Of a DNA stretch of 64,000 bases, positions 1 to 64,000 are shown piece after piece; position 1 is the stretch's first letter, and each line of letters starts with the position of its first letter. The stretch spans positions 62,001 to 126,000 of the forward strand of contig JANQKF010000032.1 of assembly GCA_028281285.1 (NCBI GenBank), read 5' to 3'. A program made the translations under genes and the position numbers. Origin of the DNA: Cyclobacteriaceae bacterium (lineage in GTDB: Bacteria > Bacteroidota > Bacteroidia > Cytophagales > Cyclobacteriaceae). Under the pieces are notes generated by a model. That model searched no databases. It was not told the origin of the DNA and saw nothing but the letters and a program-made list of their open reading frames with translations.

Positions 1-688
1 TATTCGCAAGGACATAAATGTATTCGTTGTTACTACTCCAATTCTCATATGTCCACTTTAATCGCGTAATACCTGTTTCATAAGATATTAAAATATCAAA
101 CTTGAGGTGGGCATTTAAGGGAACGTCTTTCACCACACCGGATACCATTAGGTTCACCTGTTCTCCATCAATCACCACTTTAATGAACTCGCCCATAGGG
201 TCTTCATCACCAAAGTATTTTTCCGCAGCGGTTTCTGAAATGACCGCCATATCCGGGCCATTCAGAGCAGACTGTTTATTGCCACTAATGAAATCCCAAT
301 CAAAAAGTGTAAGCCATCCTGAATTGACAAAGTAAGCCCTATCTTCATTAAACGACCGTTGGTTACGTGAGAAGAGCAATCTTCCCCAATGTCTTGCCAT
401 GGCATATTCCTCGATTTCAGGAAAAACCTCTTTGGCCATTAAACCAGCTCCGGGATATATCTCAGCATCTTGAACACTAACCCCATCATCTCCATGATAG
501 ATTACAGAAAGCCTATAAATTTCATCAGCATTGGAATGAAAGCGGTCGTAACTCAATTCATATCTTGCATAAATTAAAATTAGCATTGAAACGGTCATTC
601 CTACCGTTAGCCCGAGGACATTAATTAAGGTAAACGTGATCCTTTTCTTAAAATTCCGAATAGCAATAAGAACGTTTCGCATCCACAT
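1..688 (-). CDS. FtsX/MacB-type ABC transporter permease, 3' end outside window (array member 13)
   Basis: Only the N-terminal 229 residues or so are present; the frame runs open off the left edge. It begins with a basic cytoplasmic leader, one TM helix (about 19-42) and the start of the first periplasmic MacB-type domain, with the family landmarks YELSYDRFHS, DEDPMGEF and NAHLKFDIL. It resembles its upstream neighbour (691-3141) more than any other member: in a 36-residue stretch across TM1, 28 residues are identical, which suggests a recent tandem duplication. The start at 688 is chosen because it puts Arg at position 11, as in most of the array, and leaves 2 nt after the preceding stop; ATG at 682 is the alternative. 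It is the third gene behind the promoter at 5590-5606. Confidence 0.93.
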   Translation of the reverse strand, partial: MWMRNVLIAIRNFKKRITFTLINVLGLTVGMTVSMLILIYARYELSYDRFHSNADEIYRLSVIYHGDDGVSVQDAEIYPGAGLMAKEVFPEIEEYAMARHWGRLLFSRNQRSFNEDRAYFVNSGWLTLFDWDFISGNKQSALNGPDMAVISETAAEKYFGDEDPMGEFIKVVIDGEQVNLMVSGVVKDVPLNAHLKFDILISYETGITRLKWTYENWSSNNEYIYVLAN

Positions 689-690
689 AG

Positions 691-3141
691 TTATTCGTAC
701 CTAAGCGCCTTTACGGGATTCTCATTAGCAGTTTTAATCGATTGCAAAACGATCGTAATTAAGGCAACCGATAATAAGACAATAGCCGGTATTAAGAACA
801 TGTACCATGTCATATCAATGCGATTGGCATAGCCGTCCAACCACTTATTTGCTCCGAAAAAGGCCAATGGTAATGCAATGATAATCGAAATGGCAATCAG
901 CTTCATGAAGTTTGAAGACATCAAACGAATGATATTAGCCGAAGTGGCGCCTAGCACTTTGCGAATGCCTATTTCTTTGATTCGCTGTTGCATCTCATAG
1001 AGCCCCAGCCCAAAAAGTCCAAGGATGGAGATGAATATCGATAAGCCCGAGAAAGTAGTAAATACAAACCCAAATTGTTGATCAGCCCGATATTGAGCAT
1101 CGAATTGCTCGTCTAAGAAGAAGTAATCGAAATCGCTACTTGGGTATACAGAAGTGTACAATTCTCTTATTTCATCTATCACGGCCTTATAATCACCATC
1201 TCCGGCATTTATCTTAAACGAGTAGTAATCACTACCAGCACCACTTGCATTCAAGAAAAGCACCATAGGTTCGACAGCGGTTTTCAAAGAATTATGATTA
1301 TAATCTTCAAAAACACCAACGACTGTATACTGATCACCACTCCCCCATGAAATTTTTTCTCCGATGGCTGCCTCGTTGGTAGCAAAGCCAAACTTCTTAC
1401 GGGCGGTTTCATTAATCAACATCATCATGTACCACTCTTGATCTTCCTGTTTAAATCCGGAGTGCTTGGTTAGATCGAAATTCTCACCGGCTGCCATTCC
1501 TAGCTGAAATGCCGGAACGAAATCAGAATCAACTCTGAAATTCGAAAAGTTGATACCAACACCAATATCAGTGCTTACCGCTCGCAATCCCGTGGTTGTA
1601 CTCATATCTCCAGTGCCTTGACCAAACACTGTCTCAGAAAATGTGACATGAGTAATTTTGCTGCTTCGCAATGCCTCGGTTTTCAAAACTCGCTGTTTTT
1701 CGATCCTTGCATCTCTATTCTCAGCCACTAAGGGAGCCCTCAAGACAATGGTTTGATCAATGTTCACTCCCAGTTCCTGACTTCTCATAAAGTTCACTTG
1801 TTTGTAGACAGTGATAGTGCCTACCAACAAAAGCATTGTGGCCGTAAACTGGAATACCACCAGGCTCTTTCGGAGAAATCGGCCTTGGGATGAATTTCGG
1901 AGCTTACCGCTCAGCACGGTCATGATCTTATAATTCGAAAGAATCAGAGAAGGATAAAAACCTGATGCAAAAGAACCCACAACAAACAATGCCATGAGCT
2001 GCATCATCAATCCAAGATCTCGTAATGGATTGAAAACCAGATCAGCTCCTATTGCATTATTGAAAAGTGGCAACACCATTTGAATACCAGTCACAGTCAA
2101 TACTAAAGCCAGGAAGTTTATAATCAATGCTTCTGTGAAAAACTGAGCCATCAAGGATTTCTTTTTTGAGCCTAATACCTTCCTTACTCCGACTTCCTTA
2201 CTTCGCTCTAGCGATTTCGCTGTTGCCAAATTGATATAGTTTACCCAGGCAATCGCTAACACAGCAAAGGCCACAATAAAAAGGATATCGACCATTTGGC
2301 GGCTTCCATTAACCTCAGCTTCAAACGTTCGGTTAGACTTGAGGTGGATATCAGTAAGCGGGTAAACTCTTAGAATTTCATCATTTGCATCATATCCACT
2401 CCTTTTGTAGAACGCCTGATTGAACCGCTCCTCAAAGTCTGCATCGAGATCTGAACTACTCAAGAGATATAAAAACTCGTTGTTCTGATTTAGTACATCA
2501 TGCTTCCACCCCATGTACTTCACCCCTGTTTGCCATGACACCAGAATATCAAAACCCAAATGACTGTTTTTGGGAACATCCTTGAAAACACCGGTGACCA
2601 TCATTGGAAGCTCTGCTCCATTTGGAATTACATTGATCATTTGTCCGACAGGATCCTCGTTCCCAAAGTACTTCTTGGCTGCCGATTCTGACAACATCAC
2701 CTTATCGGCTTCCTCTAAAGCAGTATTTTTATCCCCTGCTATTACATTCCAATCAAAGACGTTCAACCAACCGGGATTGGCAAAATAGACTCGATCTTCA
2801 TTGAAGGAATTGTCTCCGTTCTTGAACAAAAGTCTGCCAACATGACGAGCCATCGCAAAGTTTTCGATCTCTGGAAATTCTTCGATAGCCAATAGACCAA
2901 CACCAGGGTACATTTGAGCATCAGCTACCTGGAATACTCCGTCATTCATCACATCGAGAGACACTCGATAGATATCATCGGCCCTTGAATGGTAGCGATC
3001 ATAACTCAGCTCATAACGGGCATACGTCAGTATAAGTAAGGCTACAGTCATGCCGAGTGTAAGCCCAAGTATGTTTATTATCGTAAATGACTTCCTTTTT
3101 TTGAAGCCTCTTATCGCGAGTAAAATGTTGTTTCGAATCAT
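691..3141 (-). CDS. FtsX/MacB-type ABC transporter permease (array member 12)
   Basis: An 816-residue inner-membrane protein with eight predicted TM helices in two repeats. TM1 is at about 19-42, a periplasmic domain at 45-280, TM2-4 at 283-306, 333-358 and 380-402, TM5 at 425-447, then a second periplasmic domain and TM6-8. The coupling-helix-like motif KEVGVRKVLGS lies at 315-325 and recurs as KEIGIRKVLGA 95 residues from the C-terminus. The protein ends NPVKALRYE. In MacB/LolCDE-family transporters this loop contacts the ATPase, so the protein should work with an ABC ATPase that is not encoded nearby. It lies 10 nt after 3152-5563 and 2 nt before the edge gene. The substrate cannot be inferred. 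Confidence 0.95.
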   Translation of the reverse strand: MIRNNILLAIRGFKKRKSFTIINILGLTLGMTVALLILTYARYELSYDRYHSRADDIYRVSLDVMNDGVFQVADAQMYPGVGLLAIEEFPEIENFAMARHVGRLLFKNGDNSFNEDRVYFANPGWLNVFDWNVIAGDKNTALEEADKVMLSESAAKKYFGNEDPVGQMINVIPNGAELPMMVTGVFKDVPKNSHLGFDILVSWQTGVKYMGWKHDVLNQNNEFLYLLSSSDLDADFEERFNQAFYKRSGYDANDEILRVYPLTDIHLKSNRTFEAEVNGSRQMVDILFIVAFAVLAIAWVNYINLATAKSLERSKEVGVRKVLGSKKKSLMAQFFTEALIINFLALVLTVTGIQMVLPLFNNAIGADLVFNPLRDLGLMMQLMALFVVGSFASGFYPSLILSNYKIMTVLSGKLRNSSQGRFLRKSLVVFQFTATMLLLVGTITVYKQVNFMRSQELGVNIDQTIVLRAPLVAENRDARIEKQRVLKTEALRSSKITHVTFSETVFGQGTGDMSTTTGLRAVSTDIGVGINFSNFRVDSDFVPAFQLGMAAGENFDLTKHSGFKQEDQEWYMMMLINETARKKFGFATNEAAIGEKISWGSGDQYTVVGVFEDYNHNSLKTAVEPMVLFLNASGAGSDYYSFKINAGDGDYKAVIDEIRELYTSVYPSSDFDYFFLDEQFDAQYRADQQFGFVFTTFSGLSIFISILGLFGLGLYEMQQRIKEIGIRKVLGATSANIIRLMSSNFMKLIAISIIIALPLAFFGANKWLDGYANRIDMTWYMFLIPAIVLLSVALITIVLQSIKTANENPVKALRYE

Positions 3142-3151
3142 GCGTATAGAA

Positions 3152-5563
3152 TTATTCGTAGCGTAATGAATCAGCAGGGTTTGAAAATGCTGCCTTGACC
3201 ACCTGATACCCCACTGATAAAAATGTGATCATTAAAATAATTAAGATGGGTGTAATAAATAATAAGAGATGAATTGGCATTCGACTGGCAAAATTCGATA
3301 GCCATTGATCTACCATAAAATAGCCAACTGGCATCCCCATAAGAGAGGCCAATGCCAACAGCCAAACGTATTCTCTGCTAAGTAAGATAGAAATATTGCT
3401 TACCGAAGCTCCTAGTACTTTTCTTATACTCACCTCCTTACTTCTTTGACTAATATTGTAAAGGGATAAACCAAACAAACCAAGTCCTGTGATCACCACC
3501 GCGAGTACTGAAAAGAAAGTAAAAATCTCTCCGAAAAGGCGGTCATTCTGATATTGACGGTTGAAATACTCATCCATAAAAAAGTAGTCGAAGTGGCTGG
3601 CTGGAAAACTGGTGTCAAAAGCCGCTTCTATCTCCGTAATCTTCTGACCTATATTGTCACCTTGCAACTTGATCGAAAAGAATCGGGTGCGCCCAAATGA
3701 GCTGTAAATATGCGGTTCTGAACTTACCTTTAACGATTCCTGGTTGTAATCGGCCATAATGCCGATTAACCTCTGTGGCCGGTCCAGGTAGTAATAGGTC
3801 TGATTAATTTTAGAGGCCAAATCATCTGTACCAAACAGGTATTCGGCTGCAGAAAGGTTCAACATAAAACAGTTGGTTTGATTGGAACCATCAAAGCTTG
3901 TCCCATAGAGCAATTCGACATCATATATATCCAGGAAGGATTCATCAATATCGATATCCTTGGCATAGAGGTAATGACTATTGTCCTCTGGCCCTAATGA
4001 CACCGCTCTCATTCTGGTGATCACATTGCCAGGCACTTCGGAGGAGGCTGTAATTCCATTCACTCCACTAATCTGATTCACCTGATTAAGGAATGAATCA
4101 TGGCTACCAGCTCTGTTCGCTGAATCCATAAAAGGTTTCTTGATCACCAAGGTTTGTTCAATATCCATGCCCAGTGATTGATTTTGGAGATAATTCAATT
4201 GCTGGAAGACTGAAACTGTACCAATGATCAAAATGAGCGCAACGACAAACTGAAATACAGTCAACCCTTTTCTGAGTACTAAACCGGACTTCGTGGATTT
4301 GCTTCTCCCGGTCAGCACCTGAGTGATTTTCAACCTTGAAAACAACAGAGCCGGGTATAAACCGAACAAAAAGGAACCTGCAGAAAAGGCAAGAATGAAA
4401 ATCAAAGTTGTTTGAAGTGCTCCGCCTGAGAAATAGGCCAATGGAATACCGAGCAATCCCTGAAAAAAACCAATAGAAAGTTGCAGTAGTGTGAACGTCA
4501 AGATAATCGCAATTAGGTTGACGGTCAGAGACTCGGTCAAAAATTGACCTATCAATTGCCGTTTGTAACCTCCCAATACTTTTCGAACACCAACCTCTCT
4601 GGCCCTGTCGACCAACTTGGAGGTACTGAGGTTGATATAGTTCACCCAAGCAATCACCATGATAAACACACCAATGATTGAAAGAAAATTTACTGTTCTT
4701 TCATTACCATTTGCCTCCAATTCGAAGGTAAGGTTAGACTTTAGATGAATATCCTGAATAGGTTGTAATCGAAAGGTAATTCCTTCCTCGCTATACCAGG
4801 TCTCCTTGTCTTCCAGAAAGATGTTGATCTTATCATAAACAACTTCAAGATCGGCTTCAGGTGCTAATTTCAAATAAGTGTAGAAATTACCCCATCCATA
4901 GTCCTGATCCAGTTCCCAGCCTTGTGGCAACGAGCCGAAAGAGCAAAGCAGGTCGAACTTAAAATGAGTGTTATCTGGTAAGTCTTCGAAAACCCCAGTG
5001 ACCAGGTACTCCTGTCGCATGTTCTTAAACTGGAGGACTTTGCCCACGGCTCGCTCCTCACCAAAAAAGCGTCTGGCAAATGATTCAGAAATCACCAATT
5101 CATTTGGATTCTTTAGAGAACTGCTGCCGTCATTGTCGATCCAGTTAAGGGTAAGAATCTCAAGGGCATCTCCATCTGCAAAGAAGCCTCTTTCAATGTT
5201 GAATGTCTTTATTGATCCCGTTTGAGGGATATAAGAGAAAGCAAATGATTGAAAAATCTTTGCCGAGCCTATGAATCGAGTAGCCTTCTCAATCTCAGGG
5301 ATATTAGCCTTGATATTGGGTGCAATTGCAGGAAATATAGAAGCAACAGCGCTGAAATCATTAGGAGACTCAGAATGTCGATACAGGCGATAGATATCTT
5401 CCACATTCTCATGATAGTCATCATAACTTCTTTCGAACGTGACATATTTGTAGATCAAAAGGCAAGCGACCATTGAAAAGGACAAGCCCACGATATTAAT
5501 CAGTGAGAACACTTTATTGTTCTTCAACTGGCGAATTGCAAGCAACAGATTTGTTTTGACCAT
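3152..5563 (-). CDS. FtsX/MacB-type ABC transporter permease, first gene of second transcription unit (array member 11)
   Basis: An 803-residue double permease. Residues 1-20 are a basic leader, TM1 is about 21-42, and the first ectodomain carries ERSYDDYHE, GEERAVGKV and LQPIQDIHLKS. TM2 (about 293-315) leads into REVGVRKVLGG at 322-332. The second half ends with KEVSIRKVLGA and NPADSLRYE. Unlike every other array junction it is preceded by a real gap (139 bp), which contains a sigma-54 promoter and two activator-type sites. The predicted transcript starts about 16 nt before this ATG. It is therefore the likely head of a co-regulated sub-operon with 691-3141 and 1-688. Confidence 0.95.
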   Translation of the reverse strand: MVKTNLLLAIRQLKNNKVFSLINIVGLSFSMVACLLIYKYVTFERSYDDYHENVEDIYRLYRHSESPNDFSAVASIFPAIAPNIKANIPEIEKATRFIGSAKIFQSFAFSYIPQTGSIKTFNIERGFFADGDALEILTLNWIDNDGSSSLKNPNELVISESFARRFFGEERAVGKVLQFKNMRQEYLVTGVFEDLPDNTHFKFDLLCSFGSLPQGWELDQDYGWGNFYTYLKLAPEADLEVVYDKINIFLEDKETWYSEEGITFRLQPIQDIHLKSNLTFELEANGNERTVNFLSIIGVFIMVIAWVNYINLSTSKLVDRAREVGVRKVLGGYKRQLIGQFLTESLTVNLIAIILTFTLLQLSIGFFQGLLGIPLAYFSGGALQTTLIFILAFSAGSFLFGLYPALLFSRLKITQVLTGRSKSTKSGLVLRKGLTVFQFVVALILIIGTVSVFQQLNYLQNQSLGMDIEQTLVIKKPFMDSANRAGSHDSFLNQVNQISGVNGITASSEVPGNVITRMRAVSLGPEDNSHYLYAKDIDIDESFLDIYDVELLYGTSFDGSNQTNCFMLNLSAAEYLFGTDDLASKINQTYYYLDRPQRLIGIMADYNQESLKVSSEPHIYSSFGRTRFFSIKLQGDNIGQKITEIEAAFDTSFPASHFDYFFMDEYFNRQYQNDRLFGEIFTFFSVLAVVITGLGLFGLSLYNISQRSKEVSIRKVLGASVSNISILLSREYVWLLALASLMGMPVGYFMVDQWLSNFASRMPIHLLLFITPILIILMITFLSVGYQVVKAAFSNPADSLRYE

Positions 5564-5589
5564 GATTGTTGAACTTATGGCTGATCTAT

Positions 5590-5606
5590 GGCAATAGCAA
5601 TACCAA
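5590..5606 (-). promoter_or_regulatory. sigma-54 (-24/-12) promoter before permease 3152-5563
   Basis: The minus strand reads TTGGTATTGCTATTGCC. GG at 5604-5603 and GC at 5592-5591 are exactly 10 nt apart, as sigma-54 requires, with TTGG and TTGC intact in the two elements. Transcription would start near 5579, giving a leader of about 16 nt to the ATG at 5563. Two activator-type sites lie about 55-95 bp upstream at 5659-5698. The match and spacing are seen directly; promoter activity is inferred. Confidence 0.75.
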
Positions 5607-5658
5607 AAACCTATCTATTTGTATTTGAGATAGTTATGAATTGAAAGGTAATATTTGA

Positions 5659-5698
5659 TTGTGTCAGCCTGATACGCAATTGTCCCAGACTGACACAA
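5659..5698. promoter_or_regulatory. paired upstream activator sites (same motif as at 30087-30127)
   Basis: There are two 18-bp sites in opposite orientation. Site B on the plus strand at 5681-5698 reads TGTCCCAGACTGACACAA. Site A on the minus strand at 5676-5659 reads CGTATCAGGCTGACACAA. Their centres are 22 bp apart, about two helical turns. Site B matches site C at 30087 at 16 of 18 positions and has an outer TGTC-N7-GACA dyad. Position upstream of a GG-N10-GC promoter fits an NtrC-type enhancer; the obvious candidate protein is the activator at 30169-31542. Confidence 0.72.
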
Positions 5699-5702
5699 CT
5701 TG

Positions 5703-8117
5703 TTATTCATACCTTAACGAATCTACGGGGTTTCTCGAAGCTGATTTAAAAGCCAACGATCCGGTCGTAACCAAGGTGATGATCAATATTATAGCCACTG
5801 GAAATACAAAAACCATAAGACTCAGTTCTGTGGCGAAAGAATATCCACTTAGCCATTGCTTGGTGGCATAGTAAGAAATCGGGATTGATATCAAAATTGA
5901 CAGGAAGATCATTCCTATAAATCTTTTAGAGATGAGGTTGATAATGCCCAATATACTTGCGCCCAAGACTTTTCTAATACCAATCTCTTTGCTGCGTTGT
6001 ATCACAGAATAAGAGACCAACCCAAACAGACCAAGGCATGATATCCAAATCCCCAACAATGTAAAAAAGTTGAATACGGTCCCGAACCTTCTATCCTCTT
6101 CAAATTGTCTCTCGAAGAACTCATCAAGGAAGAAATAATTAAAGGTGTCTGTTGGATAAATGGCACTATATGTCGATTCCAATTTATCCAGCAACAATTC
6201 ATAATCATCACTCATTGATTTGATAATCATGTAATTATTAGCTTCAGGCAAATGCCTATAAATAATAGGGTCGTAGCCTGTTTTGAAAGACTTCTGCAGG
6301 TAGTCTTCTACTACTCCAACCACCAAAAACTCTACGCCCCCATCGAGGATCTTGATACCAACTGCGTCTTCAGGATTAGTGATTCCGAATGCTCTTGCTC
6401 CTGCACGACTGAACATGACGCTTGCAGTGTCCGACTTAAGTTCAGCATTGAAATTTCTTCCAGCTATTACCTTCAATGAGAGGTTATCAACAAAGCGATC
6501 ATCTACCCCAAGAAACGGAATGGAAACGATTTCATCTTCATTGGCAGTAGCCAGCCTTACATTGTTGTTTACCCAGCTAATTTCTCCACCAGGAATCATG
6601 GTTGAATTTGAAACACCCATGACCTCTGGATGTGCCAGTAATCCAGCTTTGAACGACTTAATTAGAGATGCACTATTGTTACCAGACGCTGGTCCATTGA
6701 CAACAATCATTTGTTCCGAGTTGAATCCGCGATCAGAAGTAAGCATATACTTAATTTGACTTCTCACAGCCAGACTGCCAATAAGTAGAAAACACAGAAT
6801 TGTGAACTGTAAAACCACCAATCCCTTTCTTACCAAACCATCGCTACCTGACTTTATCTTTTGACCTTTCAACACTTTTGTGGCATTCATCTTTGACATG
6901 ATCCAGGCAGGATAAAACCCAGAAAGCAAAGTACCAGCGGTGATCATAATTACCACCAATGTGAAAAGCTGTGTTTTAATGGTGGAAAATTCACCAAATG
7001 ATTTCCCTAAAGCGGATTCAAAGAACGGTAGCGTGAGTTGCATCAATGTAAACCCAAGTACTATACTAAGAAAGTTCAGTAGAAATGCTTCGCACATGAA
7101 TTGGATCAAAAGATTGAGTCGATTAGCCCCACTCACCTTTCGTACCCCTATCTCTTTGGCTCTTTCCATTGATTTTGAAGTCGAAAGATTGATATAGTTG
7201 AAATAGGCCAGGACAACAATGAAAATTGAAATACCAGTTAGGATCTTTACTACTCTGAAGTTGCCTAATGGCCCTACTTCAAACCTTAAATTGGAATGCA
7301 AATAAATATCCTGAAGGGGCTGTAACTTCAACACTGGTTTGACACCTCTTTCAATTATACTCGTGTAATTTCGTTGAGCAAACTCCGGAAACTTCGCTTC
7401 AAGTTTTTGATAATTCGCACCTTCAGCCAATTTGAGATATGTTGGGAAGGCATTCCAGCCAAAAGACCGATCTGATTGCCCGCCAGAAAGCTTGTGCAAT
7501 GTTTCTAAAGAGATCAACACATCAAATTGGAAATGAGTATTTGAAGGAAGTTCATTGAAAACTGCCGTCACTTTGCATTGCTGAATACCCCATCCATTTT
7601 CAACTTCAATGATCTCACCAATCACGTCAGTTTTACCAAAATAGCTTAACGCTCTTTCTTCTGAAATTACAATGGAATTCATCTCTGCAAGTGCTGAATT
7701 GCCATCACCTATTTTCAATTCAAATGAGAAGAGGTCAAAAAATGAGTGATCTGCATAAAAGATATCCTTTTCAATAAACTTGCTCCCGTTAATCGACAAG
7801 GTATTTGTCATGTATCCTGCCGAATGGATTTTTGTATAATTGACTACCTCTGGAAACTCGTCCTTTAATGCCTGCCCCGCTCCAGCGGTAAGTCCCGCAC
7901 TCTTATCATGACGGTCTGAATAGATTCTCTCAAACTGTACGCGATAAAGATTGTCGGCATCCTCATGGAAGTTGTCAAAACTTTGTTCGAACGTAATGAA
8001 TTGAAAAATCAACAGGAATGCACCGAGACCTATAGCTAAACCTGAGATATTAATAAAAGAGAAGACCTTATTCTTGAAAAGACTTCTAATGGCTGTTTTG
8101 AGATAGTTTCTGACCAT
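5703..8117 (-). CDS. FtsX/MacB-type ABC transporter permease, last gene of first transcription unit (array member 10)
   Basis: An 804-residue eight-TM double permease. TM1 is at about 21-42; the first ectodomain has EQSFDNFHEDADNLYRV, NTHFQFDVL and LQPLQDIYLHS. TM2 is at about 291-312, followed by KEIGVRKVSGA at 321-331. The second half has the FLDEFFERQF landmark before TM6, then KEIGIRKVLGA at about 710 and NPVDSLRYE at the end. It starts 11 nt after the stop of 8129-10555. Its stop is followed by the 139-bp regulatory gap at 5564-5702, so it is the tenth and probably last gene of the transcript that begins near 29998, unless there is read-through. No ATP-binding motifs are present. Confidence 0.95.
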   Translation of the reverse strand: MVRNYLKTAIRSLFKNKVFSFINISGLAIGLGAFLLIFQFITFEQSFDNFHEDADNLYRVQFERIYSDRHDKSAGLTAGAGQALKDEFPEVVNYTKIHSAGYMTNTLSINGSKFIEKDIFYADHSFFDLFSFELKIGDGNSALAEMNSIVISEERALSYFGKTDVIGEIIEVENGWGIQQCKVTAVFNELPSNTHFQFDVLISLETLHKLSGGQSDRSFGWNAFPTYLKLAEGANYQKLEAKFPEFAQRNYTSIIERGVKPVLKLQPLQDIYLHSNLRFEVGPLGNFRVVKILTGISIFIVVLAYFNYINLSTSKSMERAKEIGVRKVSGANRLNLLIQFMCEAFLLNFLSIVLGFTLMQLTLPFFESALGKSFGEFSTIKTQLFTLVVIMITAGTLLSGFYPAWIMSKMNATKVLKGQKIKSGSDGLVRKGLVVLQFTILCFLLIGSLAVRSQIKYMLTSDRGFNSEQMIVVNGPASGNNSASLIKSFKAGLLAHPEVMGVSNSTMIPGGEISWVNNNVRLATANEDEIVSIPFLGVDDRFVDNLSLKVIAGRNFNAELKSDTASVMFSRAGARAFGITNPEDAVGIKILDGGVEFLVVGVVEDYLQKSFKTGYDPIIYRHLPEANNYMIIKSMSDDYELLLDKLESTYSAIYPTDTFNYFFLDEFFERQFEEDRRFGTVFNFFTLLGIWISCLGLFGLVSYSVIQRSKEIGIRKVLGASILGIINLISKRFIGMIFLSILISIPISYYATKQWLSGYSFATELSLMVFVFPVAIILIITLVTTGSLAFKSASRNPVDSLRYE

Positions 8118-8128
8118 AGTTTTTGAGT

Positions 8129-10555
8129 TTATTCGTGTCGTAATGCTTCGACCGGGTTGGATCGTGCAGTTTTCCAGGTCTGCAAGCCTATAACCACAAC
8201 TGACGTAGCTAATATCCCAGCAATTGGGAGCAATACCAGACCGACTCCGATATTGATATGGTTCGCATAATTGTCTAACCAGTTCCGAAGTAAGTAGAAA
8301 GCAAAAGGGACTGAGATTAATGTAGACAGCCCAATGAGTCGCACATAGTCTGAAATAAAGAGTTTCAGAATTTTCACTGCACCAGCGCCAAGCACTTTTC
8401 TAATACCCACTTCTTTCATTCGAACTCTTGCTGCATCAAAAGCAAGGGCTAGCAGACCTAAAATAGCAACACTAATGCTAAGAATAGTCAGCAGCACCAA
8501 CTGCTTTTCAAACTGCTCAAATGAGCTGTACTGAAGGTCGAAATGCGGTTTAGCAAAGAAATAGTCAAAAGGATTTTCTGGATAAACAGACGCCCATTTG
8601 TTGCTTATTCTTTCAATGAGTTCGCGGCTTTCGCCATGAGCAAGTCGCATTGAGAAAAACTTGGTATCCAAGGTTGGGAAAAAGAACATTGCCTCAATCG
8701 GCTGATCCGCAGATTCCATTCTGAAATCCTCTACCACCCCGATTACTTTAATTTTTTGATCCCAATAATTAATTCGTTCACCTATAATCTCCTTAGGAGA
8801 AGTGTATCCCAATTCTCGAACAGCAGATTCATTGACGACAATTGGACGTGTTTCTATATTCTCCGTAGGTTCTGATGTAAAATATTTCCCGGCAACTATC
8901 GCGATGTCAAACACTTTAGTAAAGGATTCGTCTGCGAAGATTCTTTTGATATAATGAGGTTCCTTACCATGAATTCTCGGGTTGCTCAAGTTGGCTGCAT
9001 AGTCCATTTTCAGGCCCGGAATAAAATTGGAAGTAGTCACTGTCTCAATACCGGGAATGCTCTTCAATTCATTTTTCAAGAGTTCTATTCCATCCCTAAA
9101 CTCAGTAAACTCCGGATTTCTCACTCCTGGCCCTTTCAAAACCAATACTTGTTCAAGATCAGTGCGAGTCTCGATCGACTTGAGATGTTTAATTTGTTGT
9201 ATGACTGTGAGGGTTCCAAACACCAAACCAATGGTGATCATATATTGACAAACCACAAATGATTTGCGAATCCAACTCTGGTTACCTGAATTCCCTATTT
9301 TACCCTTAATCAGCTCCGGATTTTTGAATGCGCTTAAGATCATTGTAGGGTAAGCGGCAGCCATTAAAACACCTAACAACATAAATCCAGTAAGTCCAAT
9401 GACTAACCGTGGATTCCCCATGAGGTCTGATATACTCCCCTTTCCTATTATTTCGACAAACCTGGGATTAAGTAATTGATTGCATGTAATGGCCAAAGCC
9501 ACAGCGACTAGTACAATGATGAACGAATCTAACAGTAACTGAACAAACATAGCATAGCGACCAGCACCGTGAATTCTTCGTATGGCAACCTCTTTGGACC
9601 GTTGAAGGCTTCCTGATGTAACCAGGTTTATGAAGTTAAACCAAGCAATAAGCAAAATCAAAGCAGCCAAAACAACAAGAAGATTCAAAGCCTTTCCGTT
9701 CTTCACAACAGCCATGTCGGCCATCATATGACTTGCCTTTAAATGGATATCATTGAATTCCATCAGATGGAGTTCTGCATCCTGAGAATCTTGTGGACGA
9801 AGATTCCTTTCAGTAAACGATTCTAACTTTTCTGAAAGGATTTGGGAATCGAATTCTTCGGCCAACTTCAAATAGGTGTAAAACTTATCTCCTCCCAAAA
9901 AATGCAAATGGGGTCTTGCCACTTTTACTTCCTCCAAAAATCGCATCTGAAGCAATATCTCAGGGCGGAAATGTGAATTTTCCGGCCAATCTTCAAAAAC
10001 TGAAGAAACCACAAAATCAAGGTGACCATTTTGGGTGACGATCTTTCCAATCGGATCGACTTCTCCAAACAGAGATGTCGCCAGTTTATGGCTTATTGAT
10101 ACGGATCTAGAGTTATCGGAAAATCCAGTTGAACTTCCATCCAAAATTCTGAAGGTGAATATCTCAAATGCTGAGGGATCAATTCCGAAAGCATTCGGTA
10201 CATCCAGTTCAGCAGAACCCGAGCTAAATATCGTATGCCGCATGGCTTCTCTCAATGGAAACACTCTCACTGAAGAGACAATTTCAGGTATCTCTTCATT
10301 CAGCTTTGGCCCCAACACGTTGGATAGTCCCGGGTATTCCCCGAAAGTTCCTGATAGGTCGGTATAGCTTACTGAAAGCCGATATAGATTTTCTGTTTTT
10401 TTATGAAAACCATCGAAACTTCTTTCATAAGCGACATGTTTCAAAATCACTATTGCCGCCAATAGAGACATTCCCAGCCCCAGAACATTGACGATAGTAA
10501 AGACTTTGTGTCTTCTTAAATTTCGGAATGTCGATATGAAATAGTGCTTAATCAT
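8129..10555 (-). CDS. FtsX/MacB-type ABC transporter permease (array member 9)
   Basis: 808 residues from the chosen ATG at 10555 (MIKHYFISTFRNL). The frame stays open upstream to 10678, but that extension would run back through the 3' end of the preceding permease gene and has no family resemblance. The first coupling motif is atypical (KEVAIRRIHGA), while the second is canonical (KEVGIRKVLGA). The last TM segment region reads AFDAARVRMKEVG, lacking the usual aromatic-rich QRxKE lead. The C-terminus is NPVEALRHE. The gap to the upstream gene stop at 10561 is 5 nt and to the downstream gene 11 nt. This is one of the more diverged members, but no disruption is visible. Confidence 0.93.
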   Translation of the reverse strand: MIKHYFISTFRNLRRHKVFTIVNVLGLGMSLLAAIVILKHVAYERSFDGFHKKTENLYRLSVSYTDLSGTFGEYPGLSNVLGPKLNEEIPEIVSSVRVFPLREAMRHTIFSSGSAELDVPNAFGIDPSAFEIFTFRILDGSSTGFSDNSRSVSISHKLATSLFGEVDPIGKIVTQNGHLDFVVSSVFEDWPENSHFRPEILLQMRFLEEVKVARPHLHFLGGDKFYTYLKLAEEFDSQILSEKLESFTERNLRPQDSQDAELHLMEFNDIHLKASHMMADMAVVKNGKALNLLVVLAALILLIAWFNFINLVTSGSLQRSKEVAIRRIHGAGRYAMFVQLLLDSFIIVLVAVALAITCNQLLNPRFVEIIGKGSISDLMGNPRLVIGLTGFMLLGVLMAAAYPTMILSAFKNPELIKGKIGNSGNQSWIRKSFVVCQYMITIGLVFGTLTVIQQIKHLKSIETRTDLEQVLVLKGPGVRNPEFTEFRDGIELLKNELKSIPGIETVTTSNFIPGLKMDYAANLSNPRIHGKEPHYIKRIFADESFTKVFDIAIVAGKYFTSEPTENIETRPIVVNESAVRELGYTSPKEIIGERINYWDQKIKVIGVVEDFRMESADQPIEAMFFFPTLDTKFFSMRLAHGESRELIERISNKWASVYPENPFDYFFAKPHFDLQYSSFEQFEKQLVLLTILSISVAILGLLALAFDAARVRMKEVGIRKVLGAGAVKILKLFISDYVRLIGLSTLISVPFAFYLLRNWLDNYANHINIGVGLVLLPIAGILATSVVVIGLQTWKTARSNPVEALRHE

Positions 10556-10560
10556 TTTCC

Positions 10561-12963
10561 CTACTCTTGCCTTAGCGAGTCTACCGGGCTCGAAACTGCC
10601 GATCTGTAAATTCTGTTGCCTATGGTCCCGAAACAGATCATTAAAACGATCACCAAGGAAATTGCCACCATCCACCAATCAACGGAAATACGATATTCAA
10701 AATCGCTTAACCACTCTGACATATAATAGTATACCAGGGGAGCGCATACTACAAATGATAGGACCAAGAGTAACAAGTACTCCGCTGACAACAAGCGAAC
10801 TAATCTCCAGATTTGTGCACCCAACACCTTTCTGATGCTCAGTTCCTTCATCCTATATTGGATCATTAACTGGATTAACCCATAAATACCGAGCGCTCCA
10901 ATGAATAAGCCCAAAAAGGTGAAAATGACGAATAGATCCCCAAACCGTTGATCTGCAGCATATTGTTTTTCAAAGTCCTCATCTACCAATGAGTAATCGA
11001 AAGGCCATTCGGGATATACGGATCTCCAGGTGTCTTCAACATTGGATATTGCCTGAGAAAAATCCCCTGTCTCAACCTTGATAGCAATTTTTTGGTAAAA
11101 ATCAGGAAAGATCGTTAAGACAAATGGTCGAATGCTTTGCTTGAGAGAATTCAAATGAAAATCTTCAATCACCCCAATTACCATTCCCGGAGTGATACCG
11201 TCACCTCCAAAATCATATGACTTGCCAATGGCCTCTTCAGGTGACCACCCCAGTTCAGTACTCAATTTTCTGTTGATGATGACCCGCTCAACTGTATCAG
11301 TAGCTATCGCTCGGGAAAAATCACGACCGGCAAGAAGTTGCAAACCATAGGTCTTAACATAATCGTGATCTATCCCAGTGGTGGTGAAGCTCTGATTGGA
11401 GTCCGTTCCCTCAAATCGCCCGATAACGCCAAAAGCATTGTCCCCAGGTGAAAGCTCGGACAATGTAGAGAACTTTACCTCTGAAAGGCGTGAGAGTTGG
11501 TTTCGGAAGAGATCATAGCGTCCATGAATGTCAGAATTTCCATAGGTCGGGATGATCAGGATTTGCTCGGTGTCAATTCCAAGTTCCTGACTCTTCATAA
11601 ACTGTAGCTGTGAAAAGACGACCACAGTACAGGAGATCAGCATCATCGACACAGTGAACTGAATGAAAATCACCGCCTTTCTAAAGCCAAACTTTCGCTT
11701 CCCGGTTAATCGGTTTCTGAATAAACTGTCCACCCCAAATGCCGATAAATATATGGACGGGTAAGCCCCTCCAAGAAAACTCACAACAACCAGTATTAAA
11801 ATTAGGTACGGGAATAATGGCCCATAGATGGCTTTAAACACTCCCGGTTGTAGACCAAGTATTGTTATAAGGTCGTTCTGGAACAGCTGAATCATTGACA
11901 AAGCCAGAGCAAAGCCAATTAATGTAATCACGAATGACTCTCCCAAAAACTGCAGAATAAGTTCTTTTCTTTTGGCCCCTAGAGTTTTTCTTAGCGCCAC
12001 CTCCTTGATTCTGCGTATGGATTGAGCGGTGGCTAGATTAGCGTAGTTTATTATTGCCAATAGCAATATGAACAATCCTGCTGTCGACAATATATATAGC
12101 GATCCAGAGTCTCCCTGAGGGCCGATTTCACCATATCTTGGATTTAAGTGGATATCTTCCAGGGATTGTAAATACAGCCCCATGTTGGTGCCATACAGTT
12201 CGTAATATTCGGGTGGCGATAAAGTCTTTGAAGCTTCTTCCAGTGATTCTCCCAACAGCTCGGCATCAACACCATCCTCCAACAATAGAAATGTGTAATA
12301 GTAATGAGCATACCACTCGAAAGTTTGATAGGTCTTTAAGGGAACATTATAGTGATTCGGGATCGAGGCTATCGAAGCGAGGTAGTCAAAATCAAAATGA
12401 GAGTTTGTCGGAGAATCCTTAACCACACCATCAATTCTAAAATCCAATTGATTATCTACATTAATTACCTCACCAACGATTTGATCAGACCTACCTAAAA
12501 TTCGCTTAGCAGCAGATTCTGTGAGGATAATGGTGTTCGGTTCTCTCAGAACATTATCAGGGTTTCCTTCGATGAGATCGAAAGAGAAAACCTTGAAAAA
12601 GGTTGAATCGGTAAAGTAAAACCCATCTTCGTGTATCCTTGTCTCTTTGAAGCTTACCAGTGAAGGAAACTTTCTTAACCTGGCATAAGCTTCAATTCCG
12701 GCATAGTTATCCTTCAATATTGGCGCCATTACTCCTGCACTTTTCGCCCCTCTTCCATAGCCTTCATCCAATCGCCCCAGGTTCAATCTATAGATCCGAT
12801 CCGACTTCTCATGGAATCGATCATAGCTATATTCGTGGGACACATATTGAAAAATGACCAGGAAAGCCGCTATTCCGAACCCCAGGCCCAAAACATTAAT
12901 AATAGAGTAAAGTGTATTCTTCCGAATATTGCGAAAAGCAGTAATGATGTAGTTCCTGATCAT
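10561..12963 (-). CDS. FtsX/MacB-type ABC transporter permease (array member 8)
   Basis: 800 residues from ATG at 12963 (MIRNYIITAFRNI). A longer reading frame to 13074 is rejected because it overlaps the upstream coding sequence. The chosen ATG overlaps the upstream TGA as ATGA (12963-12960), so translation is probably coupled. TM1 lies at about 20-43; the first ectodomain includes HEYSYDRFHEKSDRIYRL and NSHFDFDYL. The TM2 segment reads INYANLATAQS rather than the usual NYINLSTSKS, and the first coupling motif is KEVALRKTLGA. The second is KELSIRKVLGA at about 706, followed by SPVDSLRQE at the end, where Ser replaces the usual Asn of NPxxxLRxE. Confidence 0.94.
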   Translation of the reverse strand: MIRNYIITAFRNIRKNTLYSIINVLGLGFGIAAFLVIFQYVSHEYSYDRFHEKSDRIYRLNLGRLDEGYGRGAKSAGVMAPILKDNYAGIEAYARLRKFPSLVSFKETRIHEDGFYFTDSTFFKVFSFDLIEGNPDNVLREPNTIILTESAAKRILGRSDQIVGEVINVDNQLDFRIDGVVKDSPTNSHFDFDYLASIASIPNHYNVPLKTYQTFEWYAHYYYTFLLLEDGVDAELLGESLEEASKTLSPPEYYELYGTNMGLYLQSLEDIHLNPRYGEIGPQGDSGSLYILSTAGLFILLLAIINYANLATAQSIRRIKEVALRKTLGAKRKELILQFLGESFVITLIGFALALSMIQLFQNDLITILGLQPGVFKAIYGPLFPYLILILVVVSFLGGAYPSIYLSAFGVDSLFRNRLTGKRKFGFRKAVIFIQFTVSMMLISCTVVVFSQLQFMKSQELGIDTEQILIIPTYGNSDIHGRYDLFRNQLSRLSEVKFSTLSELSPGDNAFGVIGRFEGTDSNQSFTTTGIDHDYVKTYGLQLLAGRDFSRAIATDTVERVIINRKLSTELGWSPEEAIGKSYDFGGDGITPGMVIGVIEDFHLNSLKQSIRPFVLTIFPDFYQKIAIKVETGDFSQAISNVEDTWRSVYPEWPFDYSLVDEDFEKQYAADQRFGDLFVIFTFLGLFIGALGIYGLIQLMIQYRMKELSIRKVLGAQIWRLVRLLSAEYLLLLVLSFVVCAPLVYYYMSEWLSDFEYRISVDWWMVAISLVIVLMICFGTIGNRIYRSAVSSPVDSLRQE

Positions 12964-15386
12964 TCGTGTCTGAGGGTTTGAGCTGGATTTGCGGTTGCTG
13001 CCTTGAATGTTTGAAATCCAACGGTGAGAAAAGCAATCAATAAAAGTAATCCTCCGGCTATAGGGAGTATCCAAATTGGAAGATCAATCCGGAAAGCATA
13101 GTTATCCAACCACCCATTCATGATGATATAAACCAGGGGTGATCCTATCAAAAATGCCAATACAATTAATTTGAAAAAATCTTTAAATAATAACGAGACA
13201 ATACCCGGAATTGAAGCTCCCAACACCTTTCTGACACTAATTTCCTTGGCTCTTTGTGCCGCTACAAATGAAGCCAATCCAAACAAGCCAAGTCCGGCAA
13301 TTGCAATGGCCAATATTGAGAAAGACGTAAATATTGAACCAAACTGTTGGTCTTCTTTATAGGCCTCATTGAACTGACTATCAAGAAAATTATACTCAAA
13401 AGGCGTATCTGGGAATTGTGCTGTCCATTGACGTTCTATTTCTGAAATTGTTTGATCCAAGTCCGAAGTAGACACTTTCAAAGTGATGTACATCAAAAAG
13501 GAATCATATCCCATAAGATAGCTGGTAGGTTCAATATCATCCTTGAGTGATCGTCTATTGTAGTTGCTCACCACCCCGATAATATTGAACAAGCGTTGAC
13601 TATCCTCTCTACCAAATCTCAGTTTCTTTCCTACCGCACTTTCGACATCCGGATATCCCATTTTGACTAACGCTGCTTCATTGATGATTACCGACAATGA
13701 GTCAGTTGCCCTGTCCCGTTCGAAGTTTCGTCCAGCCAGTAACTTTACGCCCATTGTAGGAAAAAAGCCTTCATCAATATTGGTGATATAGTAGGTCGAT
13801 TGATCGACTAAGGTTTCCCCTACAATGCTCATTCCCCCACTCGTAGAGGCTATCACGCTTCTTCCACCTCCAGGAATAGACGAAGATGTCCCGAAAGACA
13901 TGATATTAGGACTACGCAGCAGTTCGTTTTCCAAGGTTCTGTACTTCTCGTACCGCATTTGGGCCAATTCTTCGTCACTGGCAGGAACCTGGAGTGCTAC
14001 AATTTGATCCAGATCGATACCCAGATCCTTGTCCTTCATATATTGTATTTGAAGAAAAACAATGGCAGTTCCTGCAATAAGGATCAGCGAAGCAATAAAC
14101 TGAAATACGACCAATCCTCTCCTCAAGAGTAACCCACTTTTTGAATTCCTAAGCTTACCCTTAAGTATACTTACAGGTTTGAATGACGACAATACTAATG
14201 CAGGATATATTCCTGAAAGAAATGAGCCTCCCAAAATCAGCAGGATCAAAATCAGAACTATCTTCTCACTCACCCAAACATTCTGAATAAGTTCCTTACC
14301 CGTCAAATTATTGAAACTTGGTCCAAACAGCTGCACAGCTGTTAGTGCCAAAATACCACCAATAATATTGATCAAGAGTGATTCTGTCATGAATTGCCGA
14401 ATGAGCTGTCCTCTTCTGGCGCCCACAACCTTTCGAAGACCTACTTCCTTAGCCCGATCCATCGATCTGGCCGTAGAGAGGTTGATATAATTGACCCAGG
14501 CAATAGCTATAATGAAAAGGGCTATGACAAATAAGAACCCTACCGTCCGTGCATTGCCTGTAGCCTCAGGTTCATAGGTTATTCCGGACGTCAAATGAAT
14601 ATCTGTCAAAGGCTGCATGGTGAATTCAAGAGTGGATGTAGGGTCCAGGTATTTGTCGCTAAATGCTGGCAATTTGGCTTGAACTGTGTTTACTTTTGTT
14701 CCAGGTTTTAGCTTCACATAAGTGTAGAAATTATACCCGTTCCAACCATCAGCAATCGCCCGATCCTCTATCGTTTTGAAAGACATAAGAATGTCAAACT
14801 TATAATGCGTATTTCCCGGGATATCTTCTATCACTCCGGTTATTTTGAAGCTCCCATCATGGATTCCTCTTCCTTGTAGTGTCCTGCCTGTTGGGTTTTC
14901 TTCTCCAAATAATCGCCTTGCTGCACTTTGGGTAAGAACCAAGGAATTGGGTTCTGTCAAAGCAGTTTCTTTATTTCCATAAATCAGTTTATAAGGAAAC
15001 ATATCCAGGAATCGTTCATCAGCTGCCGTCACCTCTGTCTCCTTGAGCAATTCATCGCCTTTTTGGAAAATCAGATCTTCAAACATCTGCATTGAGGTGG
15101 TGTAAAGTTCTACTTCGGGAAGCTCATCGTACATGGCCTTACCCAATGGGCTGAATGACATTGCATCCCGAGCCCCGTTGACCCCATTGACTATGTTATC
15201 TGTTATTACACGATAGATACGATCGGCATCAGAATGGAATTTATCATAACCACGTTCGAAATCCACATAAGAATAGATCAGGAGAAAGGCGGTCAAACCG
15301 ATAAATAGTCCGAACGTGTTTATCAGTGTGAATACCTTATTCTTGAAAAGGTTTCTTACGGCAATTTTGAAATAGTTCTTAATCAT
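12960..15386 (-). CDS. FtsX/MacB-type ABC transporter permease (array member 7)
   Basis: 808 residues, start MIKNYFKIAVRNL. It is close to the array consensus: TM1 at about 21-42, FERGYDKFHSDADRIYRV, GEENPTGRT, NTHYKFDIL and LQPLTDIHLTS in ectodomain 1. MDRAKEVGLRKVVGA follows TM2, and RRGLVVFQF leads into TM5. Ectodomain 2 has the VVSNYNRRSLK and FNEAYKEDQQFG landmarks, then KEISVRKVLGA, ending NPAQTLRHE. It abuts the upstream stop directly (0 nt) and overlaps the downstream start by 4 nt. Such tight junctions imply one polycistronic message. Confidence 0.95.
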   Translation of the reverse strand: MIKNYFKIAVRNLFKNKVFTLINTFGLFIGLTAFLLIYSYVDFERGYDKFHSDADRIYRVITDNIVNGVNGARDAMSFSPLGKAMYDELPEVELYTTSMQMFEDLIFQKGDELLKETEVTAADERFLDMFPYKLIYGNKETALTEPNSLVLTQSAARRLFGEENPTGRTLQGRGIHDGSFKITGVIEDIPGNTHYKFDILMSFKTIEDRAIADGWNGYNFYTYVKLKPGTKVNTVQAKLPAFSDKYLDPTSTLEFTMQPLTDIHLTSGITYEPEATGNARTVGFLFVIALFIIAIAWVNYINLSTARSMDRAKEVGLRKVVGARRGQLIRQFMTESLLINIIGGILALTAVQLFGPSFNNLTGKELIQNVWVSEKIVLILILLILGGSFLSGIYPALVLSSFKPVSILKGKLRNSKSGLLLRRGLVVFQFIASLILIAGTAIVFLQIQYMKDKDLGIDLDQIVALQVPASDEELAQMRYEKYRTLENELLRSPNIMSFGTSSSIPGGGRSVIASTSGGMSIVGETLVDQSTYYITNIDEGFFPTMGVKLLAGRNFERDRATDSLSVIINEAALVKMGYPDVESAVGKKLRFGREDSQRLFNIIGVVSNYNRRSLKDDIEPTSYLMGYDSFLMYITLKVSTSDLDQTISEIERQWTAQFPDTPFEYNFLDSQFNEAYKEDQQFGSIFTSFSILAIAIAGLGLFGLASFVAAQRAKEISVRKVLGASIPGIVSLLFKDFFKLIVLAFLIGSPLVYIIMNGWLDNYAFRIDLPIWILPIAGGLLLLIAFLTVGFQTFKAATANPAQTLRHE

Positions 15387-17834
15387 CTATTCGTATCTAA
15401 GTGATTCAATCGGGTTTCGATTCGCAGACTTGAAAATATGGAATGAGATAGTGATCAAGGCTACCAGTAGTACCCCACCTATTGGAATAGCATACAACCA
15501 AACTCCGGGAGTAATTTGGAAAGCATAATTGGCCAACCATTCTTTCGCCCCCAAATAAACGAGAGGCAAGGACACCAGGCTGGCCACAATCACCAATTTC
15601 ACAAAATCAGTGGAAATCAGACGAAGAATATCTGTTACAGAGGCACCCAAGACCTTACGAATTCCTATCTCCTTGGTCCTTTGGATAGCAGTATATCCTG
15701 CTAGCCCGAAGAGCCCTAGACAAGAGATAATAATGGTAAGGATGGAAAACAGGTTGAACACCTTTCCGAATAATTCATCGCTTTTATATTGTTGATCAAA
15801 CTGTTCGTCCATAAAGGAGAATTCAAAAATGTTGCCCGGGTAGAAGTCATTAAAAACTTGTTCAATTGCAGCCACGGATTCCCTAATGTTTTGACTCGAA
15901 AGCTTGATGTTATAATAATCGTAAGAGGGGTTGTAGAATGGCACAAACACTATTGGTTCTATGGTCTGCCTTAAAGAGCGATTATGAAAATCCTCGGTAA
16001 CTCCCACTACAAACCAGTCTCTACCCCAAAAATTAATTTTCTTGTTGATCGCTGATTCCGGACTCCCGAGCCCTAAGAGCTCAACAGCTTTTCCGTTCAA
16101 GAGCACATTTTTCACCAAGCTGCCTTGTGTCTTATGATCAGTTTGCAGAAAATCTCTGCCAGCAACCATTTCTATATCGTAAGTCTTCGCAAAACCATAA
16201 TCAGCATGAATTCGATTTAACATATAGCCTTCGGTTCCTCCTTCAGGTCTGACATTAAACGTTCTTGGTAAACGGTCACCAAACAGATTGGCAGAGGTTC
16301 CAACCTCTTGAATATTTGGGTTCTTCTTCAGCTCGCTTTTAAAAGTAGCAATCCGCTCAATGAACGTTGTGTCAAAACTGGTTAACATTGGTCCATTCAC
16401 AACCATCACCTGCTCCATTTCAAACCCGAGGTCCTGGTTACGCATGAACTCCACCTGCTTATAAACCAACAAGGTTCCTGCAATCAGCAGTGTGGAAATA
16501 CAAAACTGAAAAACAACTAACCCCTTTCTCAGAAGATTACCTCCCGAGGACCGTTCAAACTTTCCCTTTAGAGTTTGTGAAGGTTTGTATGATGATAATA
16601 CCAATGCAGGATAAGCACCTGATAACGCAATCCCAATCAACAAGACTAGCCCTAAAATCAGCGCCACAGGAATACCAGCGTATACAGATTGAATAAAATT
16701 CAGAAGAGACAAATCCATCTCAACAAGGGAGTTGAATCTGGCCTGAAAAATTTGAATCAAGGTGAAAGAGATGACGATAGCGATCAGATTGATTACTACA
16801 GTCTCAGTCATAAATTGCCTGATTAGTTGTCCTCGTTCAGCACCTACCACTTTCCTAATTCCAACTTCTTTGGCTCTCTCAAGTGCTCTGGAAGTAGTTA
16901 GGTTTATATAATTGATCCAGGCCATGAGTAAAATAAACGAAGCTACTGTAATCAATGCCCAGACCATTCTTCCATCCCCTTTTACAGCAAAGTCATACTC
17001 ATAGTCTGAGTAGAGATGAACCTCGTCTAGTGGTTGTAGATGGAATTTTTCAAATGTCCCTGTTACCTCGTCCCCTTTGAAATAGGTATTGCTGAAATCT
17101 TCAAATTTGGCTTCCAGTTGCTTTTGATCCGTACCCGGAACCAGCTGTACATAATGGAAAAAGTCTGAACTATTCCAACTTGATCTTGCCTGTGGCCAGG
17201 CTTGGATCAATGTTGCTCTGGAAACCAAAACCTCAAAATCGAGATGACTGTTTTCAGGGACGTCTTTGATTACGCCCGTGATTTTAGTTGGATTTGTTTC
17301 CCTATCCAACAGGATTAATTCTCCTACTATACTTTTGAAATCATCGTCCTTAATTTCAAAAAGCCTCCTGGCAATAGATTCTGTGAGAACAATGGCATTC
17401 AAGTCCGCAACAAGATTTGAAGCATCACCAGCAATCAATTCAAAGTCGAACATCTCAAAAAAGCTCTGATGGACATAAAACCCACGTTGTGCCTCTATAA
17501 GCTTATCATCTAAGCGAAGGATGATCTCACCAGTATTATTCACGGTAGTACTCCTGATAATCTCAGGGTAATCCGCTTCCATCTGCGGTCCAACTGCGGA
17601 ATATGTGATTTGCCCACTCTGAATCAGTCGATCACCCTCATAGCGATTGTTCATGACTCGGTAGATATCGGCCCTATTGGTATGGAAGGAATCAAAGCTC
17701 AGTTCGTAGAAGGAATACTGCAGAATAAATACTGCAGCAGTAATTCCCACCGATAAACCAAGGATGTTGATTAGAGAAAAGAGTTTGTTCTTTCTAAGTG
17801 ACCTGAAAGCGATTTTGAGATAGTTTTTGACCAT
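15387..17834 (-). CDS. FtsX/MacB-type ABC transporter permease (array member 6)
   Basis: 815 residues, start MVKNYLKIAFRSL. It has the full two-repeat layout: TM1 at about 21-43, ectodomain 1 with YELSFDSFHTNRADIYRV and NSHLDFEVL, then TM2 with INYINLTTSRALERAKEVGIRKVVGA and the FMTETVVINL helix. TM4 runs into SGAYPALVLSSYKPS, TM5 begins RKGLVVFQF, and ectodomain 2 has VTEDFHNRSLRQ and FMDEQFDQQYKSDELFG. It ends KEIGIRKVLGA ... NPIESLRYE. It starts 2 nt after 17837-20248 stops and ends directly before the next start. This is one of the best representatives for modelling the family. Confidence 0.95.
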   Translation of the reverse strand: MVKNYLKIAFRSLRKNKLFSLINILGLSVGITAAVFILQYSFYELSFDSFHTNRADIYRVMNNRYEGDRLIQSGQITYSAVGPQMEADYPEIIRSTTVNNTGEIILRLDDKLIEAQRGFYVHQSFFEMFDFELIAGDASNLVADLNAIVLTESIARRLFEIKDDDFKSIVGELILLDRETNPTKITGVIKDVPENSHLDFEVLVSRATLIQAWPQARSSWNSSDFFHYVQLVPGTDQKQLEAKFEDFSNTYFKGDEVTGTFEKFHLQPLDEVHLYSDYEYDFAVKGDGRMVWALITVASFILLMAWINYINLTTSRALERAKEVGIRKVVGAERGQLIRQFMTETVVINLIAIVISFTLIQIFQARFNSLVEMDLSLLNFIQSVYAGIPVALILGLVLLIGIALSGAYPALVLSSYKPSQTLKGKFERSSGGNLLRKGLVVFQFCISTLLIAGTLLVYKQVEFMRNQDLGFEMEQVMVVNGPMLTSFDTTFIERIATFKSELKKNPNIQEVGTSANLFGDRLPRTFNVRPEGGTEGYMLNRIHADYGFAKTYDIEMVAGRDFLQTDHKTQGSLVKNVLLNGKAVELLGLGSPESAINKKINFWGRDWFVVGVTEDFHNRSLRQTIEPIVFVPFYNPSYDYYNIKLSSQNIRESVAAIEQVFNDFYPGNIFEFSFMDEQFDQQYKSDELFGKVFNLFSILTIIISCLGLFGLAGYTAIQRTKEIGIRKVLGASVTDILRLISTDFVKLVIVASLVSLPLVYLGAKEWLANYAFQITPGVWLYAIPIGGVLLVALITISFHIFKSANRNPIESLRYE

Positions 17835-17836
17835 GT

Positions 17837-20248
17837 TTATTCTTCTTTTATAAGCTCAGCAGGGTTGACAGTTGCTGCTTTTATTGTATGTATCATTAGA
17901 ACAGAGAGCGAGACTAACAGTCCGATAATGATCGCAATCGCGAAATAATACCATGAAAGACTGATGTGTGCTGAGAAATTGTTGAGCCAATCACTCAACA
18001 GTTCGTGTGTTATAGGAATTGCAATAAGCGCTGAAATTGACAAGATCAGCATTACTCTAGTATTGAGTAACTTCATTATTTGCCCTATCGAGGCTCCTAG
18101 TATTTTTCTAATTCCGATTTCCTTGAGTTTGTTCTGAGCAATAATTCCATTGAGAGCGAACAGGCCCAAGCAAGAAATCACAACACCAAGAAAAGTGATG
18201 AAATTGATCAAATTGGTAGTCACCAAATAAGAGTCATAATTCTCAGAAATGTATTCATCCAGAAAATCGTATTGCAGGGCATTATTGGGATATAGATCGT
18301 ACCAAACCTCTTCTAATTTTTTAAGTCCGGCCTGCATCTGCCCTGCCTGAATTTTGACAAATGTTTGTCTCAGCCTTCGTTCTTCTCTGGTATTAGGAGT
18401 AAGATAATAGTACTCATAATTATTCACCGTAAAGGGCTGAAAATCAGTGTTGTGAATTATTCCTACCACTCGTTGCCTCATGCCTACTTTCGTTTCAGCA
18501 AGCTTTTCTCTACCTATTAAATCGGCTGCCTTCTCATTAACTATAGCAACCAACTCATCTCCATAGTCGGTGTCCAACCATTCTATGTCCAAGTCAAGAA
18601 GTTCAAGCATATCGGGCTCAGCATCATATTGAATCAATTCCAGGTCCTTGCCATCCACTTTGTTTATAAATGTCATCAGACCATGCCCAAAGAGCCAACC
18701 ACCCGCGCGGGCTGCATGAGAGAATTCGGGATTACTCAAGAGTGATTGCTTCAATTCCTGAGATCCGTTCCTCACAATTATTACTTGCTCCTGATCAAAG
18801 CCCAAATCCTTGTTAAGCATATATTTCATCTGGTTATTCATTACCAAACCAGTGATGATGAAACCGAAGCATAAAATGAATTGAATAGTGACCATCCAAT
18901 TGACAAAGCCTGTTTTCAACTTGCTTGTCTTATTACCTTTAAGAGTATCTGACAGTTTTAATCTTGATATGAGACGAGTTGGTTTCAGGCTAATCAAAAG
19001 ACTGACTAATATCAGAACAGCTACGAGAAAACTACCCGCTTTAAATAATTGGGGGAAGGTGGAGAAAATTGTGGTCTCAGTTTTTTCCTCTATAAAAGGA
19101 ATAGCAAACTGTAGAACACATATAGCCATTAATAGGCTAATTATGAGAGTAAGGGCATTCTCGAGCCAGAACTGAAGTAGAACATGACTTTTCTGAGCCC
19201 CTGAAATTCGTCTGATACTTATTTCTGAAATCCTACCGGAAAGCATAGCCAGTGAAATCAATAAGTAATTAATACCGCTAACAACAAGCAGTACAACTGC
19301 AAACAATCCAACCAACAAAATATGCTGGATCTTAGCATTGCTTTCCATTTTTATATGTGGATCCAAATGAATATCGGATACATTGACCAGATTGATATCA
19401 AAAACTGGATTACCAGGACTTACCTCAGTCCATCGCCTCTTGCTTTCTATGTACTCCGCGTATTTCTTCTCAAAATAGGTTTGTAGCTTTTCTGAGGCAC
19501 TTTCGGCACTCACACCATGCGGTAAGCGGGTCAACATTTGAAATGAAACATTGGATTGCAGTCTGAACAGATTGTCTCCAATATTTTTGTTCGCCATCAA
19601 GTTCATCAGGATATCAAATTTGAAAGTCGACTTCTGCGGAATATCAACTACGGCTCCTATCTTAAATTCTTCAGGCTCACCTTTGAATATTACCTGAATT
19701 GTTTCGTCTAACACATCAACTTTCCCAAAATGCCTTTTTGCCAAGCCTTCAGAAATAACCAAGGTCTTAGGGTCTTTCATCGCCTCTTCTACATTTCCGG
19801 CAACCCACTTATAGTCGATGAAATCAAGGAAATTATCATCTGAACTCGAGATGGCTTCTCTAAATACGTTTCCGTTGATCTTCACATCTGATTTCCATCT
19901 TGTTCCGATGTCATAGAATAAGGTAGATTCTTTTAGTTCAGGAATGTTTTCCATAAAGTCCCTGGCATGGATATAGGAGATCAAAGAGTATCGAGTGAAA
20001 GGCTTTTCTGAAAAATCAAACAAAGAAAAATCCGTATCCACATCATCTTGCTGAAAATAGTCCATGGTATACAGATGGGTTCTTTCCCAATCAGGATGAC
20101 TTTGATCCCAACGCAACGCTCCATCAACGTAAAGAAACATGAGTAAGCAAAACGCAAGGCTGACCACCATACCCGTAACAATGACGAATGAGTTGAGCTT
20201 TCTCTTTCTGAAATTCCTGAACGCTATTTTTAGATAGTTTCTAAGCAT
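17837..20248 (-). CDS. Diverged FtsX/MacB-type ABC transporter permease (array member 5)
   Basis: 803 residues from ATG at 20248 (MLRNYLKIAFRNF), which keeps the array-wide Arg at position 11; ATG at 20257 adds three residues. It is the most diverged complete member. TM1 is followed by RWDQSHPDWERTHLY instead of the usual E-SFDxFH-x-IYR block. The first coupling motif is degraded to SEISIRRISGA, lacking the Lys before Glu, and TM2 reads INYLLISLAML. The second half keeps KEIGIRKILGA and exactly 95 residues to the C-terminus, which ends NPAELIKEE rather than LRxE. No frameshift is seen. It may be a functionally specialised or partner-dependent subunit; that is inference. Confidence 0.92.
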   Translation of the reverse strand: MLRNYLKIAFRNFRKRKLNSFVIVTGMVVSLAFCLLMFLYVDGALRWDQSHPDWERTHLYTMDYFQQDDVDTDFSLFDFSEKPFTRYSLISYIHARDFMENIPELKESTLFYDIGTRWKSDVKINGNVFREAISSSDDNFLDFIDYKWVAGNVEEAMKDPKTLVISEGLAKRHFGKVDVLDETIQVIFKGEPEEFKIGAVVDIPQKSTFKFDILMNLMANKNIGDNLFRLQSNVSFQMLTRLPHGVSAESASEKLQTYFEKKYAEYIESKRRWTEVSPGNPVFDINLVNVSDIHLDPHIKMESNAKIQHILLVGLFAVVLLVVSGINYLLISLAMLSGRISEISIRRISGAQKSHVLLQFWLENALTLIISLLMAICVLQFAIPFIEEKTETTIFSTFPQLFKAGSFLVAVLILVSLLISLKPTRLISRLKLSDTLKGNKTSKLKTGFVNWMVTIQFILCFGFIITGLVMNNQMKYMLNKDLGFDQEQVIIVRNGSQELKQSLLSNPEFSHAARAGGWLFGHGLMTFINKVDGKDLELIQYDAEPDMLELLDLDIEWLDTDYGDELVAIVNEKAADLIGREKLAETKVGMRQRVVGIIHNTDFQPFTVNNYEYYYLTPNTREERRLRQTFVKIQAGQMQAGLKKLEEVWYDLYPNNALQYDFLDEYISENYDSYLVTTNLINFITFLGVVISCLGLFALNGIIAQNKLKEIGIRKILGASIGQIMKLLNTRVMLILSISALIAIPITHELLSDWLNNFSAHISLSWYYFAIAIIIGLLVSLSVLMIHTIKAATVNPAELIKEE

Positions 20249-20257
20249 AAAAAGCAA

Positions 20258-22675
20258 TTATTCGTCTCTCAAAAGTTTAGTGGGATTTATTAAGGATGTC
20301 TTCACCGAATGGTATGAAATGGTGGCCAGAACGATCACTAGACAAACACTGATCGCTACGGCAAAAATGTCCCAGGTGATTGAAATACTATAAGCAAAAT
20401 TCTCCAACCATAGATCAATGAAATAAGTCGCTACGGGCACTGCCACCAATGTAGAAATCAGTAGGACCCAAAGGGTGGACTTATTTAGCAGAACGGCTAT
20501 TGAACGCAACCCTGCTCCCAATACTTTGCGGATTCCTATTTCTTTCATTCGGTTCATTGCGTTAATACCGGTAAGACCGAACAAACCAATACAGGCAATT
20601 AATACCCCAAGAAAGGATGAAGTGTTGATCACTTTATTCCAACGTTTTTGGCTATCGTATTTAGTTTCCAGAAAAACGTCTAAGAACTTTAAATCAAACA
20701 GGCGCTCTTCAGCCAAACTCGTATAGGCAGCTTGAATTTTCTCTATTCCCTGCCCAAGGGTTTGTGGGTTAAGTTTGAAGAAGGTCTTAGAAAATGAGGC
20801 GGGTGAACCCATTTTAATATAGAGTGGGTTTATCTCTTTCGTTAATGGTTCGAAATGAAAATCTTTTATAACTCCGACTACATTCATCCCATGTACCGAA
20901 CCTGTGTATGTGCTGTCTTCCTTAAGTAAGTTCCAGTAGGTTTCATTGATCAGGCAGTTACTTCCCTCAACATCTTCACCAAATTCCGGACTCAAATCCC
21001 GTCCATCAATTACTTCCATGTTGAACGTCTTGGCGAAATCCATATCCGTGAATACGGCACGAATCGAATAACGAATTCCGTTAATTGTCCTGGAACCGCT
21101 ATAGCTGCTCCCCGAAAAAATGCCCTCTGCACCACTAGTGGAAAGGATTTCTGGATTTTTAGCCAATTCCTGCTTTAGTTTTTCTGACAAACCGTTCGAG
21201 TTATTGACGTAAACGACCGCCTCTTCCTCGAAACCAAGATCCTTAGAGCTTATGTATTTAAATTGCTGATGCATACTTGTGCTTATGGTGACAAAAAGAA
21301 TGCATAATGCAAATTGGAAGGCCACCAATCCCCTCATAAAGTAAGGGTTCACTTTGCTGGAAGACTTTGAACTCAGTGCACTTAATGCCTTGAATTTGGC
21401 CAACATTAGAATGGGGTATATTCCCGATATAACACTCACAAACACAGCGAAAGCGACACTGAATACAAAGAGCACCAATGAATCCATTGGAGTGGTAGTA
21501 ATCTTAACACCGGTCAAACCATTAAAGAAAGGAAGCAAGACTTGAGTCAGTGTGAAACTTAATAGTCCTGCGATTAGGGACAGGAACAAAATTTCAAAGT
21601 ATAGCTGTTTGAAGAGGTGCTTTTTTGTTGCCCCAATCACCTTTCTCACACCGATTTCCTGCCTTCTCGAAGAGGATGTTGCAATTGAGATACTGATATA
21701 GTTAATACAACTGATAAACAAAATCAGCACCGCAATGCCCAGCAAAATTAAAGAATACAGTCGTTCACTACTCTCACCAATTGCCGCCTCTGTATTGAAA
21801 TAGATATCCTCTAAGTTCACCAACTCATAGGCTCTCACCCTGCTTTCTTCAGCCATTCCTCTGAATGCCCTAATTCCTTTCAATTCCTGCGAGTAACGTT
21901 CTTCAGCGAAGACCTCAAGTTTCTCCTCCAACGCTTCAGAATCCACGTTTTCATTGAGATAAACAAAGAAAGGTGTGTTATAACTATTCCAGTCCTGACC
22001 ATCGTTCCTGTAAAACCGATTGTTTTCATATCGAAATAGAAAATCAAACTTCAGGGATGAATTCGAAGGTATCGTAATTACACCTCCCACTTCGAAGATA
22101 GATTGTGCGGTCGAGTCGCTCACATCCAAATTGAGTAACTGGCCTATTGGATCATTTTGCCCAAAGTATTTAGAGGCCATCTCCGCGGTAAGAACTACTT
22201 TGTCGATTCGGTTCAAAGCTGTTTCCGGATTACCCGATTCCAACTCAAAGTCGAACAGGTCGAAAAAATTGGCATCCACATACTTAGCCCTCTCACTGAA
22301 CACTTTAGAGCTTTTCTTGACCGTAATATTGCCGAAGCCATATCTAGATATTTCAGCAATCTCAGGAAATTGTTCTTTCAATGTTGGGGCCAACGGAACT
22401 TGCAAATAGACCGATTTGCGATAGTCTTCTGAAGGCTTTGTATCAAATATGCTCCGTTCCAGGTTCGGATTGTCTTTCAAAAAATTCACCTCTTGAACAG
22501 CAAAAATCCGGTCTCCTTTAGAGTGGAATTTATCTCTTGAGTGCTCATGTCTGATATACAGGAACACCAGAACACAAAGGGTTAAACTCACTGATAATCC
22601 AATGATGTTAATCAGAAAATGAAGTTTCCTCTTTTTGAATGACCGTAAGCCGGTGCGTATCAAATCCAAAAACAT
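20258..22675 (-). CDS. FtsX/MacB-type ABC transporter permease (array member 4)
   Basis: 805 residues from ATG at 22675 (MFLDLIRTGLRSF), which follows the upstream TAG by 1 nt and keeps a basic residue at position 11; ATG at 22684 would overlap the upstream gene by 8 nt. The leader is unusually basic (KKRKLHF). Ectodomain 1 has EHSRDKFHSKGDRIFAV, QNDPIGQLL and NSSLKFDFL. TM2 is followed by a serine-rich turn and RQEIGVRKVIGA. TM5 begins MRGLVAFQF, with cysteine-rich helices in both halves. Ectodomain 2 has VIKDFHFEPLTKE; the protein ends KEIGIRKVLGA ... NPTKLLRDE. It is moderately diverged but intact. Confidence 0.94.
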   Translation of the reverse strand: MFLDLIRTGLRSFKKRKLHFLINIIGLSVSLTLCVLVFLYIRHEHSRDKFHSKGDRIFAVQEVNFLKDNPNLERSIFDTKPSEDYRKSVYLQVPLAPTLKEQFPEIAEISRYGFGNITVKKSSKVFSERAKYVDANFFDLFDFELESGNPETALNRIDKVVLTAEMASKYFGQNDPIGQLLNLDVSDSTAQSIFEVGGVITIPSNSSLKFDFLFRYENNRFYRNDGQDWNSYNTPFFVYLNENVDSEALEEKLEVFAEERYSQELKGIRAFRGMAEESRVRAYELVNLEDIYFNTEAAIGESSERLYSLILLGIAVLILFISCINYISISIATSSSRRQEIGVRKVIGATKKHLFKQLYFEILFLSLIAGLLSFTLTQVLLPFFNGLTGVKITTTPMDSLVLFVFSVAFAVFVSVISGIYPILMLAKFKALSALSSKSSSKVNPYFMRGLVAFQFALCILFVTISTSMHQQFKYISSKDLGFEEEAVVYVNNSNGLSEKLKQELAKNPEILSTSGAEGIFSGSSYSGSRTINGIRYSIRAVFTDMDFAKTFNMEVIDGRDLSPEFGEDVEGSNCLINETYWNLLKEDSTYTGSVHGMNVVGVIKDFHFEPLTKEINPLYIKMGSPASFSKTFFKLNPQTLGQGIEKIQAAYTSLAEERLFDLKFLDVFLETKYDSQKRWNKVINTSSFLGVLIACIGLFGLTGINAMNRMKEIGIRKVLGAGLRSIAVLLNKSTLWVLLISTLVAVPVATYFIDLWLENFAYSISITWDIFAVAISVCLVIVLATISYHSVKTSLINPTKLLRDE

Positions 22676-22676
22676 A

Positions 22677-25121
22677 CTATTCATATCGAAGAGATTTAAT
22701 TGGGTTCACCAATGCCACCTTTAGCACCTGTGTACCAACAATGAGTAATGAGACAAACATTATAGCTAGGAAAGGAAGTAAAAACAGCATACCTGACATT
22801 CCAATCTTATACACATATTGATTCAGCCAACTCTGAAGCAAATAGTAACTAATTGGAATTGCTACTATTCCAGATATAACAATCAGCAATACAAAGCTTT
22901 TAGAGAGTGTTAAAAATAGCTGTGGAAGACTTGCTCCTAACACCTTTCGTATTCCTACTTCCTTCGAGCGCTGGATGATGACGAATGAGGCAACACCTAG
23001 CAAACCAAGAGCCCCGATGAATATTGCCAACCCGGAAAAGAAGGAGAACAAGCGCCCGGCATTCTCTTCACTTTTAATGACAGAATCGAATAGATTGCTA
23101 GCAAATGTGTAGCTGAACGGTTTATCCGTGAATTCCGACCAAATGGTCTCAGCTCTTTGCACCACATCACCCCAGTTTTCCCCAAGAAATCTTACTGAAA
23201 CTGCTTCTTGAGGGTTGCTGAATTCAAAAATGAATGGTTCTATTTTGTCTTTCATTGATCCATGCTGAAAATTCTCGACCACACCAATCACCGTCAGAGG
23301 CTTTCTCAACCCAATGTTTTCCACCTGTTTCCCTATCACTTCATCAATAGGCCAGCCCCAGACCTCCAGGAATCTTCTATTCACGATAATGCTGCTCGAA
23401 TCATTAAAACTGATTGAATTAAAGTTTCTCCCGGCAACAAGCTCAATATTGTAGGTGTTCAGATAGTACTCATCAACAAAAGCGCTTTTGATCCTTAAGG
23501 TCTGATCATTTTCATCGTTTAAAGCGTCATAACCGGACATACCATATTCATTGCTACCAATGGGCACAAAGCCGGATAGGCTGGCGCTCTCGATAATAGA
23601 TTCATTTTTTAGCCGATCTCTTAATGTTAAATTGTTCTTCCCTACTTGTTCTACATCATCAATAATAAGCACCTGATCTTTCGCATAGCCCAAGTCATGG
23701 TTTCTCATGAGCTCAATCTGGCTCTTAATACCGGCCACACCTATAATCAGCAATAGGGATATGGAAAACTGGAAAATGATCAATCCGTTTCTGAATAGAC
23801 TTGACTTACCAGAGCGTTTTATTCCTCCCTTTAAAGCTGCACCCGGACTGCAAGAAGCTAGCGCAATTGAAGGGTATAACCCTGAAAGCATTCCTAAACC
23901 TATGGCACCAAGGAAGAGCCACCCAACTGTAGTCAACATTTCAACCAATGGCGGAATTATCTGCATGCCAACCAACTCATTAATAATGGGTGCAGTGACT
24001 TGTATGGTCGTGATTCCAAGAAACAATGACACACAAACGATTAGTACCGATTCAAAAAGGAACTGGAAAATCAGTTGGCCCCTCAATGATCCAAGGACCT
24101 TTCTTATTCCAACTTCCTTATGTCTTTTTAAACCTGCAACAGAGGACAGATTCATAAAATTGATCGCTGCCATCAGAAGAACCAGAAGCGAGACTCCAGT
24201 GAAAATTTTCACATAGGTCTTATCCCCGTTTTCAGCCAATTCTAATTCGTAATGAGAATTAAGATGGATAGATTTCAGTGGTTGATAGAAGAAATCGAAA
24301 TAGGTGCCCTTTTGAGCGAAATATTCTTCATAAGTAGTTCCTAAAAAGTCGCGCATATCTGAGGCCAGATAAGTTGAACGCTTATCAACCAGCTTTGAGA
24401 CAAACTCGTCAGCATCAGCATCAGGTCTCAACTGGAAGTAATGGTAGAACGCATTGCTAAGCCAATGGGTATCGCTTGCCTCCGCACCAAGTGTGGTCAT
24501 CGAAATCAGGAAATTATAAGTGTAGTGAGTATTGTCTGGTACATCCTCGCTTATGCCGGTGATTTTGAGTGGGTCATCAATTTCCTGCACTTCAATAAAC
24601 TCACCAATGACCGGCTTCTTCCTCCAATCCTGTCCAAAATATTTGGCGGCCATGGTTTCAGTAATCACCACCAAATTGGGTTCTGAAAGCGCCCTGTCCT
24701 TGTCTCCTTCCAATAGTCTGATATTGAAAAAATCAAAGAAATTACCATCGGCAAACATTCGAGTCATGGAAGGTTCCTTGATCTCCATATCCTTATACTT
24801 CACATAGTATTCCCTTCTGATCCAGGGATACAAACGCGTAGCATCAACAACCTCTGGGAAATCTGCCTTAATCGTTTGGGCCACAGGTGCTCCCCAGAAC
24901 GGTACTGCTATTTCGCTACCTCCTAGGTTCGTCTCCAGACCTAAACGAATAATATCTTCGGCATTTGGATTGTAGCTGTCATAACTGGTCTCAAATCGAA
25001 CATATTCAGTGATCGCGATAAACGAAGCCAACCCCAGTGATAGTCCAATAACATTGATCGCAGTGAAACCCTTGTTTCGCTTAATATTTCGAATGATCGT
25101 TTTTAAGTAGTTCTTGAACAT
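22677..25121 (-). CDS. FtsX/MacB-type ABC transporter permease (array member 3)
   Basis: 814 residues, start MFKNYLKTIIRNI, beginning 2 nt after the stop of 25124-27562. TM1 is at about 21-42; ectodomain 1 has RFETSYDSYNPNAEDIIRL, where Asn-Pro replaces the common FHxxADxIYR, plus NTHYTYNFL and YQPLKSIHLNS. TM2 contains INFMNLSSVAGLKRHKEVGIRKVLGSL. The loop after TM4 is SGLYPSIALASCSPG. Ectodomain 2 carries VVENFQHGSMKDKIEP, while the segment before TM6 (FASNLFDSVIKSEENAGRLFS) lacks the usual FLDExFxxQY. It ends KEVGIRKVLGA ... NPIKSLRYE. Confidence 0.94.
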   Translation of the reverse strand: MFKNYLKTIIRNIKRNKGFTAINVIGLSLGLASFIAITEYVRFETSYDSYNPNAEDIIRLGLETNLGGSEIAVPFWGAPVAQTIKADFPEVVDATRLYPWIRREYYVKYKDMEIKEPSMTRMFADGNFFDFFNIRLLEGDKDRALSEPNLVVITETMAAKYFGQDWRKKPVIGEFIEVQEIDDPLKITGISEDVPDNTHYTYNFLISMTTLGAEASDTHWLSNAFYHYFQLRPDADADEFVSKLVDKRSTYLASDMRDFLGTTYEEYFAQKGTYFDFFYQPLKSIHLNSHYELELAENGDKTYVKIFTGVSLLVLLMAAINFMNLSSVAGLKRHKEVGIRKVLGSLRGQLIFQFLFESVLIVCVSLFLGITTIQVTAPIINELVGMQIIPPLVEMLTTVGWLFLGAIGLGMLSGLYPSIALASCSPGAALKGGIKRSGKSSLFRNGLIIFQFSISLLLIIGVAGIKSQIELMRNHDLGYAKDQVLIIDDVEQVGKNNLTLRDRLKNESIIESASLSGFVPIGSNEYGMSGYDALNDENDQTLRIKSAFVDEYYLNTYNIELVAGRNFNSISFNDSSSIIVNRRFLEVWGWPIDEVIGKQVENIGLRKPLTVIGVVENFQHGSMKDKIEPFIFEFSNPQEAVSVRFLGENWGDVVQRAETIWSEFTDKPFSYTFASNLFDSVIKSEENAGRLFSFFSGLAIFIGALGLLGVASFVIIQRSKEVGIRKVLGASLPQLFLTLSKSFVLLIVISGIVAIPISYYLLQSWLNQYVYKIGMSGMLFLLPFLAIMFVSLLIVGTQVLKVALVNPIKSLRYE

Positions 25122-25123
25122 TT

Positions 25124-27562
25124 CTATTCCTGTCTTAAAATTTCTGAAGGGTTTTTTCTGGCGGCTTTACCAATTTGGCTAAGAGCTGTGATTGCCGTAA
25201 TTCCAAGACAAACCATCAGGGCCAAAAAGTAGACCCACCATTCTATGGATGTTCTATAAACAAAGTCTTCCAGCCAATTGGACATTCCTATATAGGAAAT
25301 GGGAATAGCGATTAACAACGCAATCAGAAGGAGTTTGGCATAGTCTTTCGATAAAAGAATCACCAACGATTTGACGTTAGCACCAAGAACTTTTCTGATG
25401 CTCATCTCTTTCAAGCGCTTCTGCAAAGCGAAGTGAACAAGAGCAAACAAGCCTATAAAGGCGATGAAAACGGCAATAAATGCAGCAATAAAGAATAAAT
25501 TACTTCTCTTCTCATCCTCAACATAATAGCGATTCAGCTTCTCGTCCAGGAAGTTAAACCCGAATGGGCTTGGGTCAAATTGCTTCATCACTCCTTTAAG
25601 GCGTTCCATAGTCTCACCCATTCTATTTGCATTCAGTTTTACCACATAGTAGTCGATGTTTTGAAGGATGTTATGTTTGAAGCCAAATAGCATTGGAGGA
25701 ATTTCCTCTCTCAAGGATTGAAAATGGAAATCATTGATCACCCCAATGACCTGAAAACGTACCGTATGTCTAATTCCCTGAATCTGGGCTCCCGTACGAA
25801 CGCCATAAAGCTCCAATGTTTGACCAACCGCATTTTCAAGACCCAATTGACGAGCCATCGTCTCATTGATCATCACCTTTGTAGAATCACCCTCACCCGA
25901 CCTGAAATTTCTTCCCTGGAGTAAATCAATATCAAATACATCCAAGAAATTCTCATCTACTCCCAGGAAGGGGACATCTTCAATTTCAAAGGCTTCATTG
26001 CTCCGCAGTGACACTTGGTAATAACTCTTCCATTCAGCAGGAACTCTGCTCACAGCAGATGCACCAATTACGTCCGGATCTTTTCTAAAACCGTCTAGAA
26101 TTAAGGCCTCGTTTTCCCTTGCTTTGTTGCTGCTGATCTCTATGACGGCAAGTGCTTCCTGATCATAGCCCAAGTCTTTGTCATTGATAAAACTTAATTG
26201 GTTGTAAACCACCAAAGTGGCTACAATCATTACCAAAGAAGTAATGAATTGAAAGAGGACTACACCTTTGAAAAAGGTTTGTTTCTTACCTCCAAAGGTT
26301 TGATTTCTAAGTGATTCGACAGTTTTTCCCTTGATGACTGTCAAAGCCGGGTAAACACCAGCGGCCATACCCAAAACGAGTACAGTTCCAATAAGTCCTC
26401 CAAGGAACTCTGTGGTATAAATAAATCGCAGCAGATTACTTTCAAAAAGAAGAATTACCAATGGACCTGAGAATTGAATCATTGTAATAGCCAGGATAAG
26501 CGATATCAAGGAAATGAAAACCGATTCACTCATAAATTGCATGATCAACTGATTCCTATCTGCTCCGACAACCCTTCTAAGACCAATCTCTTTGATCCTG
26601 TCCGTAGCTTTAATTGTCGATAGATTGATGTAATTGGTAAAGGCGATTGCAAGAATTAATACTCCTATAAATGCAAAAATGTACAGATAACTCAGATCAC
26701 CTTTTCGGTTGTTCATATCACCCTCGAGATGGGCTGATCCAAAGTGGATATCTGTTAGTGGCTGAAGACTAAAAGACCTTTCCCAAGTGAGTTCCTCAGG
26801 CTTATTTCTTTTCGCCATTTCATTGATTTGAGCTTCTATCGATGTAAGATCAACTGCATCATTAAGTTTCAGGTAGGTGGTCATACTTTGTTGGACCCAA
26901 TCACCATCATAGTATGAAGTGAATCCATTGAAGAATGAATTGATTGTGCTGAAATCCAGAAGCATGTCCACATCCAAGTGAGAGTTATCGGGCATCTTCT
27001 TCATCACACCGGTCACCTTCAATAGATAATCCTCTCCATTCAGATGAGTTTTGATAGTTCTGTCGATTGGGTCTTCACTACCAAAAAACTTCGCTACCAG
27101 GGCTTCAGACATTACAACATTCAACGGATCGCTGAATACATCTTCCGGTCTGCCCGATATTAAAGGAAAATCAAAAAATGAGAAGAAATCTGAATCTACT
27201 ACCATAAAAGGAGTCTCAAATTCATTTTCACCATATACCAAATTGAGTCCGCCAGAACCAAGACTCATCATTCGCATGTGATTGGTCACCCCCGCGATTT
27301 GTTCAGAACTAGCCAGCCCAAGTGCTCCCCCAACTCTGGCTACCTTACGATCGGGTTGGCCCGGGTCTTCAATATGTTCAATCATCCTGTAGGTTCGGCT
27401 GGCATCCTTATGGAATGCATCGAAGCTCAGTTCACTTATCAAGTAAGCGGAGATGATCAAAACCGAAGCCAGGCCGATTGAAAGCCCCAATATGTTGACC
27501 AACGAAAACACCCTCTTTCTAAGAATGGTGCGACAAGCTATTTTGAAGTAATTTTTGAGCAT
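25124..27562 (-). CDS. FtsX/MacB-type ABC transporter permease (array member 2)
   Basis: 812 residues, start MLKNYFKIACRTI, 10 nt after the first array gene. TM1 is at about 21-43; ectodomain 1 has ELSFDAFHKDASRTYRM, GSEDPIDRT, NSHLDVDML and LQPLTDIHFGS. TM2 continues into TNYINLSTIKATDRIKEIGLRRVVGA. Ectodomain 2 is slightly longer than average (LELYGVRTGAQIQGIRH insertion) and has VINDFHFQSLREEIPPML and FLDEKLNRYYVEDEKRSN before TM6. The second coupling motif is KEMSIRKVLGA and the C-terminus NPSEILRQE. The substrate is unknown. The position directly behind the lead gene implies high expression when the upstream promoter fires. Confidence 0.95.
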   Translation of the reverse strand: MLKNYFKIACRTILRKRVFSLVNILGLSIGLASVLIISAYLISELSFDAFHKDASRTYRMIEHIEDPGQPDRKVARVGGALGLASSEQIAGVTNHMRMMSLGSGGLNLVYGENEFETPFMVVDSDFFSFFDFPLISGRPEDVFSDPLNVVMSEALVAKFFGSEDPIDRTIKTHLNGEDYLLKVTGVMKKMPDNSHLDVDMLLDFSTINSFFNGFTSYYDGDWVQQSMTTYLKLNDAVDLTSIEAQINEMAKRNKPEELTWERSFSLQPLTDIHFGSAHLEGDMNNRKGDLSYLYIFAFIGVLILAIAFTNYINLSTIKATDRIKEIGLRRVVGADRNQLIMQFMSESVFISLISLILAITMIQFSGPLVILLFESNLLRFIYTTEFLGGLIGTVLVLGMAAGVYPALTVIKGKTVESLRNQTFGGKKQTFFKGVVLFQFITSLVMIVATLVVYNQLSFINDKDLGYDQEALAVIEISSNKARENEALILDGFRKDPDVIGASAVSRVPAEWKSYYQVSLRSNEAFEIEDVPFLGVDENFLDVFDIDLLQGRNFRSGEGDSTKVMINETMARQLGLENAVGQTLELYGVRTGAQIQGIRHTVRFQVIGVINDFHFQSLREEIPPMLFGFKHNILQNIDYYVVKLNANRMGETMERLKGVMKQFDPSPFGFNFLDEKLNRYYVEDEKRSNLFFIAAFIAVFIAFIGLFALVHFALQKRLKEMSIRKVLGANVKSLVILLSKDYAKLLLIALLIAIPISYIGMSNWLEDFVYRTSIEWWVYFLALMVCLGITAITALSQIGKAARKNPSEILRQE

Positions 27563-27572
27563 GACCTTGTTT

Positions 27573-29984
27573 TTATTCTTCTCTTAGCGAATTCACGGGA
27601 TTAGAACTCATCGACTTTTTCAATACTATGACAATGGCCGAGAATCCAGCCAAATACAAAAGGAAGAACGGTATTGAAAAGTCAAACAGACTAAGTCTTA
27701 TTCTGGATTCAAACCCATTTAACCAACTGATTATCAAATAATATGATACAGGAATTGAAATAATAGCTGCAATAATGTAGGCCCAATTGCCATGACGTGT
27801 GAAAAGGCTCAATAAATTAGACCAGCCAGCACCGAGTACTTTCCGAATACTGATTTCCTTAGCTCTTCTGACCACAGCAAAATAGGTAATACTGGCAAGC
27901 CCCGTTAGTGCCAGAATAACCGTAAGAAGCCCAAATCCGGTTAGCAGTTTACCAAGCCTTTCCTCTTTCTCGAATTGTCTGTTATAATAGTCATCAAGAA
28001 AGAATGACTTGTAGATATTTCCCGGAAAGACTTCATTGAAAGTTTCCTCAATGGCTGCGAGTGTTGATTTTAAATTATCAGTGGATAGGGCTAAAGAATA
28101 GTAACCTCTGCTTTCTGTGTCAAGGGCTATCAAAATTGGCTGCCTTGGGTACTCAGCAGACTGATGATGGTAATCTTCAACTACACCAATGATATGTCGT
28201 ATGTACTCCTCTTCCGGGCTGGTAACTCGTTTTCCGATAGCCTCGGCTGGTGAACCAAAGCCCAAGGCCCTCATTGCCGACAAGTTGATGACGGCAGCAT
28301 TATCGTCAGTCGCAAGTTCTCTGGAAAAATTCCGACCTTCCACAAACTCTAATTCGTAGAGATCGATAAAGTCATAGTCGACCGTGTGTTCATGGATATT
28401 TACATTAGCACTCTCAGGTTTGCCAAACTCTCTAATGCCATAGTCGGCTATTCTTCCTCCGGGAACGGCATACGATGAAGCTACTTGACTCACACCCGGA
28501 ATTCTTCGCCACTCTTCCTTTATAACATCCGGATTGGCGGAAAAGGTATCATAATCAAATGCTCTTGGCTCTCTAACCACATAAACCCCTTCAATTCGTG
28601 TTCCGGCATCAATTGACTTGAGGTGACTCAGCTGTTGATAGACTACAGAAATGATGATCAACAGCATCAACGATACTGCAAACTGAACTGAAGTAAGCCC
28701 GTTTCGAATTGTGTTCAAACCAGCTCCGAGGTTACTGATTCTCTTTTTAAGGGCTACCAACATGTTTATTCTGCTCAGCAGAATGGCTGGATAAAACCCC
28801 GAAATCAAACTTCCGAAAAGGACGCCTGCAATCATCCAAATGTATATAGTGAGATCTTCTGCGTAGGCGGTGGGAATACTGGCAAATCGGTGAAGGGAAG
28901 GCAGCAATAGCTGATAAAGACTTAAGGCAAAAAGAAAGGCCAGAAAGTTCACTCCTATCGATTCCACAAAATGTTGGCGAACGATATAGCCCCTCGAAGC
29001 TCCCAACACCTTTCTGACTCCGGATTCTTTAATTCTATCCAGGCCTTTAGCAATAGTAAGATTAACAAAGTTGACCCATGACATGCCAAGAATGACAAAA
29101 CCAATCAGCAAAAAGATAATTACCTTCGTTTTTGCCTGATTGAAAGTTCCGACCGACTCAAAATCAGATTCAAGCCGAATTTCATCAACTGGCTGAAGCG
29201 AAATAGTCTCATCTACCGAAGCACTTCCTCGAATCGGTTTATTTTGATTGACCACTTGACTAATGTTCCTTTCAAACTCAGTCACATCGACACCCTGTTC
29301 AAGTTTTATATAGGTCTTCATCCTTGGCCAATCCCAGGAAGTCTGATGAAAATCAACATTGTGTCGTGCCCCTATGCTATTAAAGGATTTTACCACATCG
29401 AAATCGAGATGGCTATTTTGATCCCATCGTTTAAAGACGCCCACTACTTCGTAATCTCGTCCGTCATCTTCCTGAATCAACTCTCCCACTGGATTACGAT
29501 CGCCATATATGTTTTTAGCCAGGCGATCAGAAATAAGAACGGTAAATGGTTCGTCCAATCTCCGATACTCACCTAACGTCAATCTCAAATCAAAAACATC
29601 GAAGAAAGCCGTTGAAGCAAACAGGGTTTTGAGATCATCTCTGAGCTTTTCCTTGTCATCATACCTGAACTTGGTAAGTATACCACCGCGGCTATTGTAC
29701 ATCACTTTTTCAATACCATCAATTCCCGGATAGTTCTCTGCAATTGCCCTGGCCATTGCGGGATAGGTATCACGAGATATTGAAATAACTTCTTCATCTA
29801 CCTCCCGAGTCATAATCAGTCTGAAAATTCGATCAGACTCACTGTGGAATTTGTCAAAGCTATATTCGAACCTGACATAATGGAGGATTAAAAGAAAAGC
29901 GGCCATACCAACAGCAAGGCCACTTATATTAAGGATAGAAATGTATCGGTGCTTAAGCAGTATCCGATAAAATATTTTGAGCAT
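27573..29984 (-). CDS. FtsX/MacB-type ABC transporter permease, lead gene of the array (array member 1)
   Basis: 803 residues from ATG at 29984 (MLKIFYRILLKHR). This start is preferred over ATG at 29996 because a GGAGGG sequence sits 4 nt upstream of it and the predicted sigma-54 transcript would begin near 29998, leaving almost no leader for the earlier ATG. TM1 is at about 14-36; ectodomain 1 carries RFEYSFDKFHSESDRIFRL, GDRNPVGEL and NSHLDFDVV. TM2 leads into LDRIKESGVRKVLGA (Ser for Gly-1). TM5 has SVQFAVSLMLLI; ectodomain 2 has VVEDYHHQSAEYPRQP and FLDDYYNRQFEKEERLG. It ends KEISIRKVLGA ... NPVNSLREE. It is divergent from the activator at 30169. Confidence 0.95.
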   Translation of the reverse strand: MLKIFYRILLKHRYISILNISGLAVGMAAFLLILHYVRFEYSFDKFHSESDRIFRLIMTREVDEEVISISRDTYPAMARAIAENYPGIDGIEKVMYNSRGGILTKFRYDDKEKLRDDLKTLFASTAFFDVFDLRLTLGEYRRLDEPFTVLISDRLAKNIYGDRNPVGELIQEDDGRDYEVVGVFKRWDQNSHLDFDVVKSFNSIGARHNVDFHQTSWDWPRMKTYIKLEQGVDVTEFERNISQVVNQNKPIRGSASVDETISLQPVDEIRLESDFESVGTFNQAKTKVIIFLLIGFVILGMSWVNFVNLTIAKGLDRIKESGVRKVLGASRGYIVRQHFVESIGVNFLAFLFALSLYQLLLPSLHRFASIPTAYAEDLTIYIWMIAGVLFGSLISGFYPAILLSRINMLVALKKRISNLGAGLNTIRNGLTSVQFAVSLMLLIIISVVYQQLSHLKSIDAGTRIEGVYVVREPRAFDYDTFSANPDVIKEEWRRIPGVSQVASSYAVPGGRIADYGIREFGKPESANVNIHEHTVDYDFIDLYELEFVEGRNFSRELATDDNAAVINLSAMRALGFGSPAEAIGKRVTSPEEEYIRHIIGVVEDYHHQSAEYPRQPILIALDTESRGYYSLALSTDNLKSTLAAIEETFNEVFPGNIYKSFFLDDYYNRQFEKEERLGKLLTGFGLLTVILALTGLASITYFAVVRRAKEISIRKVLGAGWSNLLSLFTRHGNWAYIIAAIISIPVSYYLIISWLNGFESRIRLSLFDFSIPFFLLYLAGFSAIVIVLKKSMSSNPVNSLREE

Positions 29985-30008
29985 TTGACCCTCCATCGCC
30001 TCTTTTTA

Positions 30009-30025
30009 GGCTAGAACTATGCCGA
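30009..30025 (-). promoter_or_regulatory. sigma-54 (-24/-12) promoter of the permease array
   Basis: The minus strand reads TCGGCATAGTTCTAGCC. GG at 30023-30022 and GC at 30011-30010 are separated by exactly 10 nt, and the -24 element retains GGCA. The -12 element is TAGC rather than TTGC, so it is weaker than the promoter at 5590-5606. The predicted start site is near 29998, about 14 nt before ATG 29984. The distance from the -12 C to the start codon is 26 nt here and 28 nt at the second promoter. The paired activator sites are about 64 bp upstream. Confidence 0.65.
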
Positions 30026-30086
30026 ATTCATAAGTGATTGAAATACAGAATTATACAAAATAGGTGGTGCAAGAAATTTTGGTTTT

Positions 30087-30127
30087 TGTCTCAAACTGAC
30101 ACAAAGACTTGTTTCATATTGACACGA
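30087..30127. promoter_or_regulatory. paired upstream activator sites between the array and its presumed activator
   Basis: There are two direct copies on the plus strand: site C at 30087-30104 (TGTCTCAAACTGACACAA) and site D at 30110-30127 (TGTTTCATATTGACACGA), with centres 23 bp apart. Together with the two sites at 5659-5698 they give the consensus TGTYTCANAYTGACACAA. Each contains a TGTC/TGTT-N7-GACA dyad, as expected for a dimeric Fis-type helix-turn-helix. No GG-N10-GC element points towards 30169, so the sites probably serve only the leftward promoter. Autoregulation of the activator remains possible. Confidence 0.72.
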
Positions 30128-30168
30128 TTTTCTATTTTTAACAAAACTTCAACCCTTAAGGCCCAGGA

Positions 30169-31542
30169 ATGTCCAAAACAGACGGCAAAATTCTCGTCTT
30201 AGACGATGACCAAGGTGTGCTGTATACAGCCAAAATGATTCTCAAACAGCATTTTGAGACTGTCATCACTGAAAAAGATCCAGCCAAGCTTGATTTTCTT
30301 CTCAACCAACACAAATACGATGTGATTGTGCTGGATATGAATTTCTCCTATGGTCTGACTAGCGGTAAGGAAGGAATTAAACTCTTGAAGAAGATTCTTC
30401 AAAAAGACCCCGATGCCCATGTGCTGATGAATACTGCCTATGGCGAAATTGAAATTGCTGTCGAGGCAATGAAAGAAGGAGCCGTGGACTTTTTGGTTAA
30501 ACCCTGGCAGAAAGAAAAGCTGCTGGCCACGGTTCAGGCAATTTACGCATTAAGCCAAACGAAAAAAGAGGTGGAAGACCTGAAAACCTCTCAAAAAATA
30601 ATTGTCAAAGATCAAGCGAAAGATTATTCCAAAATTATTAGCGAGAGTCCAATCATGAACCCGGTCTTCGATGCTATAAACAAAGTAGCCCAAACGGATG
30701 CTAACGTATTGGTTCTTGGAGAAAATGGGACAGGTAAAGAATTAGTGGCCAGAGCAATTCATGATAAATCTAGTCGTGCCGGAGAGAATTTCATCAAGGT
30801 CGATTTGGGAGCTATTCAGGAATCTTTGTTTGATTCTGAGTTATTCGGTCATGTGAAGGGAGCTTTTACTGACGCCAAGGAAGATCGGCCCGGTAGATTC
30901 GAAATGGCGAACGGAGGAACGCTGTTCTTAGACGAGATCGGTAATCTCTCTCTCCCACTACAAGCCAAACTCCTGACTGCTCTGCAATTCAAACAGATCA
31001 CAAGAGTCGGTTCAAACAAAGTGATCCCTTTGGATATTCGTTTGATTTGCGCTACTAATATGCCCCTCTATGAAATGGTGGCCGCCAATGAATTCAGACA
31101 AGACTTGTTGTATCGTGTAAATACAGTAGAGATCAAACTACCTCCACTACGCGAACGTGTTGAGGACATCACGCCTCTGGCAAAACATTTTCTTAAGCTA
31201 TTTGGCAAGAAGTACGGAAAGCCAAGAATGCGTTTAAATGAAACAACACTCAACAAACTAAGAAGCTATTCCTGGCCCGGCAATATTAGGGAGCTCCAAC
31301 ACTCTATGGAAAGGGCGGTGATAATGGCCAACTCTCACTTGTTAGCCCCTGAAGATTTTCTTCTACGCGATGAGCCGGCCGAGAATAACATTGCAATAGA
31401 CTCATTCAATATAGAGGACATGGAAAAAATAGCCATTCAGAATGCGGTCCGCAAAGCAGGTGGCAATCTTACTCAAGCCGCAAGACAATTGGGATTCGGT
31501 AGAAGCACACTCTATAGAAAAATGAGCAAATATGGCCTTTAG
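30169..31542 (+). CDS. NtrC-family sigma-54-dependent response regulator
   Basis: 457 residues with three domains. A receiver (1-122) has acidic residues at 12-14, phospho-acceptor Asp56, Thr89 and Lys111. An AAA+ sigma-54 activator domain (about 155-390) has Walker A GENGTGKE at 184-191, the sigma-54-contact loop GAFTDA at 231-236 in place of the classical GAFTGA, Walker B LFLDEIG at 252-258 and the FRQDLLYRVN arginine-finger region. A Fis-type helix-turn-helix (about 420-457) contains LTQAARQLGFGRSTLYRKM. It should open sigma-54 promoters when phosphorylated, presumably by the kinase at 32056. It is divergent from the permease array, whose two promoters both carry the paired sites described at 5659 and 30087. 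Regulation of the array is inferred from position and motif. Confidence 0.95.
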   Translation: MSKTDGKILVLDDDQGVLYTAKMILKQHFETVITEKDPAKLDFLLNQHKYDVIVLDMNFSYGLTSGKEGIKLLKKILQKDPDAHVLMNTAYGEIEIAVEAMKEGAVDFLVKPWQKEKLLATVQAIYALSQTKKEVEDLKTSQKIIVKDQAKDYSKIISESPIMNPVFDAINKVAQTDANVLVLGENGTGKELVARAIHDKSSRAGENFIKVDLGAIQESLFDSELFGHVKGAFTDAKEDRPGRFEMANGGTLFLDEIGNLSLPLQAKLLTALQFKQITRVGSNKVIPLDIRLICATNMPLYEMVAANEFRQDLLYRVNTVEIKLPPLRERVEDITPLAKHFLKLFGKKYGKPRMRLNETTLNKLRSYSWPGNIRELQHSMERAVIMANSHLLAPEDFLLRDEPAENNIAIDSFNIEDMEKIAIQNAVRKAGGNLTQAARQLGFGRSTLYRKMSKYGL

Positions 31543-31585
31543 TGCTAAAATTATTGTAGTATACCGCTGATTGTACTCACCTAAA

Positions 31586-32050
31586 ATGAGAATTGCTATA
31601 ACCCTTTGTTTGCTTATTCTCAGTTCACCATTTCTTTGTGGACAGTACTCATTAATGGACGTTCATGATCAAATCAAAAGAAGCCAGTTGGAAGATGCAC
31701 GTTACAACTGGAAATACTTCGGCACATTGAACTATACTGTTGACGGAATCGAGAATGCTGGTAACTATCAATTGAACATCAAAGAAGGAGTACAGGTACG
31801 TTTATATCTGGTTTCAAAGACAGAGTGTATAATTTACTTTACGGTCAGAGATGAACGTCAGAACTATCTCTTTGGTACCGAAGATATAGAGAGTTTAAGA
31901 ACCATATTAATGGGAGGTCACAAGGTGGCGACTGCAGTTCATGACTTTGAAAAGGCAGAAAGAATGCTCATTCGTTTTGGAGTCCGCTGGGGTTGTCAGA
32001 AAATGATCAACACGGAAATGAAGATGCTTATTTTTTATAAGGAGAATTAA
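31586..32050 (+). CDS. small exported protein of unknown function, between regulator and kinase
   Basis: 154 residues from ATG at 31586; an upstream in-frame TTG at 31571 is not needed. The N-terminus is a typical signal peptide (hydrophobic ITLCLLILSSPFLCG, cleavage likely before QYS). The Cys near the cleavage site could also be read as a weak lipobox. The mature part is mixed alpha/beta with a central YTVDGIENAGNYQLNIKEG segment; no known family is recognised. It starts 43 nt after the regulator and ends 5 nt before the histidine kinase, so all three are probably co-transcribed. The position suggests a periplasmic accessory or signal-input protein for the two-component system; this is inference. 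Confidence 0.85.
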   Translation: MRIAITLCLLILSSPFLCGQYSLMDVHDQIKRSQLEDARYNWKYFGTLNYTVDGIENAGNYQLNIKEGVQVRLYLVSKTECIIYFTVRDERQNYLFGTEDIESLRTILMGGHKVATAVHDFEKAERMLIRFGVRWGCQKMINTEMKMLIFYKEN

Positions 32051-32055
32051 TCGTC

Positions 32056-33393
32056 ATGGAGTATAAGTACTTCCGCTGGCAGGTAATTATTAGAATCATC
32101 ATCATCCTAATCTTGGGATACTCCTCTATTTATGTCCTCACTCAAACCCATTTCTGGTTAGTCTCTTTCTGGTTGGTGCTCGCCCTGGGAATCACATTGT
32201 ACAATCTCATTAAGTATGTAGAACGATCACGCAGGGAATTGGCTTATTTTTTACTGGCTATCAAACAAGGCGACTTTACCAATACCTATCATTACAAAAA
32301 GCAAAGTGATCTGAACTACGCCTTTCACGAAATCAATCAGGTGATGAAAGATTTGAGGAACGAAAAGGCCTCAAATCTCCTCTATTTACAAACCGTTGTT
32401 GAACATGTACGTGTAGCTGTTCTTTGCTTTGATGAAGAGTACAAGGTTCAATTAGTGAATAGGGCAGCCAAAGAGCTATTTCAACGCCCTTATTTGACTT
32501 CAGTAAATTCCCTGGAGGTAATATCTCCCGCACTGGTACAGAAAATCATGGATTTAGAATCAGGACAGCGAGAACTTTTGAAGGTTCAAATTGGCGGACA
32601 ACTGCTCAACCTGTCAGTGCTTGTTACCGGTTTTAAACTGCAGGGGAAGTCATACAAGTTGGTTTCATTTCAAGACATCAAAAATGAACTCGAAGAACAA
32701 GAGATAGAATCATGGCAGAAACTAATCAGAGTACTCACACATGAGATCAAAAACTCTGTTATTCCCATTTCGACATTGTCGGACGTTATCCTTCAAATGA
32801 TCAAACAGAACGGATCAAAACCAGACTTAAGCAAGTTGGATGATGAATCTATTGAAGACTTAATTGGAGGTTTGGAGACTATTGAAATAAGAAGCAAAGG
32901 ACTTGCTAACTTCGTGAAAACCTATGACCAACTCACCAAATTACCCAAACCGAATTTCAGCGAATTCAATGTCCAAAAGCTTATTGAACGTATTGGCAAC
33001 CTCTTCAGGCCTGAACTGGAAAAAAGAGTCATCGAATTAAAAATATATGGAGATGAAAACCTGGAGCTGAATGCCGATCCCGACCTCCTTGAACAGATAT
33101 TAGTCAACCTTGTAAAGAATGCGATTGAGGCCCTCGAGCAGGTGGCCAATCCAATTATCACACTTTCATCTACAACAGGTGAAGAAGGAAACATAATCAT
33201 CCAGATCAGAGACAATGGACCAGGAATCCCGGATGAAATACTGGACAATATCTTCGTCCCTTTTTACACTACAAAAGAAGGCGGATCAGGGATTGGGCTT
33301 TCTCTCTCTCGGCAAATCATGAGACTCCACAAAGGTAACATTGTAGTCAACTCTTCTTCAAACCAAGGCACTTCATTCTTACTCAAGTTTTAG
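32056..33393 (+). CDS. sensor histidine kinase with two-helix membrane sensor (NtrB/NtrY-like)
   Basis: 445 residues. Two TM helices (about 9-29 and 34-54) are joined by only a few residues, so there is essentially no periplasmic sensor domain. A HAMP-like linker (55-105) and a PAS-like domain (about 108-205) follow. The DHp domain has the phospho-acceptor His229 in LTHEIKNSVIP, and the ATPase domain has N-box Asn355 in NLVKNAIEA, G1 DNGPGIP at 386-392 and G2 GGSGIGL at 409-415. It is the obvious cognate kinase of the NtrC-type regulator two genes upstream. The intramembrane-type sensor recalls BceS-like kinases that take their signal from an FtsX-type permease; whether that applies here is speculation. 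Confidence 0.93.
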   Translation: MEYKYFRWQVIIRIIIILILGYSSIYVLTQTHFWLVSFWLVLALGITLYNLIKYVERSRRELAYFLLAIKQGDFTNTYHYKKQSDLNYAFHEINQVMKDLRNEKASNLLYLQTVVEHVRVAVLCFDEEYKVQLVNRAAKELFQRPYLTSVNSLEVISPALVQKIMDLESGQRELLKVQIGGQLLNLSVLVTGFKLQGKSYKLVSFQDIKNELEEQEIESWQKLIRVLTHEIKNSVIPISTLSDVILQMIKQNGSKPDLSKLDDESIEDLIGGLETIEIRSKGLANFVKTYDQLTKLPKPNFSEFNVQKLIERIGNLFRPELEKRVIELKIYGDENLELNADPDLLEQILVNLVKNAIEALEQVANPIITLSSTTGEEGNIIIQIRDNGPGIPDEILDNIFVPFYTTKEGGSGIGLSLSRQIMRLHKGNIVVNSSSNQGTSFLLKF

Positions 33394-33447
33394 CAGGAAC
33401 CAACATGCAAAAACTCTGTTTTGACTCGTTTGACTGAAACATAGCAC

Positions 33448-33455
33448 TATATTTG
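33448..33455 (+). promoter_or_regulatory. candidate Bacteroidota -7 box before the M61 peptidase
   Basis: TATATTTG matches the Bacteroidota housekeeping -7 consensus TAnnTTTG exactly and lies 36 nt before the ATG at 33492. Possible -33 TTG triplets at 33421 and 33430 have non-ideal spacing (24 and 15 nt), so only the -7 element is convincing. Confidence 0.4.
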
Positions 33456-33491
33456 TCAGTCTTTTTTTAAAACAGAATATCAAATAGCGTC

Positions 33492-35390
33492 ATGAATAAA
33501 CTCAAATTTTTAATAATTGGTATGTTGGTGAGCACAGCAGTTTTTGCTGTTGATCCCTATGAATACCTTGTAGACCTGACTAAGGTGGTTGATGATAAGG
33601 TCTATGTTGAATTGAAACCACCAAAGATCAAAAAGAAGGAAATCACCTTCTATCTTCCCAAAATTGTTCCCGGGACTTATGCAATCGCAGATTATGGTCG
33701 AATGGTCTCAGATCTGAAGGCTGTTGACAAAAAGGGTCGGGAGATAAAAGTAGAGCGATTGGACGAAAACTCCTGGAAAATCTTCAATGCCAAAAAACTT
33801 TCAAAAATCTCTTACTGGGTCGAAGACACCTACGATACTCAGCAACCAGGTCCTGGAATATTCCAACCTGCCGGAACAAACATTGAAGAAGGAAAGAACT
33901 TTGTTGTCAACACCAGTGGATTCTTCGGCTATTTCGAAGGAATGAAAAAGCAAGAATTTCAAATAGATTTTCTAAGAGACAAGGATTTTTATGGAGCAAC
34001 AGGCTTGAAGCCTCTTGATAATCCTCCTCTTGTGAGTTCACTATCTAAAGAAGGTGTAAATGCCAATGAGGCAGCTATCGATAGGTTCAGCGTGGATGAT
34101 TATGATCGCCTAATCGACTCGCCTCTGATGTATTCAAAACCAGATACGGCCATTGTCAGGGTTGCTGATGCAGATGTTCTTATCGCAAGCTACTCTCCTA
34201 ACAGCATGATTACCGCAAAAGAAATTGCTACAAGCATAGAAGAGGTCCTGGAAGCCCAGAAAAAATATTTGGGTGGAAGACTCCCGGTAGATAAATATGC
34301 CTTTATATTCTATTTCACCGATCAGCCAGTTACTTCTTACGGTGCACTGGAGCACTCTTATAGTTCGCTTTACTATATGCCCGAACGAACAATTGGACAA
34401 ATGAAACAGCAGCTTAGAGATTTTGCTGCTCATGAATTCTTTCACATTGTCACCCCATTAAATATCCATTCACAAGAAATAGAAAACTTCGATTTCAATG
34501 ACCCAAAGATGTCTCAACACCTTTGGCTGTATGAGGGAATGACTGAATATTTTGCAGGAAATGTTCAGGTGAAACACGGCTTGATCACTCAGGAACAATA
34601 CCTCAATATCATTCGACAGAAAATGCTTACGGCCTCTCAGTTTCAAGACAACCTTCCCTTTACTGAACTAAGTAAAGGTGCTTTGAACACTCATGCCGAT
34701 CAGTATTACAATGTATATATGAAAGGTGCCCTCATTGGAATGGCGCTGGATATCAAACTGAAGAAACTATCCAATGGCGAATATGGTACTCAAGCACTTA
34801 TGGCCGAATTATCTGAAAAATATGGCAAGAATTCCGCGTTCAAGGATGATGAGCTCTTTGATACCATTACAGAAATGACTTACTCGGAAATCGGAGAGTT
34901 CTTTTCAAGATATGTGGCTGGTGAGGAGTCCATTCCTTATGCCGAATTCTTAAAGGAAGTGGGTGTTAAGCTAACGGATGGACAAACCTATATGACTTAT
35001 GACATTGGTCTCGAGAATGGAAATGTGAATGTGGCCAATCATGAAGGAAAACAATACCTGGTCATTCAAAATGATGATCGATTGAACGCCATGGGAAAAG
35101 CGCTCGGTTTAAAAAATGGAGACTTGCTCCAAAAGATCAATGGTGAGGACATACCGAGCCTTGATCAGATTGTGGCATTTATCCAGAAGCATGTTCAAAA
35201 ACTACCAGAGATTGAAACATTGAGCTATACAGTGTTACGTGATAACTCTTCGGGTGGGAAGAAAAGTGTTAAGCTTTCTACCAAACCGGTTCAAATTGAA
35301 AAGGTATTACCAACCACGATCTCCTTTGATCCTAATGCTACAGAAGAGCAATTGAAGCTTAGAAAGTCTTGGTTGGAAGCATCCAAATAG
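33492..35390 (+). CDS. M61-family (glycyl aminopeptidase-like) metallopeptidase with PDZ domain
   Basis: 632 residues with an N-terminal signal peptide (about 1-19, cleavage after VFA). Residues 20-200 match the beta-sandwich N-terminal part of M61 enzymes. The catalytic domain has GALEHS at 284-289, the zinc motif HEFFH at 314-318 and the downstream LYEGMTEYF around 347-354, which supplies the third ligand Glu. The C-terminal 100 residues contain a PDZ-type segment (GLKNGDLLQKINGED). It probably acts in the periplasm on peptides. It is a single gene followed by a strong terminator at 35414. The family assignment is secure; the substrate is unknown. Confidence 0.93.
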   Translation: MNKLKFLIIGMLVSTAVFAVDPYEYLVDLTKVVDDKVYVELKPPKIKKKEITFYLPKIVPGTYAIADYGRMVSDLKAVDKKGREIKVERLDENSWKIFNAKKLSKISYWVEDTYDTQQPGPGIFQPAGTNIEEGKNFVVNTSGFFGYFEGMKKQEFQIDFLRDKDFYGATGLKPLDNPPLVSSLSKEGVNANEAAIDRFSVDDYDRLIDSPLMYSKPDTAIVRVADADVLIASYSPNSMITAKEIATSIEEVLEAQKKYLGGRLPVDKYAFIFYFTDQPVTSYGALEHSYSSLYYMPERTIGQMKQQLRDFAAHEFFHIVTPLNIHSQEIENFDFNDPKMSQHLWLYEGMTEYFAGNVQVKHGLITQEQYLNIIRQKMLTASQFQDNLPFTELSKGALNTHADQYYNVYMKGALIGMALDIKLKKLSNGEYGTQALMAELSEKYGKNSAFKDDELFDTITEMTYSEIGEFFSRYVAGEESIPYAEFLKEVGVKLTDGQTYMTYDIGLENGNVNVANHEGKQYLVIQNDDRLNAMGKALGLKNGDLLQKINGEDIPSLDQIVAFIQKHVQKLPEIETLSYTVLRDNSSGGKKSVKLSTKPVQIEKVLPTTISFDPNATEEQLKLRKSWLEASK

Positions 35391-35413
35391 ATCATATCAC
35401 GACATCTTAATTC

Positions 35414-35443
35414 AAGCTCTCCCTAATTGGGAAGAGCTTTTTG
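35414..35443 (+). terminator. rho-independent terminator after the M61 peptidase
   Basis: The left arm AAGCTCTCCC and right arm GGGAAGAGCTT pair with one bulged A around a TAATT loop, followed by a short T run. It lies 24 nt after the stop codon. Confidence 0.8.
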
Positions 35444-35543
35444 TTAATATTCATCAAAAACATGTCGGAAATCTTCGTGTAGAACAAGAATGCTTTCTTC
35501 GATCGATTTACTAAATTGAAAATCGACTTTTTTGAGCATACTG

Positions 35544-36983
35544 ATGAAAGACAAAACTCCTAACAACGTCACACGAAGAAATTTTCTTAAAACAGCAGGA
35601 TTAGCCGGTGCAGCATTTACTATCGTTCCAAGATCAGTGCTTGGCGGCTCGGGTTATGTAGCCCCCTCTGACACCCTGTATATTGCCGGTATAGGTGCAG
35701 GAGGTAAAGGTTATAGCGACCTGGCTAGTTTTGCCAAAAGTCCAAACGTGAAGATCGCCTATATGTGCGATGTGGACGCCAGAAGTACCAAACGAGCAGT
35801 CGAGGCCTTTCCTGAGACTCCAATGTATGAGGACTATAGGAAGATGCTGGATGAGAATAAAGACAATATTGATGCGGTATCAGTCTCTACACCGGACCAT
35901 ATGCATGCAGTTCAAGCAATGGCTGCCATGGAACTTGGCAAACATGTTTATGTACAGAAGCCACTAACCCATGACATTGCTGAAGCCCGACAATTGACTG
36001 AGGCTGCCAAGAGATATAAAGTGGTGACCCAGATGGGAAATCAAGGTGCATCCGGTGATGGGGTCCGCAAAATGCAAGAATATTATGAAGCTGGATTCAT
36101 CGGGGAAGTCCACACCGTAAAATGTTGGACCAACCGAGCGATATGGCCCATGGCCCTTGAAACACCAGCAGTAAAACACAAAATCCCAAAAGAACTTAAT
36201 TGGGATCTATGGTTAGGAACCGCAGAATCACGTGATTACAATGATGCCTACCTGCCTTTTGACTGGAGAGGATGGTCAGATTTTGGGACAGGTGCCCTTG
36301 GTGACATGGCCTGCCATATCATGGACCCAGTCTACAGAATACTTCCGATTTTATACCCCTATCAGGTTGAATGTAGTGTTGCTGATGCCTTCAAAGCAAA
36401 TTTTGAAACGGTGAGCTACCCGAAGAGTTTTCCAACAGCAAGCAAGATTCATTTGAGTTACCCAAGAACTGATGGCAAGGGTAGAATCAAAGTATCCTGG
36501 ATGGATGGTGGACTAATGCCGGAACGACCTGAAGAATTAGGGGATGATGAGGCCTTCGGCAATTGGGATGGAGGAGTATTATTTATTGGGACAAAGGGAA
36601 AGCTTTTGGCCGACTGTTATGGAGCCAATCCAAGATTACTTCCTCTATCTCTCAATGAACAAGTCAATGTAAAAGAAACGATCAAGAGAGTCCCTGAAGG
36701 TCACTACCTGCAATGGGTGAATGCTTGTATCGCTGGATATGGCAATGCAGAAACCAGTTCTTCATTCGACTATGCAGGTCCGTTTACAGAAAGCATACTC
36801 ATTGGTAATCTCGCTCTCAAAGCTTATTTCGAGGAAGATCCGAATGCAGAGAACAAGGGTTTCTGGGGAGGCACGAAATACTATGGCCGAAAAAGGCTGC
36901 GCTGGGATGCCGAGAACATGAAGGTAACGAATTTTGAACCAGCCAATAAATACGTTAAGAGAGAGTACAGAACTGGCTGGTAA
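35544..36983 (+). CDS. Tat-exported Gfo/Idh/MocA-family oxidoreductase
   Basis: 479 residues from ATG at 35544; the frame also offers TTG at 35532, which is less likely. The N-terminus has a twin-arginine signal (TRRNFLKTAGLAGAAF), indicating folded export. A Rossmann NAD(P) domain follows (GIGAGGKGYSDL, then YMCDVD), with SVSTPDHMHAVQAMAAMELGKHVYVQKPL corresponding to the family EKP region, here QKP. The C-terminal half is the alpha/beta substrate domain with GTGALGDMACHIMD. Bacteroidota relatives are usually sugar or inositol dehydrogenase-like, and the physiological substrate cannot be read from sequence. It stands alone between a terminator and a convergent isomerase gene. Confidence 0.93.
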   Translation: MKDKTPNNVTRRNFLKTAGLAGAAFTIVPRSVLGGSGYVAPSDTLYIAGIGAGGKGYSDLASFAKSPNVKIAYMCDVDARSTKRAVEAFPETPMYEDYRKMLDENKDNIDAVSVSTPDHMHAVQAMAAMELGKHVYVQKPLTHDIAEARQLTEAAKRYKVVTQMGNQGASGDGVRKMQEYYEAGFIGEVHTVKCWTNRAIWPMALETPAVKHKIPKELNWDLWLGTAESRDYNDAYLPFDWRGWSDFGTGALGDMACHIMDPVYRILPILYPYQVECSVADAFKANFETVSYPKSFPTASKIHLSYPRTDGKGRIKVSWMDGGLMPERPEELGDDEAFGNWDGGVLFIGTKGKLLADCYGANPRLLPLSLNEQVNVKETIKRVPEGHYLQWVNACIAGYGNAETSSSFDYAGPFTESILIGNLALKAYFEEDPNAENKGFWGGTKYYGRKRLRWDAENMKVTNFEPANKYVKREYRTGW

Positions 36984-37000
36984 CCAGCAGTTAATGAAAT

Positions 37001-38074
37001 TTAATTATTACTGTCAATTATTTCAATTTCGTAAAAGAGTCTGGAGTTTGGATTTATAACAAATCGCTGATTTTTGGGTTTATAAGGTCCGTAGTGTCCA
37101 CCACGCCCATAGGCCATTTTTGAGGGAAGTATCACTACTCTCCTGTCTCCTACTTTCATTTGAGGAATTAGCCAATCCAACCCAGAATTGATTTTCGATG
37201 ATCCGACAGTATATTCAAAAACTGTTGGCTCCTGATTGTCAAGAGGATCACCACTTTCAGTACTTACAAAGGACACACCATCCATTAATACGCGCCCTGT
37301 ATACCTTATCTTAATTGTCTGCCCGGAATTAATCGGCCTACTACCCTCTTCAATTATCGACTGGACCACGTCATTATGCTCCCAAACAGCGTCAGGGTAT
37401 GTCTTGATAATGAATAGATCCTCTTGCTTTTTCTTCTGCTCTTCCAGTTTCTCTACCCTGTCCTTTGCCTTGTTAACCATTTTCAAGAACGTCCTGGTAA
37501 CGGGTAAAAAACGTTCTGCTCTTCGCCCGATACGTTCGATTTCTATTCGTTCGATAACATCTCCCTGAATAATGTCATTAACCACATTCATCCCACGAAC
37601 GACTTCACCAAATAAAGTGTAGTTTCCATCCAGGTATGAGCGGTCGCCAAGAGTAATATAAAACTGACTTCCATTGGTATGTGGGCCAGCATTAGCAATG
37701 CCCAGCATGCCAGCCTTGATATGGCTTAGGCCTTCATAGATTTCATTGGGATACGCATAGCCAGTACCCGCTCTTCCCTGAACATTAGGAGAACCGCCCT
37801 GAATTACATGACCTGGGACCACACGATGCCATTTGGAGCCAGTATAGTATGGTCTGCCCAGTCCAAATGCCTCATTATCAATAGTACCCTCGGCCAATCC
37901 AACAAAATTAGCCACTGTCATAGGAACGTTCTTGTAATCAAGTGAGGCAAGAATCTCACCTTTATTCGTATAAATTCGGGCATAAACTCCTGGGGCGAGT
38001 TCTGGAGTGAATTGTTGCGAAAAAAGTGAATATTGCCCCATAGCCACTAACGCGGCCATCAAAAAGTACTTCAT
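37001..38074 (-). CDS. exported peptidyl-prolyl isomerase: cyclophilin fused to FKBP domain
   Basis: 357 residues from ATG at 38074, which begins a clear signal peptide (MKYFLMAALVAMGQYSLFS). The frame is open to 38125, but that longer start would bury the signal. The cyclophilin domain (about 28-185) has HRVVPGHVIQGG at 83-94 and NGSQFYIT at 134-141. A charged, coiled-coil-like linker (about 195-222, EKLEEQKKKQE) joins it to an FKBP domain (about 248-355) with GQTIKIRYTGRVLMDG, GLDWLIPQMKVGDRR and a conserved AYGRGG turn. Both folds catalyse prolyl isomerisation, so this should be a two-headed periplasmic folding factor. It is convergent with the oxidoreductase and divergent from the M1 peptidase. 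Confidence 0.92.
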   Translation of the reverse strand: MKYFLMAALVAMGQYSLFSQQFTPELAPGVYARIYTNKGEILASLDYKNVPMTVANFVGLAEGTIDNEAFGLGRPYYTGSKWHRVVPGHVIQGGSPNVQGRAGTGYAYPNEIYEGLSHIKAGMLGIANAGPHTNGSQFYITLGDRSYLDGNYTLFGEVVRGMNVVNDIIQGDVIERIEIERIGRRAERFLPVTRTFLKMVNKAKDRVEKLEEQKKKQEDLFIIKTYPDAVWEHNDVVQSIIEEGSRPINSGQTIKIRYTGRVLMDGVSFVSTESGDPLDNQEPTVFEYTVGSSKINSGLDWLIPQMKVGDRRVVILPSKMAYGRGGHYGPYKPKNQRFVINPNSRLFYEIEIIDSNN

Positions 38075-38134
38075 TGTTCGTTCGGTTGATGATTTGGGTT
38101 CATAATATTCCTTAATTTTTGACAAATTCGAAAG

Positions 38135-39766
38135 ATGAAATTAATTCAAACCATAGTATTCACCTTTCTGACCCTCAATATTGTCGCTCAAACAACACAA
38201 TTTACACGTCAGGACACCCTCAGGGGTTCAATTACACCAGAAAGAGAATGGTGGGATTTGACCTACTACCACCTTAGCATGTCTGTCGACCCTGAAGAGA
38301 AATTTCTAAGGGGGTCGAATCTTGTTCAATTTAAAGTCATCAAGAATTCCCAGATCATGCAGATCGATCTACAGCCTCCCATGAAGATCACAAAAGTAAC
38401 AGAGGAAGGCCAGGATTTACGTTTCGAAAGGGATGGCAATGCCTACTTCATCACATTGAAAAACAAACAGGTTAAGGATGATGTGAATGAGATTCTGATT
38501 GAGTTTGAAGGAAAGCCCGTAATAAGCAGAAACCCGCCATGGAGCGGTGGGCTAACCTGGAGAAAGGATGGTAACGGAAATCACTTCATAGCAACAAGCT
38601 GCCAAGGCGATGGCGCTAGCCTCTGGTGGCCCAATAAAGATCATATGTATGATGAAGTGGATAGTATGCTAATGAGTATCACTGTTCCTGAAAACTTAAT
38701 GGACGTATCCAATGGCCGATTAAGAAAGGTGGAGGCCAACCCCAACAAAACGAAAACCTATCACTGGTATGTCGACAATCCAATCAATAACTATGGGGTC
38801 AACATCAACATTGGTGATTATGTGCACTTCTCAGAAATCTTTGATGGCGAAAAAGGTAAACTTGACCTGGACTACTATGTGCTTCGAGATAACTTAAGTA
38901 AGGCACAGGAGCAATTTAAACAAACAAAGCCTATGCTTGAGGCTTTTGAACACTGGTTTGGTCCATACCCGTTCTACGAAGATGGATTTAAGCTTGTAGA
39001 AGTCCCCTATCTTGGAATGGAACATCAAAGTTCAGTCACCTACGGCAATGGTTATCAGAACGGTTATCGCGGAACCGATCTCAGTGGTTCAGGTTGGGGT
39101 TTGAAATTCGACTTCATAATTATTCATGAAGCCGGCCATGAGTGGTTTGCTAACAGTATTACTTATCAGGATGTGGCCGATATGTGGATTCATGAGAGTT
39201 TTACAGCCTATTCGGAAAATCTCTATCTCGACTATCACTTTGGGAAAGAGGCCAGCGCAGACTATGTAATCGGTACAAGGAAGAACATTAACAATGACCG
39301 CCCTATTATTGGTCCCTATGGAGTAAACAAGTCCGGATCAGGAGATATGTACTATAAGGGTGCAAACATGCTTCATACAATGAGAACGATCGTTGATGAT
39401 GACGAAAAATGGAGGAGCCTCCTTCGTGGCCTCAATGAGACCTTTTATCATCAGACGGTAAAAACCGAACAAATTGAGAACTATATTTCTCAAAAAATCG
39501 GGATCGACTTTTCTAAGGTATTTGATCAATACTTGAGAGATACGCGAATTCCTAATTTCAACTATAAGGTAGACGGCAAGAAACTCACCTATTATTGGTC
39601 AAATGTTGTGGAAGGCTTTGATATGCCCCTGTTCGTGTATATCAATGACGAAAAAATAAAGCTCGATGCCACATTCCATTCTCAGACTTTAGAACTTGAT
39701 GGCAACATCGATACCTTTTCTATACCCAGAGACTTCTATATTACCGACTCAAAAATTGATAAATGA
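38135..39766 (+). CDS. M1-family (aminopeptidase N-like) metallopeptidase
   Basis: 543 residues, signal peptide about 1-19 (cleavage after IVAQ). The N-terminal beta domain (20-250) precedes the catalytic domain with GMEHQS at 294-299 in place of GAMEN, zinc ligands His331 and His335 in HEAGHEWFAN, and the distal Glu354 in WIHESFTAY. It lacks the long C-terminal helical domain of full-size aminopeptidase N, like many short Bacteroidota M1 enzymes. It is predicted to be a periplasmic or surface peptidase. The stop is 6 nt before the dipeptidase gene, so the two are probably co-expressed in peptide or peptidoglycan salvage. Confidence 0.93.
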   Translation: MKLIQTIVFTFLTLNIVAQTTQFTRQDTLRGSITPEREWWDLTYYHLSMSVDPEEKFLRGSNLVQFKVIKNSQIMQIDLQPPMKITKVTEEGQDLRFERDGNAYFITLKNKQVKDDVNEILIEFEGKPVISRNPPWSGGLTWRKDGNGNHFIATSCQGDGASLWWPNKDHMYDEVDSMLMSITVPENLMDVSNGRLRKVEANPNKTKTYHWYVDNPINNYGVNINIGDYVHFSEIFDGEKGKLDLDYYVLRDNLSKAQEQFKQTKPMLEAFEHWFGPYPFYEDGFKLVEVPYLGMEHQSSVTYGNGYQNGYRGTDLSGSGWGLKFDFIIIHEAGHEWFANSITYQDVADMWIHESFTAYSENLYLDYHFGKEASADYVIGTRKNINNDRPIIGPYGVNKSGSGDMYYKGANMLHTMRTIVDDDEKWRSLLRGLNETFYHQTVKTEQIENYISQKIGIDFSKVFDQYLRDTRIPNFNYKVDGKKLTYYWSNVVEGFDMPLFVYINDEKIKLDATFHSQTLELDGNIDTFSIPRDFYITDSKIDK

Positions 39767-39772
39767 TCATTC

Positions 39773-40465
39773 ATGGATGGTAAGAAGACAAGATCGATAA
39801 ACTGTTTTATGCTATTCCTACTCTTAGTTATTGGTTGCAAAGGGGGATCGGGTTCGGATAAAGAACACTTTGTCGAAATTCGAAAGGTCATACCAAATGT
39901 GGAGTATGAAATCAGGTACTTCGGGACGGACAACTTCGTTGGTCAAAGAGTTACCGGATACGAGGCGTCAAAAGCATATTTGACGATCCAAGCTTCTGAG
40001 GCACTCGCGAAAGTTCAAAAGCAGTTGAATGAAGAAGGGCTCGGGCTCAAAATCTTCGATGCCTATCGGCCTCAGCAGGCAGTAGATCATTTCGTTCGTT
40101 GGGGAAAAGACATTTCAGACACACTTACAAAGGCCAAATTCTACCCTGAAATAGACAAAGTCCAAGTTTTTGGACTCGGTTATGTAGCCACAAAGTCAGG
40201 ACATTCCCGTGGAAGTACAGTCGACCTCACTATAATAAGTTTAGCGACCAAAGAAGAGCTGGACATGGGTAGCCGATGGGATTATTTTGGCGAGATTTCA
40301 CATCATGACAGCCCTTTGGTTGATGCGAGACACACAGCTAACCGAAATAAATTGAGAGATGTAATGCTCAGAAATGGATTTAAACAGTATGCCAATGAAT
40401 GGTGGCACTACACCCTGAAAGACGAACCATTTCCAGATACATATTTCAATTTTCCAATTCGATAA
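39773..40465 (+). CDS. M15D VanX/DdpX-type D-alanyl-D-alanine dipeptidase, lipoprotein
   Basis: 230 residues. A lipobox ends at Cys22 (LLVIGC), so it is a membrane-anchored lipoprotein. The catalytic residues of the M15D family are visible: Arg99 in DAYRP, His144 and Asp151 in SGHSRGSTVDLT, Glu209 and His212 in NEWWHYT. The family hydrolyses D-Ala-D-Ala. Without neighbouring vanA or vanH genes, the likely role is salvage of cell-wall dipeptides rather than vancomycin resistance. It follows the M1 peptidase by 6 nt. Confidence 0.92.
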   Translation: MDGKKTRSINCFMLFLLLVIGCKGGSGSDKEHFVEIRKVIPNVEYEIRYFGTDNFVGQRVTGYEASKAYLTIQASEALAKVQKQLNEEGLGLKIFDAYRPQQAVDHFVRWGKDISDTLTKAKFYPEIDKVQVFGLGYVATKSGHSRGSTVDLTIISLATKEELDMGSRWDYFGEISHHDSPLVDARHTANRNKLRDVMLRNGFKQYANEWWHYTLKDEPFPDTYFNFPIR

Positions 40466-40520
40466 ACAACTCAAAATCAGGCTATTTTAGTTAGATTAGT
40501 AAGGTTGGTAAAATTACACC

Positions 40521-41579
40521 TTGAGGGCCCTATTATTTCATATTACTATTCTTATCAGTCTGCTGAGTGTTTGCAAAGGCCAACAGGCACCAATGTCTCT
40601 CGATGAAATCAGAGATCGCCTTAATACGGCTCAGGTGTTAGAAAGAGAACTTAAGGTGAAAACAGCTTACTCCTATTTCGAATCACTGATTCAGCCAGTC
40701 GATTCATTGATCAAAATCAACGCGTTGAATTCGGAATATTGGAAAATTCAGGGACTAATATCGGCCAAAACAGGCAGCCTGGAAGAAGCGTATGAGTCCT
40801 TCAGAAAATCAGTGGTTTTGGATTCTACAAATTTGGAAAATCAAATCGAATACATCCGCTTCACTCTCAATACAGCTCGTAACTTCGCAAATAACGGAGA
40901 ACAATATAAGAGCCAACAGTGGCTTCAAAATTCCTATGATGTACTGGCTGACGCAATTCGTGTCAGGCCCAATAATCATGAACTCCATGAACTAGCGGGA
41001 GATATCTACGCCTCAACCAATGATATTGAAAATTGTACATATCATTATCAAAAAGCATTTGATTTAAAGAAAGACAAGGAAATTGCTCTACGACTGTACC
41101 GGCTTTATGCCGTTACCAGAGACTATAAGAACGAAGTTAAGATGGCGGGAATCTTAAGCGAGCGATTTTCAACTTATCCCGAATACTATGCTGTTCAAGC
41201 CGAACTTGGTATAAAAAACATAGAAAGTGATTTTGAAGAACAAAGCCGCTATCTCCCTGGGGTAAAACGTACCCTTATGATGGCCATTGAATACGGTAGC
41301 CTCGACCCTGATACTTATCGTAATTACTTCGAAATCATCAAAATGGGTTACGCATTTGACAGCACTTACCAAGCCGGGCGCGAAGAGATTAAAATGGTCC
41401 TAAATCAGGCCAGTCTTGTTCTGGATGAGATTGATATTGAAAAGGCCGATATTTTGGTAAATGGAGCCCAACTTCTCAAAGATTTGGGCTTTGATGATGA
41501 TGCTTGCCAGGCATACAATAAAGCCAAGGCATTGAACACTACGAAAACAAGTTTCTCAAATAACTTGTTTTGCAAATAG
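40521..41579 (+). CDS. exported TPR-repeat protein
   Basis: 352 residues starting at a TTG codon (40521) that opens directly on a signal peptide (MRALLFHITILISLLSVCKG); no in-frame ATG gives a better N-terminus. Residues 65-320 are helical with TPR-like units, for example WKIQGLISAKTGSLEEAYESFRKSVVLDS and HELAGDIYASTNDIENCTYHYQKAFDL, and another near the C-terminus (GFDDDACQAYNKAKAL). It probably scaffolds periplasmic protein contacts; no partner is evident. It ends 14 nt before the HAD hydrolase gene. Confidence 0.82.
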   Translation: MRALLFHITILISLLSVCKGQQAPMSLDEIRDRLNTAQVLERELKVKTAYSYFESLIQPVDSLIKINALNSEYWKIQGLISAKTGSLEEAYESFRKSVVLDSTNLENQIEYIRFTLNTARNFANNGEQYKSQQWLQNSYDVLADAIRVRPNNHELHELAGDIYASTNDIENCTYHYQKAFDLKKDKEIALRLYRLYAVTRDYKNEVKMAGILSERFSTYPEYYAVQAELGIKNIESDFEEQSRYLPGVKRTLMMAIEYGSLDPDTYRNYFEIIKMGYAFDSTYQAGREEIKMVLNQASLVLDEIDIEKADILVNGAQLLKDLGFDDDACQAYNKAKALNTTKTSFSNNLFCK

Positions 41580-41593
41580 CTTAAGGAGCTTAG

Positions 41594-42289
41594 ATGAATG
41601 AAATTAAAACCATAGCATTCGATGCGGATGATACCTTATGGGTCAATGAGCCAATCTTCACTAACACCCGTCTTCGATTTGAAGAGCTCCTGGCAAACTA
41701 CATCAGCCAGGAATCTTTGGAAAACGAGCTCTATAATGTTGAACGTAGAAACCTAAGTCTGTTTGGATATGGAATTAAGGGCTTTATGCTTTCAATGATC
41801 GAAACAGCGATAGAACTCACCGATGGCAAGGTTTCAGGTGCTCATCTTCAGCAAGTAATTGATATGGGTAAAGAAATGCTCGCCCATCCCGTACATCTCT
41901 TGCCAGGAGTGGAAGAAACAGTTCTACAATTAAAAGAAGACTATAATGTAGTGATGATCACGAAGGGAGACCTTTTTGATCAGGAAAATAAGATTGCGAG
42001 GAGTGGGATAGCTCAGCATTTTGGCTGGATCGAAATTGTTTCAGAAAAAGATGAGGCATCTTATCAAGAAGTCTTTCATAAATACCAGGTTGATGCAGAT
42101 TCCTTTTTAATGGTTGGTAATTCACTAAAATCCGATATTCTACCCATCTGTAACCTGGGTGCCCGAGCCATACACATCCCATTTCATGACACATGGCAAC
42201 ACGAATTGATTGCCGATCTGGATTATGATGCAGTCTTTAAGACTGCCAAAAAAATCACCGAAGTGCCCAGGATCTTAGCCCAGTATTGA
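41594..42289 (+). CDS. HAD-superfamily hydrolase
   Basis: 231 residues, cytoplasmic. Motif I is DADDT at 10-14, with nucleophile Asp10 and general acid Asp12. Motif II is Thr in MITKG, Lys of motif III lies near SEKDEASY, and motif IV is GNSLKSDI. A helical cap is inserted after motif I (roughly residues 18-95). This is the phosphatase layout; the substrate is not recognisable. It is preceded by an AAGGAG-like sequence 8 nt upstream. The last 15 bases overlap the convergent response-regulator gene. Confidence 0.9.
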   Translation: MNEIKTIAFDADDTLWVNEPIFTNTRLRFEELLANYISQESLENELYNVERRNLSLFGYGIKGFMLSMIETAIELTDGKVSGAHLQQVIDMGKEMLAHPVHLLPGVEETVLQLKEDYNVVMITKGDLFDQENKIARSGIAQHFGWIEIVSEKDEASYQEVFHKYQVDADSFLMVGNSLKSDILPICNLGARAIHIPFHDTWQHELIADLDYDAVFKTAKKITEVPRILAQY

Positions 42290-43006
42290 CTGGTCGCTAT
42301 GTAGGATTTCGAGTACTTTTTCCTTGTAATTTCTGCCAATTGGAAGCTCCTTAGCCCCTACTTCAATACTGTGGTTAGAGAAAGCTTTGATCTTCTTGAT
42401 CGGAACGATAAATGATCGGTGTATTCGCATAAAACAGTCCTCGGGAAGTTTCTGCTCGAGATAGCTGATCTTTTGCAATGATATAATTTCCTTCTCTTCT
42501 GTCTTGATTCGTACATAGTCTTTTAGACTCTCTATGTAGATGATATCTTTCAGATAGATCTTCACCATCTTGCGATCGGCCTTAAGGAATATGTAGGGTG
42601 GATCTTGATTAGAATTAATCGAAGGTTCCAGGACCGTTTCATGTACAGGGCCGCTATCTTCCATTGCCTTGTTTACTGCCATTAGGAATCGATCAAAGGC
42701 AATCGGTTTCAACAAATAGTCTACCACATTGAGCTCGTAGCTTTCAATGGCATAATCTCTGTAGGCCGTAGTAAAAATGACTTTGGGTGCCGGATTGAGC
42801 ACCTTTAAAAAGTCAATCCCATTCAATTTGGGCATCTGAATATCCAAAAATATGAGATCAACCTGTTCTTCTTTGAGAATATCAAACGCCTGAACAGCAT
42901 TGTTTCTGGATGCCAACAGGTTGAGTCCTGCTATTCGTTCCACATAAGATTCCAGAACCTCGACTGCCAAAGGCTCGTCATCAACTATTATACAATTCAG
43001 TGCCAT
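42275..43006 (-). CDS. LytTR-family response regulator
   Basis: 243 residues. The receiver domain (1-120) has Asp9/Asp10, phospho-acceptor Asp55 in IFLDIQMP, Thr in FTTAY and Lys in LLKPI. The C-terminal LytTR DNA-binding domain (about 140-238) shows IFLKADRKMVKIYLKDIIYIESLKDYV, MRIHRSFIVPI and IGRNYKEKV. It lies 9 nt downstream of the LytS-type kinase at 43016-44077, with which it should form a two-component system. The target genes are unknown. Its 3' end overlaps the convergent HAD gene. Confidence 0.95.
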   Translation of the reverse strand: MALNCIIVDDEPLAVEVLESYVERIAGLNLLASRNNAVQAFDILKEEQVDLIFLDIQMPKLNGIDFLKVLNPAPKVIFTTAYRDYAIESYELNVVDYLLKPIAFDRFLMAVNKAMEDSGPVHETVLEPSINSNQDPPYIFLKADRKMVKIYLKDIIYIESLKDYVRIKTEEKEIISLQKISYLEQKLPEDCFMRIHRSFIVPIKKIKAFSNHSIEVGAKELPIGRNYKEKVLEILHSDQSILG

Positions 43007-43015
43007 AAAAAAAAG

Positions 43016-44077
43016 TTAAAGGCTAAGCTTAAGCACTACTAAATAAGACTCTTCACTGTCCAAAATATTCAGGTCATGGGATTCAGGATACAACAACTCC
43101 AACCTCCTTTTCACATTTTTCAATCCAATTCCCTGCTTGTATTCAAATCGATCTTCTTGAATACCATTCTTACTTTTACTGTTTTCAACCTTTAAGGTTA
43201 GGTTTTTTTCTTTTGTGTTGATATCGATACTCACCCATGATTGATTCAATTCTTCACTCACCCCATGCTTAAAACAGTTCTCTACAAAAGGCAAAATCAA
43301 TAGCGGAGCAATCATTTTATTACTTGTTTCTCCTCTAACATCCAAGGAGACTTCCAGACGATCACCATATCTGATTTTCTCAAGTGAGATATAATCTTCG
43401 ACCAGCTTGATCTCCTTAGAAAGGGGAACGCTTTCCGCATTTCCCTCATAAAGCATGTAATCCAGCAAATCGGACAACCTCAATACCACCTCCGATGCCT
43501 CCTTGCTCTGTTTTAAGGTAAGTGCATAAAGGTTGTTGAGCGTGTTAAACAAAAAATGAGGATGTACTTGCGCTCGTAGAAAATTCAATTCTGCCTGAAG
43601 CTTTTCTCTGGCCAATTGTTGGTTACTCTTCTGCTGAATGTACCAGTATTTAAACCATTTTATTACCATGGCAAGTGCCACCACTGGATAAATTTTGGTC
43701 GTGTACTTCAAAATCTTGCCGATATTGATAATTGGTATTTGCGAGGTGTCTTCAGGCCAAAATATAGGACGATGAATATAGAGATAGTCAAGCCACACTA
43801 AGGTGCTCCCAACAAGAATCAAAAGTACGAGATAAACAAAAAACTGTCCATAGTACCCCTTGAATAGGAATCTCGGCATTAAGAAATATAGCGCAAAGTA
43901 AACCACCGGTATCTGAACCAATGCATCCGCCATTTGAATCTCGAACTGTCGCGCGTAGTCTTCCTCGAAACTACCGTACACCAGGGAGAAAAATGAGATG
44001 AAAACAGCCCAAAACACCAAATGCCAAAGAAGCCTTGGTGTCTTAAACAATAGATTTTCAAAATTGAGTTTTAACAT
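43016..44077 (-). CDS. LytS/YehU-type membrane sensor histidine kinase
   Basis: 353 residues from ATG at 44077 (MLKLNFENLLFKTPR). A longer frame to ATG 44113 exists but adds a non-membrane extension. Four TM helices (about 17-36, 50-68, 78-98 and 125-141) precede a cytoplasmic coiled coil. The His_kinase domain has the HPHFLFNTLNNLYAL motif at 172-186, and the ATPase part has the N-box LPFVENCFKHG and the KQGIGLKNVKRRLELLY G-box. It has no extracellular domain, as is usual for Bacteroidota LytS-like kinases paired with LytTR regulators. It is divergent from the DUF5916 gene across a gap of about 230 bp. Confidence 0.93.
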   Translation of the reverse strand: MLKLNFENLLFKTPRLLWHLVFWAVFISFFSLVYGSFEEDYARQFEIQMADALVQIPVVYFALYFLMPRFLFKGYYGQFFVYLVLLILVGSTLVWLDYLYIHRPIFWPEDTSQIPIINIGKILKYTTKIYPVVALAMVIKWFKYWYIQQKSNQQLAREKLQAELNFLRAQVHPHFLFNTLNNLYALTLKQSKEASEVVLRLSDLLDYMLYEGNAESVPLSKEIKLVEDYISLEKIRYGDRLEVSLDVRGETSNKMIAPLLILPFVENCFKHGVSEELNQSWVSIDINTKEKNLTLKVENSKSKNGIQEDRFEYKQGIGLKNVKRRLELLYPESHDLNILDSEESYLVVLKLSL

Positions 44078-44307
44078 GGAAAATGTTACCAATCTGACCC
44101 CAAACTTATCCATAAAGTTTCAATTTCCTCAGTTCTTCGACTAATCACCTTGTTTACCATATCAGCATCAGAAAAAGGCCCATAAACAGCAGCAACTTAT
44201 CAAAATCCAGCATTCGTCTAAACAATTCCCAAGTCTGTCTAAAAAGCAGAACTGCCCGAAACTAAGAATTTCGTTGTGAGTATAAGCGGGAAACTCAAAA
44301 CCACAAC
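44078..44307. other. divergent intergenic region, nothing recognised
   Basis: This is the largest non-coding stretch of the window (230 bp, or 194 bp if the kinase starts at 44113). It must hold the promoters for the kinase and the DUF5916 gene. I see no exact TAnnTTTG box, sigma-54 element, tRNA-like fold or repeat. Confidence 0.5.
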
Positions 44308-46524
44308 ATGAAATTTTTTTCGTCACTACTGCTCGCTTTTTTATGCTTGAATTCGGTAGTAGGTCAAAACGACCAAAACACACGAACCAGATACCAACTT
44401 CCCATTCAACGAACAACGACACCGGTATTATTGGATGGCAAGGATGATGATGAGGCATGGAAAACGGCCCAGGAAATCGAAGCCTTCCAAAATCATTGGC
44501 CATTGGATACAGGACAGGCAGATGCTATTACTAAAGTTAAATTAACATATGATGATAATTTCATATATGTATTGGGAATCATTCAGGACGATGGAACAAG
44601 AATTGTCCAGTCGCTGAGAAGAGACAACGAAGATGCACACTGGAATAGCGACAATTTCACTTTTGTCGTTGATCCCATCAACAATAAACAAAATGGCTTC
44701 TTATTTGGAGTAAATGCGGCTGGTGCCCAAATAGAAGGCCAAATAAATGTGAATGGACGCCAAACTAACACTGATCCAAACTGGGACAACAAGTGGTATT
44801 CTCAAGTCCGGCAATACCTGGACCATTGGATTGTAGAAATGGCCATCCCATTTAAAACACTTCGGTATAACACAAATACCTCTGAATGGGGCATGAACTT
44901 CATCAGGGGTGATCTTAAGAATAACGTATACTCTACCTGGACACAGTTTCCTCTTAATTACGGTGGCACCGACCTTAATTTTATGGGCACACTCAAGTGG
45001 GATCAAAACCCAAAGAAGGCCAATGGCAAGGTGGTGCTTATCCCCTACCTGGCTGGTGGAACTAATCGAGATTTTGAAGACGAGGGTCAGGATACCTATA
45101 ACCAGGACTTTGACGCGGGAATTGACGCTAAGGTAGCCATCACAGGGTCGTTAAACCTCGATCTTACAATTAACCCGGATTTTTCCAATGTGGATGTAGA
45201 TCAGCAGGTTACCAACCTGACTCGTTTTTCGATTTTCTTCCCTGAACGCAGAAACTTCTTCCTGGAAAACGGGGATATATTCTCCAATTTCGGTGGTTGG
45301 GAGGTTCGACCCTTCTTTTCTCGAACCATTGGTTTGAACCAAGGCAAACAGGTGCCTATCACCTATGGAGCTCGGCTTACAGGCAACGTTACGAACAAGA
45401 CTCGCATCGGTCTCATGAACATCCAAACAAGAGAATTTGAAGAGCTGGAGGCACAGAATTACACCGTTGCGGCAGTGCATCACCAAGTGCTGCAGCGATC
45501 GGTAATCAAAGGGATCCTTCTAAATCGACAAACTGGAGCAGATGTAACCGAAGGCAAATACTCACGAAACGGTGGCCTTGAATTTGCCTACCTATCACCA
45601 AATGGCAAAGTGAACAATACGGTCCGATTTCATGGTGCAATTACAGATGAAAAGCTTGACGACAATTATTATTACGGCTTTGATGGAAACTACAATGGCC
45701 GTAATTACCGGGCGGGATGGTCTTTGGATTTTGTTGGTGAAAACTATATTACTGAGCTGGGCTTTAATCCGAGACAAAACAATTTTAATGCAATCACCGA
45801 GGAAGTTACTCGTCAAGGGTATACCCGGATCAACCCATGGAGTGTTTATCGGTTCATTCCGAAAAACTCAAGCCTTAACCAGCATGGACCAAGAACCTGG
45901 CATATGGCTTGGCTGGATAAGTCCGAAGGTGGTTTGATTGAGCGATCTCACGGATTTGCGTACGACTTTATTTTCAAAAATACTACAGAACTCCGATTGC
46001 AGGCGCAAGTCAGAGAGGTCAACTTACCCGTACCCACCTCCTTTCTTGGAAGCGATTATACTCCCCTTCCTGCTGAGAACTATTATTTCACTCAATACTG
46101 GGTGAATTACAATACCGACCGAAGAAAGACGCTTAATGTGGACTTCCGATTACAGTATGGCAATTTCTTTAATGGTAATCGCTTCAACTCCTCAGTGGGG
46201 CTTAACTATCGCGTTCAACCTTGGGGCAGTTTCGGAGTAAATTATGATTTCAATAAAATCGATTTCCCAAATGAGTTTGGTCAAACTACCCTTCATTTAA
46301 TCAGGGCCAACGCAGAGATCAGCTTCTCCAACAAAATGTTCTGGACCACCGCTGTCCAATACAACTCTCAATCACAGAACTATAATGTATTCTCGAGATT
46401 TCAATGGAGATTCAAGCCCATGTCAGATTTCTTCTTGGTATACACTGACAATTATACCACAGATGGACTGAATATCAAGAACCGACAAATTGTCTTTAAA
46501 CTCACCTATTGGCTGAATATGTAA
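44308..46524 (+). CDS. DUF5916 outer-membrane protein with CBM9-like N-terminal domain
   Basis: 738 residues, signal peptide about 1-19 (cleavage before QNDQN). Residues 35-230 form a CBM9-like sugar-binding fold (LLDGKDDDEAWKTA, WNSDNFTFVVDP). From about 235 to the end is DUF5916, with the hallmark INPDFSNVDVDQQVTNLTRFSIFFPERRNFFLEN and alternating aromatic beta-strands ending in an aromatic-rich C-terminal strand (IVFKLTYWLNM), typical of a beta-barrel. It is predicted in the outer membrane, common in Bacteroidota and without a demonstrated function. It is a single-gene unit. Confidence 0.92.
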   Translation: MKFFSSLLLAFLCLNSVVGQNDQNTRTRYQLPIQRTTTPVLLDGKDDDEAWKTAQEIEAFQNHWPLDTGQADAITKVKLTYDDNFIYVLGIIQDDGTRIVQSLRRDNEDAHWNSDNFTFVVDPINNKQNGFLFGVNAAGAQIEGQINVNGRQTNTDPNWDNKWYSQVRQYLDHWIVEMAIPFKTLRYNTNTSEWGMNFIRGDLKNNVYSTWTQFPLNYGGTDLNFMGTLKWDQNPKKANGKVVLIPYLAGGTNRDFEDEGQDTYNQDFDAGIDAKVAITGSLNLDLTINPDFSNVDVDQQVTNLTRFSIFFPERRNFFLENGDIFSNFGGWEVRPFFSRTIGLNQGKQVPITYGARLTGNVTNKTRIGLMNIQTREFEELEAQNYTVAAVHHQVLQRSVIKGILLNRQTGADVTEGKYSRNGGLEFAYLSPNGKVNNTVRFHGAITDEKLDDNYYYGFDGNYNGRNYRAGWSLDFVGENYITELGFNPRQNNFNAITEEVTRQGYTRINPWSVYRFIPKNSSLNQHGPRTWHMAWLDKSEGGLIERSHGFAYDFIFKNTTELRLQAQVREVNLPVPTSFLGSDYTPLPAENYYFTQYWVNYNTDRRKTLNVDFRLQYGNFFNGNRFNSSVGLNYRVQPWGSFGVNYDFNKIDFPNEFGQTTLHLIRANAEISFSNKMFWTTAVQYNSQSQNYNVFSRFQWRFKPMSDFFLVYTDNYTTDGLNIKNRQIVFKLTYWLNM

Positions 46525-46608
46525 TTACCGTCAAGAGGACTAATTACCTCACCTAGTCCGGTTGTTCCGCACGACATGAGCCAGCGATATTAGGCTTACA
46601 AATAGGTC

Positions 46609-46616
46609 TATATTTG
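46609..46616 (+). promoter_or_regulatory. candidate Bacteroidota -7 box before the EamA transporter
   Basis: TATATTTG is an exact TAnnTTTG match ending 8 nt before the ATG at 46625, which would give a very short or leaderless transcript. No clear -33 TTG is present at the usual spacing. Confidence 0.4.
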
Positions 46617-46624
46617 CTCGCACC

Positions 46625-47524
46625 ATGTCTCAACGATCGAATTATCTGCTGTTTGCAATTCCAGCCCTCATCTGGGGTTCGACATGGTATGTGATTAAGT
46701 TTCAACTAGACACAGTAGAGCCATTAATGTCGGTTTCTTACCGCTTTTTTGCCGGTGGATGGATTCTTATTTTATTCTGTCTATTGGCCAAGAAGCCCTT
46801 GAAATTCAGTCTTGAGCAACACCTCAGATTAATGCTCCAAGGCATTTTGCTTTTTGGGATGAACTACTGGCTGGTATACATGGCAGAAGAATATATTGCT
46901 TCCGGTCTGGTGGCTGTGGGGTTCTCAACGCTGATATTTTTTAACATCTTTTTTGGTGCCCTATTTATGGGCAATTCGATCAAAAAGCGTGTTTTAATTG
47001 GAGCTGCCTTTGGCTTAATAGGAACTTCGATCATTTTCTGGCCCGAACTCAGGGCATTCAGCTCGGAAAACGGTGGCTTTTTGGGGCTGACTCTAATGAT
47101 CACATCGGTAATCACCGCCTCATTGGGCAATATCACTTCTGCTTATAATTCCAGATTGAGAATCCCTGTAATTCAGGCAACAGCCATTGGAATGTTGTAC
47201 GGTTCCCTGGTAATGTTCGCCATTGCAATGATATTGGGAAAACCCATTACGATTGACACAAGTACCGAGTACATCGGTTCACTTATCTACTTGACAATTT
47301 TTGGTTCTATTCTTGCCTTCAGCGCATATCTCACACTGATTAGTCGAATCGGGCCGGACAAAGCGGCTTATGCAATCGTTGTGGTGCCTGTAGTTGCCAT
47401 ACTGATATCCACGGCTTTGGAAGGGTATAGACCCACACTCTACACATTTCTTGGAATGAGCTTACTGATTGCCGGAAATGTATTCGCTTTATACAAGAAA
47501 AAAGTAGCTCAACCCTCCAACTAA
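46625..47524 (+). CDS. DMT-superfamily (EamA) transporter
   Basis: 299 residues with about ten TM helices in two EamA repeats. The first repeat has ALIWGSTWYVIKFQL and SYRFFAGGWIL; the second spans about 150-295 with LTIFGSILAFSAYLTLISRIGPDKAAYAIVVVPVVAILIS. A short basic tail (YKKKVAQPSN) follows. It is an inner-membrane metabolite exporter of unknown substrate. It lies upstream of the bestrophin gene with a 28-nt gap, so co-transcription is possible. Confidence 0.94.
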   Translation: MSQRSNYLLFAIPALIWGSTWYVIKFQLDTVEPLMSVSYRFFAGGWILILFCLLAKKPLKFSLEQHLRLMLQGILLFGMNYWLVYMAEEYIASGLVAVGFSTLIFFNIFFGALFMGNSIKKRVLIGAAFGLIGTSIIFWPELRAFSSENGGFLGLTLMITSVITASLGNITSAYNSRLRIPVIQATAIGMLYGSLVMFAIAMILGKPITIDTSTEYIGSLIYLTIFGSILAFSAYLTLISRIGPDKAAYAIVVVPVVAILISTALEGYRPTLYTFLGMSLLIAGNVFALYKKKVAQPSN

Positions 47525-47552
47525 GAATAGGACTTCTTGCTATCTTAATTGC

Positions 47553-48593
47553 ATGTTTATTAATAAGAATTTTAACCTGAAAGGAATTTTAACCTTTTCC
47601 GGTGTACACATTATTTGGCTTACCCTTTGGGCCTCTTTATCCGTTTTATTACTTGAATATGCAGACCTGGAGTGGCTCAGAATCCCTTGGCTTCCATTAT
47701 CTGTAATTGGCTTGGCGGTAGCCTTCTATATTGGTTTTAAGAATAATAGTGCCTATGACCGACTCTGGGAGGCTCGAAAGATATGGGGAGGTATCGTGAA
47801 TGATAGTCGAGCATGGGGTTCTACTATTAAATCATATGTGAGTAATCAGTTTCTCGCTCGCACAAAAAGTCCGGAAGAACTTCATGCCCATCACAAAAGA
47901 CTAATTTACCGTCATATTGGCTGGCTATATGCACTTCGAAGACAGCTTCTAATCCCTACTAACTGGGAACATGTCAATCAAAGTAAACACGTAAGACGGG
48001 TGAATGAGAAGCGAATGAATCGCTACGGAGGGGTAAGTTCGAACCGTGAGGGGGTCACAAAAGAAACTATTGAGGGGTTTGTTGGCAAGGAGGAGTTGGA
48101 AAGGTTATTAAATGCAAAAAATACAGCGACTCAAATTATTGATCAGCAGTCCCAGGACTTAAGGAACCTAAGAATGCACGATCTGATCGATGATTTCAGA
48201 CACATGGAGTTACAAAATTTACTTCGTGAGTTCTATGCGCTTCAAGGAAAATGTGAGCGCATTAAGAAGTTCCCTCTGCCTAGGCAGTATGGAAGCATGA
48301 GCTTTTACTTTGTTGCAATTTTCATCTTCTTATTACCCTTTGGCATGTATGGCGAATTTGCCAAGCTTGGTGATTTTGGTGCCTGGCTGGCTATTCCCTT
48401 TACTATCCTGATTGGCTGGGTCTTCTTAATGATGGAATTGATTGGAGACTATTCGGAGAACCCGTTTGAAGGCTTAGGTAACGATATCCCAATGCTGTCC
48501 TTGTGCCGAACGATTGAGATAGATTTGCGCGAAATGTTGGGCGAAACTGAACTTCCTCCACCAATTGAAGCGAAGAACGGTGTCTTAATGTAA
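47553..48593 (+). CDS. bestrophin-family (UPF0187) membrane channel-like protein
   Basis: 346 residues. N-terminal TM helices (about 18-35 and 45-62) are followed by the family signature FKNNSAYDRLWEARKIWGGIVNDSRAWG around 62-90. A long cytoplasmic helical section (95-240) has histidine- and arginine-rich segments, then two more TM helices (about 250-272 and 277-297) and the EGLGNDIPMLSLCRTIEIDL C-terminal motif. Bacterial homologues form pentameric ion channels. The gene overlaps the convergent bicupin gene by 9 bases at its 3' end. Confidence 0.93.
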   Translation: MFINKNFNLKGILTFSGVHIIWLTLWASLSVLLLEYADLEWLRIPWLPLSVIGLAVAFYIGFKNNSAYDRLWEARKIWGGIVNDSRAWGSTIKSYVSNQFLARTKSPEELHAHHKRLIYRHIGWLYALRRQLLIPTNWEHVNQSKHVRRVNEKRMNRYGGVSSNREGVTKETIEGFVGKEELERLLNAKNTATQIIDQQSQDLRNLRMHDLIDDFRHMELQNLLREFYALQGKCERIKKFPLPRQYGSMSFYFVAIFIFLLPFGMYGEFAKLGDFGAWLAIPFTILIGWVFLMMELIGDYSENPFEGLGNDIPMLSLCRTIEIDLREMLGETELPPPIEAKNGVLM

Positions 48594-49682
48594 CACTGTC
48601 TCAAATTTGCCGGGCAAAGATACTTCCAACAACTTCAAATTTTCAGTTGCGGATCGGTAACTGACTGCCTGACCAGGGGGGATAACAAAAGCATCTCCGG
48701 CCTTTAGAGGGAATGTGTCCTCCCCTATTTTTTCCAGGACCAATTCACCTTCCAGGACGAAAGTAAACAGGATTTCACAGGTATGGTGAGAAATGGTCTC
48801 TTCTTTTGTTATTGCCTTCACCACTTGAACTGAGGCCACACCAACTGTAGCCTCATTAATTCCGGTTTCTTTGACTTGAAAACCCGGTATTCTCCATGCC
48901 TCCCAATCGACTTCATCAAACTTAAAATGGCAGAATCGCTGCCCTCTAAAATCTCTTTCCGGTTTCAGTTCTGTGGTTGGTAGCTCCATCTCATGATCAA
49001 TCGTGGTCATATGTTCTGCAGGAACCCCAATTTCAATTACTTCTAAGGCCTCTGAAGCCTCTAAAACACGATGCCTTATCTCAGGGGGCTGAATCACACA
49101 ATCTCCAGCCTTCAACCAAAATGGAGGACCTTGATCCTCATATACAAGCTTCACTGATCCTTTGTAGCAGTAAATCAATTGAAAACCGACTGTATGATAA
49201 TGAACCATATCGGGAACAGGACCAGCATCAGGTATTCGTATATGTGAGGCAATTATACTTCCACCTAAACGATCGTGGATCAGATCGCGATAAAGCATGC
49301 CCGCTCTTCCTATTATCCATGGATCTTCGTCACGAAGCCGCCTCACCTCAAACTGAGGTAAAGCCTGAGGAGTCTCAAACCGCTCTTCATGCGCAATAAA
49401 CCTAAATACGGTTCCACCGGGACTCTGGATTTCATCTTCTTCAGGGACGTCATTACCAGAAACGGGAATCAGTATCGTAGCACCAGACCGTGAAGAATTT
49501 CGCTCAATCCGGACCTTAAGGTTTCCCTTTGTCATTCGGGCCACCTTAGGATCATCCGAAGGATATATTTGGTCTAATTGAAACCCACAATCATGGAAGA
49601 ATCTCATCTCCGCATGTAAGTCTAATGTTGGCACCAAAATCTCATGAATACCGAGGTCCCAATTCACACTGTCCTTAGACAT
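48585..49682 (-). CDS. bicupin protein with VOC-like N-terminal segment
   Basis: 365 residues, cytoplasmic. Two cupin barrels are visible. The first, about 145-222, has HYHTVGFQLIYCYKGSVKLVYED and CVIQPPEIRHRV, so metal ligands are present. The second, about 280-357, has HHTCEILFTFVLEGELVLEK, but its second motif reads IPPGQAVSYRS without the usual His, so it may not bind metal the same way. Residues 10-105 look like half of a glyoxalase/VOC fold (IHEILVPTLDLHAEMRFFHDCGF). Function is not assigned; an oxygenase or isomerase role is possible. It is divergent from the DUF3472 gene. Confidence 0.8.
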   Translation of the reverse strand: MSKDSVNWDLGIHEILVPTLDLHAEMRFFHDCGFQLDQIYPSDDPKVARMTKGNLKVRIERNSSRSGATILIPVSGNDVPEEDEIQSPGGTVFRFIAHEERFETPQALPQFEVRRLRDEDPWIIGRAGMLYRDLIHDRLGGSIIASHIRIPDAGPVPDMVHYHTVGFQLIYCYKGSVKLVYEDQGPPFWLKAGDCVIQPPEIRHRVLEASEALEVIEIGVPAEHMTTIDHEMELPTTELKPERDFRGQRFCHFKFDEVDWEAWRIPGFQVKETGINEATVGVASVQVVKAITKEETISHHTCEILFTFVLEGELVLEKIGEDTFPLKAGDAFVIPPGQAVSYRSATENLKLLEVSLPGKFETVLH

Positions 49683-49789
49683 AGTCTATATATTACTTAC
49701 CCTCCAAATTAATCAAAACCTGTTTACCGGAGACAGAAATAAATTCGCTTTTTCAACTGGGGTCCTATCCTTATTTTAGTGTCAATCAT

Positions 49790-51085
49790 ATGTCCATGAA
49801 TAGATATTTGTCTCTTCTTTCAATTCTGTTTTTCTTCTACTCCTGCCGATCGAATTCAACTTCTTTTACACCTGATGAATTGACTATAGAAATACCCACT
49901 CAGGGAAATACTTGGATACTGGAAACAGATGCCGAAATGGATCGACAAATATTACAACATGGCATCAAAGATTGGGACTTATCAGGATTAACAGCTCGTA
50001 CCTATTTCTACATTGGGCGAACGGGAAGAATAAAAATTGGCATACGAGCCAGGGCGAGTTCACCGACAAACATTCACGCCAATTTCGAAGGACAAGCTAC
50101 TGACATTCAACTGAAAAATACTACGTTGGAAGTGATCTCAGTTGGTGAGTTTGATATCGATTCTCCAGGGTATTACTATCTGGACCTTGTTGGAGACAGA
50201 AATATGAACACAAGTGTTGAAATCTCCAATGTACTGATTGGAGGGGAAGCCACCCAAGGCAATATTTACTTTGCACGCGATGACTTTTATTGGGCCAGAA
50301 GAGGACCATCAGTTCACCTGACCTATGAAGTTCCGGAACCTGCCAGTGATGTTGTTTATTTCTACAATGAAATCAATGTTCCTGAAGGCCAGGATGTCTT
50401 GGGAAGTTATTTCATGGCTAATGGATTTGCCGAAGGTTACTTTGGTATACAGGTGAATAGTGAAAATGAAAGAAGAATTCTATTTTCGGTTTGGAGCCCG
50501 TATAAAACGGATAATCCTGAAGAAATTCCTGAAGACCAAAAAATCACAATGCTAAAAAAAGGAAGCAATGTGCATACCGGTGAATTCGGAAATGAAGGCT
50601 CTGGTGGTCAGAGCTATCGAAAGTATATGTGGAAATCGGATATTAATTATCGCTTTCTATTGAAAGGAGAGCCTGCCGGGGATAACTCGACCGACTATAC
50701 CGCATATTTTTTTGCACCTGAAATTGGAGAATGGGAGCTCATCGCTTCATTCAGAAGACCAAAGACCAACACTTACCTTACCAGACCTCACTCCTTCCTG
50801 GAAAATTTCAGAACTGAAACGGGGAATCAATCACGTATGGCGTTTTGGACCAATCAATGGGTCTACGATACAAATGGAACATGGCATGAATTGACACGAG
50901 CCCGGTTCACGGCAGATGCTACCGCGCGAAAGGAGTCAAGAATGGACTATGCAGGAGGAAGTGACGGGGCAAATTTCTTTATGAGAAATTGTGGCTTTTT
51001 CACTGGGTGGACCGAAATCGAGACTACTATCAACCGAACTTCGTTGGGAACCAGTCCATCAATTGATTTTAGGGTTCTACCCTAA
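49790..51085 (+). CDS. DUF3472-family lipoprotein with DUF5077-like N-terminal domain
   Basis: 431 residues; ATG at 49790 or 49796 opens a short lipoprotein signal ending FYSC (Cys at about 19). Residues 30-150 form a beta-sandwich of the DUF5077 type (GNTWILETDAEMDRQ, YYYLDLVGDRN). Residues 160-400 match DUF3472 (VHLTYEVPEPASDVVYFYNEINVPEGQDVLGSYFMANGFAEGYFGIQ, then EGSGGQSYRKYMWK). Such proteins are usually carbohydrate-related, but no activity is established. No close operon partner is present. Confidence 0.87.
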   Translation: MSMNRYLSLLSILFFFYSCRSNSTSFTPDELTIEIPTQGNTWILETDAEMDRQILQHGIKDWDLSGLTARTYFYIGRTGRIKIGIRARASSPTNIHANFEGQATDIQLKNTTLEVISVGEFDIDSPGYYYLDLVGDRNMNTSVEISNVLIGGEATQGNIYFARDDFYWARRGPSVHLTYEVPEPASDVVYFYNEINVPEGQDVLGSYFMANGFAEGYFGIQVNSENERRILFSVWSPYKTDNPEEIPEDQKITMLKKGSNVHTGEFGNEGSGGQSYRKYMWKSDINYRFLLKGEPAGDNSTDYTAYFFAPEIGEWELIASFRRPKTNTYLTRPHSFLENFRTETGNQSRMAFWTNQWVYDTNGTWHELTRARFTADATARKESRMDYAGGSDGANFFMRNCGFFTGWTEIETTINRTSLGTSPSIDFRVLP

Positions 51086-51099
51086 TAAGCGATGATCGG

Positions 51100-52149
51100 C
51101 TAGTGATTACGAATAACAGCATAGATCTTAAGACTCTCATTTTTTCCTCGAAGAAGTTCCTCTCCCATGAGTTGTACCTCAAAGATTCCATTCATTTTAA
51201 GTTCTGCGTGGAAATGCTCTGAAATCAAAAGGGTTTGGCCAAAATCATTGCATTTATCCTGTATTCGGGCCGCGATATTCATGGTATCGCCATGATAGGC
51301 AATTTCTTTCTTTATCTCTCCCACCTCCGCTGTGGTGACCTCTCCAAGATTAATTCCCGCCTTAAACGTAGGTACCACGCCATACTTTTCCATATAGTGG
51401 TTATGGCGAGACCTCAATTGGTCTTCAAAGGCCCAAAATGCCTTAATACATTTGGTTAAATCAAGGCTCTTTTTCACTCGCCAACTCAAGATCACCTCAT
51501 CGCCAACATATTGATACACTTCCGCATCATACCTTCTAACGGCATTTAAATCATAAAAACAATCCTGCAGAAATCTACTGTATTTGATATGTCCCAGTTG
51601 TTCGGCAATTGTCGTTGAACTCTTCAGATCGATGAACATGAAGATTCGATTTTCTACGCGCGGTGAGTAAAAATCGCCCCTAAGAAATCTCCACAAATTA
51701 CCCTTCCCAAGAAGCAGGTTTATCTCCCTCAAACTAGCCAGAAAGAAATTGACCAGAATTGAATAGAGAAATGTGAGTATCGCACTCGGATTGGATACAA
51801 ATTTTCTAAATGTTGTTGGCTCATCAAACCCAACTACATTCTCAAAAAAGTAAAAGGCCAACACAAAGAGTGAGGCCATAATCAGGGTATTCAGAAGTAA
51901 GCCAATGATGAGCAACTTCCACATCGGCACCCTTCGCAATAAGTACTTTTCAAACTTTATTTGACCGAGCCCAAACAAAAGGCCGCCTAAAGGGCCAAAA
52001 ATTAAGACCATGCGGACATTGTCCTGCCATTCTGGAGTAGCCGGAACATCGGCAGTTACGCCCCAGTTTCGGACAATGGACCAGCAGGCTAGTGCCAGAA
52101 CCCAGCCTATTACGAAATCGCGTATTATTATTAGGTCTTCTTTCTGCAT
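51100..52149 (-). CDS. membrane class III adenylate/guanylate cyclase
   Basis: 349 residues. Four TM helices (about 9-27, 46-63, 78-103 and 122-142) precede the catalytic domain (165-349). The two metal-binding Asp are Asp174 in FIDLKSST and Asp217 in YVGDEVIL. The transition-state pair lies in MNIAARIQDK (Asn and Arg, around 282-286). The substrate-specifying Lys/Asp positions cannot be called with confidence, so cAMP versus cGMP is open. It is the last gene in this minus-strand run, 56 nt after the sigma-factor gene. Membrane cyclases of this kind are common in Bacteroidota, and the sensor input is unknown. Confidence 0.92.
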   Translation of the reverse strand: MQKEDLIIIRDFVIGWVLALACWSIVRNWGVTADVPATPEWQDNVRMVLIFGPLGGLLFGLGQIKFEKYLLRRVPMWKLLIIGLLLNTLIMASLFVLAFYFFENVVGFDEPTTFRKFVSNPSAILTFLYSILVNFFLASLREINLLLGKGNLWRFLRGDFYSPRVENRIFMFIDLKSSTTIAEQLGHIKYSRFLQDCFYDLNAVRRYDAEVYQYVGDEVILSWRVKKSLDLTKCIKAFWAFEDQLRSRHNHYMEKYGVVPTFKAGINLGEVTTAEVGEIKKEIAYHGDTMNIAARIQDKCNDFGQTLLISEHFHAELKMNGIFEVQLMGEELLRGKNESLKIYAVIRNH

Positions 52150-52205
52150 CGAATATCTAATCGATGCAATTTAAGGAGTATTTTAGAGTAAGACTTAGTT
52201 TGTTG

Positions 52206-52736
52206 TCAACAACTGCAATCGCCACAATCGTGATCTTCAATTAAATGTCCACAATATTCAGCAAAAAGGTCTTTTAACATTTTTCTGCCGCGCTGAACTC
52301 TTGATTTCAGACCTGATTCACTCATTTGATAATCAATAGCGAGCTGCTTTTGAGGGATTCCCTTAAGTTCATAAGCTGCCAGTGGTTCAGCATATTTTTC
52401 AGGGAGTTTTTCAATAAGTGACGGAACGCATTGTTCCAACTCGTGTAAAAAATTCTTTTGGTCTTCGCTTGCAATATTGACTGGCATTAATGCAACGGGT
52501 TTACGTTGCTGCTCGCGGAAATAATCCGTTATGGTATTTCGAGCTATCGCAATTAACCAAGCCTCCGTATTTCTAATTCCCTGAACCTTCTCGCAGTTGT
52601 CATAAATCTTCATCATGACCTGACTTAGCAACTCTTCACTATCAAGAGGGTCTTTAACCCGACTCTTAATGAATCGGGCTAAAATATCTCTGTATTCCTG
52701 AAATACAGGGCCTACAACTTGACAATGTTGGTTCAT
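52206..52736 (-). CDS. SigZ-like RNA polymerase sigma factor with Cys-rich tail
   Basis: 176 residues from ATG at 52736, which overlaps the upstream TGA as ATGA; ATG at 52745 is possible but gives a larger overlap. Region 2 (about 10-85) includes SEELLSQVMMKIYDN and NTEAWLIAIARNTITDYFRE. Region 4 (about 110-165) has LPEKYAEPLAAYELKGIPQKQLAIDYQMSESGLKSRVQRGRKML. The protein ends in HDCGDCSC, a tail with three Cys that could bind metal or metalloid. In Bacteroidota, SigZ-type factors often lie near ArsR/ArsI genes, as here. Its promoter targets are unknown. Confidence 0.92.
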   Translation of the reverse strand: MNQHCQVVGPVFQEYRDILARFIKSRVKDPLDSEELLSQVMMKIYDNCEKVQGIRNTEAWLIAIARNTITDYFREQQRKPVALMPVNIASEDQKNFLHELEQCVPSLIEKLPEKYAEPLAAYELKGIPQKQLAIDYQMSESGLKSRVQRGRKMLKDLFAEYCGHLIEDHDCGDCSC

Positions 52737-53149
52737 GCTACACAACAGTTATCATCACAACATTCAGAAGACTCCACTTTGTTCACTTCAGATTCTCCGT
52801 AAGTATAAAAAGCTTCCCATTCAACATTCTGCGGATCCTTTACCCAGGATTTTTCAGATTGAGCATAGCAACAGACCGTATGCCCTTCTTCCCTCATTTT
52901 GGTATCCGCCTTTTCAATATTAGCATAGATCTCCCTCAATTCCGATTCGTTTTCTGCCTGAATACCCAAATGTCTGACCCCCAATTCATGCCCTCCAAGA
53001 GAAATTGAGAAATTTACTCTGGGATCCTCAAGCATCCATTTAGCATAATCTTCTTTTCTGACCGTGGGCTCAGCATTGAACAAAGCGTTGTAGAAACCGA
53101 CCGATTCTTCTACATTATTTACATGAAGGTTTACGTGTAATCTTTTCAT
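52733..53149 (-). CDS. ArsI/CadI-family VOC metalloenzyme (C-As lyase-like)
   Basis: 138 residues of the vicinal-oxygen-chelate fold. It starts MKRLHVNLHVNNVEESVGFYNALF, with candidate metal ligands near His5/His9, His60 in GVRHLGI and Glu112 in VEWEAF. The vicinal pair Cys93-Cys94 (HTVCCYA) is the position used by ArsI to bind trivalent organoarsenicals. The C-terminus adds further Cys pairs (ECCDDNCC). The family cleaves C-As bonds or confers arsenic/cadmium tolerance. It is co-translated with the sigma factor; no ArsR, ArsB or ArsM gene is in view. Confidence 0.87.
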   Translation of the reverse strand: MKRLHVNLHVNNVEESVGFYNALFNAEPTVRKEDYAKWMLEDPRVNFSISLGGHELGVRHLGIQAENESELREIYANIEKADTKMREEGHTVCCYAQSEKSWVKDPQNVEWEAFYTYGESEVNKVESSECCDDNCCVA

Positions 53150-53188
53150 TGTATCTAATTTAAATTCACCCCGTAGACGAGTGTATTC

Positions 53189-53215
53189 AAAAAAGACGCA
53201 AAAAAGATTTTCGTC
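53189..53215 (-). terminator. possible terminator at the end of the prefix-domain permease
   Basis: On the minus strand GACGAAAA pairs imperfectly with TTTTTGCGTC and is followed by six T. The hairpin begins inside the stop codon of 53214-55826. The stem contains a bulge, so this is tentative. Confidence 0.4.
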
Positions 53216-55826
53216 ATTCTATTCGGAGAGTCTCAACAGGGTTAGTTTTGGCCACCCGCAATGATTGAGCACTCACTGTGAGTAGAGCAATTACCCAGGA
53301 ACCAAATCCCACTATAACAAAGACCAGAATTCCAATATCAATTTTATAGGTATATCCATCCAGCCAACCCTGCATGATAAAATAGGTCACGGGAGCGGCA
53401 ATCAGAAATGCCAGAATCACCAAAAACGTGAACTTTCTGGATAAGATCATTACGATTTGACTTACTGAAGCTCCCAATACCTTTCGAATTCCCATTTCTT
53501 TCAATCGTTGACGAACAATGAAAGAAGCCAAACCGAACAGGCCCAAGGAAGCAATCACAATAGCAAGCACCGACAGAATACTGATCACCTTAGTAAGTTG
53601 TTGTTCGGATTTATACATCTGATCGATATGAGCATCCAGAAAACTAAACTGAAAAGGCCGGTTTGGAAAAAGATTGGTCCAAACTGCTTCGATCTGATCC
53701 AGCCCTGACTCCGTTTGATTCGCTTGAAGCCTCACATTTACCTCGCTCCAACCCCATGGTTGACGGCTCATAAAAAGCGGCTCGACCCTCAGATTTAACT
53801 TGTTATAGTTGAAATCTTTAGCGACACCAACGATCCTTCCTAATGTATCTGCACCACCAAAATGAAAAGGCATCCCTACCACATCATGGCCTCCAGCGCC
53901 CAATTCTTTGGCCAGAGTCTCGTTCACGATAAAACTTCTTCCCCGCATATCGTCAGCAAATTCATCACTCAATGCCCTTCCATCGATAATCTCCATATCG
54001 TAAAATTCGAAGAAGTTATGCTCTACTGATACGAATGAACTTGAACCTCTAATCAAAGCAGTGTCAGCCCGATACTCCATTCCGGTTTGATGCAGGTTAT
54101 TCCCTAACCGCTGAGATGTACTGGTTACTCCCATGACATACGATTGCTTCTCCAACTCACCTTTCAGCAAATCATATTTGTCGTTGGTATCGCCAAACAT
54201 GTCCAGAACGACAACCAGATCCTTGTCAAAGCCCAGATCAAGGGTTTGCATATGATTAAGTTGTCTGGTAGCCACGGATGTGCCTATAATGATGGTGATG
54301 GCAATAGCGTATTGAAAAACAACAAGCACATTTCTGAAAATTGACTTACCTCCGGATACACCGTTTCCTTTCAGTGCCAACACCGGGTTAAACCTAGACA
54401 TTACCAAAGCGGGATAAATACCAGACAAAAACCCAATAGCCAAAGTGACCAAGAGGATCGTAGCCAAATTAGAAGGTTCCAGATAGATGCCCAGATCCAA
54501 CGGGCGATCAATTATCTGTGATAATGCATCGATAGAAGCCAGACACATTCCAAAGCCAATGATCAAGGCCATTAATGAAAGAAGAACCGACTCCATAATA
54601 AACTGACGGGTAATCTGGCTTTTAAAGGCTCCAATAGACTTACGGACTCCGACTTCCCTGGACCTTGTAGCAGCTCTTGCGGTAGACAGGTTCATGAAAT
54701 TGATGCTGGCAATAAGCAAAACAAAGAATGCCAACATCAGAAACACATTAACTGAGCTTCTTGCAAATTTTTTGTGATTATTATAATCATGGGTTATGTC
54801 CATTGAACCCAAGTGCACATCCGTGAGGGGCTGTAAAAACAATTCGTAAAATTCAAGGATTCTTTCATTTGTATGACGAACCAAAAAGTCATCAAACTTT
54901 GACTCAAGAGCCGCAACATCAACCCCATTAGCCAATTGCACATAGGTGTTGAGGTAATTTGAACCCCATTGCTGTCTTCTTTCCGTATCCCACAATTGGA
55001 TGCTCATCAGGGCATCAAATTGGAGATGGGAATAGTCTGGGACATCCTCAAAAATGCCAACAACCTTATATTGATTGTCACTATCTGCAGATTCCAGAAC
55101 CTCACCAAGCGGGTTACGATCTCCAAAAATTCTCTTGGCAGTCGTTTGACTTAGGATGATATTGTTAGGGTCATTAAAGACTTCTCCTTTAACTCCATCA
55201 ATTAATGGGAAGTCGAACATGTTCAAAAAAGAAGTATCGACTCGAGCCAGTGTTTCGATATAATGTTGTTTGTCATCGAATTCAACCAAGGGTCGGTTAG
55301 AGAACGGCCAATAACGGCTAAAATTGACAACTTCAGGAAAATCCTCGTGCATGGCAGGCCCCATAGGAAACATAGTCAGGGCCACCTTTTGGGCAGAAAC
55401 GGCACCGAACGTCTGGACTTCATCCAAACGGTAAATGCTTGCTTTTTTCTCGTGAAAACCGTCAAAGCTTAACTCGTTGTTCACAAATAATAAGATGAGC
55501 AAACAAGAAGCCATGCCAACGGCAAGACCAAAAATATTAATGAAGGAATAGCCCTTGTGTTTCAAGAGGTTCCTTACTGCGATTTTGAAATAATTTTTAT
55601 ACATGACCAGTGGATTATAATAATTGAGTTTTCGTCTTAAATGAACGTTTCTTATTGACAGCAAGACGGTAACCAAATACTTCCGCCTTGCATATTTCAA
55701 ATTGACCTTTTCGATATTGTCGTGATAGATTTCAGTCAAATCACCATCAACATCATCAAAGAGCTCCTTTGTGATCAACCACTCTAATAACTTCCTAGCA
55801 TATTTCGGAGGGTTAAAGGTGCTCAT
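53214..55826 (-). CDS. prefix-domain FtsX/MacB-type ABC permease, PadR-linked
   Basis: 870 residues from ATG at 55826, which overlaps the PadR stop codon as ATGA; a longer frame to 55859 would lie inside padR. Residues 1-70 form a soluble permease prefix domain (PPKYARKLLEWLI, DDVDGDLTEIYHD, LLSIRNVHLRRK). The core then begins MYKNYFKIAVRNL with TM1 at about 97-118. The double-permease core has ELSFDGFHEKKASIYRL, REVGVRKSIGA, YPALVMSRFNP, FLDAHIDQMYKSEQQL and KEMGIRKVLGA, ending NPVETLRIE. The prefix domain distinguishes it from the array members at 1-29984. It is expected to act in the inner membrane with an ABC ATPase encoded elsewhere. Confidence 0.94.
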   Translation of the reverse strand: MSTFNPPKYARKLLEWLITKELFDDVDGDLTEIYHDNIEKVNLKYARRKYLVTVLLSIRNVHLRRKLNYYNPLVMYKNYFKIAVRNLLKHKGYSFINIFGLAVGMASCLLILLFVNNELSFDGFHEKKASIYRLDEVQTFGAVSAQKVALTMFPMGPAMHEDFPEVVNFSRYWPFSNRPLVEFDDKQHYIETLARVDTSFLNMFDFPLIDGVKGEVFNDPNNIILSQTTAKRIFGDRNPLGEVLESADSDNQYKVVGIFEDVPDYSHLQFDALMSIQLWDTERRQQWGSNYLNTYVQLANGVDVAALESKFDDFLVRHTNERILEFYELFLQPLTDVHLGSMDITHDYNNHKKFARSSVNVFLMLAFFVLLIASINFMNLSTARAATRSREVGVRKSIGAFKSQITRQFIMESVLLSLMALIIGFGMCLASIDALSQIIDRPLDLGIYLEPSNLATILLVTLAIGFLSGIYPALVMSRFNPVLALKGNGVSGGKSIFRNVLVVFQYAIAITIIIGTSVATRQLNHMQTLDLGFDKDLVVVLDMFGDTNDKYDLLKGELEKQSYVMGVTSTSQRLGNNLHQTGMEYRADTALIRGSSSFVSVEHNFFEFYDMEIIDGRALSDEFADDMRGRSFIVNETLAKELGAGGHDVVGMPFHFGGADTLGRIVGVAKDFNYNKLNLRVEPLFMSRQPWGWSEVNVRLQANQTESGLDQIEAVWTNLFPNRPFQFSFLDAHIDQMYKSEQQLTKVISILSVLAIVIASLGLFGLASFIVRQRLKEMGIRKVLGASVSQIVMILSRKFTFLVILAFLIAAPVTYFIMQGWLDGYTYKIDIGILVFVIVGFGSWVIALLTVSAQSLRVAKTNPVETLRIE

Positions 55827-56152
55827 GTATTGGCAGAAAGTTGTGGGAGAAGATTCCAAAAAGTCTCACGTGTATTTTTTGATTCCCTTAGCATATTCAA
55901 CCCGTAATTTGTCAGTTTAAATATCCTTTTATTCTTACCCCCTCTTTTGGCTACTGCCCCTCCACGATAAGATTCAAGTAATCCTTTATCTTCCATCCGA
56001 TAAAGTGCTGTATGAATGGCGGAAACATTTGCCTTTCTATTTACTTTTTCTTCAAGTTCGATTTGAATCGTTACCGCGTAAGCATTGTCACCTAATGAAG
56101 CGACTGCCAGCATGACCAATTCCTCAAATTCTCCTAGATGCATTCCTTTCAT
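55823..56152 (-). CDS. PadR-family transcriptional regulator
   Basis: 109 residues from ATG at 56152 (MKGMHLGEFEELVML); the frame is open further to 56197, but that extension lacks family similarity and would run through the upstream motif. The winged helix spans about 8-85: ELVMLAVASLGDNAYAVTIQIELEEK, NVSAIHTALYRMEDKGLL, GGKNKRIFKLTNYG. It is closely similar to the PadR protein at 62792-63115. Translation is coupled to the permease by an ATGA overlap, so it very likely controls that gene. It probably binds the repeats at 56174-56220. Confidence 0.93.
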   Translation of the reverse strand: MKGMHLGEFEELVMLAVASLGDNAYAVTIQIELEEKVNRKANVSAIHTALYRMEDKGLLESYRGGAVAKRGGKNKRIFKLTNYGLNMLRESKNTRETFWNLLPQLSANT

Positions 56153-56173
56153 AATGCTAAGGAAGCAATATTC

Positions 56174-56220
56174 ATAACATTTGTAAACTTTATACAAGTT
56201 ATTTTCATAACATTTGTAAA
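56174..56220. repeat. direct repeats upstream of PadR gene, candidate operator
   Basis: CATAACATTTGTAAA occurs twice, at 56173-56187 and 56206-56220, within an AT-rich 60-bp stretch upstream of the PadR start. TTTGTAAACTTTATAC at 56180-56195 recurs as TTTGTAAACATAATAC at 63139-63154 in front of the second PadR gene, at a similar distance from the start (28 and 24 nt). This fits a shared PadR operator or promoter element; the function is inferred. Confidence 0.5.
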
Positions 56221-56306
56221 TAAATTACTTCGATTTTGCCCATTGGTTACGAACGAAGAAAAATGTAAGGGGATGATAGTTTATTTGATCCTATATTTAT
56301 TCGCCC

Positions 56307-57104
56307 ATGAAGTACCAATTTGTGCCTCCATCGAACGACTTGTCTGTTTTTGTAAATGGATTCTGGCATGTTGATAGTGAAGGCGATAAAGAAATAAGGA
56401 GACAAAAGATTATTCCCGATGGGTTTCCGGAAGTCATCTTCCACTATGCTGACCCCTATCGCATTAACATTGGAGGAGACTGGGAAACTCAACCTAAATT
56501 CCTCTTAGCCGGACAAATCAAAAATCACTTTCACCTGGAGAACACTGGTAAGTCAGGAATGATCGGGATAAAGTTCCAACCTGCAGGGATCGCGCGGCTC
56601 TACGGAATTGATATGGGCAATCTTACCGACAAGGTAATCGCTCTGCCCGAAGAGATTCTGGATCAATTTTCTGACTTGACCCACAGAATGGGTCGGGAAG
56701 ACGTTATCAACCTTATTGAACAGAAGCTAGTTGAACACATAAAAAGAGCTAGCCCTTTTCTCAGACAGGTTGACAAAGCAATTGAGTTGATTCTGCTAAA
56801 AAAAGGCATGGTCAGCATATCCGAGCTTTGCACTGAGGCAGGTTGTAGCGAACGACAACTTGAGCGACAATTCAAAACGGACGTGGGTGTCAGCCCTAAA
56901 TTCTACTGTCGAATTATCAGGATCGGTCACATTTTCGAATTAATGCAAGAAGGTGACACAAGCTGGGCCGATCTTGTCTATCGTTCAGGCTTTTACGACC
57001 AATCACACTTTATTAAAAATTTCAAGGAATTTACCGGGGAAGACCCTTCTTCTTACGGTTTTGATGAAAGAAGCATGGCCAATTTCCACTTCAATAAGAG
57101 ATGA
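56307..57104 (+). CDS. AraC-family transcriptional regulator (DUF6597-type N-terminus)
   Basis: 265 residues. The N-terminal domain (1-150) begins KYQFVPPSNDLSVFVNGFWHV and has PDGFPEVIFHY and MIGIKFQPAGIARLYG, as in DUF6597 AraC proteins. The AraC helix-turn-helix pair (about 165-258) includes VSISELCTEAGCSERQLERQFKTDVGVSPKFYCRIIRI and WADLVYRSGFYDQSHFIKNFKEFTGEDPSSY. The inducer is unknown. It is divergent from the PadR gene across 154 bp, so the repeats at 56174 could influence both. A near-consensus -7 box TATATTTA lies at 56292-56299. Confidence 0.93.
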   Translation: MKYQFVPPSNDLSVFVNGFWHVDSEGDKEIRRQKIIPDGFPEVIFHYADPYRINIGGDWETQPKFLLAGQIKNHFHLENTGKSGMIGIKFQPAGIARLYGIDMGNLTDKVIALPEEILDQFSDLTHRMGREDVINLIEQKLVEHIKRASPFLRQVDKAIELILLKKGMVSISELCTEAGCSERQLERQFKTDVGVSPKFYCRIIRIGHIFELMQEGDTSWADLVYRSGFYDQSHFIKNFKEFTGEDPSSYGFDERSMANFHFNKR

Positions 57105-57117
57105 TGTCGGTTTTTTA

Positions 57118-57136
57118 CAATACGTCAATCGTATTG
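57118..57136. promoter_or_regulatory. small inverted repeat before the DUF6265-like gene
   Basis: CAATACG and CGTATTG flank a TCAAT centre, a perfect 7-bp inverted repeat 14 nt after the AraC-type gene and 28 nt before the next ATG. It has no following T run, so it is more likely a protein-binding site than a terminator. Confidence 0.35.
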
Positions 57137-57164
57137 ATAAATATATTGCTGCAAATTAAATAGA

Positions 57165-57632
57165 ATGAAAGCAGCGATCTTATTCCTAAGCTTATTCCTG
57201 TTTACCAGTATTCAGGATAAACCTTCTAAACAAACCAAAAGGGATTTCAAAAAACTGGAATGGATTCTATCAAAATGGGAGCGTACCAATGTGCAGCCCG
57301 GAACGACCGCCTTTGAATCTTGGCAAAAGAGCTCAAAATACGTCTACACGGGAATGGGAGTTACATTGAAGGGGTCTGATACGACCTTTGTTGAAAAACT
57401 TAGAATTGAAATTAAAGGAGATGCTATCTACTATGTGGCTGACGTAAAGCAAAACGCAGCTCCTACATATTTCAAAATGACTAAGATTTCCGAAAGCGGT
57501 TTTGTGAGCGAAAACCCGGATCATGATTTCCCAAAAATGATCAGTTATGAGTTGGAAGGCAACAATCTTACAGCTGTTATTTCCGATGGCGGAGACCAAA
57601 AAATGGGATTTCTCTTTGTTAAAGGCAAATAG
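57165..57632 (+). CDS. exported DUF6265-like protein
   Basis: 155 residues with a short signal peptide (MKAAILFLSLFLFTS). The mature part begins with a tryptophan-containing segment typical of small lipocalin-like beta-barrels in this family (FKKLEWILSKWERTNVQPGTTAFESW) and continues with alternating beta strands (YTGMGVTLKGSDTTFVEKLRIEIKGDAIYYVADV and NPDHDFPKMISYEL). Function is unknown. It follows the AraC-type regulator by 60 nt in the same direction. Confidence 0.8.
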   Translation: MKAAILFLSLFLFTSIQDKPSKQTKRDFKKLEWILSKWERTNVQPGTTAFESWQKSSKYVYTGMGVTLKGSDTTFVEKLRIEIKGDAIYYVADVKQNAAPTYFKMTKISESGFVSENPDHDFPKMISYELEGNNLTAVISDGGDQKMGFLFVKGK

Positions 57633-57677
57633 GCGATAGCTGCAACCTTTCGGGGGAAATACCTATCTACTTCACAG

Positions 57678-58820
57678 ATGGAAAGTGGTAGTCCCTCAAT
57701 CAATCTTATAGCGGTCGGCATTCTATTTGGAGCAGTTCAGGTACTATTCCTGATCGCTGTCATTTGCCTTAGAAAAGAGTATCGAAAACATCGCTACTTC
57801 GCCCTTTTTCTTATTGCCCTACTCATTAGTCAGGCCGAAGCATTCCTGAATCGTTCCGGCTTAATGGCTTCTACCCTTTTCTTTTTGAATGTCGCCACAC
57901 CATTTGTATTTCTTTTTGGTCCGCTCTTCTACTTGTACACTCGATCATTACTAAGATCACCTCTGAGCTTTAAGAGAAGTATGATCCACTACATCCCCTT
58001 TTTGGCTTATTTTGGTTATTCCTTTTTCTTTTTTCTTCAGCCTGAGGCGTATAAATACAATGCCTTTGTTGAGAGCTTCCACCCTCACCTTCCATTGATT
58101 CCGGTGGAGTCGCCATTCTCAGCCGATCCTTGGAATCTTCAAGGTATTGTAGTGGTAGAATTGCTCGCATTACACATGCTAGTGTACGGGATGGTTACCT
58201 TGCGAAATCTTCTGAGATTGAAGAAGAAACAAAAGAAAATTGATTTATCGTGGCTCCTCTTTGGCAATGTTTCGCTTGTAGCGGGCAGCCTGATCTTACT
58301 GTTAAGCCAAGGCGGAGTAATTAATGGAAATCAGATATTTCAAACACTAATCCCCAACTTTTCGGCCGATTTATTTCCTACTATAGCAACCTATGCCATT
58401 TCCATTTACTTGCTTAAAAATGGATTTCCATCAGAAATCAGATTGCGAAAATACTATAAGTCAGGGGTTTCGAAAGAGCTTAGAAACAGTCAACTTGACA
58501 AGGTGATAAGTGTCATTGAGGAAAACAAATTGTATGCGAGTCCCAATTTCTCTTTGAAATTATTGTCCGAGTCCACAGGGCTTAGTACGCATCACATTTC
58601 CGAAGTTTTGAATGAAGGCCTTGGGCTCACATTTTTCGAATTGACAAACAAGTATCGTATTGAAGAGGCCAAGAAGCGTTTGGCAACATCGCACGATTAT
58701 ATCAAAATGGAACAGTTGGCCTATGACCTGGGCTATAAATCGAAGTCGACTTTTTTCACCGCCTTCAAAAAAGCCACACAAGTCACTCCCTTAAAATTTC
58801 AGCAAAACTCAGCTGCTTGA
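57678..58820 (+). CDS. membrane-anchored AraC-type HTH regulator
   Basis: 380 residues. Seven or eight TM helices fill residues 1-250 (for example AVGILFGAVQVLFLIAVICL, MIHYIPFLAYFGYSFFFFL and LFGNVSLVAGSLILLLS). A cytoplasmic AraC-type domain (about 275-378) follows, with FSLKLLSESTGLSTHHISEVLNEGLGLTFFELTNKYRIEEAKKRL and MEQLAYDLGYKSKSTFFTAFKKATQVTPLKF. Membrane-embedded AraC regulators of this layout are common in Bacteroidota. Signal and targets are unknown. The only close neighbour downstream is the S41 peptidase, about 86 nt away. Confidence 0.92.
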   Translation: MESGSPSINLIAVGILFGAVQVLFLIAVICLRKEYRKHRYFALFLIALLISQAEAFLNRSGLMASTLFFLNVATPFVFLFGPLFYLYTRSLLRSPLSFKRSMIHYIPFLAYFGYSFFFFLQPEAYKYNAFVESFHPHLPLIPVESPFSADPWNLQGIVVVELLALHMLVYGMVTLRNLLRLKKKQKKIDLSWLLFGNVSLVAGSLILLLSQGGVINGNQIFQTLIPNFSADLFPTIATYAISIYLLKNGFPSEIRLRKYYKSGVSKELRNSQLDKVISVIEENKLYASPNFSLKLLSESTGLSTHHISEVLNEGLGLTFFELTNKYRIEEAKKRLATSHDYIKMEQLAYDLGYKSKSTFFTAFKKATQVTPLKFQQNSAA

Positions 58821-58906
58821 GTTTTTTCCGTTCGGTTCGAACTCATCTTTTTCTTAAGTGGTGAGGTTCGATTCTGTATTCACGTATGATTGAAAAAACT
58901 CAAACG

Positions 58907-60175
58907 ATGAAACTCAAGTATATTTTCATTCTTCTTCTCTGCTCCGCAAAGATTTTTTCATGGCAAAGTCCAATAGACACCATGTCTGCCCAACATTGGG
59001 TGAATGATTTAGATTACCTGAACAAGAGAATCCAGGAAGAATTTGTCTCTTTTGATACTACCGTGAAACAACGTTTTAATGATGGAATTCAAGTATTGAA
59101 AAATGAATTACAACTGGAATCAGGACCTATAGACAGTAACAATATCTCCTTTCGAATCATGCAACTTATGGCTGGCTTAAAAGATGGTCATACAGAATTG
59201 CAGGTTTTTGGCAGTGACCTGAAATTCAAACGACTACCTCTTATACTCTATTATTTTGAAGAAGGTCTATACCTATTAGGTGCACACGAAGAATTCAAAG
59301 AACACATAGGTAAAAAGGTGAGATCGATTGGAGGAATTAGTACAAGCCAATTTCTCCCCCGTCTTCAAAACCTGATCGCTCATGATAATGAATACGAACT
59401 GCTGCATTCCCTCCCTTCTTATTTGATCCTGCCCCGTGCCATGAAATTTATGGGACTTACCAATAGCATCGATCGAGTTCAGTATGAATTCGAAAGTGAT
59501 GATGGAAAAACAGAACTTGTGAATATTAGAGCATTGACAATTGATGACTATGTCAATGGCAATTGGATTAGATATCGAACCATGCACAAGGTCGAACTTC
59601 CCCTTTCGTCATCGGAAGACCCAAGGTGGTATTGGTATAAGTATCTTGAGGAAGACAGTACCATGTATTTCTACTATGGTGTTGTCAATAATCAAAAAGG
59701 TCAAACTACCCTAAGGAGGGCCGTACGTGCCATGTTCAAGGAAATGGATGAGAAGAAACCAAAAAAATTCATCATCGATCTGAGAAGGAACCGAGGTGGA
59801 AACTACAACTACAGTCGCCATTTACTGCAGGGAATCAAAGAACGAGACTGGCTAAACCAAAAGGGTAAGATCTATGCGATATCGGGTAGAACCACGTTCT
59901 CAGCAGCCATGGTCACTTCAATTTGGCTAAAACGCGATACTAACACCATTCTTGTCGGAGAACCATCAAGAGGACATCCCAATAAAACGAGCAATGTGGA
60001 GCACTTCAAATTGCCAAATTCAAGGCTGAGAATTGAATATACCACTCGCATAAAGCGTCACTGGGCCGAGCTTGGGCTAGCCGATCATGTGCCCCTGGAT
60101 GTTGAACTCCCTGTTAAATTTGCCGACTACAAGAATGGGAATGATAATGTCCTCCAATACATCAGAAATAAATAA
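58907..60175 (+). CDS. S41-family (C-terminal processing-like) peptidase
   Basis: 422 residues from ATG at 58907 (MKLKYIFILLLCSAKIFSW, a signal peptide); ATG at 58886 is in frame but would add a hydrophilic extension. The N-terminal helical part (25-100) has MAGLKDGHTELQV. The catalytic core includes DLRRNRGGNYNYSRHLL at about 291-307 and ISGRTTFSAAMVTSIWLKRDTNTILVGEPSRG, where Ser332 is the likely nucleophile. A usual catalytic Lys four residues after it is not obvious (the residue there is Thr-rich), so activity should not be assumed. It is predicted periplasmic. The terminator at 60174 overlaps its stop codon. Confidence 0.88.
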   Translation: MKLKYIFILLLCSAKIFSWQSPIDTMSAQHWVNDLDYLNKRIQEEFVSFDTTVKQRFNDGIQVLKNELQLESGPIDSNNISFRIMQLMAGLKDGHTELQVFGSDLKFKRLPLILYYFEEGLYLLGAHEEFKEHIGKKVRSIGGISTSQFLPRLQNLIAHDNEYELLHSLPSYLILPRAMKFMGLTNSIDRVQYEFESDDGKTELVNIRALTIDDYVNGNWIRYRTMHKVELPLSSSEDPRWYWYKYLEEDSTMYFYYGVVNNQKGQTTLRRAVRAMFKEMDEKKPKKFIIDLRRNRGGNYNYSRHLLQGIKERDWLNQKGKIYAISGRTTFSAAMVTSIWLKRDTNTILVGEPSRGHPNKTSNVEHFKLPNSRLRIEYTTRIKRHWAELGLADHVPLDVELPVKFADYKNGNDNVLQYIRNK

Positions 60176-60194
60176 AGGGGTTAGTACCCCTTTT
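60174..60194. terminator. bidirectional terminator between S41 peptidase and permease
   Basis: AAAGGGG and CCCCTTT pair around a TTAGTA loop, with A-rich sequence on the left and T-rich on the right. It ends both the plus-strand peptidase (stop 60173-60175) and the minus-strand permease (stop 60197). Confidence 0.75.
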
Positions 60195-60196
60195 AT

Positions 60197-62791
60197 TTAC
60201 TCCGTTCTTAAAGCCTTCACGGGATTGGCTCGTGCAGCCTTAATGGTTTGAAAACTTATGGTCAAAGAGGTGATGAGTGCAGTAATCAAGATAGCTAAGG
60301 CGAATGGACTCATTCCTAAATCGATCCGATAGGCAAACCCTTGCAACCAGGCATTCATCATGGTATAGCTCACCGGGATTGCAATCAAAAGCGCTATCAG
60401 GAGAGTAATTCCAAACCTCCTATTAATTAAATAGATCACGGCCGACTCTTTAGCTCCTAACACCTTTCTTATGCCAACCTCTTTAATCTTTTGCTGTACT
60501 GTATAAGACGTCAAACCATAAAGTCCGAAGCACGAAATTAGAATACTGATCACAGCAAAGATGGAAATGGCTTTGAAGACATTGTTTTCAGAATCGTATC
60601 GTGCCTTCAGGTCCTCTTCCAAAAACGAGTAGACCAATGGTTCACGATTCTCAAACTTTTCCCAGGTCCTTTCCAATGCTCCAATAACCTCCTTCACATT
60701 GTCTGGTCGGGTTTTTAAAGCAAGACTGTATGGTCGTGAGGTCATTTCCATCACTATGGGCTCAACTTCCCTATGCAAGGACCGAAAATTAAAATCTTTG
60801 ACCACGCCAATGATAGTCAAGGCTGGGTCATCTCCTCCTTGTCCGAGTTGACGGCCTATTGGCTGATCCCACCCTAGCTTCTCCATCATGGTTTCATTTA
60901 TCACGGCTGTGGTCAAATCAGAAGATATATTACGATCAAATCCCCTGCCTTGAACTATCTCCATTTGGTAGAATTTGAGAAATCTGTCGTCTATACTGAA
61001 AGTTCTGGCCTCAACTTCCTTTTCCCTGATCCCATCTGGGTAATAGCTATTTGACGCGTTACTCCACTTTGGCGTTTGCTGGCTTAGTGCATAATCAGTT
61101 ATACTATTGTCCTTGACCAACTCATTAATAAATGGCTCATGATTGTAGTAAATAGCATCACTGAATTGAGTCATTAATACGTTCTCTTTCTCGTAACCAA
61201 GGTTTTTGTTGTTCATAAACGCAGTCTGTCTGGAAATGAAGATGGTGCAAACGATCATCACAATGGTAATAACGAATTGGAAGGTGATCAATACTTGTCT
61301 CGGTCCGTTCCCAAAAGATTTTCCGGAAATGCTCCCCTTCAATACCTGTACAGGCTTGAAGCCAGACATTATCATAGCAGGATAAATTCCCGAAGCAACA
61401 GCAATAAGAAGAATGATGATCAGCGTCAGTATTACCAATGAAGATGAAATGTCGGTTAATAAGATATTTCTTCCTGTAAACTCATTGAAAAAAGGTAAAG
61501 CCGTTTTGACCAAAAACGCCCCAATTAAACTTGCCAAAAACACCAGAATAAATGATTCCAGCAGATGTTGGATAACAATCTGTCTCTTCAATGCTCCAAC
61601 TACTTTTCTGATACCAATCTCTTTGGCCCTTGAAGCAGCTTTTGAGGTGCTGATATTGACATAGTTGAATACAGCAATCAAAAGGATCGCCAGTGCTATT
61701 GAAGACAGTATGTACAAAAACTTGGTCCCTGACATTGCCGGACTAAACTGTACGTCAGCTGATCCCAGATAAACCTGCTCGAAGGGTTGCAAATAAAAGT
61801 CATACATCTCTGCTCTTTCCGGTATATTCTTCTCCTCAAATGCGGGCAGTTTGCTGTCCACAGATGCAGGAGAAGCCGAGGGCTCTAACATTAAATAAGT
61901 TGCTAAACCTTGAGTGTACCAATTATTCATCCAACCAATTGAAAGTGGTCCGCGATCAGGAACAGTTGAGATCCAGGAGGTAAGCATTTCAAATTGGATA
62001 TGGGAGTTCTTGGGACAATTGGCTGCAATACCTGTAACGGTATAATTCAGACCCCGAATGCCCACAATCGACTTTCCTATCGGATCCTCATTTTTGAAAA
62101 GTGCAGTGGCAACCCTTTCCGTTAATACCACTGACATTGGTAGTTTAAGAACCTCTTCAGGGTTACCTCTTTTTAGTTCGAAGTCAAAAACTTCAAAGAA
62201 ATTGTCATCCACATATAGGGCGCCATTTACTTTGAAATTAGTCTCCTTATAATTCAGAGTGGTTCGACTCCTTTGACTTACTCTGACTACCTCACTGACT
62301 TCCGGGAATTCTTCTGCCAGGGAGGGGCCAAAAAGCCCCGAACTCTCAGCATTCTTAGTAATCTTCCCGTCCCTGTCTACCAATTTGTTCAATCGATAAA
62401 TCCGAGGTCCATTTTCATGAAAGTTATCATAAGATAACTCCTGCTGCACAAAAAGAGTGATCAGCATCACACTAGCCAGGCCGATGGATAGACTAATTGT
62501 ATTCGCAAGAGTGTAGAATTTGTGCTTTAGGATGTTCCTGTAAGCAATTTTAAAGTAGTTCTTAAACATAGCTGTTGAATTTTGAGTACGGTAATTTCTT
62601 CTGAGAGGAACATTTCTTAGAGATAACACCACGTCCTTATAGAAATACAGGCTGGCGATCAGAAGTCCTTTGGAATCTAGCCTTGCTCTATAAAGTTCCA
62701 GCAAGTCTCCATGAACCTCATCAAAAATGGCTTCTGAAATAAACCATTTGAGCAGGCCTGAAGCTATTTTAGGTGGTTTAGGCTCTTCCAT
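60197..62791 (-). CDS. prefix-domain FtsX/MacB-type ABC permease, PadR-linked (second copy)
   Basis: 864 residues starting directly after the PadR stop. The prefix domain (1-72) reads PPKIASGLLKWFI, DEVHGDLLELYRARL and VVLSLRNVPLRRN, clearly homologous to that of 53214-55826. The core starts MFKNYFKIAYRNI, with TM1 at about 96-116. Family landmarks are QELSYDNFHENGPRIYRL, KNEDPIGKS, NSHIQFEML, KEIGIRKVVGA, YPAMIMSGFKPVQ, VVKDFNFRSLHRE, FLEEDLKARYDSENNV and KEVGIRKVLGA, ending NPVKALRTE. The C-terminal LRTE is shared with the partial gene at the right edge, suggesting those two are closest relatives. Confidence 0.94.
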   Translation of the reverse strand: MEEPKPPKIASGLLKWFISEAIFDEVHGDLLELYRARLDSKGLLIASLYFYKDVVLSLRNVPLRRNYRTQNSTAMFKNYFKIAYRNILKHKFYTLANTISLSIGLASVMLITLFVQQELSYDNFHENGPRIYRLNKLVDRDGKITKNAESSGLFGPSLAEEFPEVSEVVRVSQRSRTTLNYKETNFKVNGALYVDDNFFEVFDFELKRGNPEEVLKLPMSVVLTERVATALFKNEDPIGKSIVGIRGLNYTVTGIAANCPKNSHIQFEMLTSWISTVPDRGPLSIGWMNNWYTQGLATYLMLEPSASPASVDSKLPAFEEKNIPERAEMYDFYLQPFEQVYLGSADVQFSPAMSGTKFLYILSSIALAILLIAVFNYVNISTSKAASRAKEIGIRKVVGALKRQIVIQHLLESFILVFLASLIGAFLVKTALPFFNEFTGRNILLTDISSSLVILTLIIILLIAVASGIYPAMIMSGFKPVQVLKGSISGKSFGNGPRQVLITFQFVITIVMIVCTIFISRQTAFMNNKNLGYEKENVLMTQFSDAIYYNHEPFINELVKDNSITDYALSQQTPKWSNASNSYYPDGIREKEVEARTFSIDDRFLKFYQMEIVQGRGFDRNISSDLTTAVINETMMEKLGWDQPIGRQLGQGGDDPALTIIGVVKDFNFRSLHREVEPIVMEMTSRPYSLALKTRPDNVKEVIGALERTWEKFENREPLVYSFLEEDLKARYDSENNVFKAISIFAVISILISCFGLYGLTSYTVQQKIKEVGIRKVLGAKESAVIYLINRRFGITLLIALLIAIPVSYTMMNAWLQGFAYRIDLGMSPFALAILITALITSLTISFQTIKAARANPVKALRTE

Positions 62792-63115
62792 CTACTTTGA
62801 TAATTCAGGGATTAGACCTCTGAAGGTGTTGCGCAATTCTTCAGTTTCGCGAAGGGTTTTAAAACCAAACGCTGTGACTTTGAAGAACCGCTTGCTTTTA
62901 CCACCCCTGGTATTTGTCGCTCCTCCTATTTCAGATTTAAGAAGTCCCTTGTCTTCTAGTCGATATAATGTGGAATGCACCGCACTGATGTTTGCCTTAC
63001 GTTTCGCCTTTTCCTCCAATTCGGCTTTTACCGAAACTGCATAAGCATTTTCACCCAATGAAGCCACCACCAATAACAGGAGCTCTTCGAACTCTCCCAG
63101 ATGATTTCTTTTCAT
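62792..63115 (-). CDS. PadR-family transcriptional regulator (second copy)
   Basis: 107 residues, start MKRNHLGEFEELLLL. The winged helix has VVASLGENAYAVSVKAELEEKAKRKANISAVHSTLYRLEDKGLL and GGKSKRFFKVTAFG. It is similar to 55823-56152 along its whole length, including the HLGEFEEL opening. It is immediately followed by the prefix-domain permease gene and should repress it. Its own upstream region carries a 9-bp inverted repeat at 63123-63156 and the TTTGTAAAC motif shared with the other PadR gene. Confidence 0.93.
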   Translation of the reverse strand: MKRNHLGEFEELLLLVVASLGENAYAVSVKAELEEKAKRKANISAVHSTLYRLEDKGLLKSEIGGATNTRGGKSKRFFKVTAFGFKTLRETEELRNTFRGLIPELSK

Positions 63116-63122
63116 TACAAAA

Positions 63123-63156
63123 AAGTATTATCCTCAATTTTGTAAACATAATACTT
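63123..63156. promoter_or_regulatory. perfect 9-bp inverted repeat upstream of PadR gene, candidate operator
   Basis: AAGTATTAT (63123-63131) and ATAATACTT (63148-63156) flank a 16-bp centre that contains TTTGTAAAC, the element shared with the region before the other PadR gene. It lies 8-41 nt upstream of the ATG at 63115, as expected for an autoregulated PadR operator. Confidence 0.6.
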
Positions 63157-63203
63157 CATGATCCACAGCCGGTTACAGAATTCCTGATATTTTTTTATAG
63201 ATA

Positions 63204-63227
63204 TAAAAAAAGCCCCGTTTGGGGCTT
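63204..63227 (-). terminator. rho-independent terminator of the right-edge permease
   Basis: On the minus strand AGCCCC-AAAC-GGGGCT is followed by at least six T. It starts 3 nt after the stop codon of 63231-64000 and separates that gene from the PadR/permease pair. Confidence 0.88.
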
Positions 63228-63230
63228 GTC

Positions 63231-64000
63231 CTACTCTGTTCTGAGCGCCCTTACCGGATTAGCTCTCGCAGCATTTATCACATGATAGCCGACAACCAGT
63301 AACATTATGGTTAATGAAAGTACTCCACTAAAGACAAACATTTCTACTCCTATGCTGATCCTATACTGAAAGTCATCCAGCCATTGATTCATCAGGTAAA
63401 TGGTTATTGGTACCGACAAAATAGCTGCCAATAGCAATTGTAGGGAGAAACCTCTGAACAACAGACTAAAGATGATTCGTGGTGAAGCCCCCAGTACCTT
63501 TCGAATACCGATTTCTTTCACTTTCGTATTAACGACAAGGATAGCCAGTCCTAATAGCCCCAGACTTGCAATAAGGATACTGAGCGCTGTGGCAATGGAA
63601 ACAATTTTGTTCACTCTTGCCTCATTCTGATATTGATTTTGGAGCCTTTCCTCGACAAAGGAAAAGTTCAGCTCCTCATCCGGAAATATCTTTGACCAGG
63701 CTGGTGAGAGTGCATTTTCAACCGCCAGCAAAGACGCTCCATGATATCTAAAAACCAGTTTCGGAACTACGGTATCATTGCTATTAAAATCGTTAATGCC
63801 CATAAAGATTGGTATCGGGTTCTGAACAATTACCAGTGGTCTAATTTCACTATGTAGCGATTCGAAATTAAAGTCTTTAGCCACTCCAATAATCTGATGA
63901 TCACCAAATTCGTCCCCGGGTAACTTCTTGCCTATCGGGTCTTCGGATACCCCAAAGTATTCTGCAGCAGTTTCATTCAATACCACCCCGCGCTCCTTAT
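63231..64000 (-). CDS. FtsX/MacB-type ABC permease, 5' part outside window
   Basis: The last 256 residues of a permease are present; the frame is open through 64000, where it reads KERGVVLNETAAEYFG, so the GTG at 63986 is internal. Visible are the end of the second periplasmic domain (SEDPIGKKL, VAKDFNFESLHSE, FVEERLQNQYQNEARVNK), TM6, KEIGIRKVLGA exactly 95 residues from the end, TM7-8 and the C-terminus NPVRALRTE. By C-terminal similarity it groups with 60197-62791 and probably also has a prefix domain and a PadR gene beyond the edge; that cannot be seen here. Confidence 0.93.
   Translation of the reverse strand, partial: KERGVVLNETAAEYFGVSEDPIGKKLPGDEFGDHQIIGVAKDFNFESLHSEIRPLVIVQNPIPIFMGINDFNSNDTVVPKLVFRYHGASLLAVENALSPAWSKIFPDEELNFSFVEERLQNQYQNEARVNKIVSIATALSILIASLGLLGLAILVVNTKVKEIGIRKVLGASPRIIFSLLFRGFSLQLLLAAILSVPITIYLMNQWLDDFQYRISIGVEMFVFSGVLSLTIMLLVVGYHVINAARANPVRALRTE

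Follow-up and report, generated by a model that had tools for sequence, protein, structure and literature searches.

The window analysed here is a stretch of 64,000 nucleotides (C26:62001-126000 of the source contig), and its left part is occupied by an array of thirteen dual MacB_PCD/FtsX permease genes, all intact and all on the minus strand (C26:60232-91996, that is, window 1-29996 plus 1,769 bases left of the window). We named the genes from W1, the first transcribed, to W13, the last, which lies mostly beyond the window (Table 1). The array profile is matched by all thirteen at 841-1071 bits, and their lengths are 803-849 codons; W12 and W1, the two members scanned with Pfam, each contain MacB_PCD twice and FtsX twice. 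With homology-based starts, the twelve junctions measure 2, 10, 139, 11, 5, -4, 0, 2, 9, 1, 2 and 10 nt, and no other gene type occurs within the run. A sequence-only reading of the window had described thirteen paralogs of about 800 codons on one strand, junctions of -4 to +11 nt with a single 139-bp exception and nothing else among them, and each of these points was confirmed.

A response regulator, a small protein and a sensor histidine kinase are encoded divergently from W1, and an M61 peptidase lies beyond them. No counterpart of the small protein was labelled in the relatives G007 and G009. As for signs of horizontal mobility, the window contains no tRNA and no Rfam match at gathering scores.

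Table 1. Features of the permease array and its regulatory neighbourhood (window positions).
Feature	Position	Strand	Basis or remark
W13 permease, 5' part only	1..688	-	array profile; complete gene C26:60232-62688
W12 permease	691..3141	-	Pfam, homology-based start
W11 permease, opens putative second transcript	3152..5563	-	homology-based start
Internal sigma-54-like -24/-12 promoter TGGTATTGCTATTGCC	5590..5605	-	sequence
Two putative operator palindromes in the 139-bp gap, 5680-5698 and 5659-5677	5659..5698	.	sequence pattern
W10 permease, final gene ahead of internal promoter gap	5703..8117	-	array profile, homology-based start
W9 permease	8129..10555	-	array profile, homology-based start
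W8 permease	10561..12963	-	array profile, homology-based start
W7 permease	12960..15386	-	array profile, homology-based start
W6 permease, member folded (mean pLDDT 82)	15387..17834	-	array profile, structure model
W5 permease	17837..20248	-	array profile, homology-based start
W4 permease	20258..22675	-	array profile, homology-based start
W3 permease	22677..25121	-	array profile, homology-based start
W2 permease	25124..27562	-	array profile, homology-based start
W1, dual MacB_PCD/FtsX permease, first array gene	27573..29984	-	ATG 29984 preferred over 29996
W1 sigma-54-like -24/-12 promoter CGGCATAGTTCTAGCC	30009..30024	-	sequence
Two putative operator palindromes upstream of W1, 30086-30104 and 30109-30127	30086..30127	.	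sequence pattern
NtrC-type response regulator: receiver, sigma-54 activator, Fis-type HTH	30169..31542	+	domain profiles
Small protein, signal-peptide-like start (by eye), no Pfam match	31571..32050	+	similar ORF in same position in 13 genus genomes
Sensor histidine kinase; HATPase, weak PAS match below cut-off	32056..33393	+	domain profiles
M61 peptidase	33492..35390	+	recurrent neighbour of array kinase across genus

Over the 78 pairs of array members, mean identity is 31% for whole proteins, 35% for membrane parts and 26% for ectodomains, so that the proposed contrast between conserved membrane and C-terminal parts and divergent ectodomains holds only mildly. The structure model of W6 (pTM 0.76) has eight long helices, and its best structure match is YbbAP (E 4e-19, with a TM-score of only 0.45), with the S. 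pneumoniae Type VII permease 5xu1 and MacB next; among solved chains, 3is6, a permease domain from Porphyromonas gingivalis, is the closest in sequence. W6 is thus predicted to have a MacB-type fold with a large periplasmic domain and a coupling helix, and coupling-helix segments are found in all thirteen members. On the model of this one member, together with the conservation described below, each array gene would encode one chain that forms a pseudo-dimer, with a pair of periplasmic domains and a pair of conserved coupling helices.

The coupling helices of MacB contact its ATPase (PMC5985334). No ATPase gene lies within or directly adjoining the four NtrC-linked arrays examined in this genome, and the best profile match of the permeases is ADOP, a 'duplicated permease'. 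These observations would suit permeases that no longer transport and instead act as receptors, scaffolds or enzyme activators, their helices moving without ATP. We consider this unlikely, as against it both coupling helices are the best-conserved of ten segments when 126 permeases of this genome with 640 aa or more are compared, at least two of which are truncated at contig ends; their mean information is 2.30 and 2.29 bits versus 1.33 and 1.19 bits for the ectodomains. In the thirteen window genes, six of nine coupling-helix positions checked are kept in every member, and the other three in 10, 10 and 8.

The two palindromes upstream of W1 have the form TTGTnTCAnnnTGAnACAA, and the 139-bp W10/W11 gap holds both an operator pair and a promoter. 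Promoters were called with the -24/-12 consensus of sigma-54; the -24 elements are clear, and several -12 elements are imperfect. Across the 5.16 Mb genome, matches to the strict operator pattern are confined to the two promoter regions of the array, and the reversed-pattern control gave none. Two results count against our reading: an earlier pattern with one mismatch allowed hit six extra places away from the array (two in the reversed control), and a relaxed pattern matched once on C20. The two transcripts proposed in the sequence-only reading are supported by two promoter-like regions, each with an operator set, one before the first gene and one in the 139-bp gap.

This layout recurs in relatives. 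Both W1-upstream sites score at least 10 of 14 in 12 of 14 genomes (13 relatives and our own), and G007, whose promoter region was read only in part, and G006 have one each. The first palindrome lies 102-105 bp from the -24 site of the first promoter in the 13 genomes read whole, if the sigma-54 site with the top score is taken in 12 of them and the one ranked third in G001. At seven internal promoters the spacing is either 92-93 or 102-103 bp, two values that differ by roughly one helical turn. Among 49 internal junctions shorter than 400 bp in the 13 relatives (one of them from a second cluster in the G016 stretch), eight exceed 100 bp; five of these have two sites of at least 10, and in G014 the sites score 12 and 9; each of these six gaps also has a promoter. 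The pair is absent from the other two long gaps, in G013 (155 bp) and G016 (125 bp), which goes against the pattern, and from all 41 junctions of 100 bp or less.

The regulator carries a sigma-54 activator domain, and the genome has a single copy of the RpoN gene. Regulation of the array by the NtrC pair through sigma-54 is therefore, as judged from sequence patterns, well supported and very probable. The histidine kinase would sense an envelope signal, and the regulator is strongly predicted to bind the paired palindromes about 100 bp upstream of the two sigma-54 promoters, which would turn on both halves of the array together.

The genome encodes five paralogs of the array kinase (35-38% identity), each with a paralogous regulator adjoining; a seventh own-genome match of this kinase is larger and weaker. 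Four of the five pairs sit next to permeases (15, at least 9, 6 and 2 genes in a row); the fifth, on C13, adjoins adaptor, ATPase and OEP genes. The 15-gene run (C28:211937-248098) is longer than the window array, the C1 array of at least nine genes reaches a contig end, and a further array on our contig (C26b, C26:130989-146985) has six permeases with a beta-lactamase-family gene between them. These three arrays have private operator words of their own, matched only at their own promoters, and reversed-pattern controls gave zero for the words of all four arrays. The distance from word to -24 site at the first and internal promoters is 101 and 101 bp in C26b, 102 and 102 bp in C28, and 87 and 86 bp in C1. 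Because these words were derived from the very sites compared, the first promoter with the internal one, their presence there is by construction, and the informative result is their absence elsewhere together with the equal spacing. The C1 word could be a copied segment instead of a binding site. For the two-permease run on C12, no operator/promoter layout was found.

Such permeases are abundant in this genome. There are at least 150 MacB_PCD matches (150 of 295 candidates were scored) in 5.16 Mb in 40 contigs; a few of these matches represent single-FtsX permeases or the second domain of a gene already counted. Since 829 kb of examined sequence contains 126 dual permeases of at least 640 aa and 30 of the 150 matches lie outside it, we estimate about 150 such permeases in the genome. 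A second permease type of about 860-900 aa, with a permease prefix domain in the two members scanned, forms further clusters, often beside a PadR-type gene. The length of the window array, singled out earlier as unusual, is real; it is exceeded within the same genome, which has several arrays.

The history of the array was followed in Roseivirga (Bacteroidota), the genus to which kinase homologs point. An ortholog of the array kinase occurs in 16 of 18 other genus genomes at 61-77% identity, and the two without it are 80-84% complete. In the 13 relatives with the flank covered (three others end at a contig edge), the array beside this ortholog has 12, 7, 7, 7, 5, 4, 4, 3, 3, 3, 3, 2 and 1 genes. 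Array length is hence far from invariant, ranging from 1 to 13 genes at the orthologous locus, a variation that the earlier reading had proposed checking. In G001 a further permease lies 3 kb away and groups with another own gene.

The thirteen window genes are spread over a clade of 195 in a tree of 222 permeases, with weak deep nodes (0.70 for the clade). Each of the 61 genes found at the array locus in relatives groups with a W lineage, as assigned by hand from this tree with W12 and W13 counted as one. Gene order is kept, with 14 inversions in 164 pairs against a random mean of 81.5 and a lowest value of 41 in 20,000 shuffles, and in a six-protein tree rooted at its midpoint, ten W lineages are represented on either side of the root. 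The W3 and W7 lineages are found in our genome and G007 only. From the shared lineages and conserved order we infer that the array is old and has mainly shrunk in relatives, barring transfer between species. Recent tandem expansion was rejected as its main cause, as only the neighbours W12 and W13, at 55% identity, are fairly close and most lineages are shared across the genus.

These data also bear on whether the array is an ordinary pile-up of tandem efflux-permease duplicates with minor or redundant roles, held together only by shared promoters. The abundance of paralogs in the genome and the rapid loss in relatives, down to one gene, would agree with such a pile-up, but its members are old and very different, their order is kept over the genus, the five usable ortholog pairs are under purifying selection, and the operator is kept in most long gaps. 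On balance we think that this explanation is improbable.

The sequence-only reading had further proposed a repertoire whose periplasmic domains diversify under selection what each permease recognises. Ectodomains are indeed less alike than membrane parts within the array. However, the ratio of ectodomain to membrane divergence has a median of 1.22 (0.77-1.79) in 11 own-G007 ortholog pairs and 1.39 (0.75-2.68) in 6 G001-G013 pairs, no greater than the 1.39 (0.65-2.24) of 12 control pairs, 11 of which come from permease clusters that have an ATPase of their own. Of the 11 own-G007 pairs, five were usable (dS was saturated in six), and in these dN/dS is 0.05-0.15 for ectodomains and 0.035-0.11 for membrane parts; it is higher for ectodomains in four of the five and at most 0.15 throughout. 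The ectodomains are not evolving unusually fast, which gives no support for diversification, and the repertoire is mostly old and being lost; we regard diversifying selection as very improbable.

How, then, might permeases lacking an adjoining ATPase gene be powered? A candidate motor is the C13 operon, in which adaptor, ATPase and OEP genes adjoin a regulator-kinase pair. Within the stretch examined, this set stands without a permease in our genome and in 15 of 16 relatives, and the locus of the 16th ends at a contig edge with no permease in 6.2 kb. Identity over the 16 relatives is 91-97% for the ATPase, 66-82% for the adaptor and 45-73% for the OEP. At this type of locus, G011 has two extra ORFs between the genes, and G007 and G009 have a second adaptor ORF. 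More distantly, the C13 ATPase is 72% identical to a Marinifilum ATPase flanked by two dual permeases; loci in Marinifilum, Labilibaculum, Colwellia, Shewanella and Pseudoalteromonas combine a kinase-regulator pair with adaptor, ATPase and dual permease, and an adaptor-like ORF occurs at 39 of 70 kinase-homolog loci. A permease ORF lies beside the ortholog of the C13 ATPase in 20 of 29 order relatives; the other nine have none within about 1.5 kb, three of them with an M61 peptidase neighbour.

Several findings weigh against this candidate. C13 does carry permeases, the nearest of which ends about 12 kb from the operon, and the permease-less surroundings just noted for nine of the 29 order relatives show that the arrangement is not peculiar to the genus. 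A C13 ATPase match at E<=1e-100 is missing from 85 of 118 order genomes (33 have one, our own included), and the genome has 43 ABC_tran domain matches, among which further MacB/LolD-class ATPases may lie. The C13 regulator region contains no copy of the array operator, which means that the array's word does not govern the motor, and a common operator for arrays and motor was not found. The idea of the C13 ATPase as a uniquely conserved hub is weakened by the C40 ATPase, whose neighbour is a permease and which is equally conserved (93.7% versus 93.6% for C13 in 10 genomes); conservation alone does not mark C13 as a hub. Even so, DarD-like ATPases (E<=1e-50) are few, numbering three in 14, four in two, two in two and one in one of the 19 genus genomes, set against MacB_PCD matches of 67 in G006, 77 in G004 and at least 150 in both G001 and our genome. 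With the kept coupling helices, this disparity makes supply in trans plausible, though unproven.

We therefore favour, at almost even balance, the view that the array is a regulated set of interchangeable Type VII ABC permeases that draw on shared motors in trans. As the array has no ATPase, each permease would recruit a shared DarD-like ATPase encoded elsewhere; such motor sharing by the array permeases is possible rather than probable. The main motor would be the permease-less adaptor-ATPase-TolC-type operon on C13, possibly together with the C40 ATPase, and different permeases could give one motor and exit duct different substrates. By analogy with MacB, DarBCD and YbbAP, these are perhaps peptides or amphiphiles from the inner membrane or periplasm, a suggestion we make tentatively. 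The most specific form of this proposal, a hub-and-spoke exporter in which one DarC/DarD/TolC-like motor without its own permease serves more than 100 orphan permeases while orthogonal NtrC pairs with private operator words pick the permease set, is doubtful.

Duplicated FtsX/MacB permeases without ATPases are abundant. The locus described here connects one array of them with a regulator and with putative operators and promoters, and it singles out a candidate motor, making both the trigger and the energy source of such orphan permeases testable. In addition, candidate sigma-54 activators that are orthogonal to one another come as a natural set with the four private operator words.

Among known systems, ADOP is an ATPase-less orphan family that forms large paralog families, and arrays with an NtrC pair and private operators are not known to be part of its definition. 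ADOP (TIGR03434) is the best NCBIfam match of W1 and W12, the two members scanned, and shares with them two MacB_PCD/FtsX units per chain of about 800 aa, at scores (244.3 and 248.5 bits) far below its cut-off of 622.3 bits. The window array likewise has no adjoining ATPase gene, unlike the C40 permease. Large families of such permeases and a sigma-54 link are already in print: 28 and 33 copies of an 'acidobacterial duplicated orphan permease' are given for two Dyadobacter strains (PMC11573002), and an in-silico study reported an enrichment of sigma-54 promoters upstream of COG0577 permeases in Gammaproteobacteria, Opitutia and Bacteroidia (PMC12316311). The latter shares with our array the sigma-54 promoters of FtsX-like permeases; arrays, operators and a separate motor operon are absent from its accessible text. 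Our searches of open-licence PMC papers brought up none recognisable as describing arrays that have private operators together with a motor operon lacking a permease.

The C13 adaptor and ATPase best match DarC and DarD of the DarBCD darobactin exporter (NF038008, NF038010, NF038007), and DarB is the second match of the array permeases, all below cut-off (DarC 164.4 of 450, DarD 282.6 of 375, DarB 77.7 and 107.3 of 700). YbbAP and MacAB-TolC (Type VII) share their fold with W6 by structure match. YbbP, with YbbA as its partner ATPase, spans the membrane with ten helices (PMC12646458), compared with eight long helices in the W6 model. MacB carries its own ATPase domain, and the array permeases do not. 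Lastly, in ECF group II and MsmK-type systems, which are importers of other superfamilies, one ATPase motor serves several membrane parts encoded elsewhere. Such sharing is established there, whereas for the array permeases it is suggested by fitting gene counts and operon make-up; if true, it would provide a Type VII counterpart of ECF modules.

Two further duplicated permeases in the window, both carrying permease prefix domain 2 and each with a PadR-type gene alongside, belong to the second class of duplicated permeases in the source genome. On contig C40, a dual permease is accompanied by its own DarD-like ATPase, the pair being preceded by an HD/PycTM (Pycsar-effector-like) gene. The sister array on C26 is interrupted by a gene for a beta-lactamase-family protein, located upstream of the array's internal promoter. 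M61 peptidases are repeated neighbours of the main-array histidine kinase across the genus, and a different family, f10, has three genomes (loci L284, L287 and L288) where they adjoin DarC/DarD-like genes.

Coordinates of the features discussed
Feature	Position	Neighbour
Prefix-domain-2 permease	window 53214-56197	PadR-type gene
Prefix-domain-2 permease	window 60197-63115	PadR-type gene
M61 peptidase	window 33492-35390	main-array histidine kinase
Beta-lactamase-family gene	C26:143231-144565	
Permease-ATPase locus (L224)	C40:76569-81171	
Conserved stretch	C13:29076-29703 (L208 about 5080-5700)	regulator and adaptor genes

On contig C13, the conserved stretch separating the regulator gene from the adaptor gene contains a terminator-like hairpin (GGCTCGG...CCGAGCC followed by a T run in the source genome), which is present in the 16 genomes compared and in whose stem, by eye, substitutions appear compensatory. 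Nothing in Rfam matched the stretch at gathering score; it resembles a small RNA gene.
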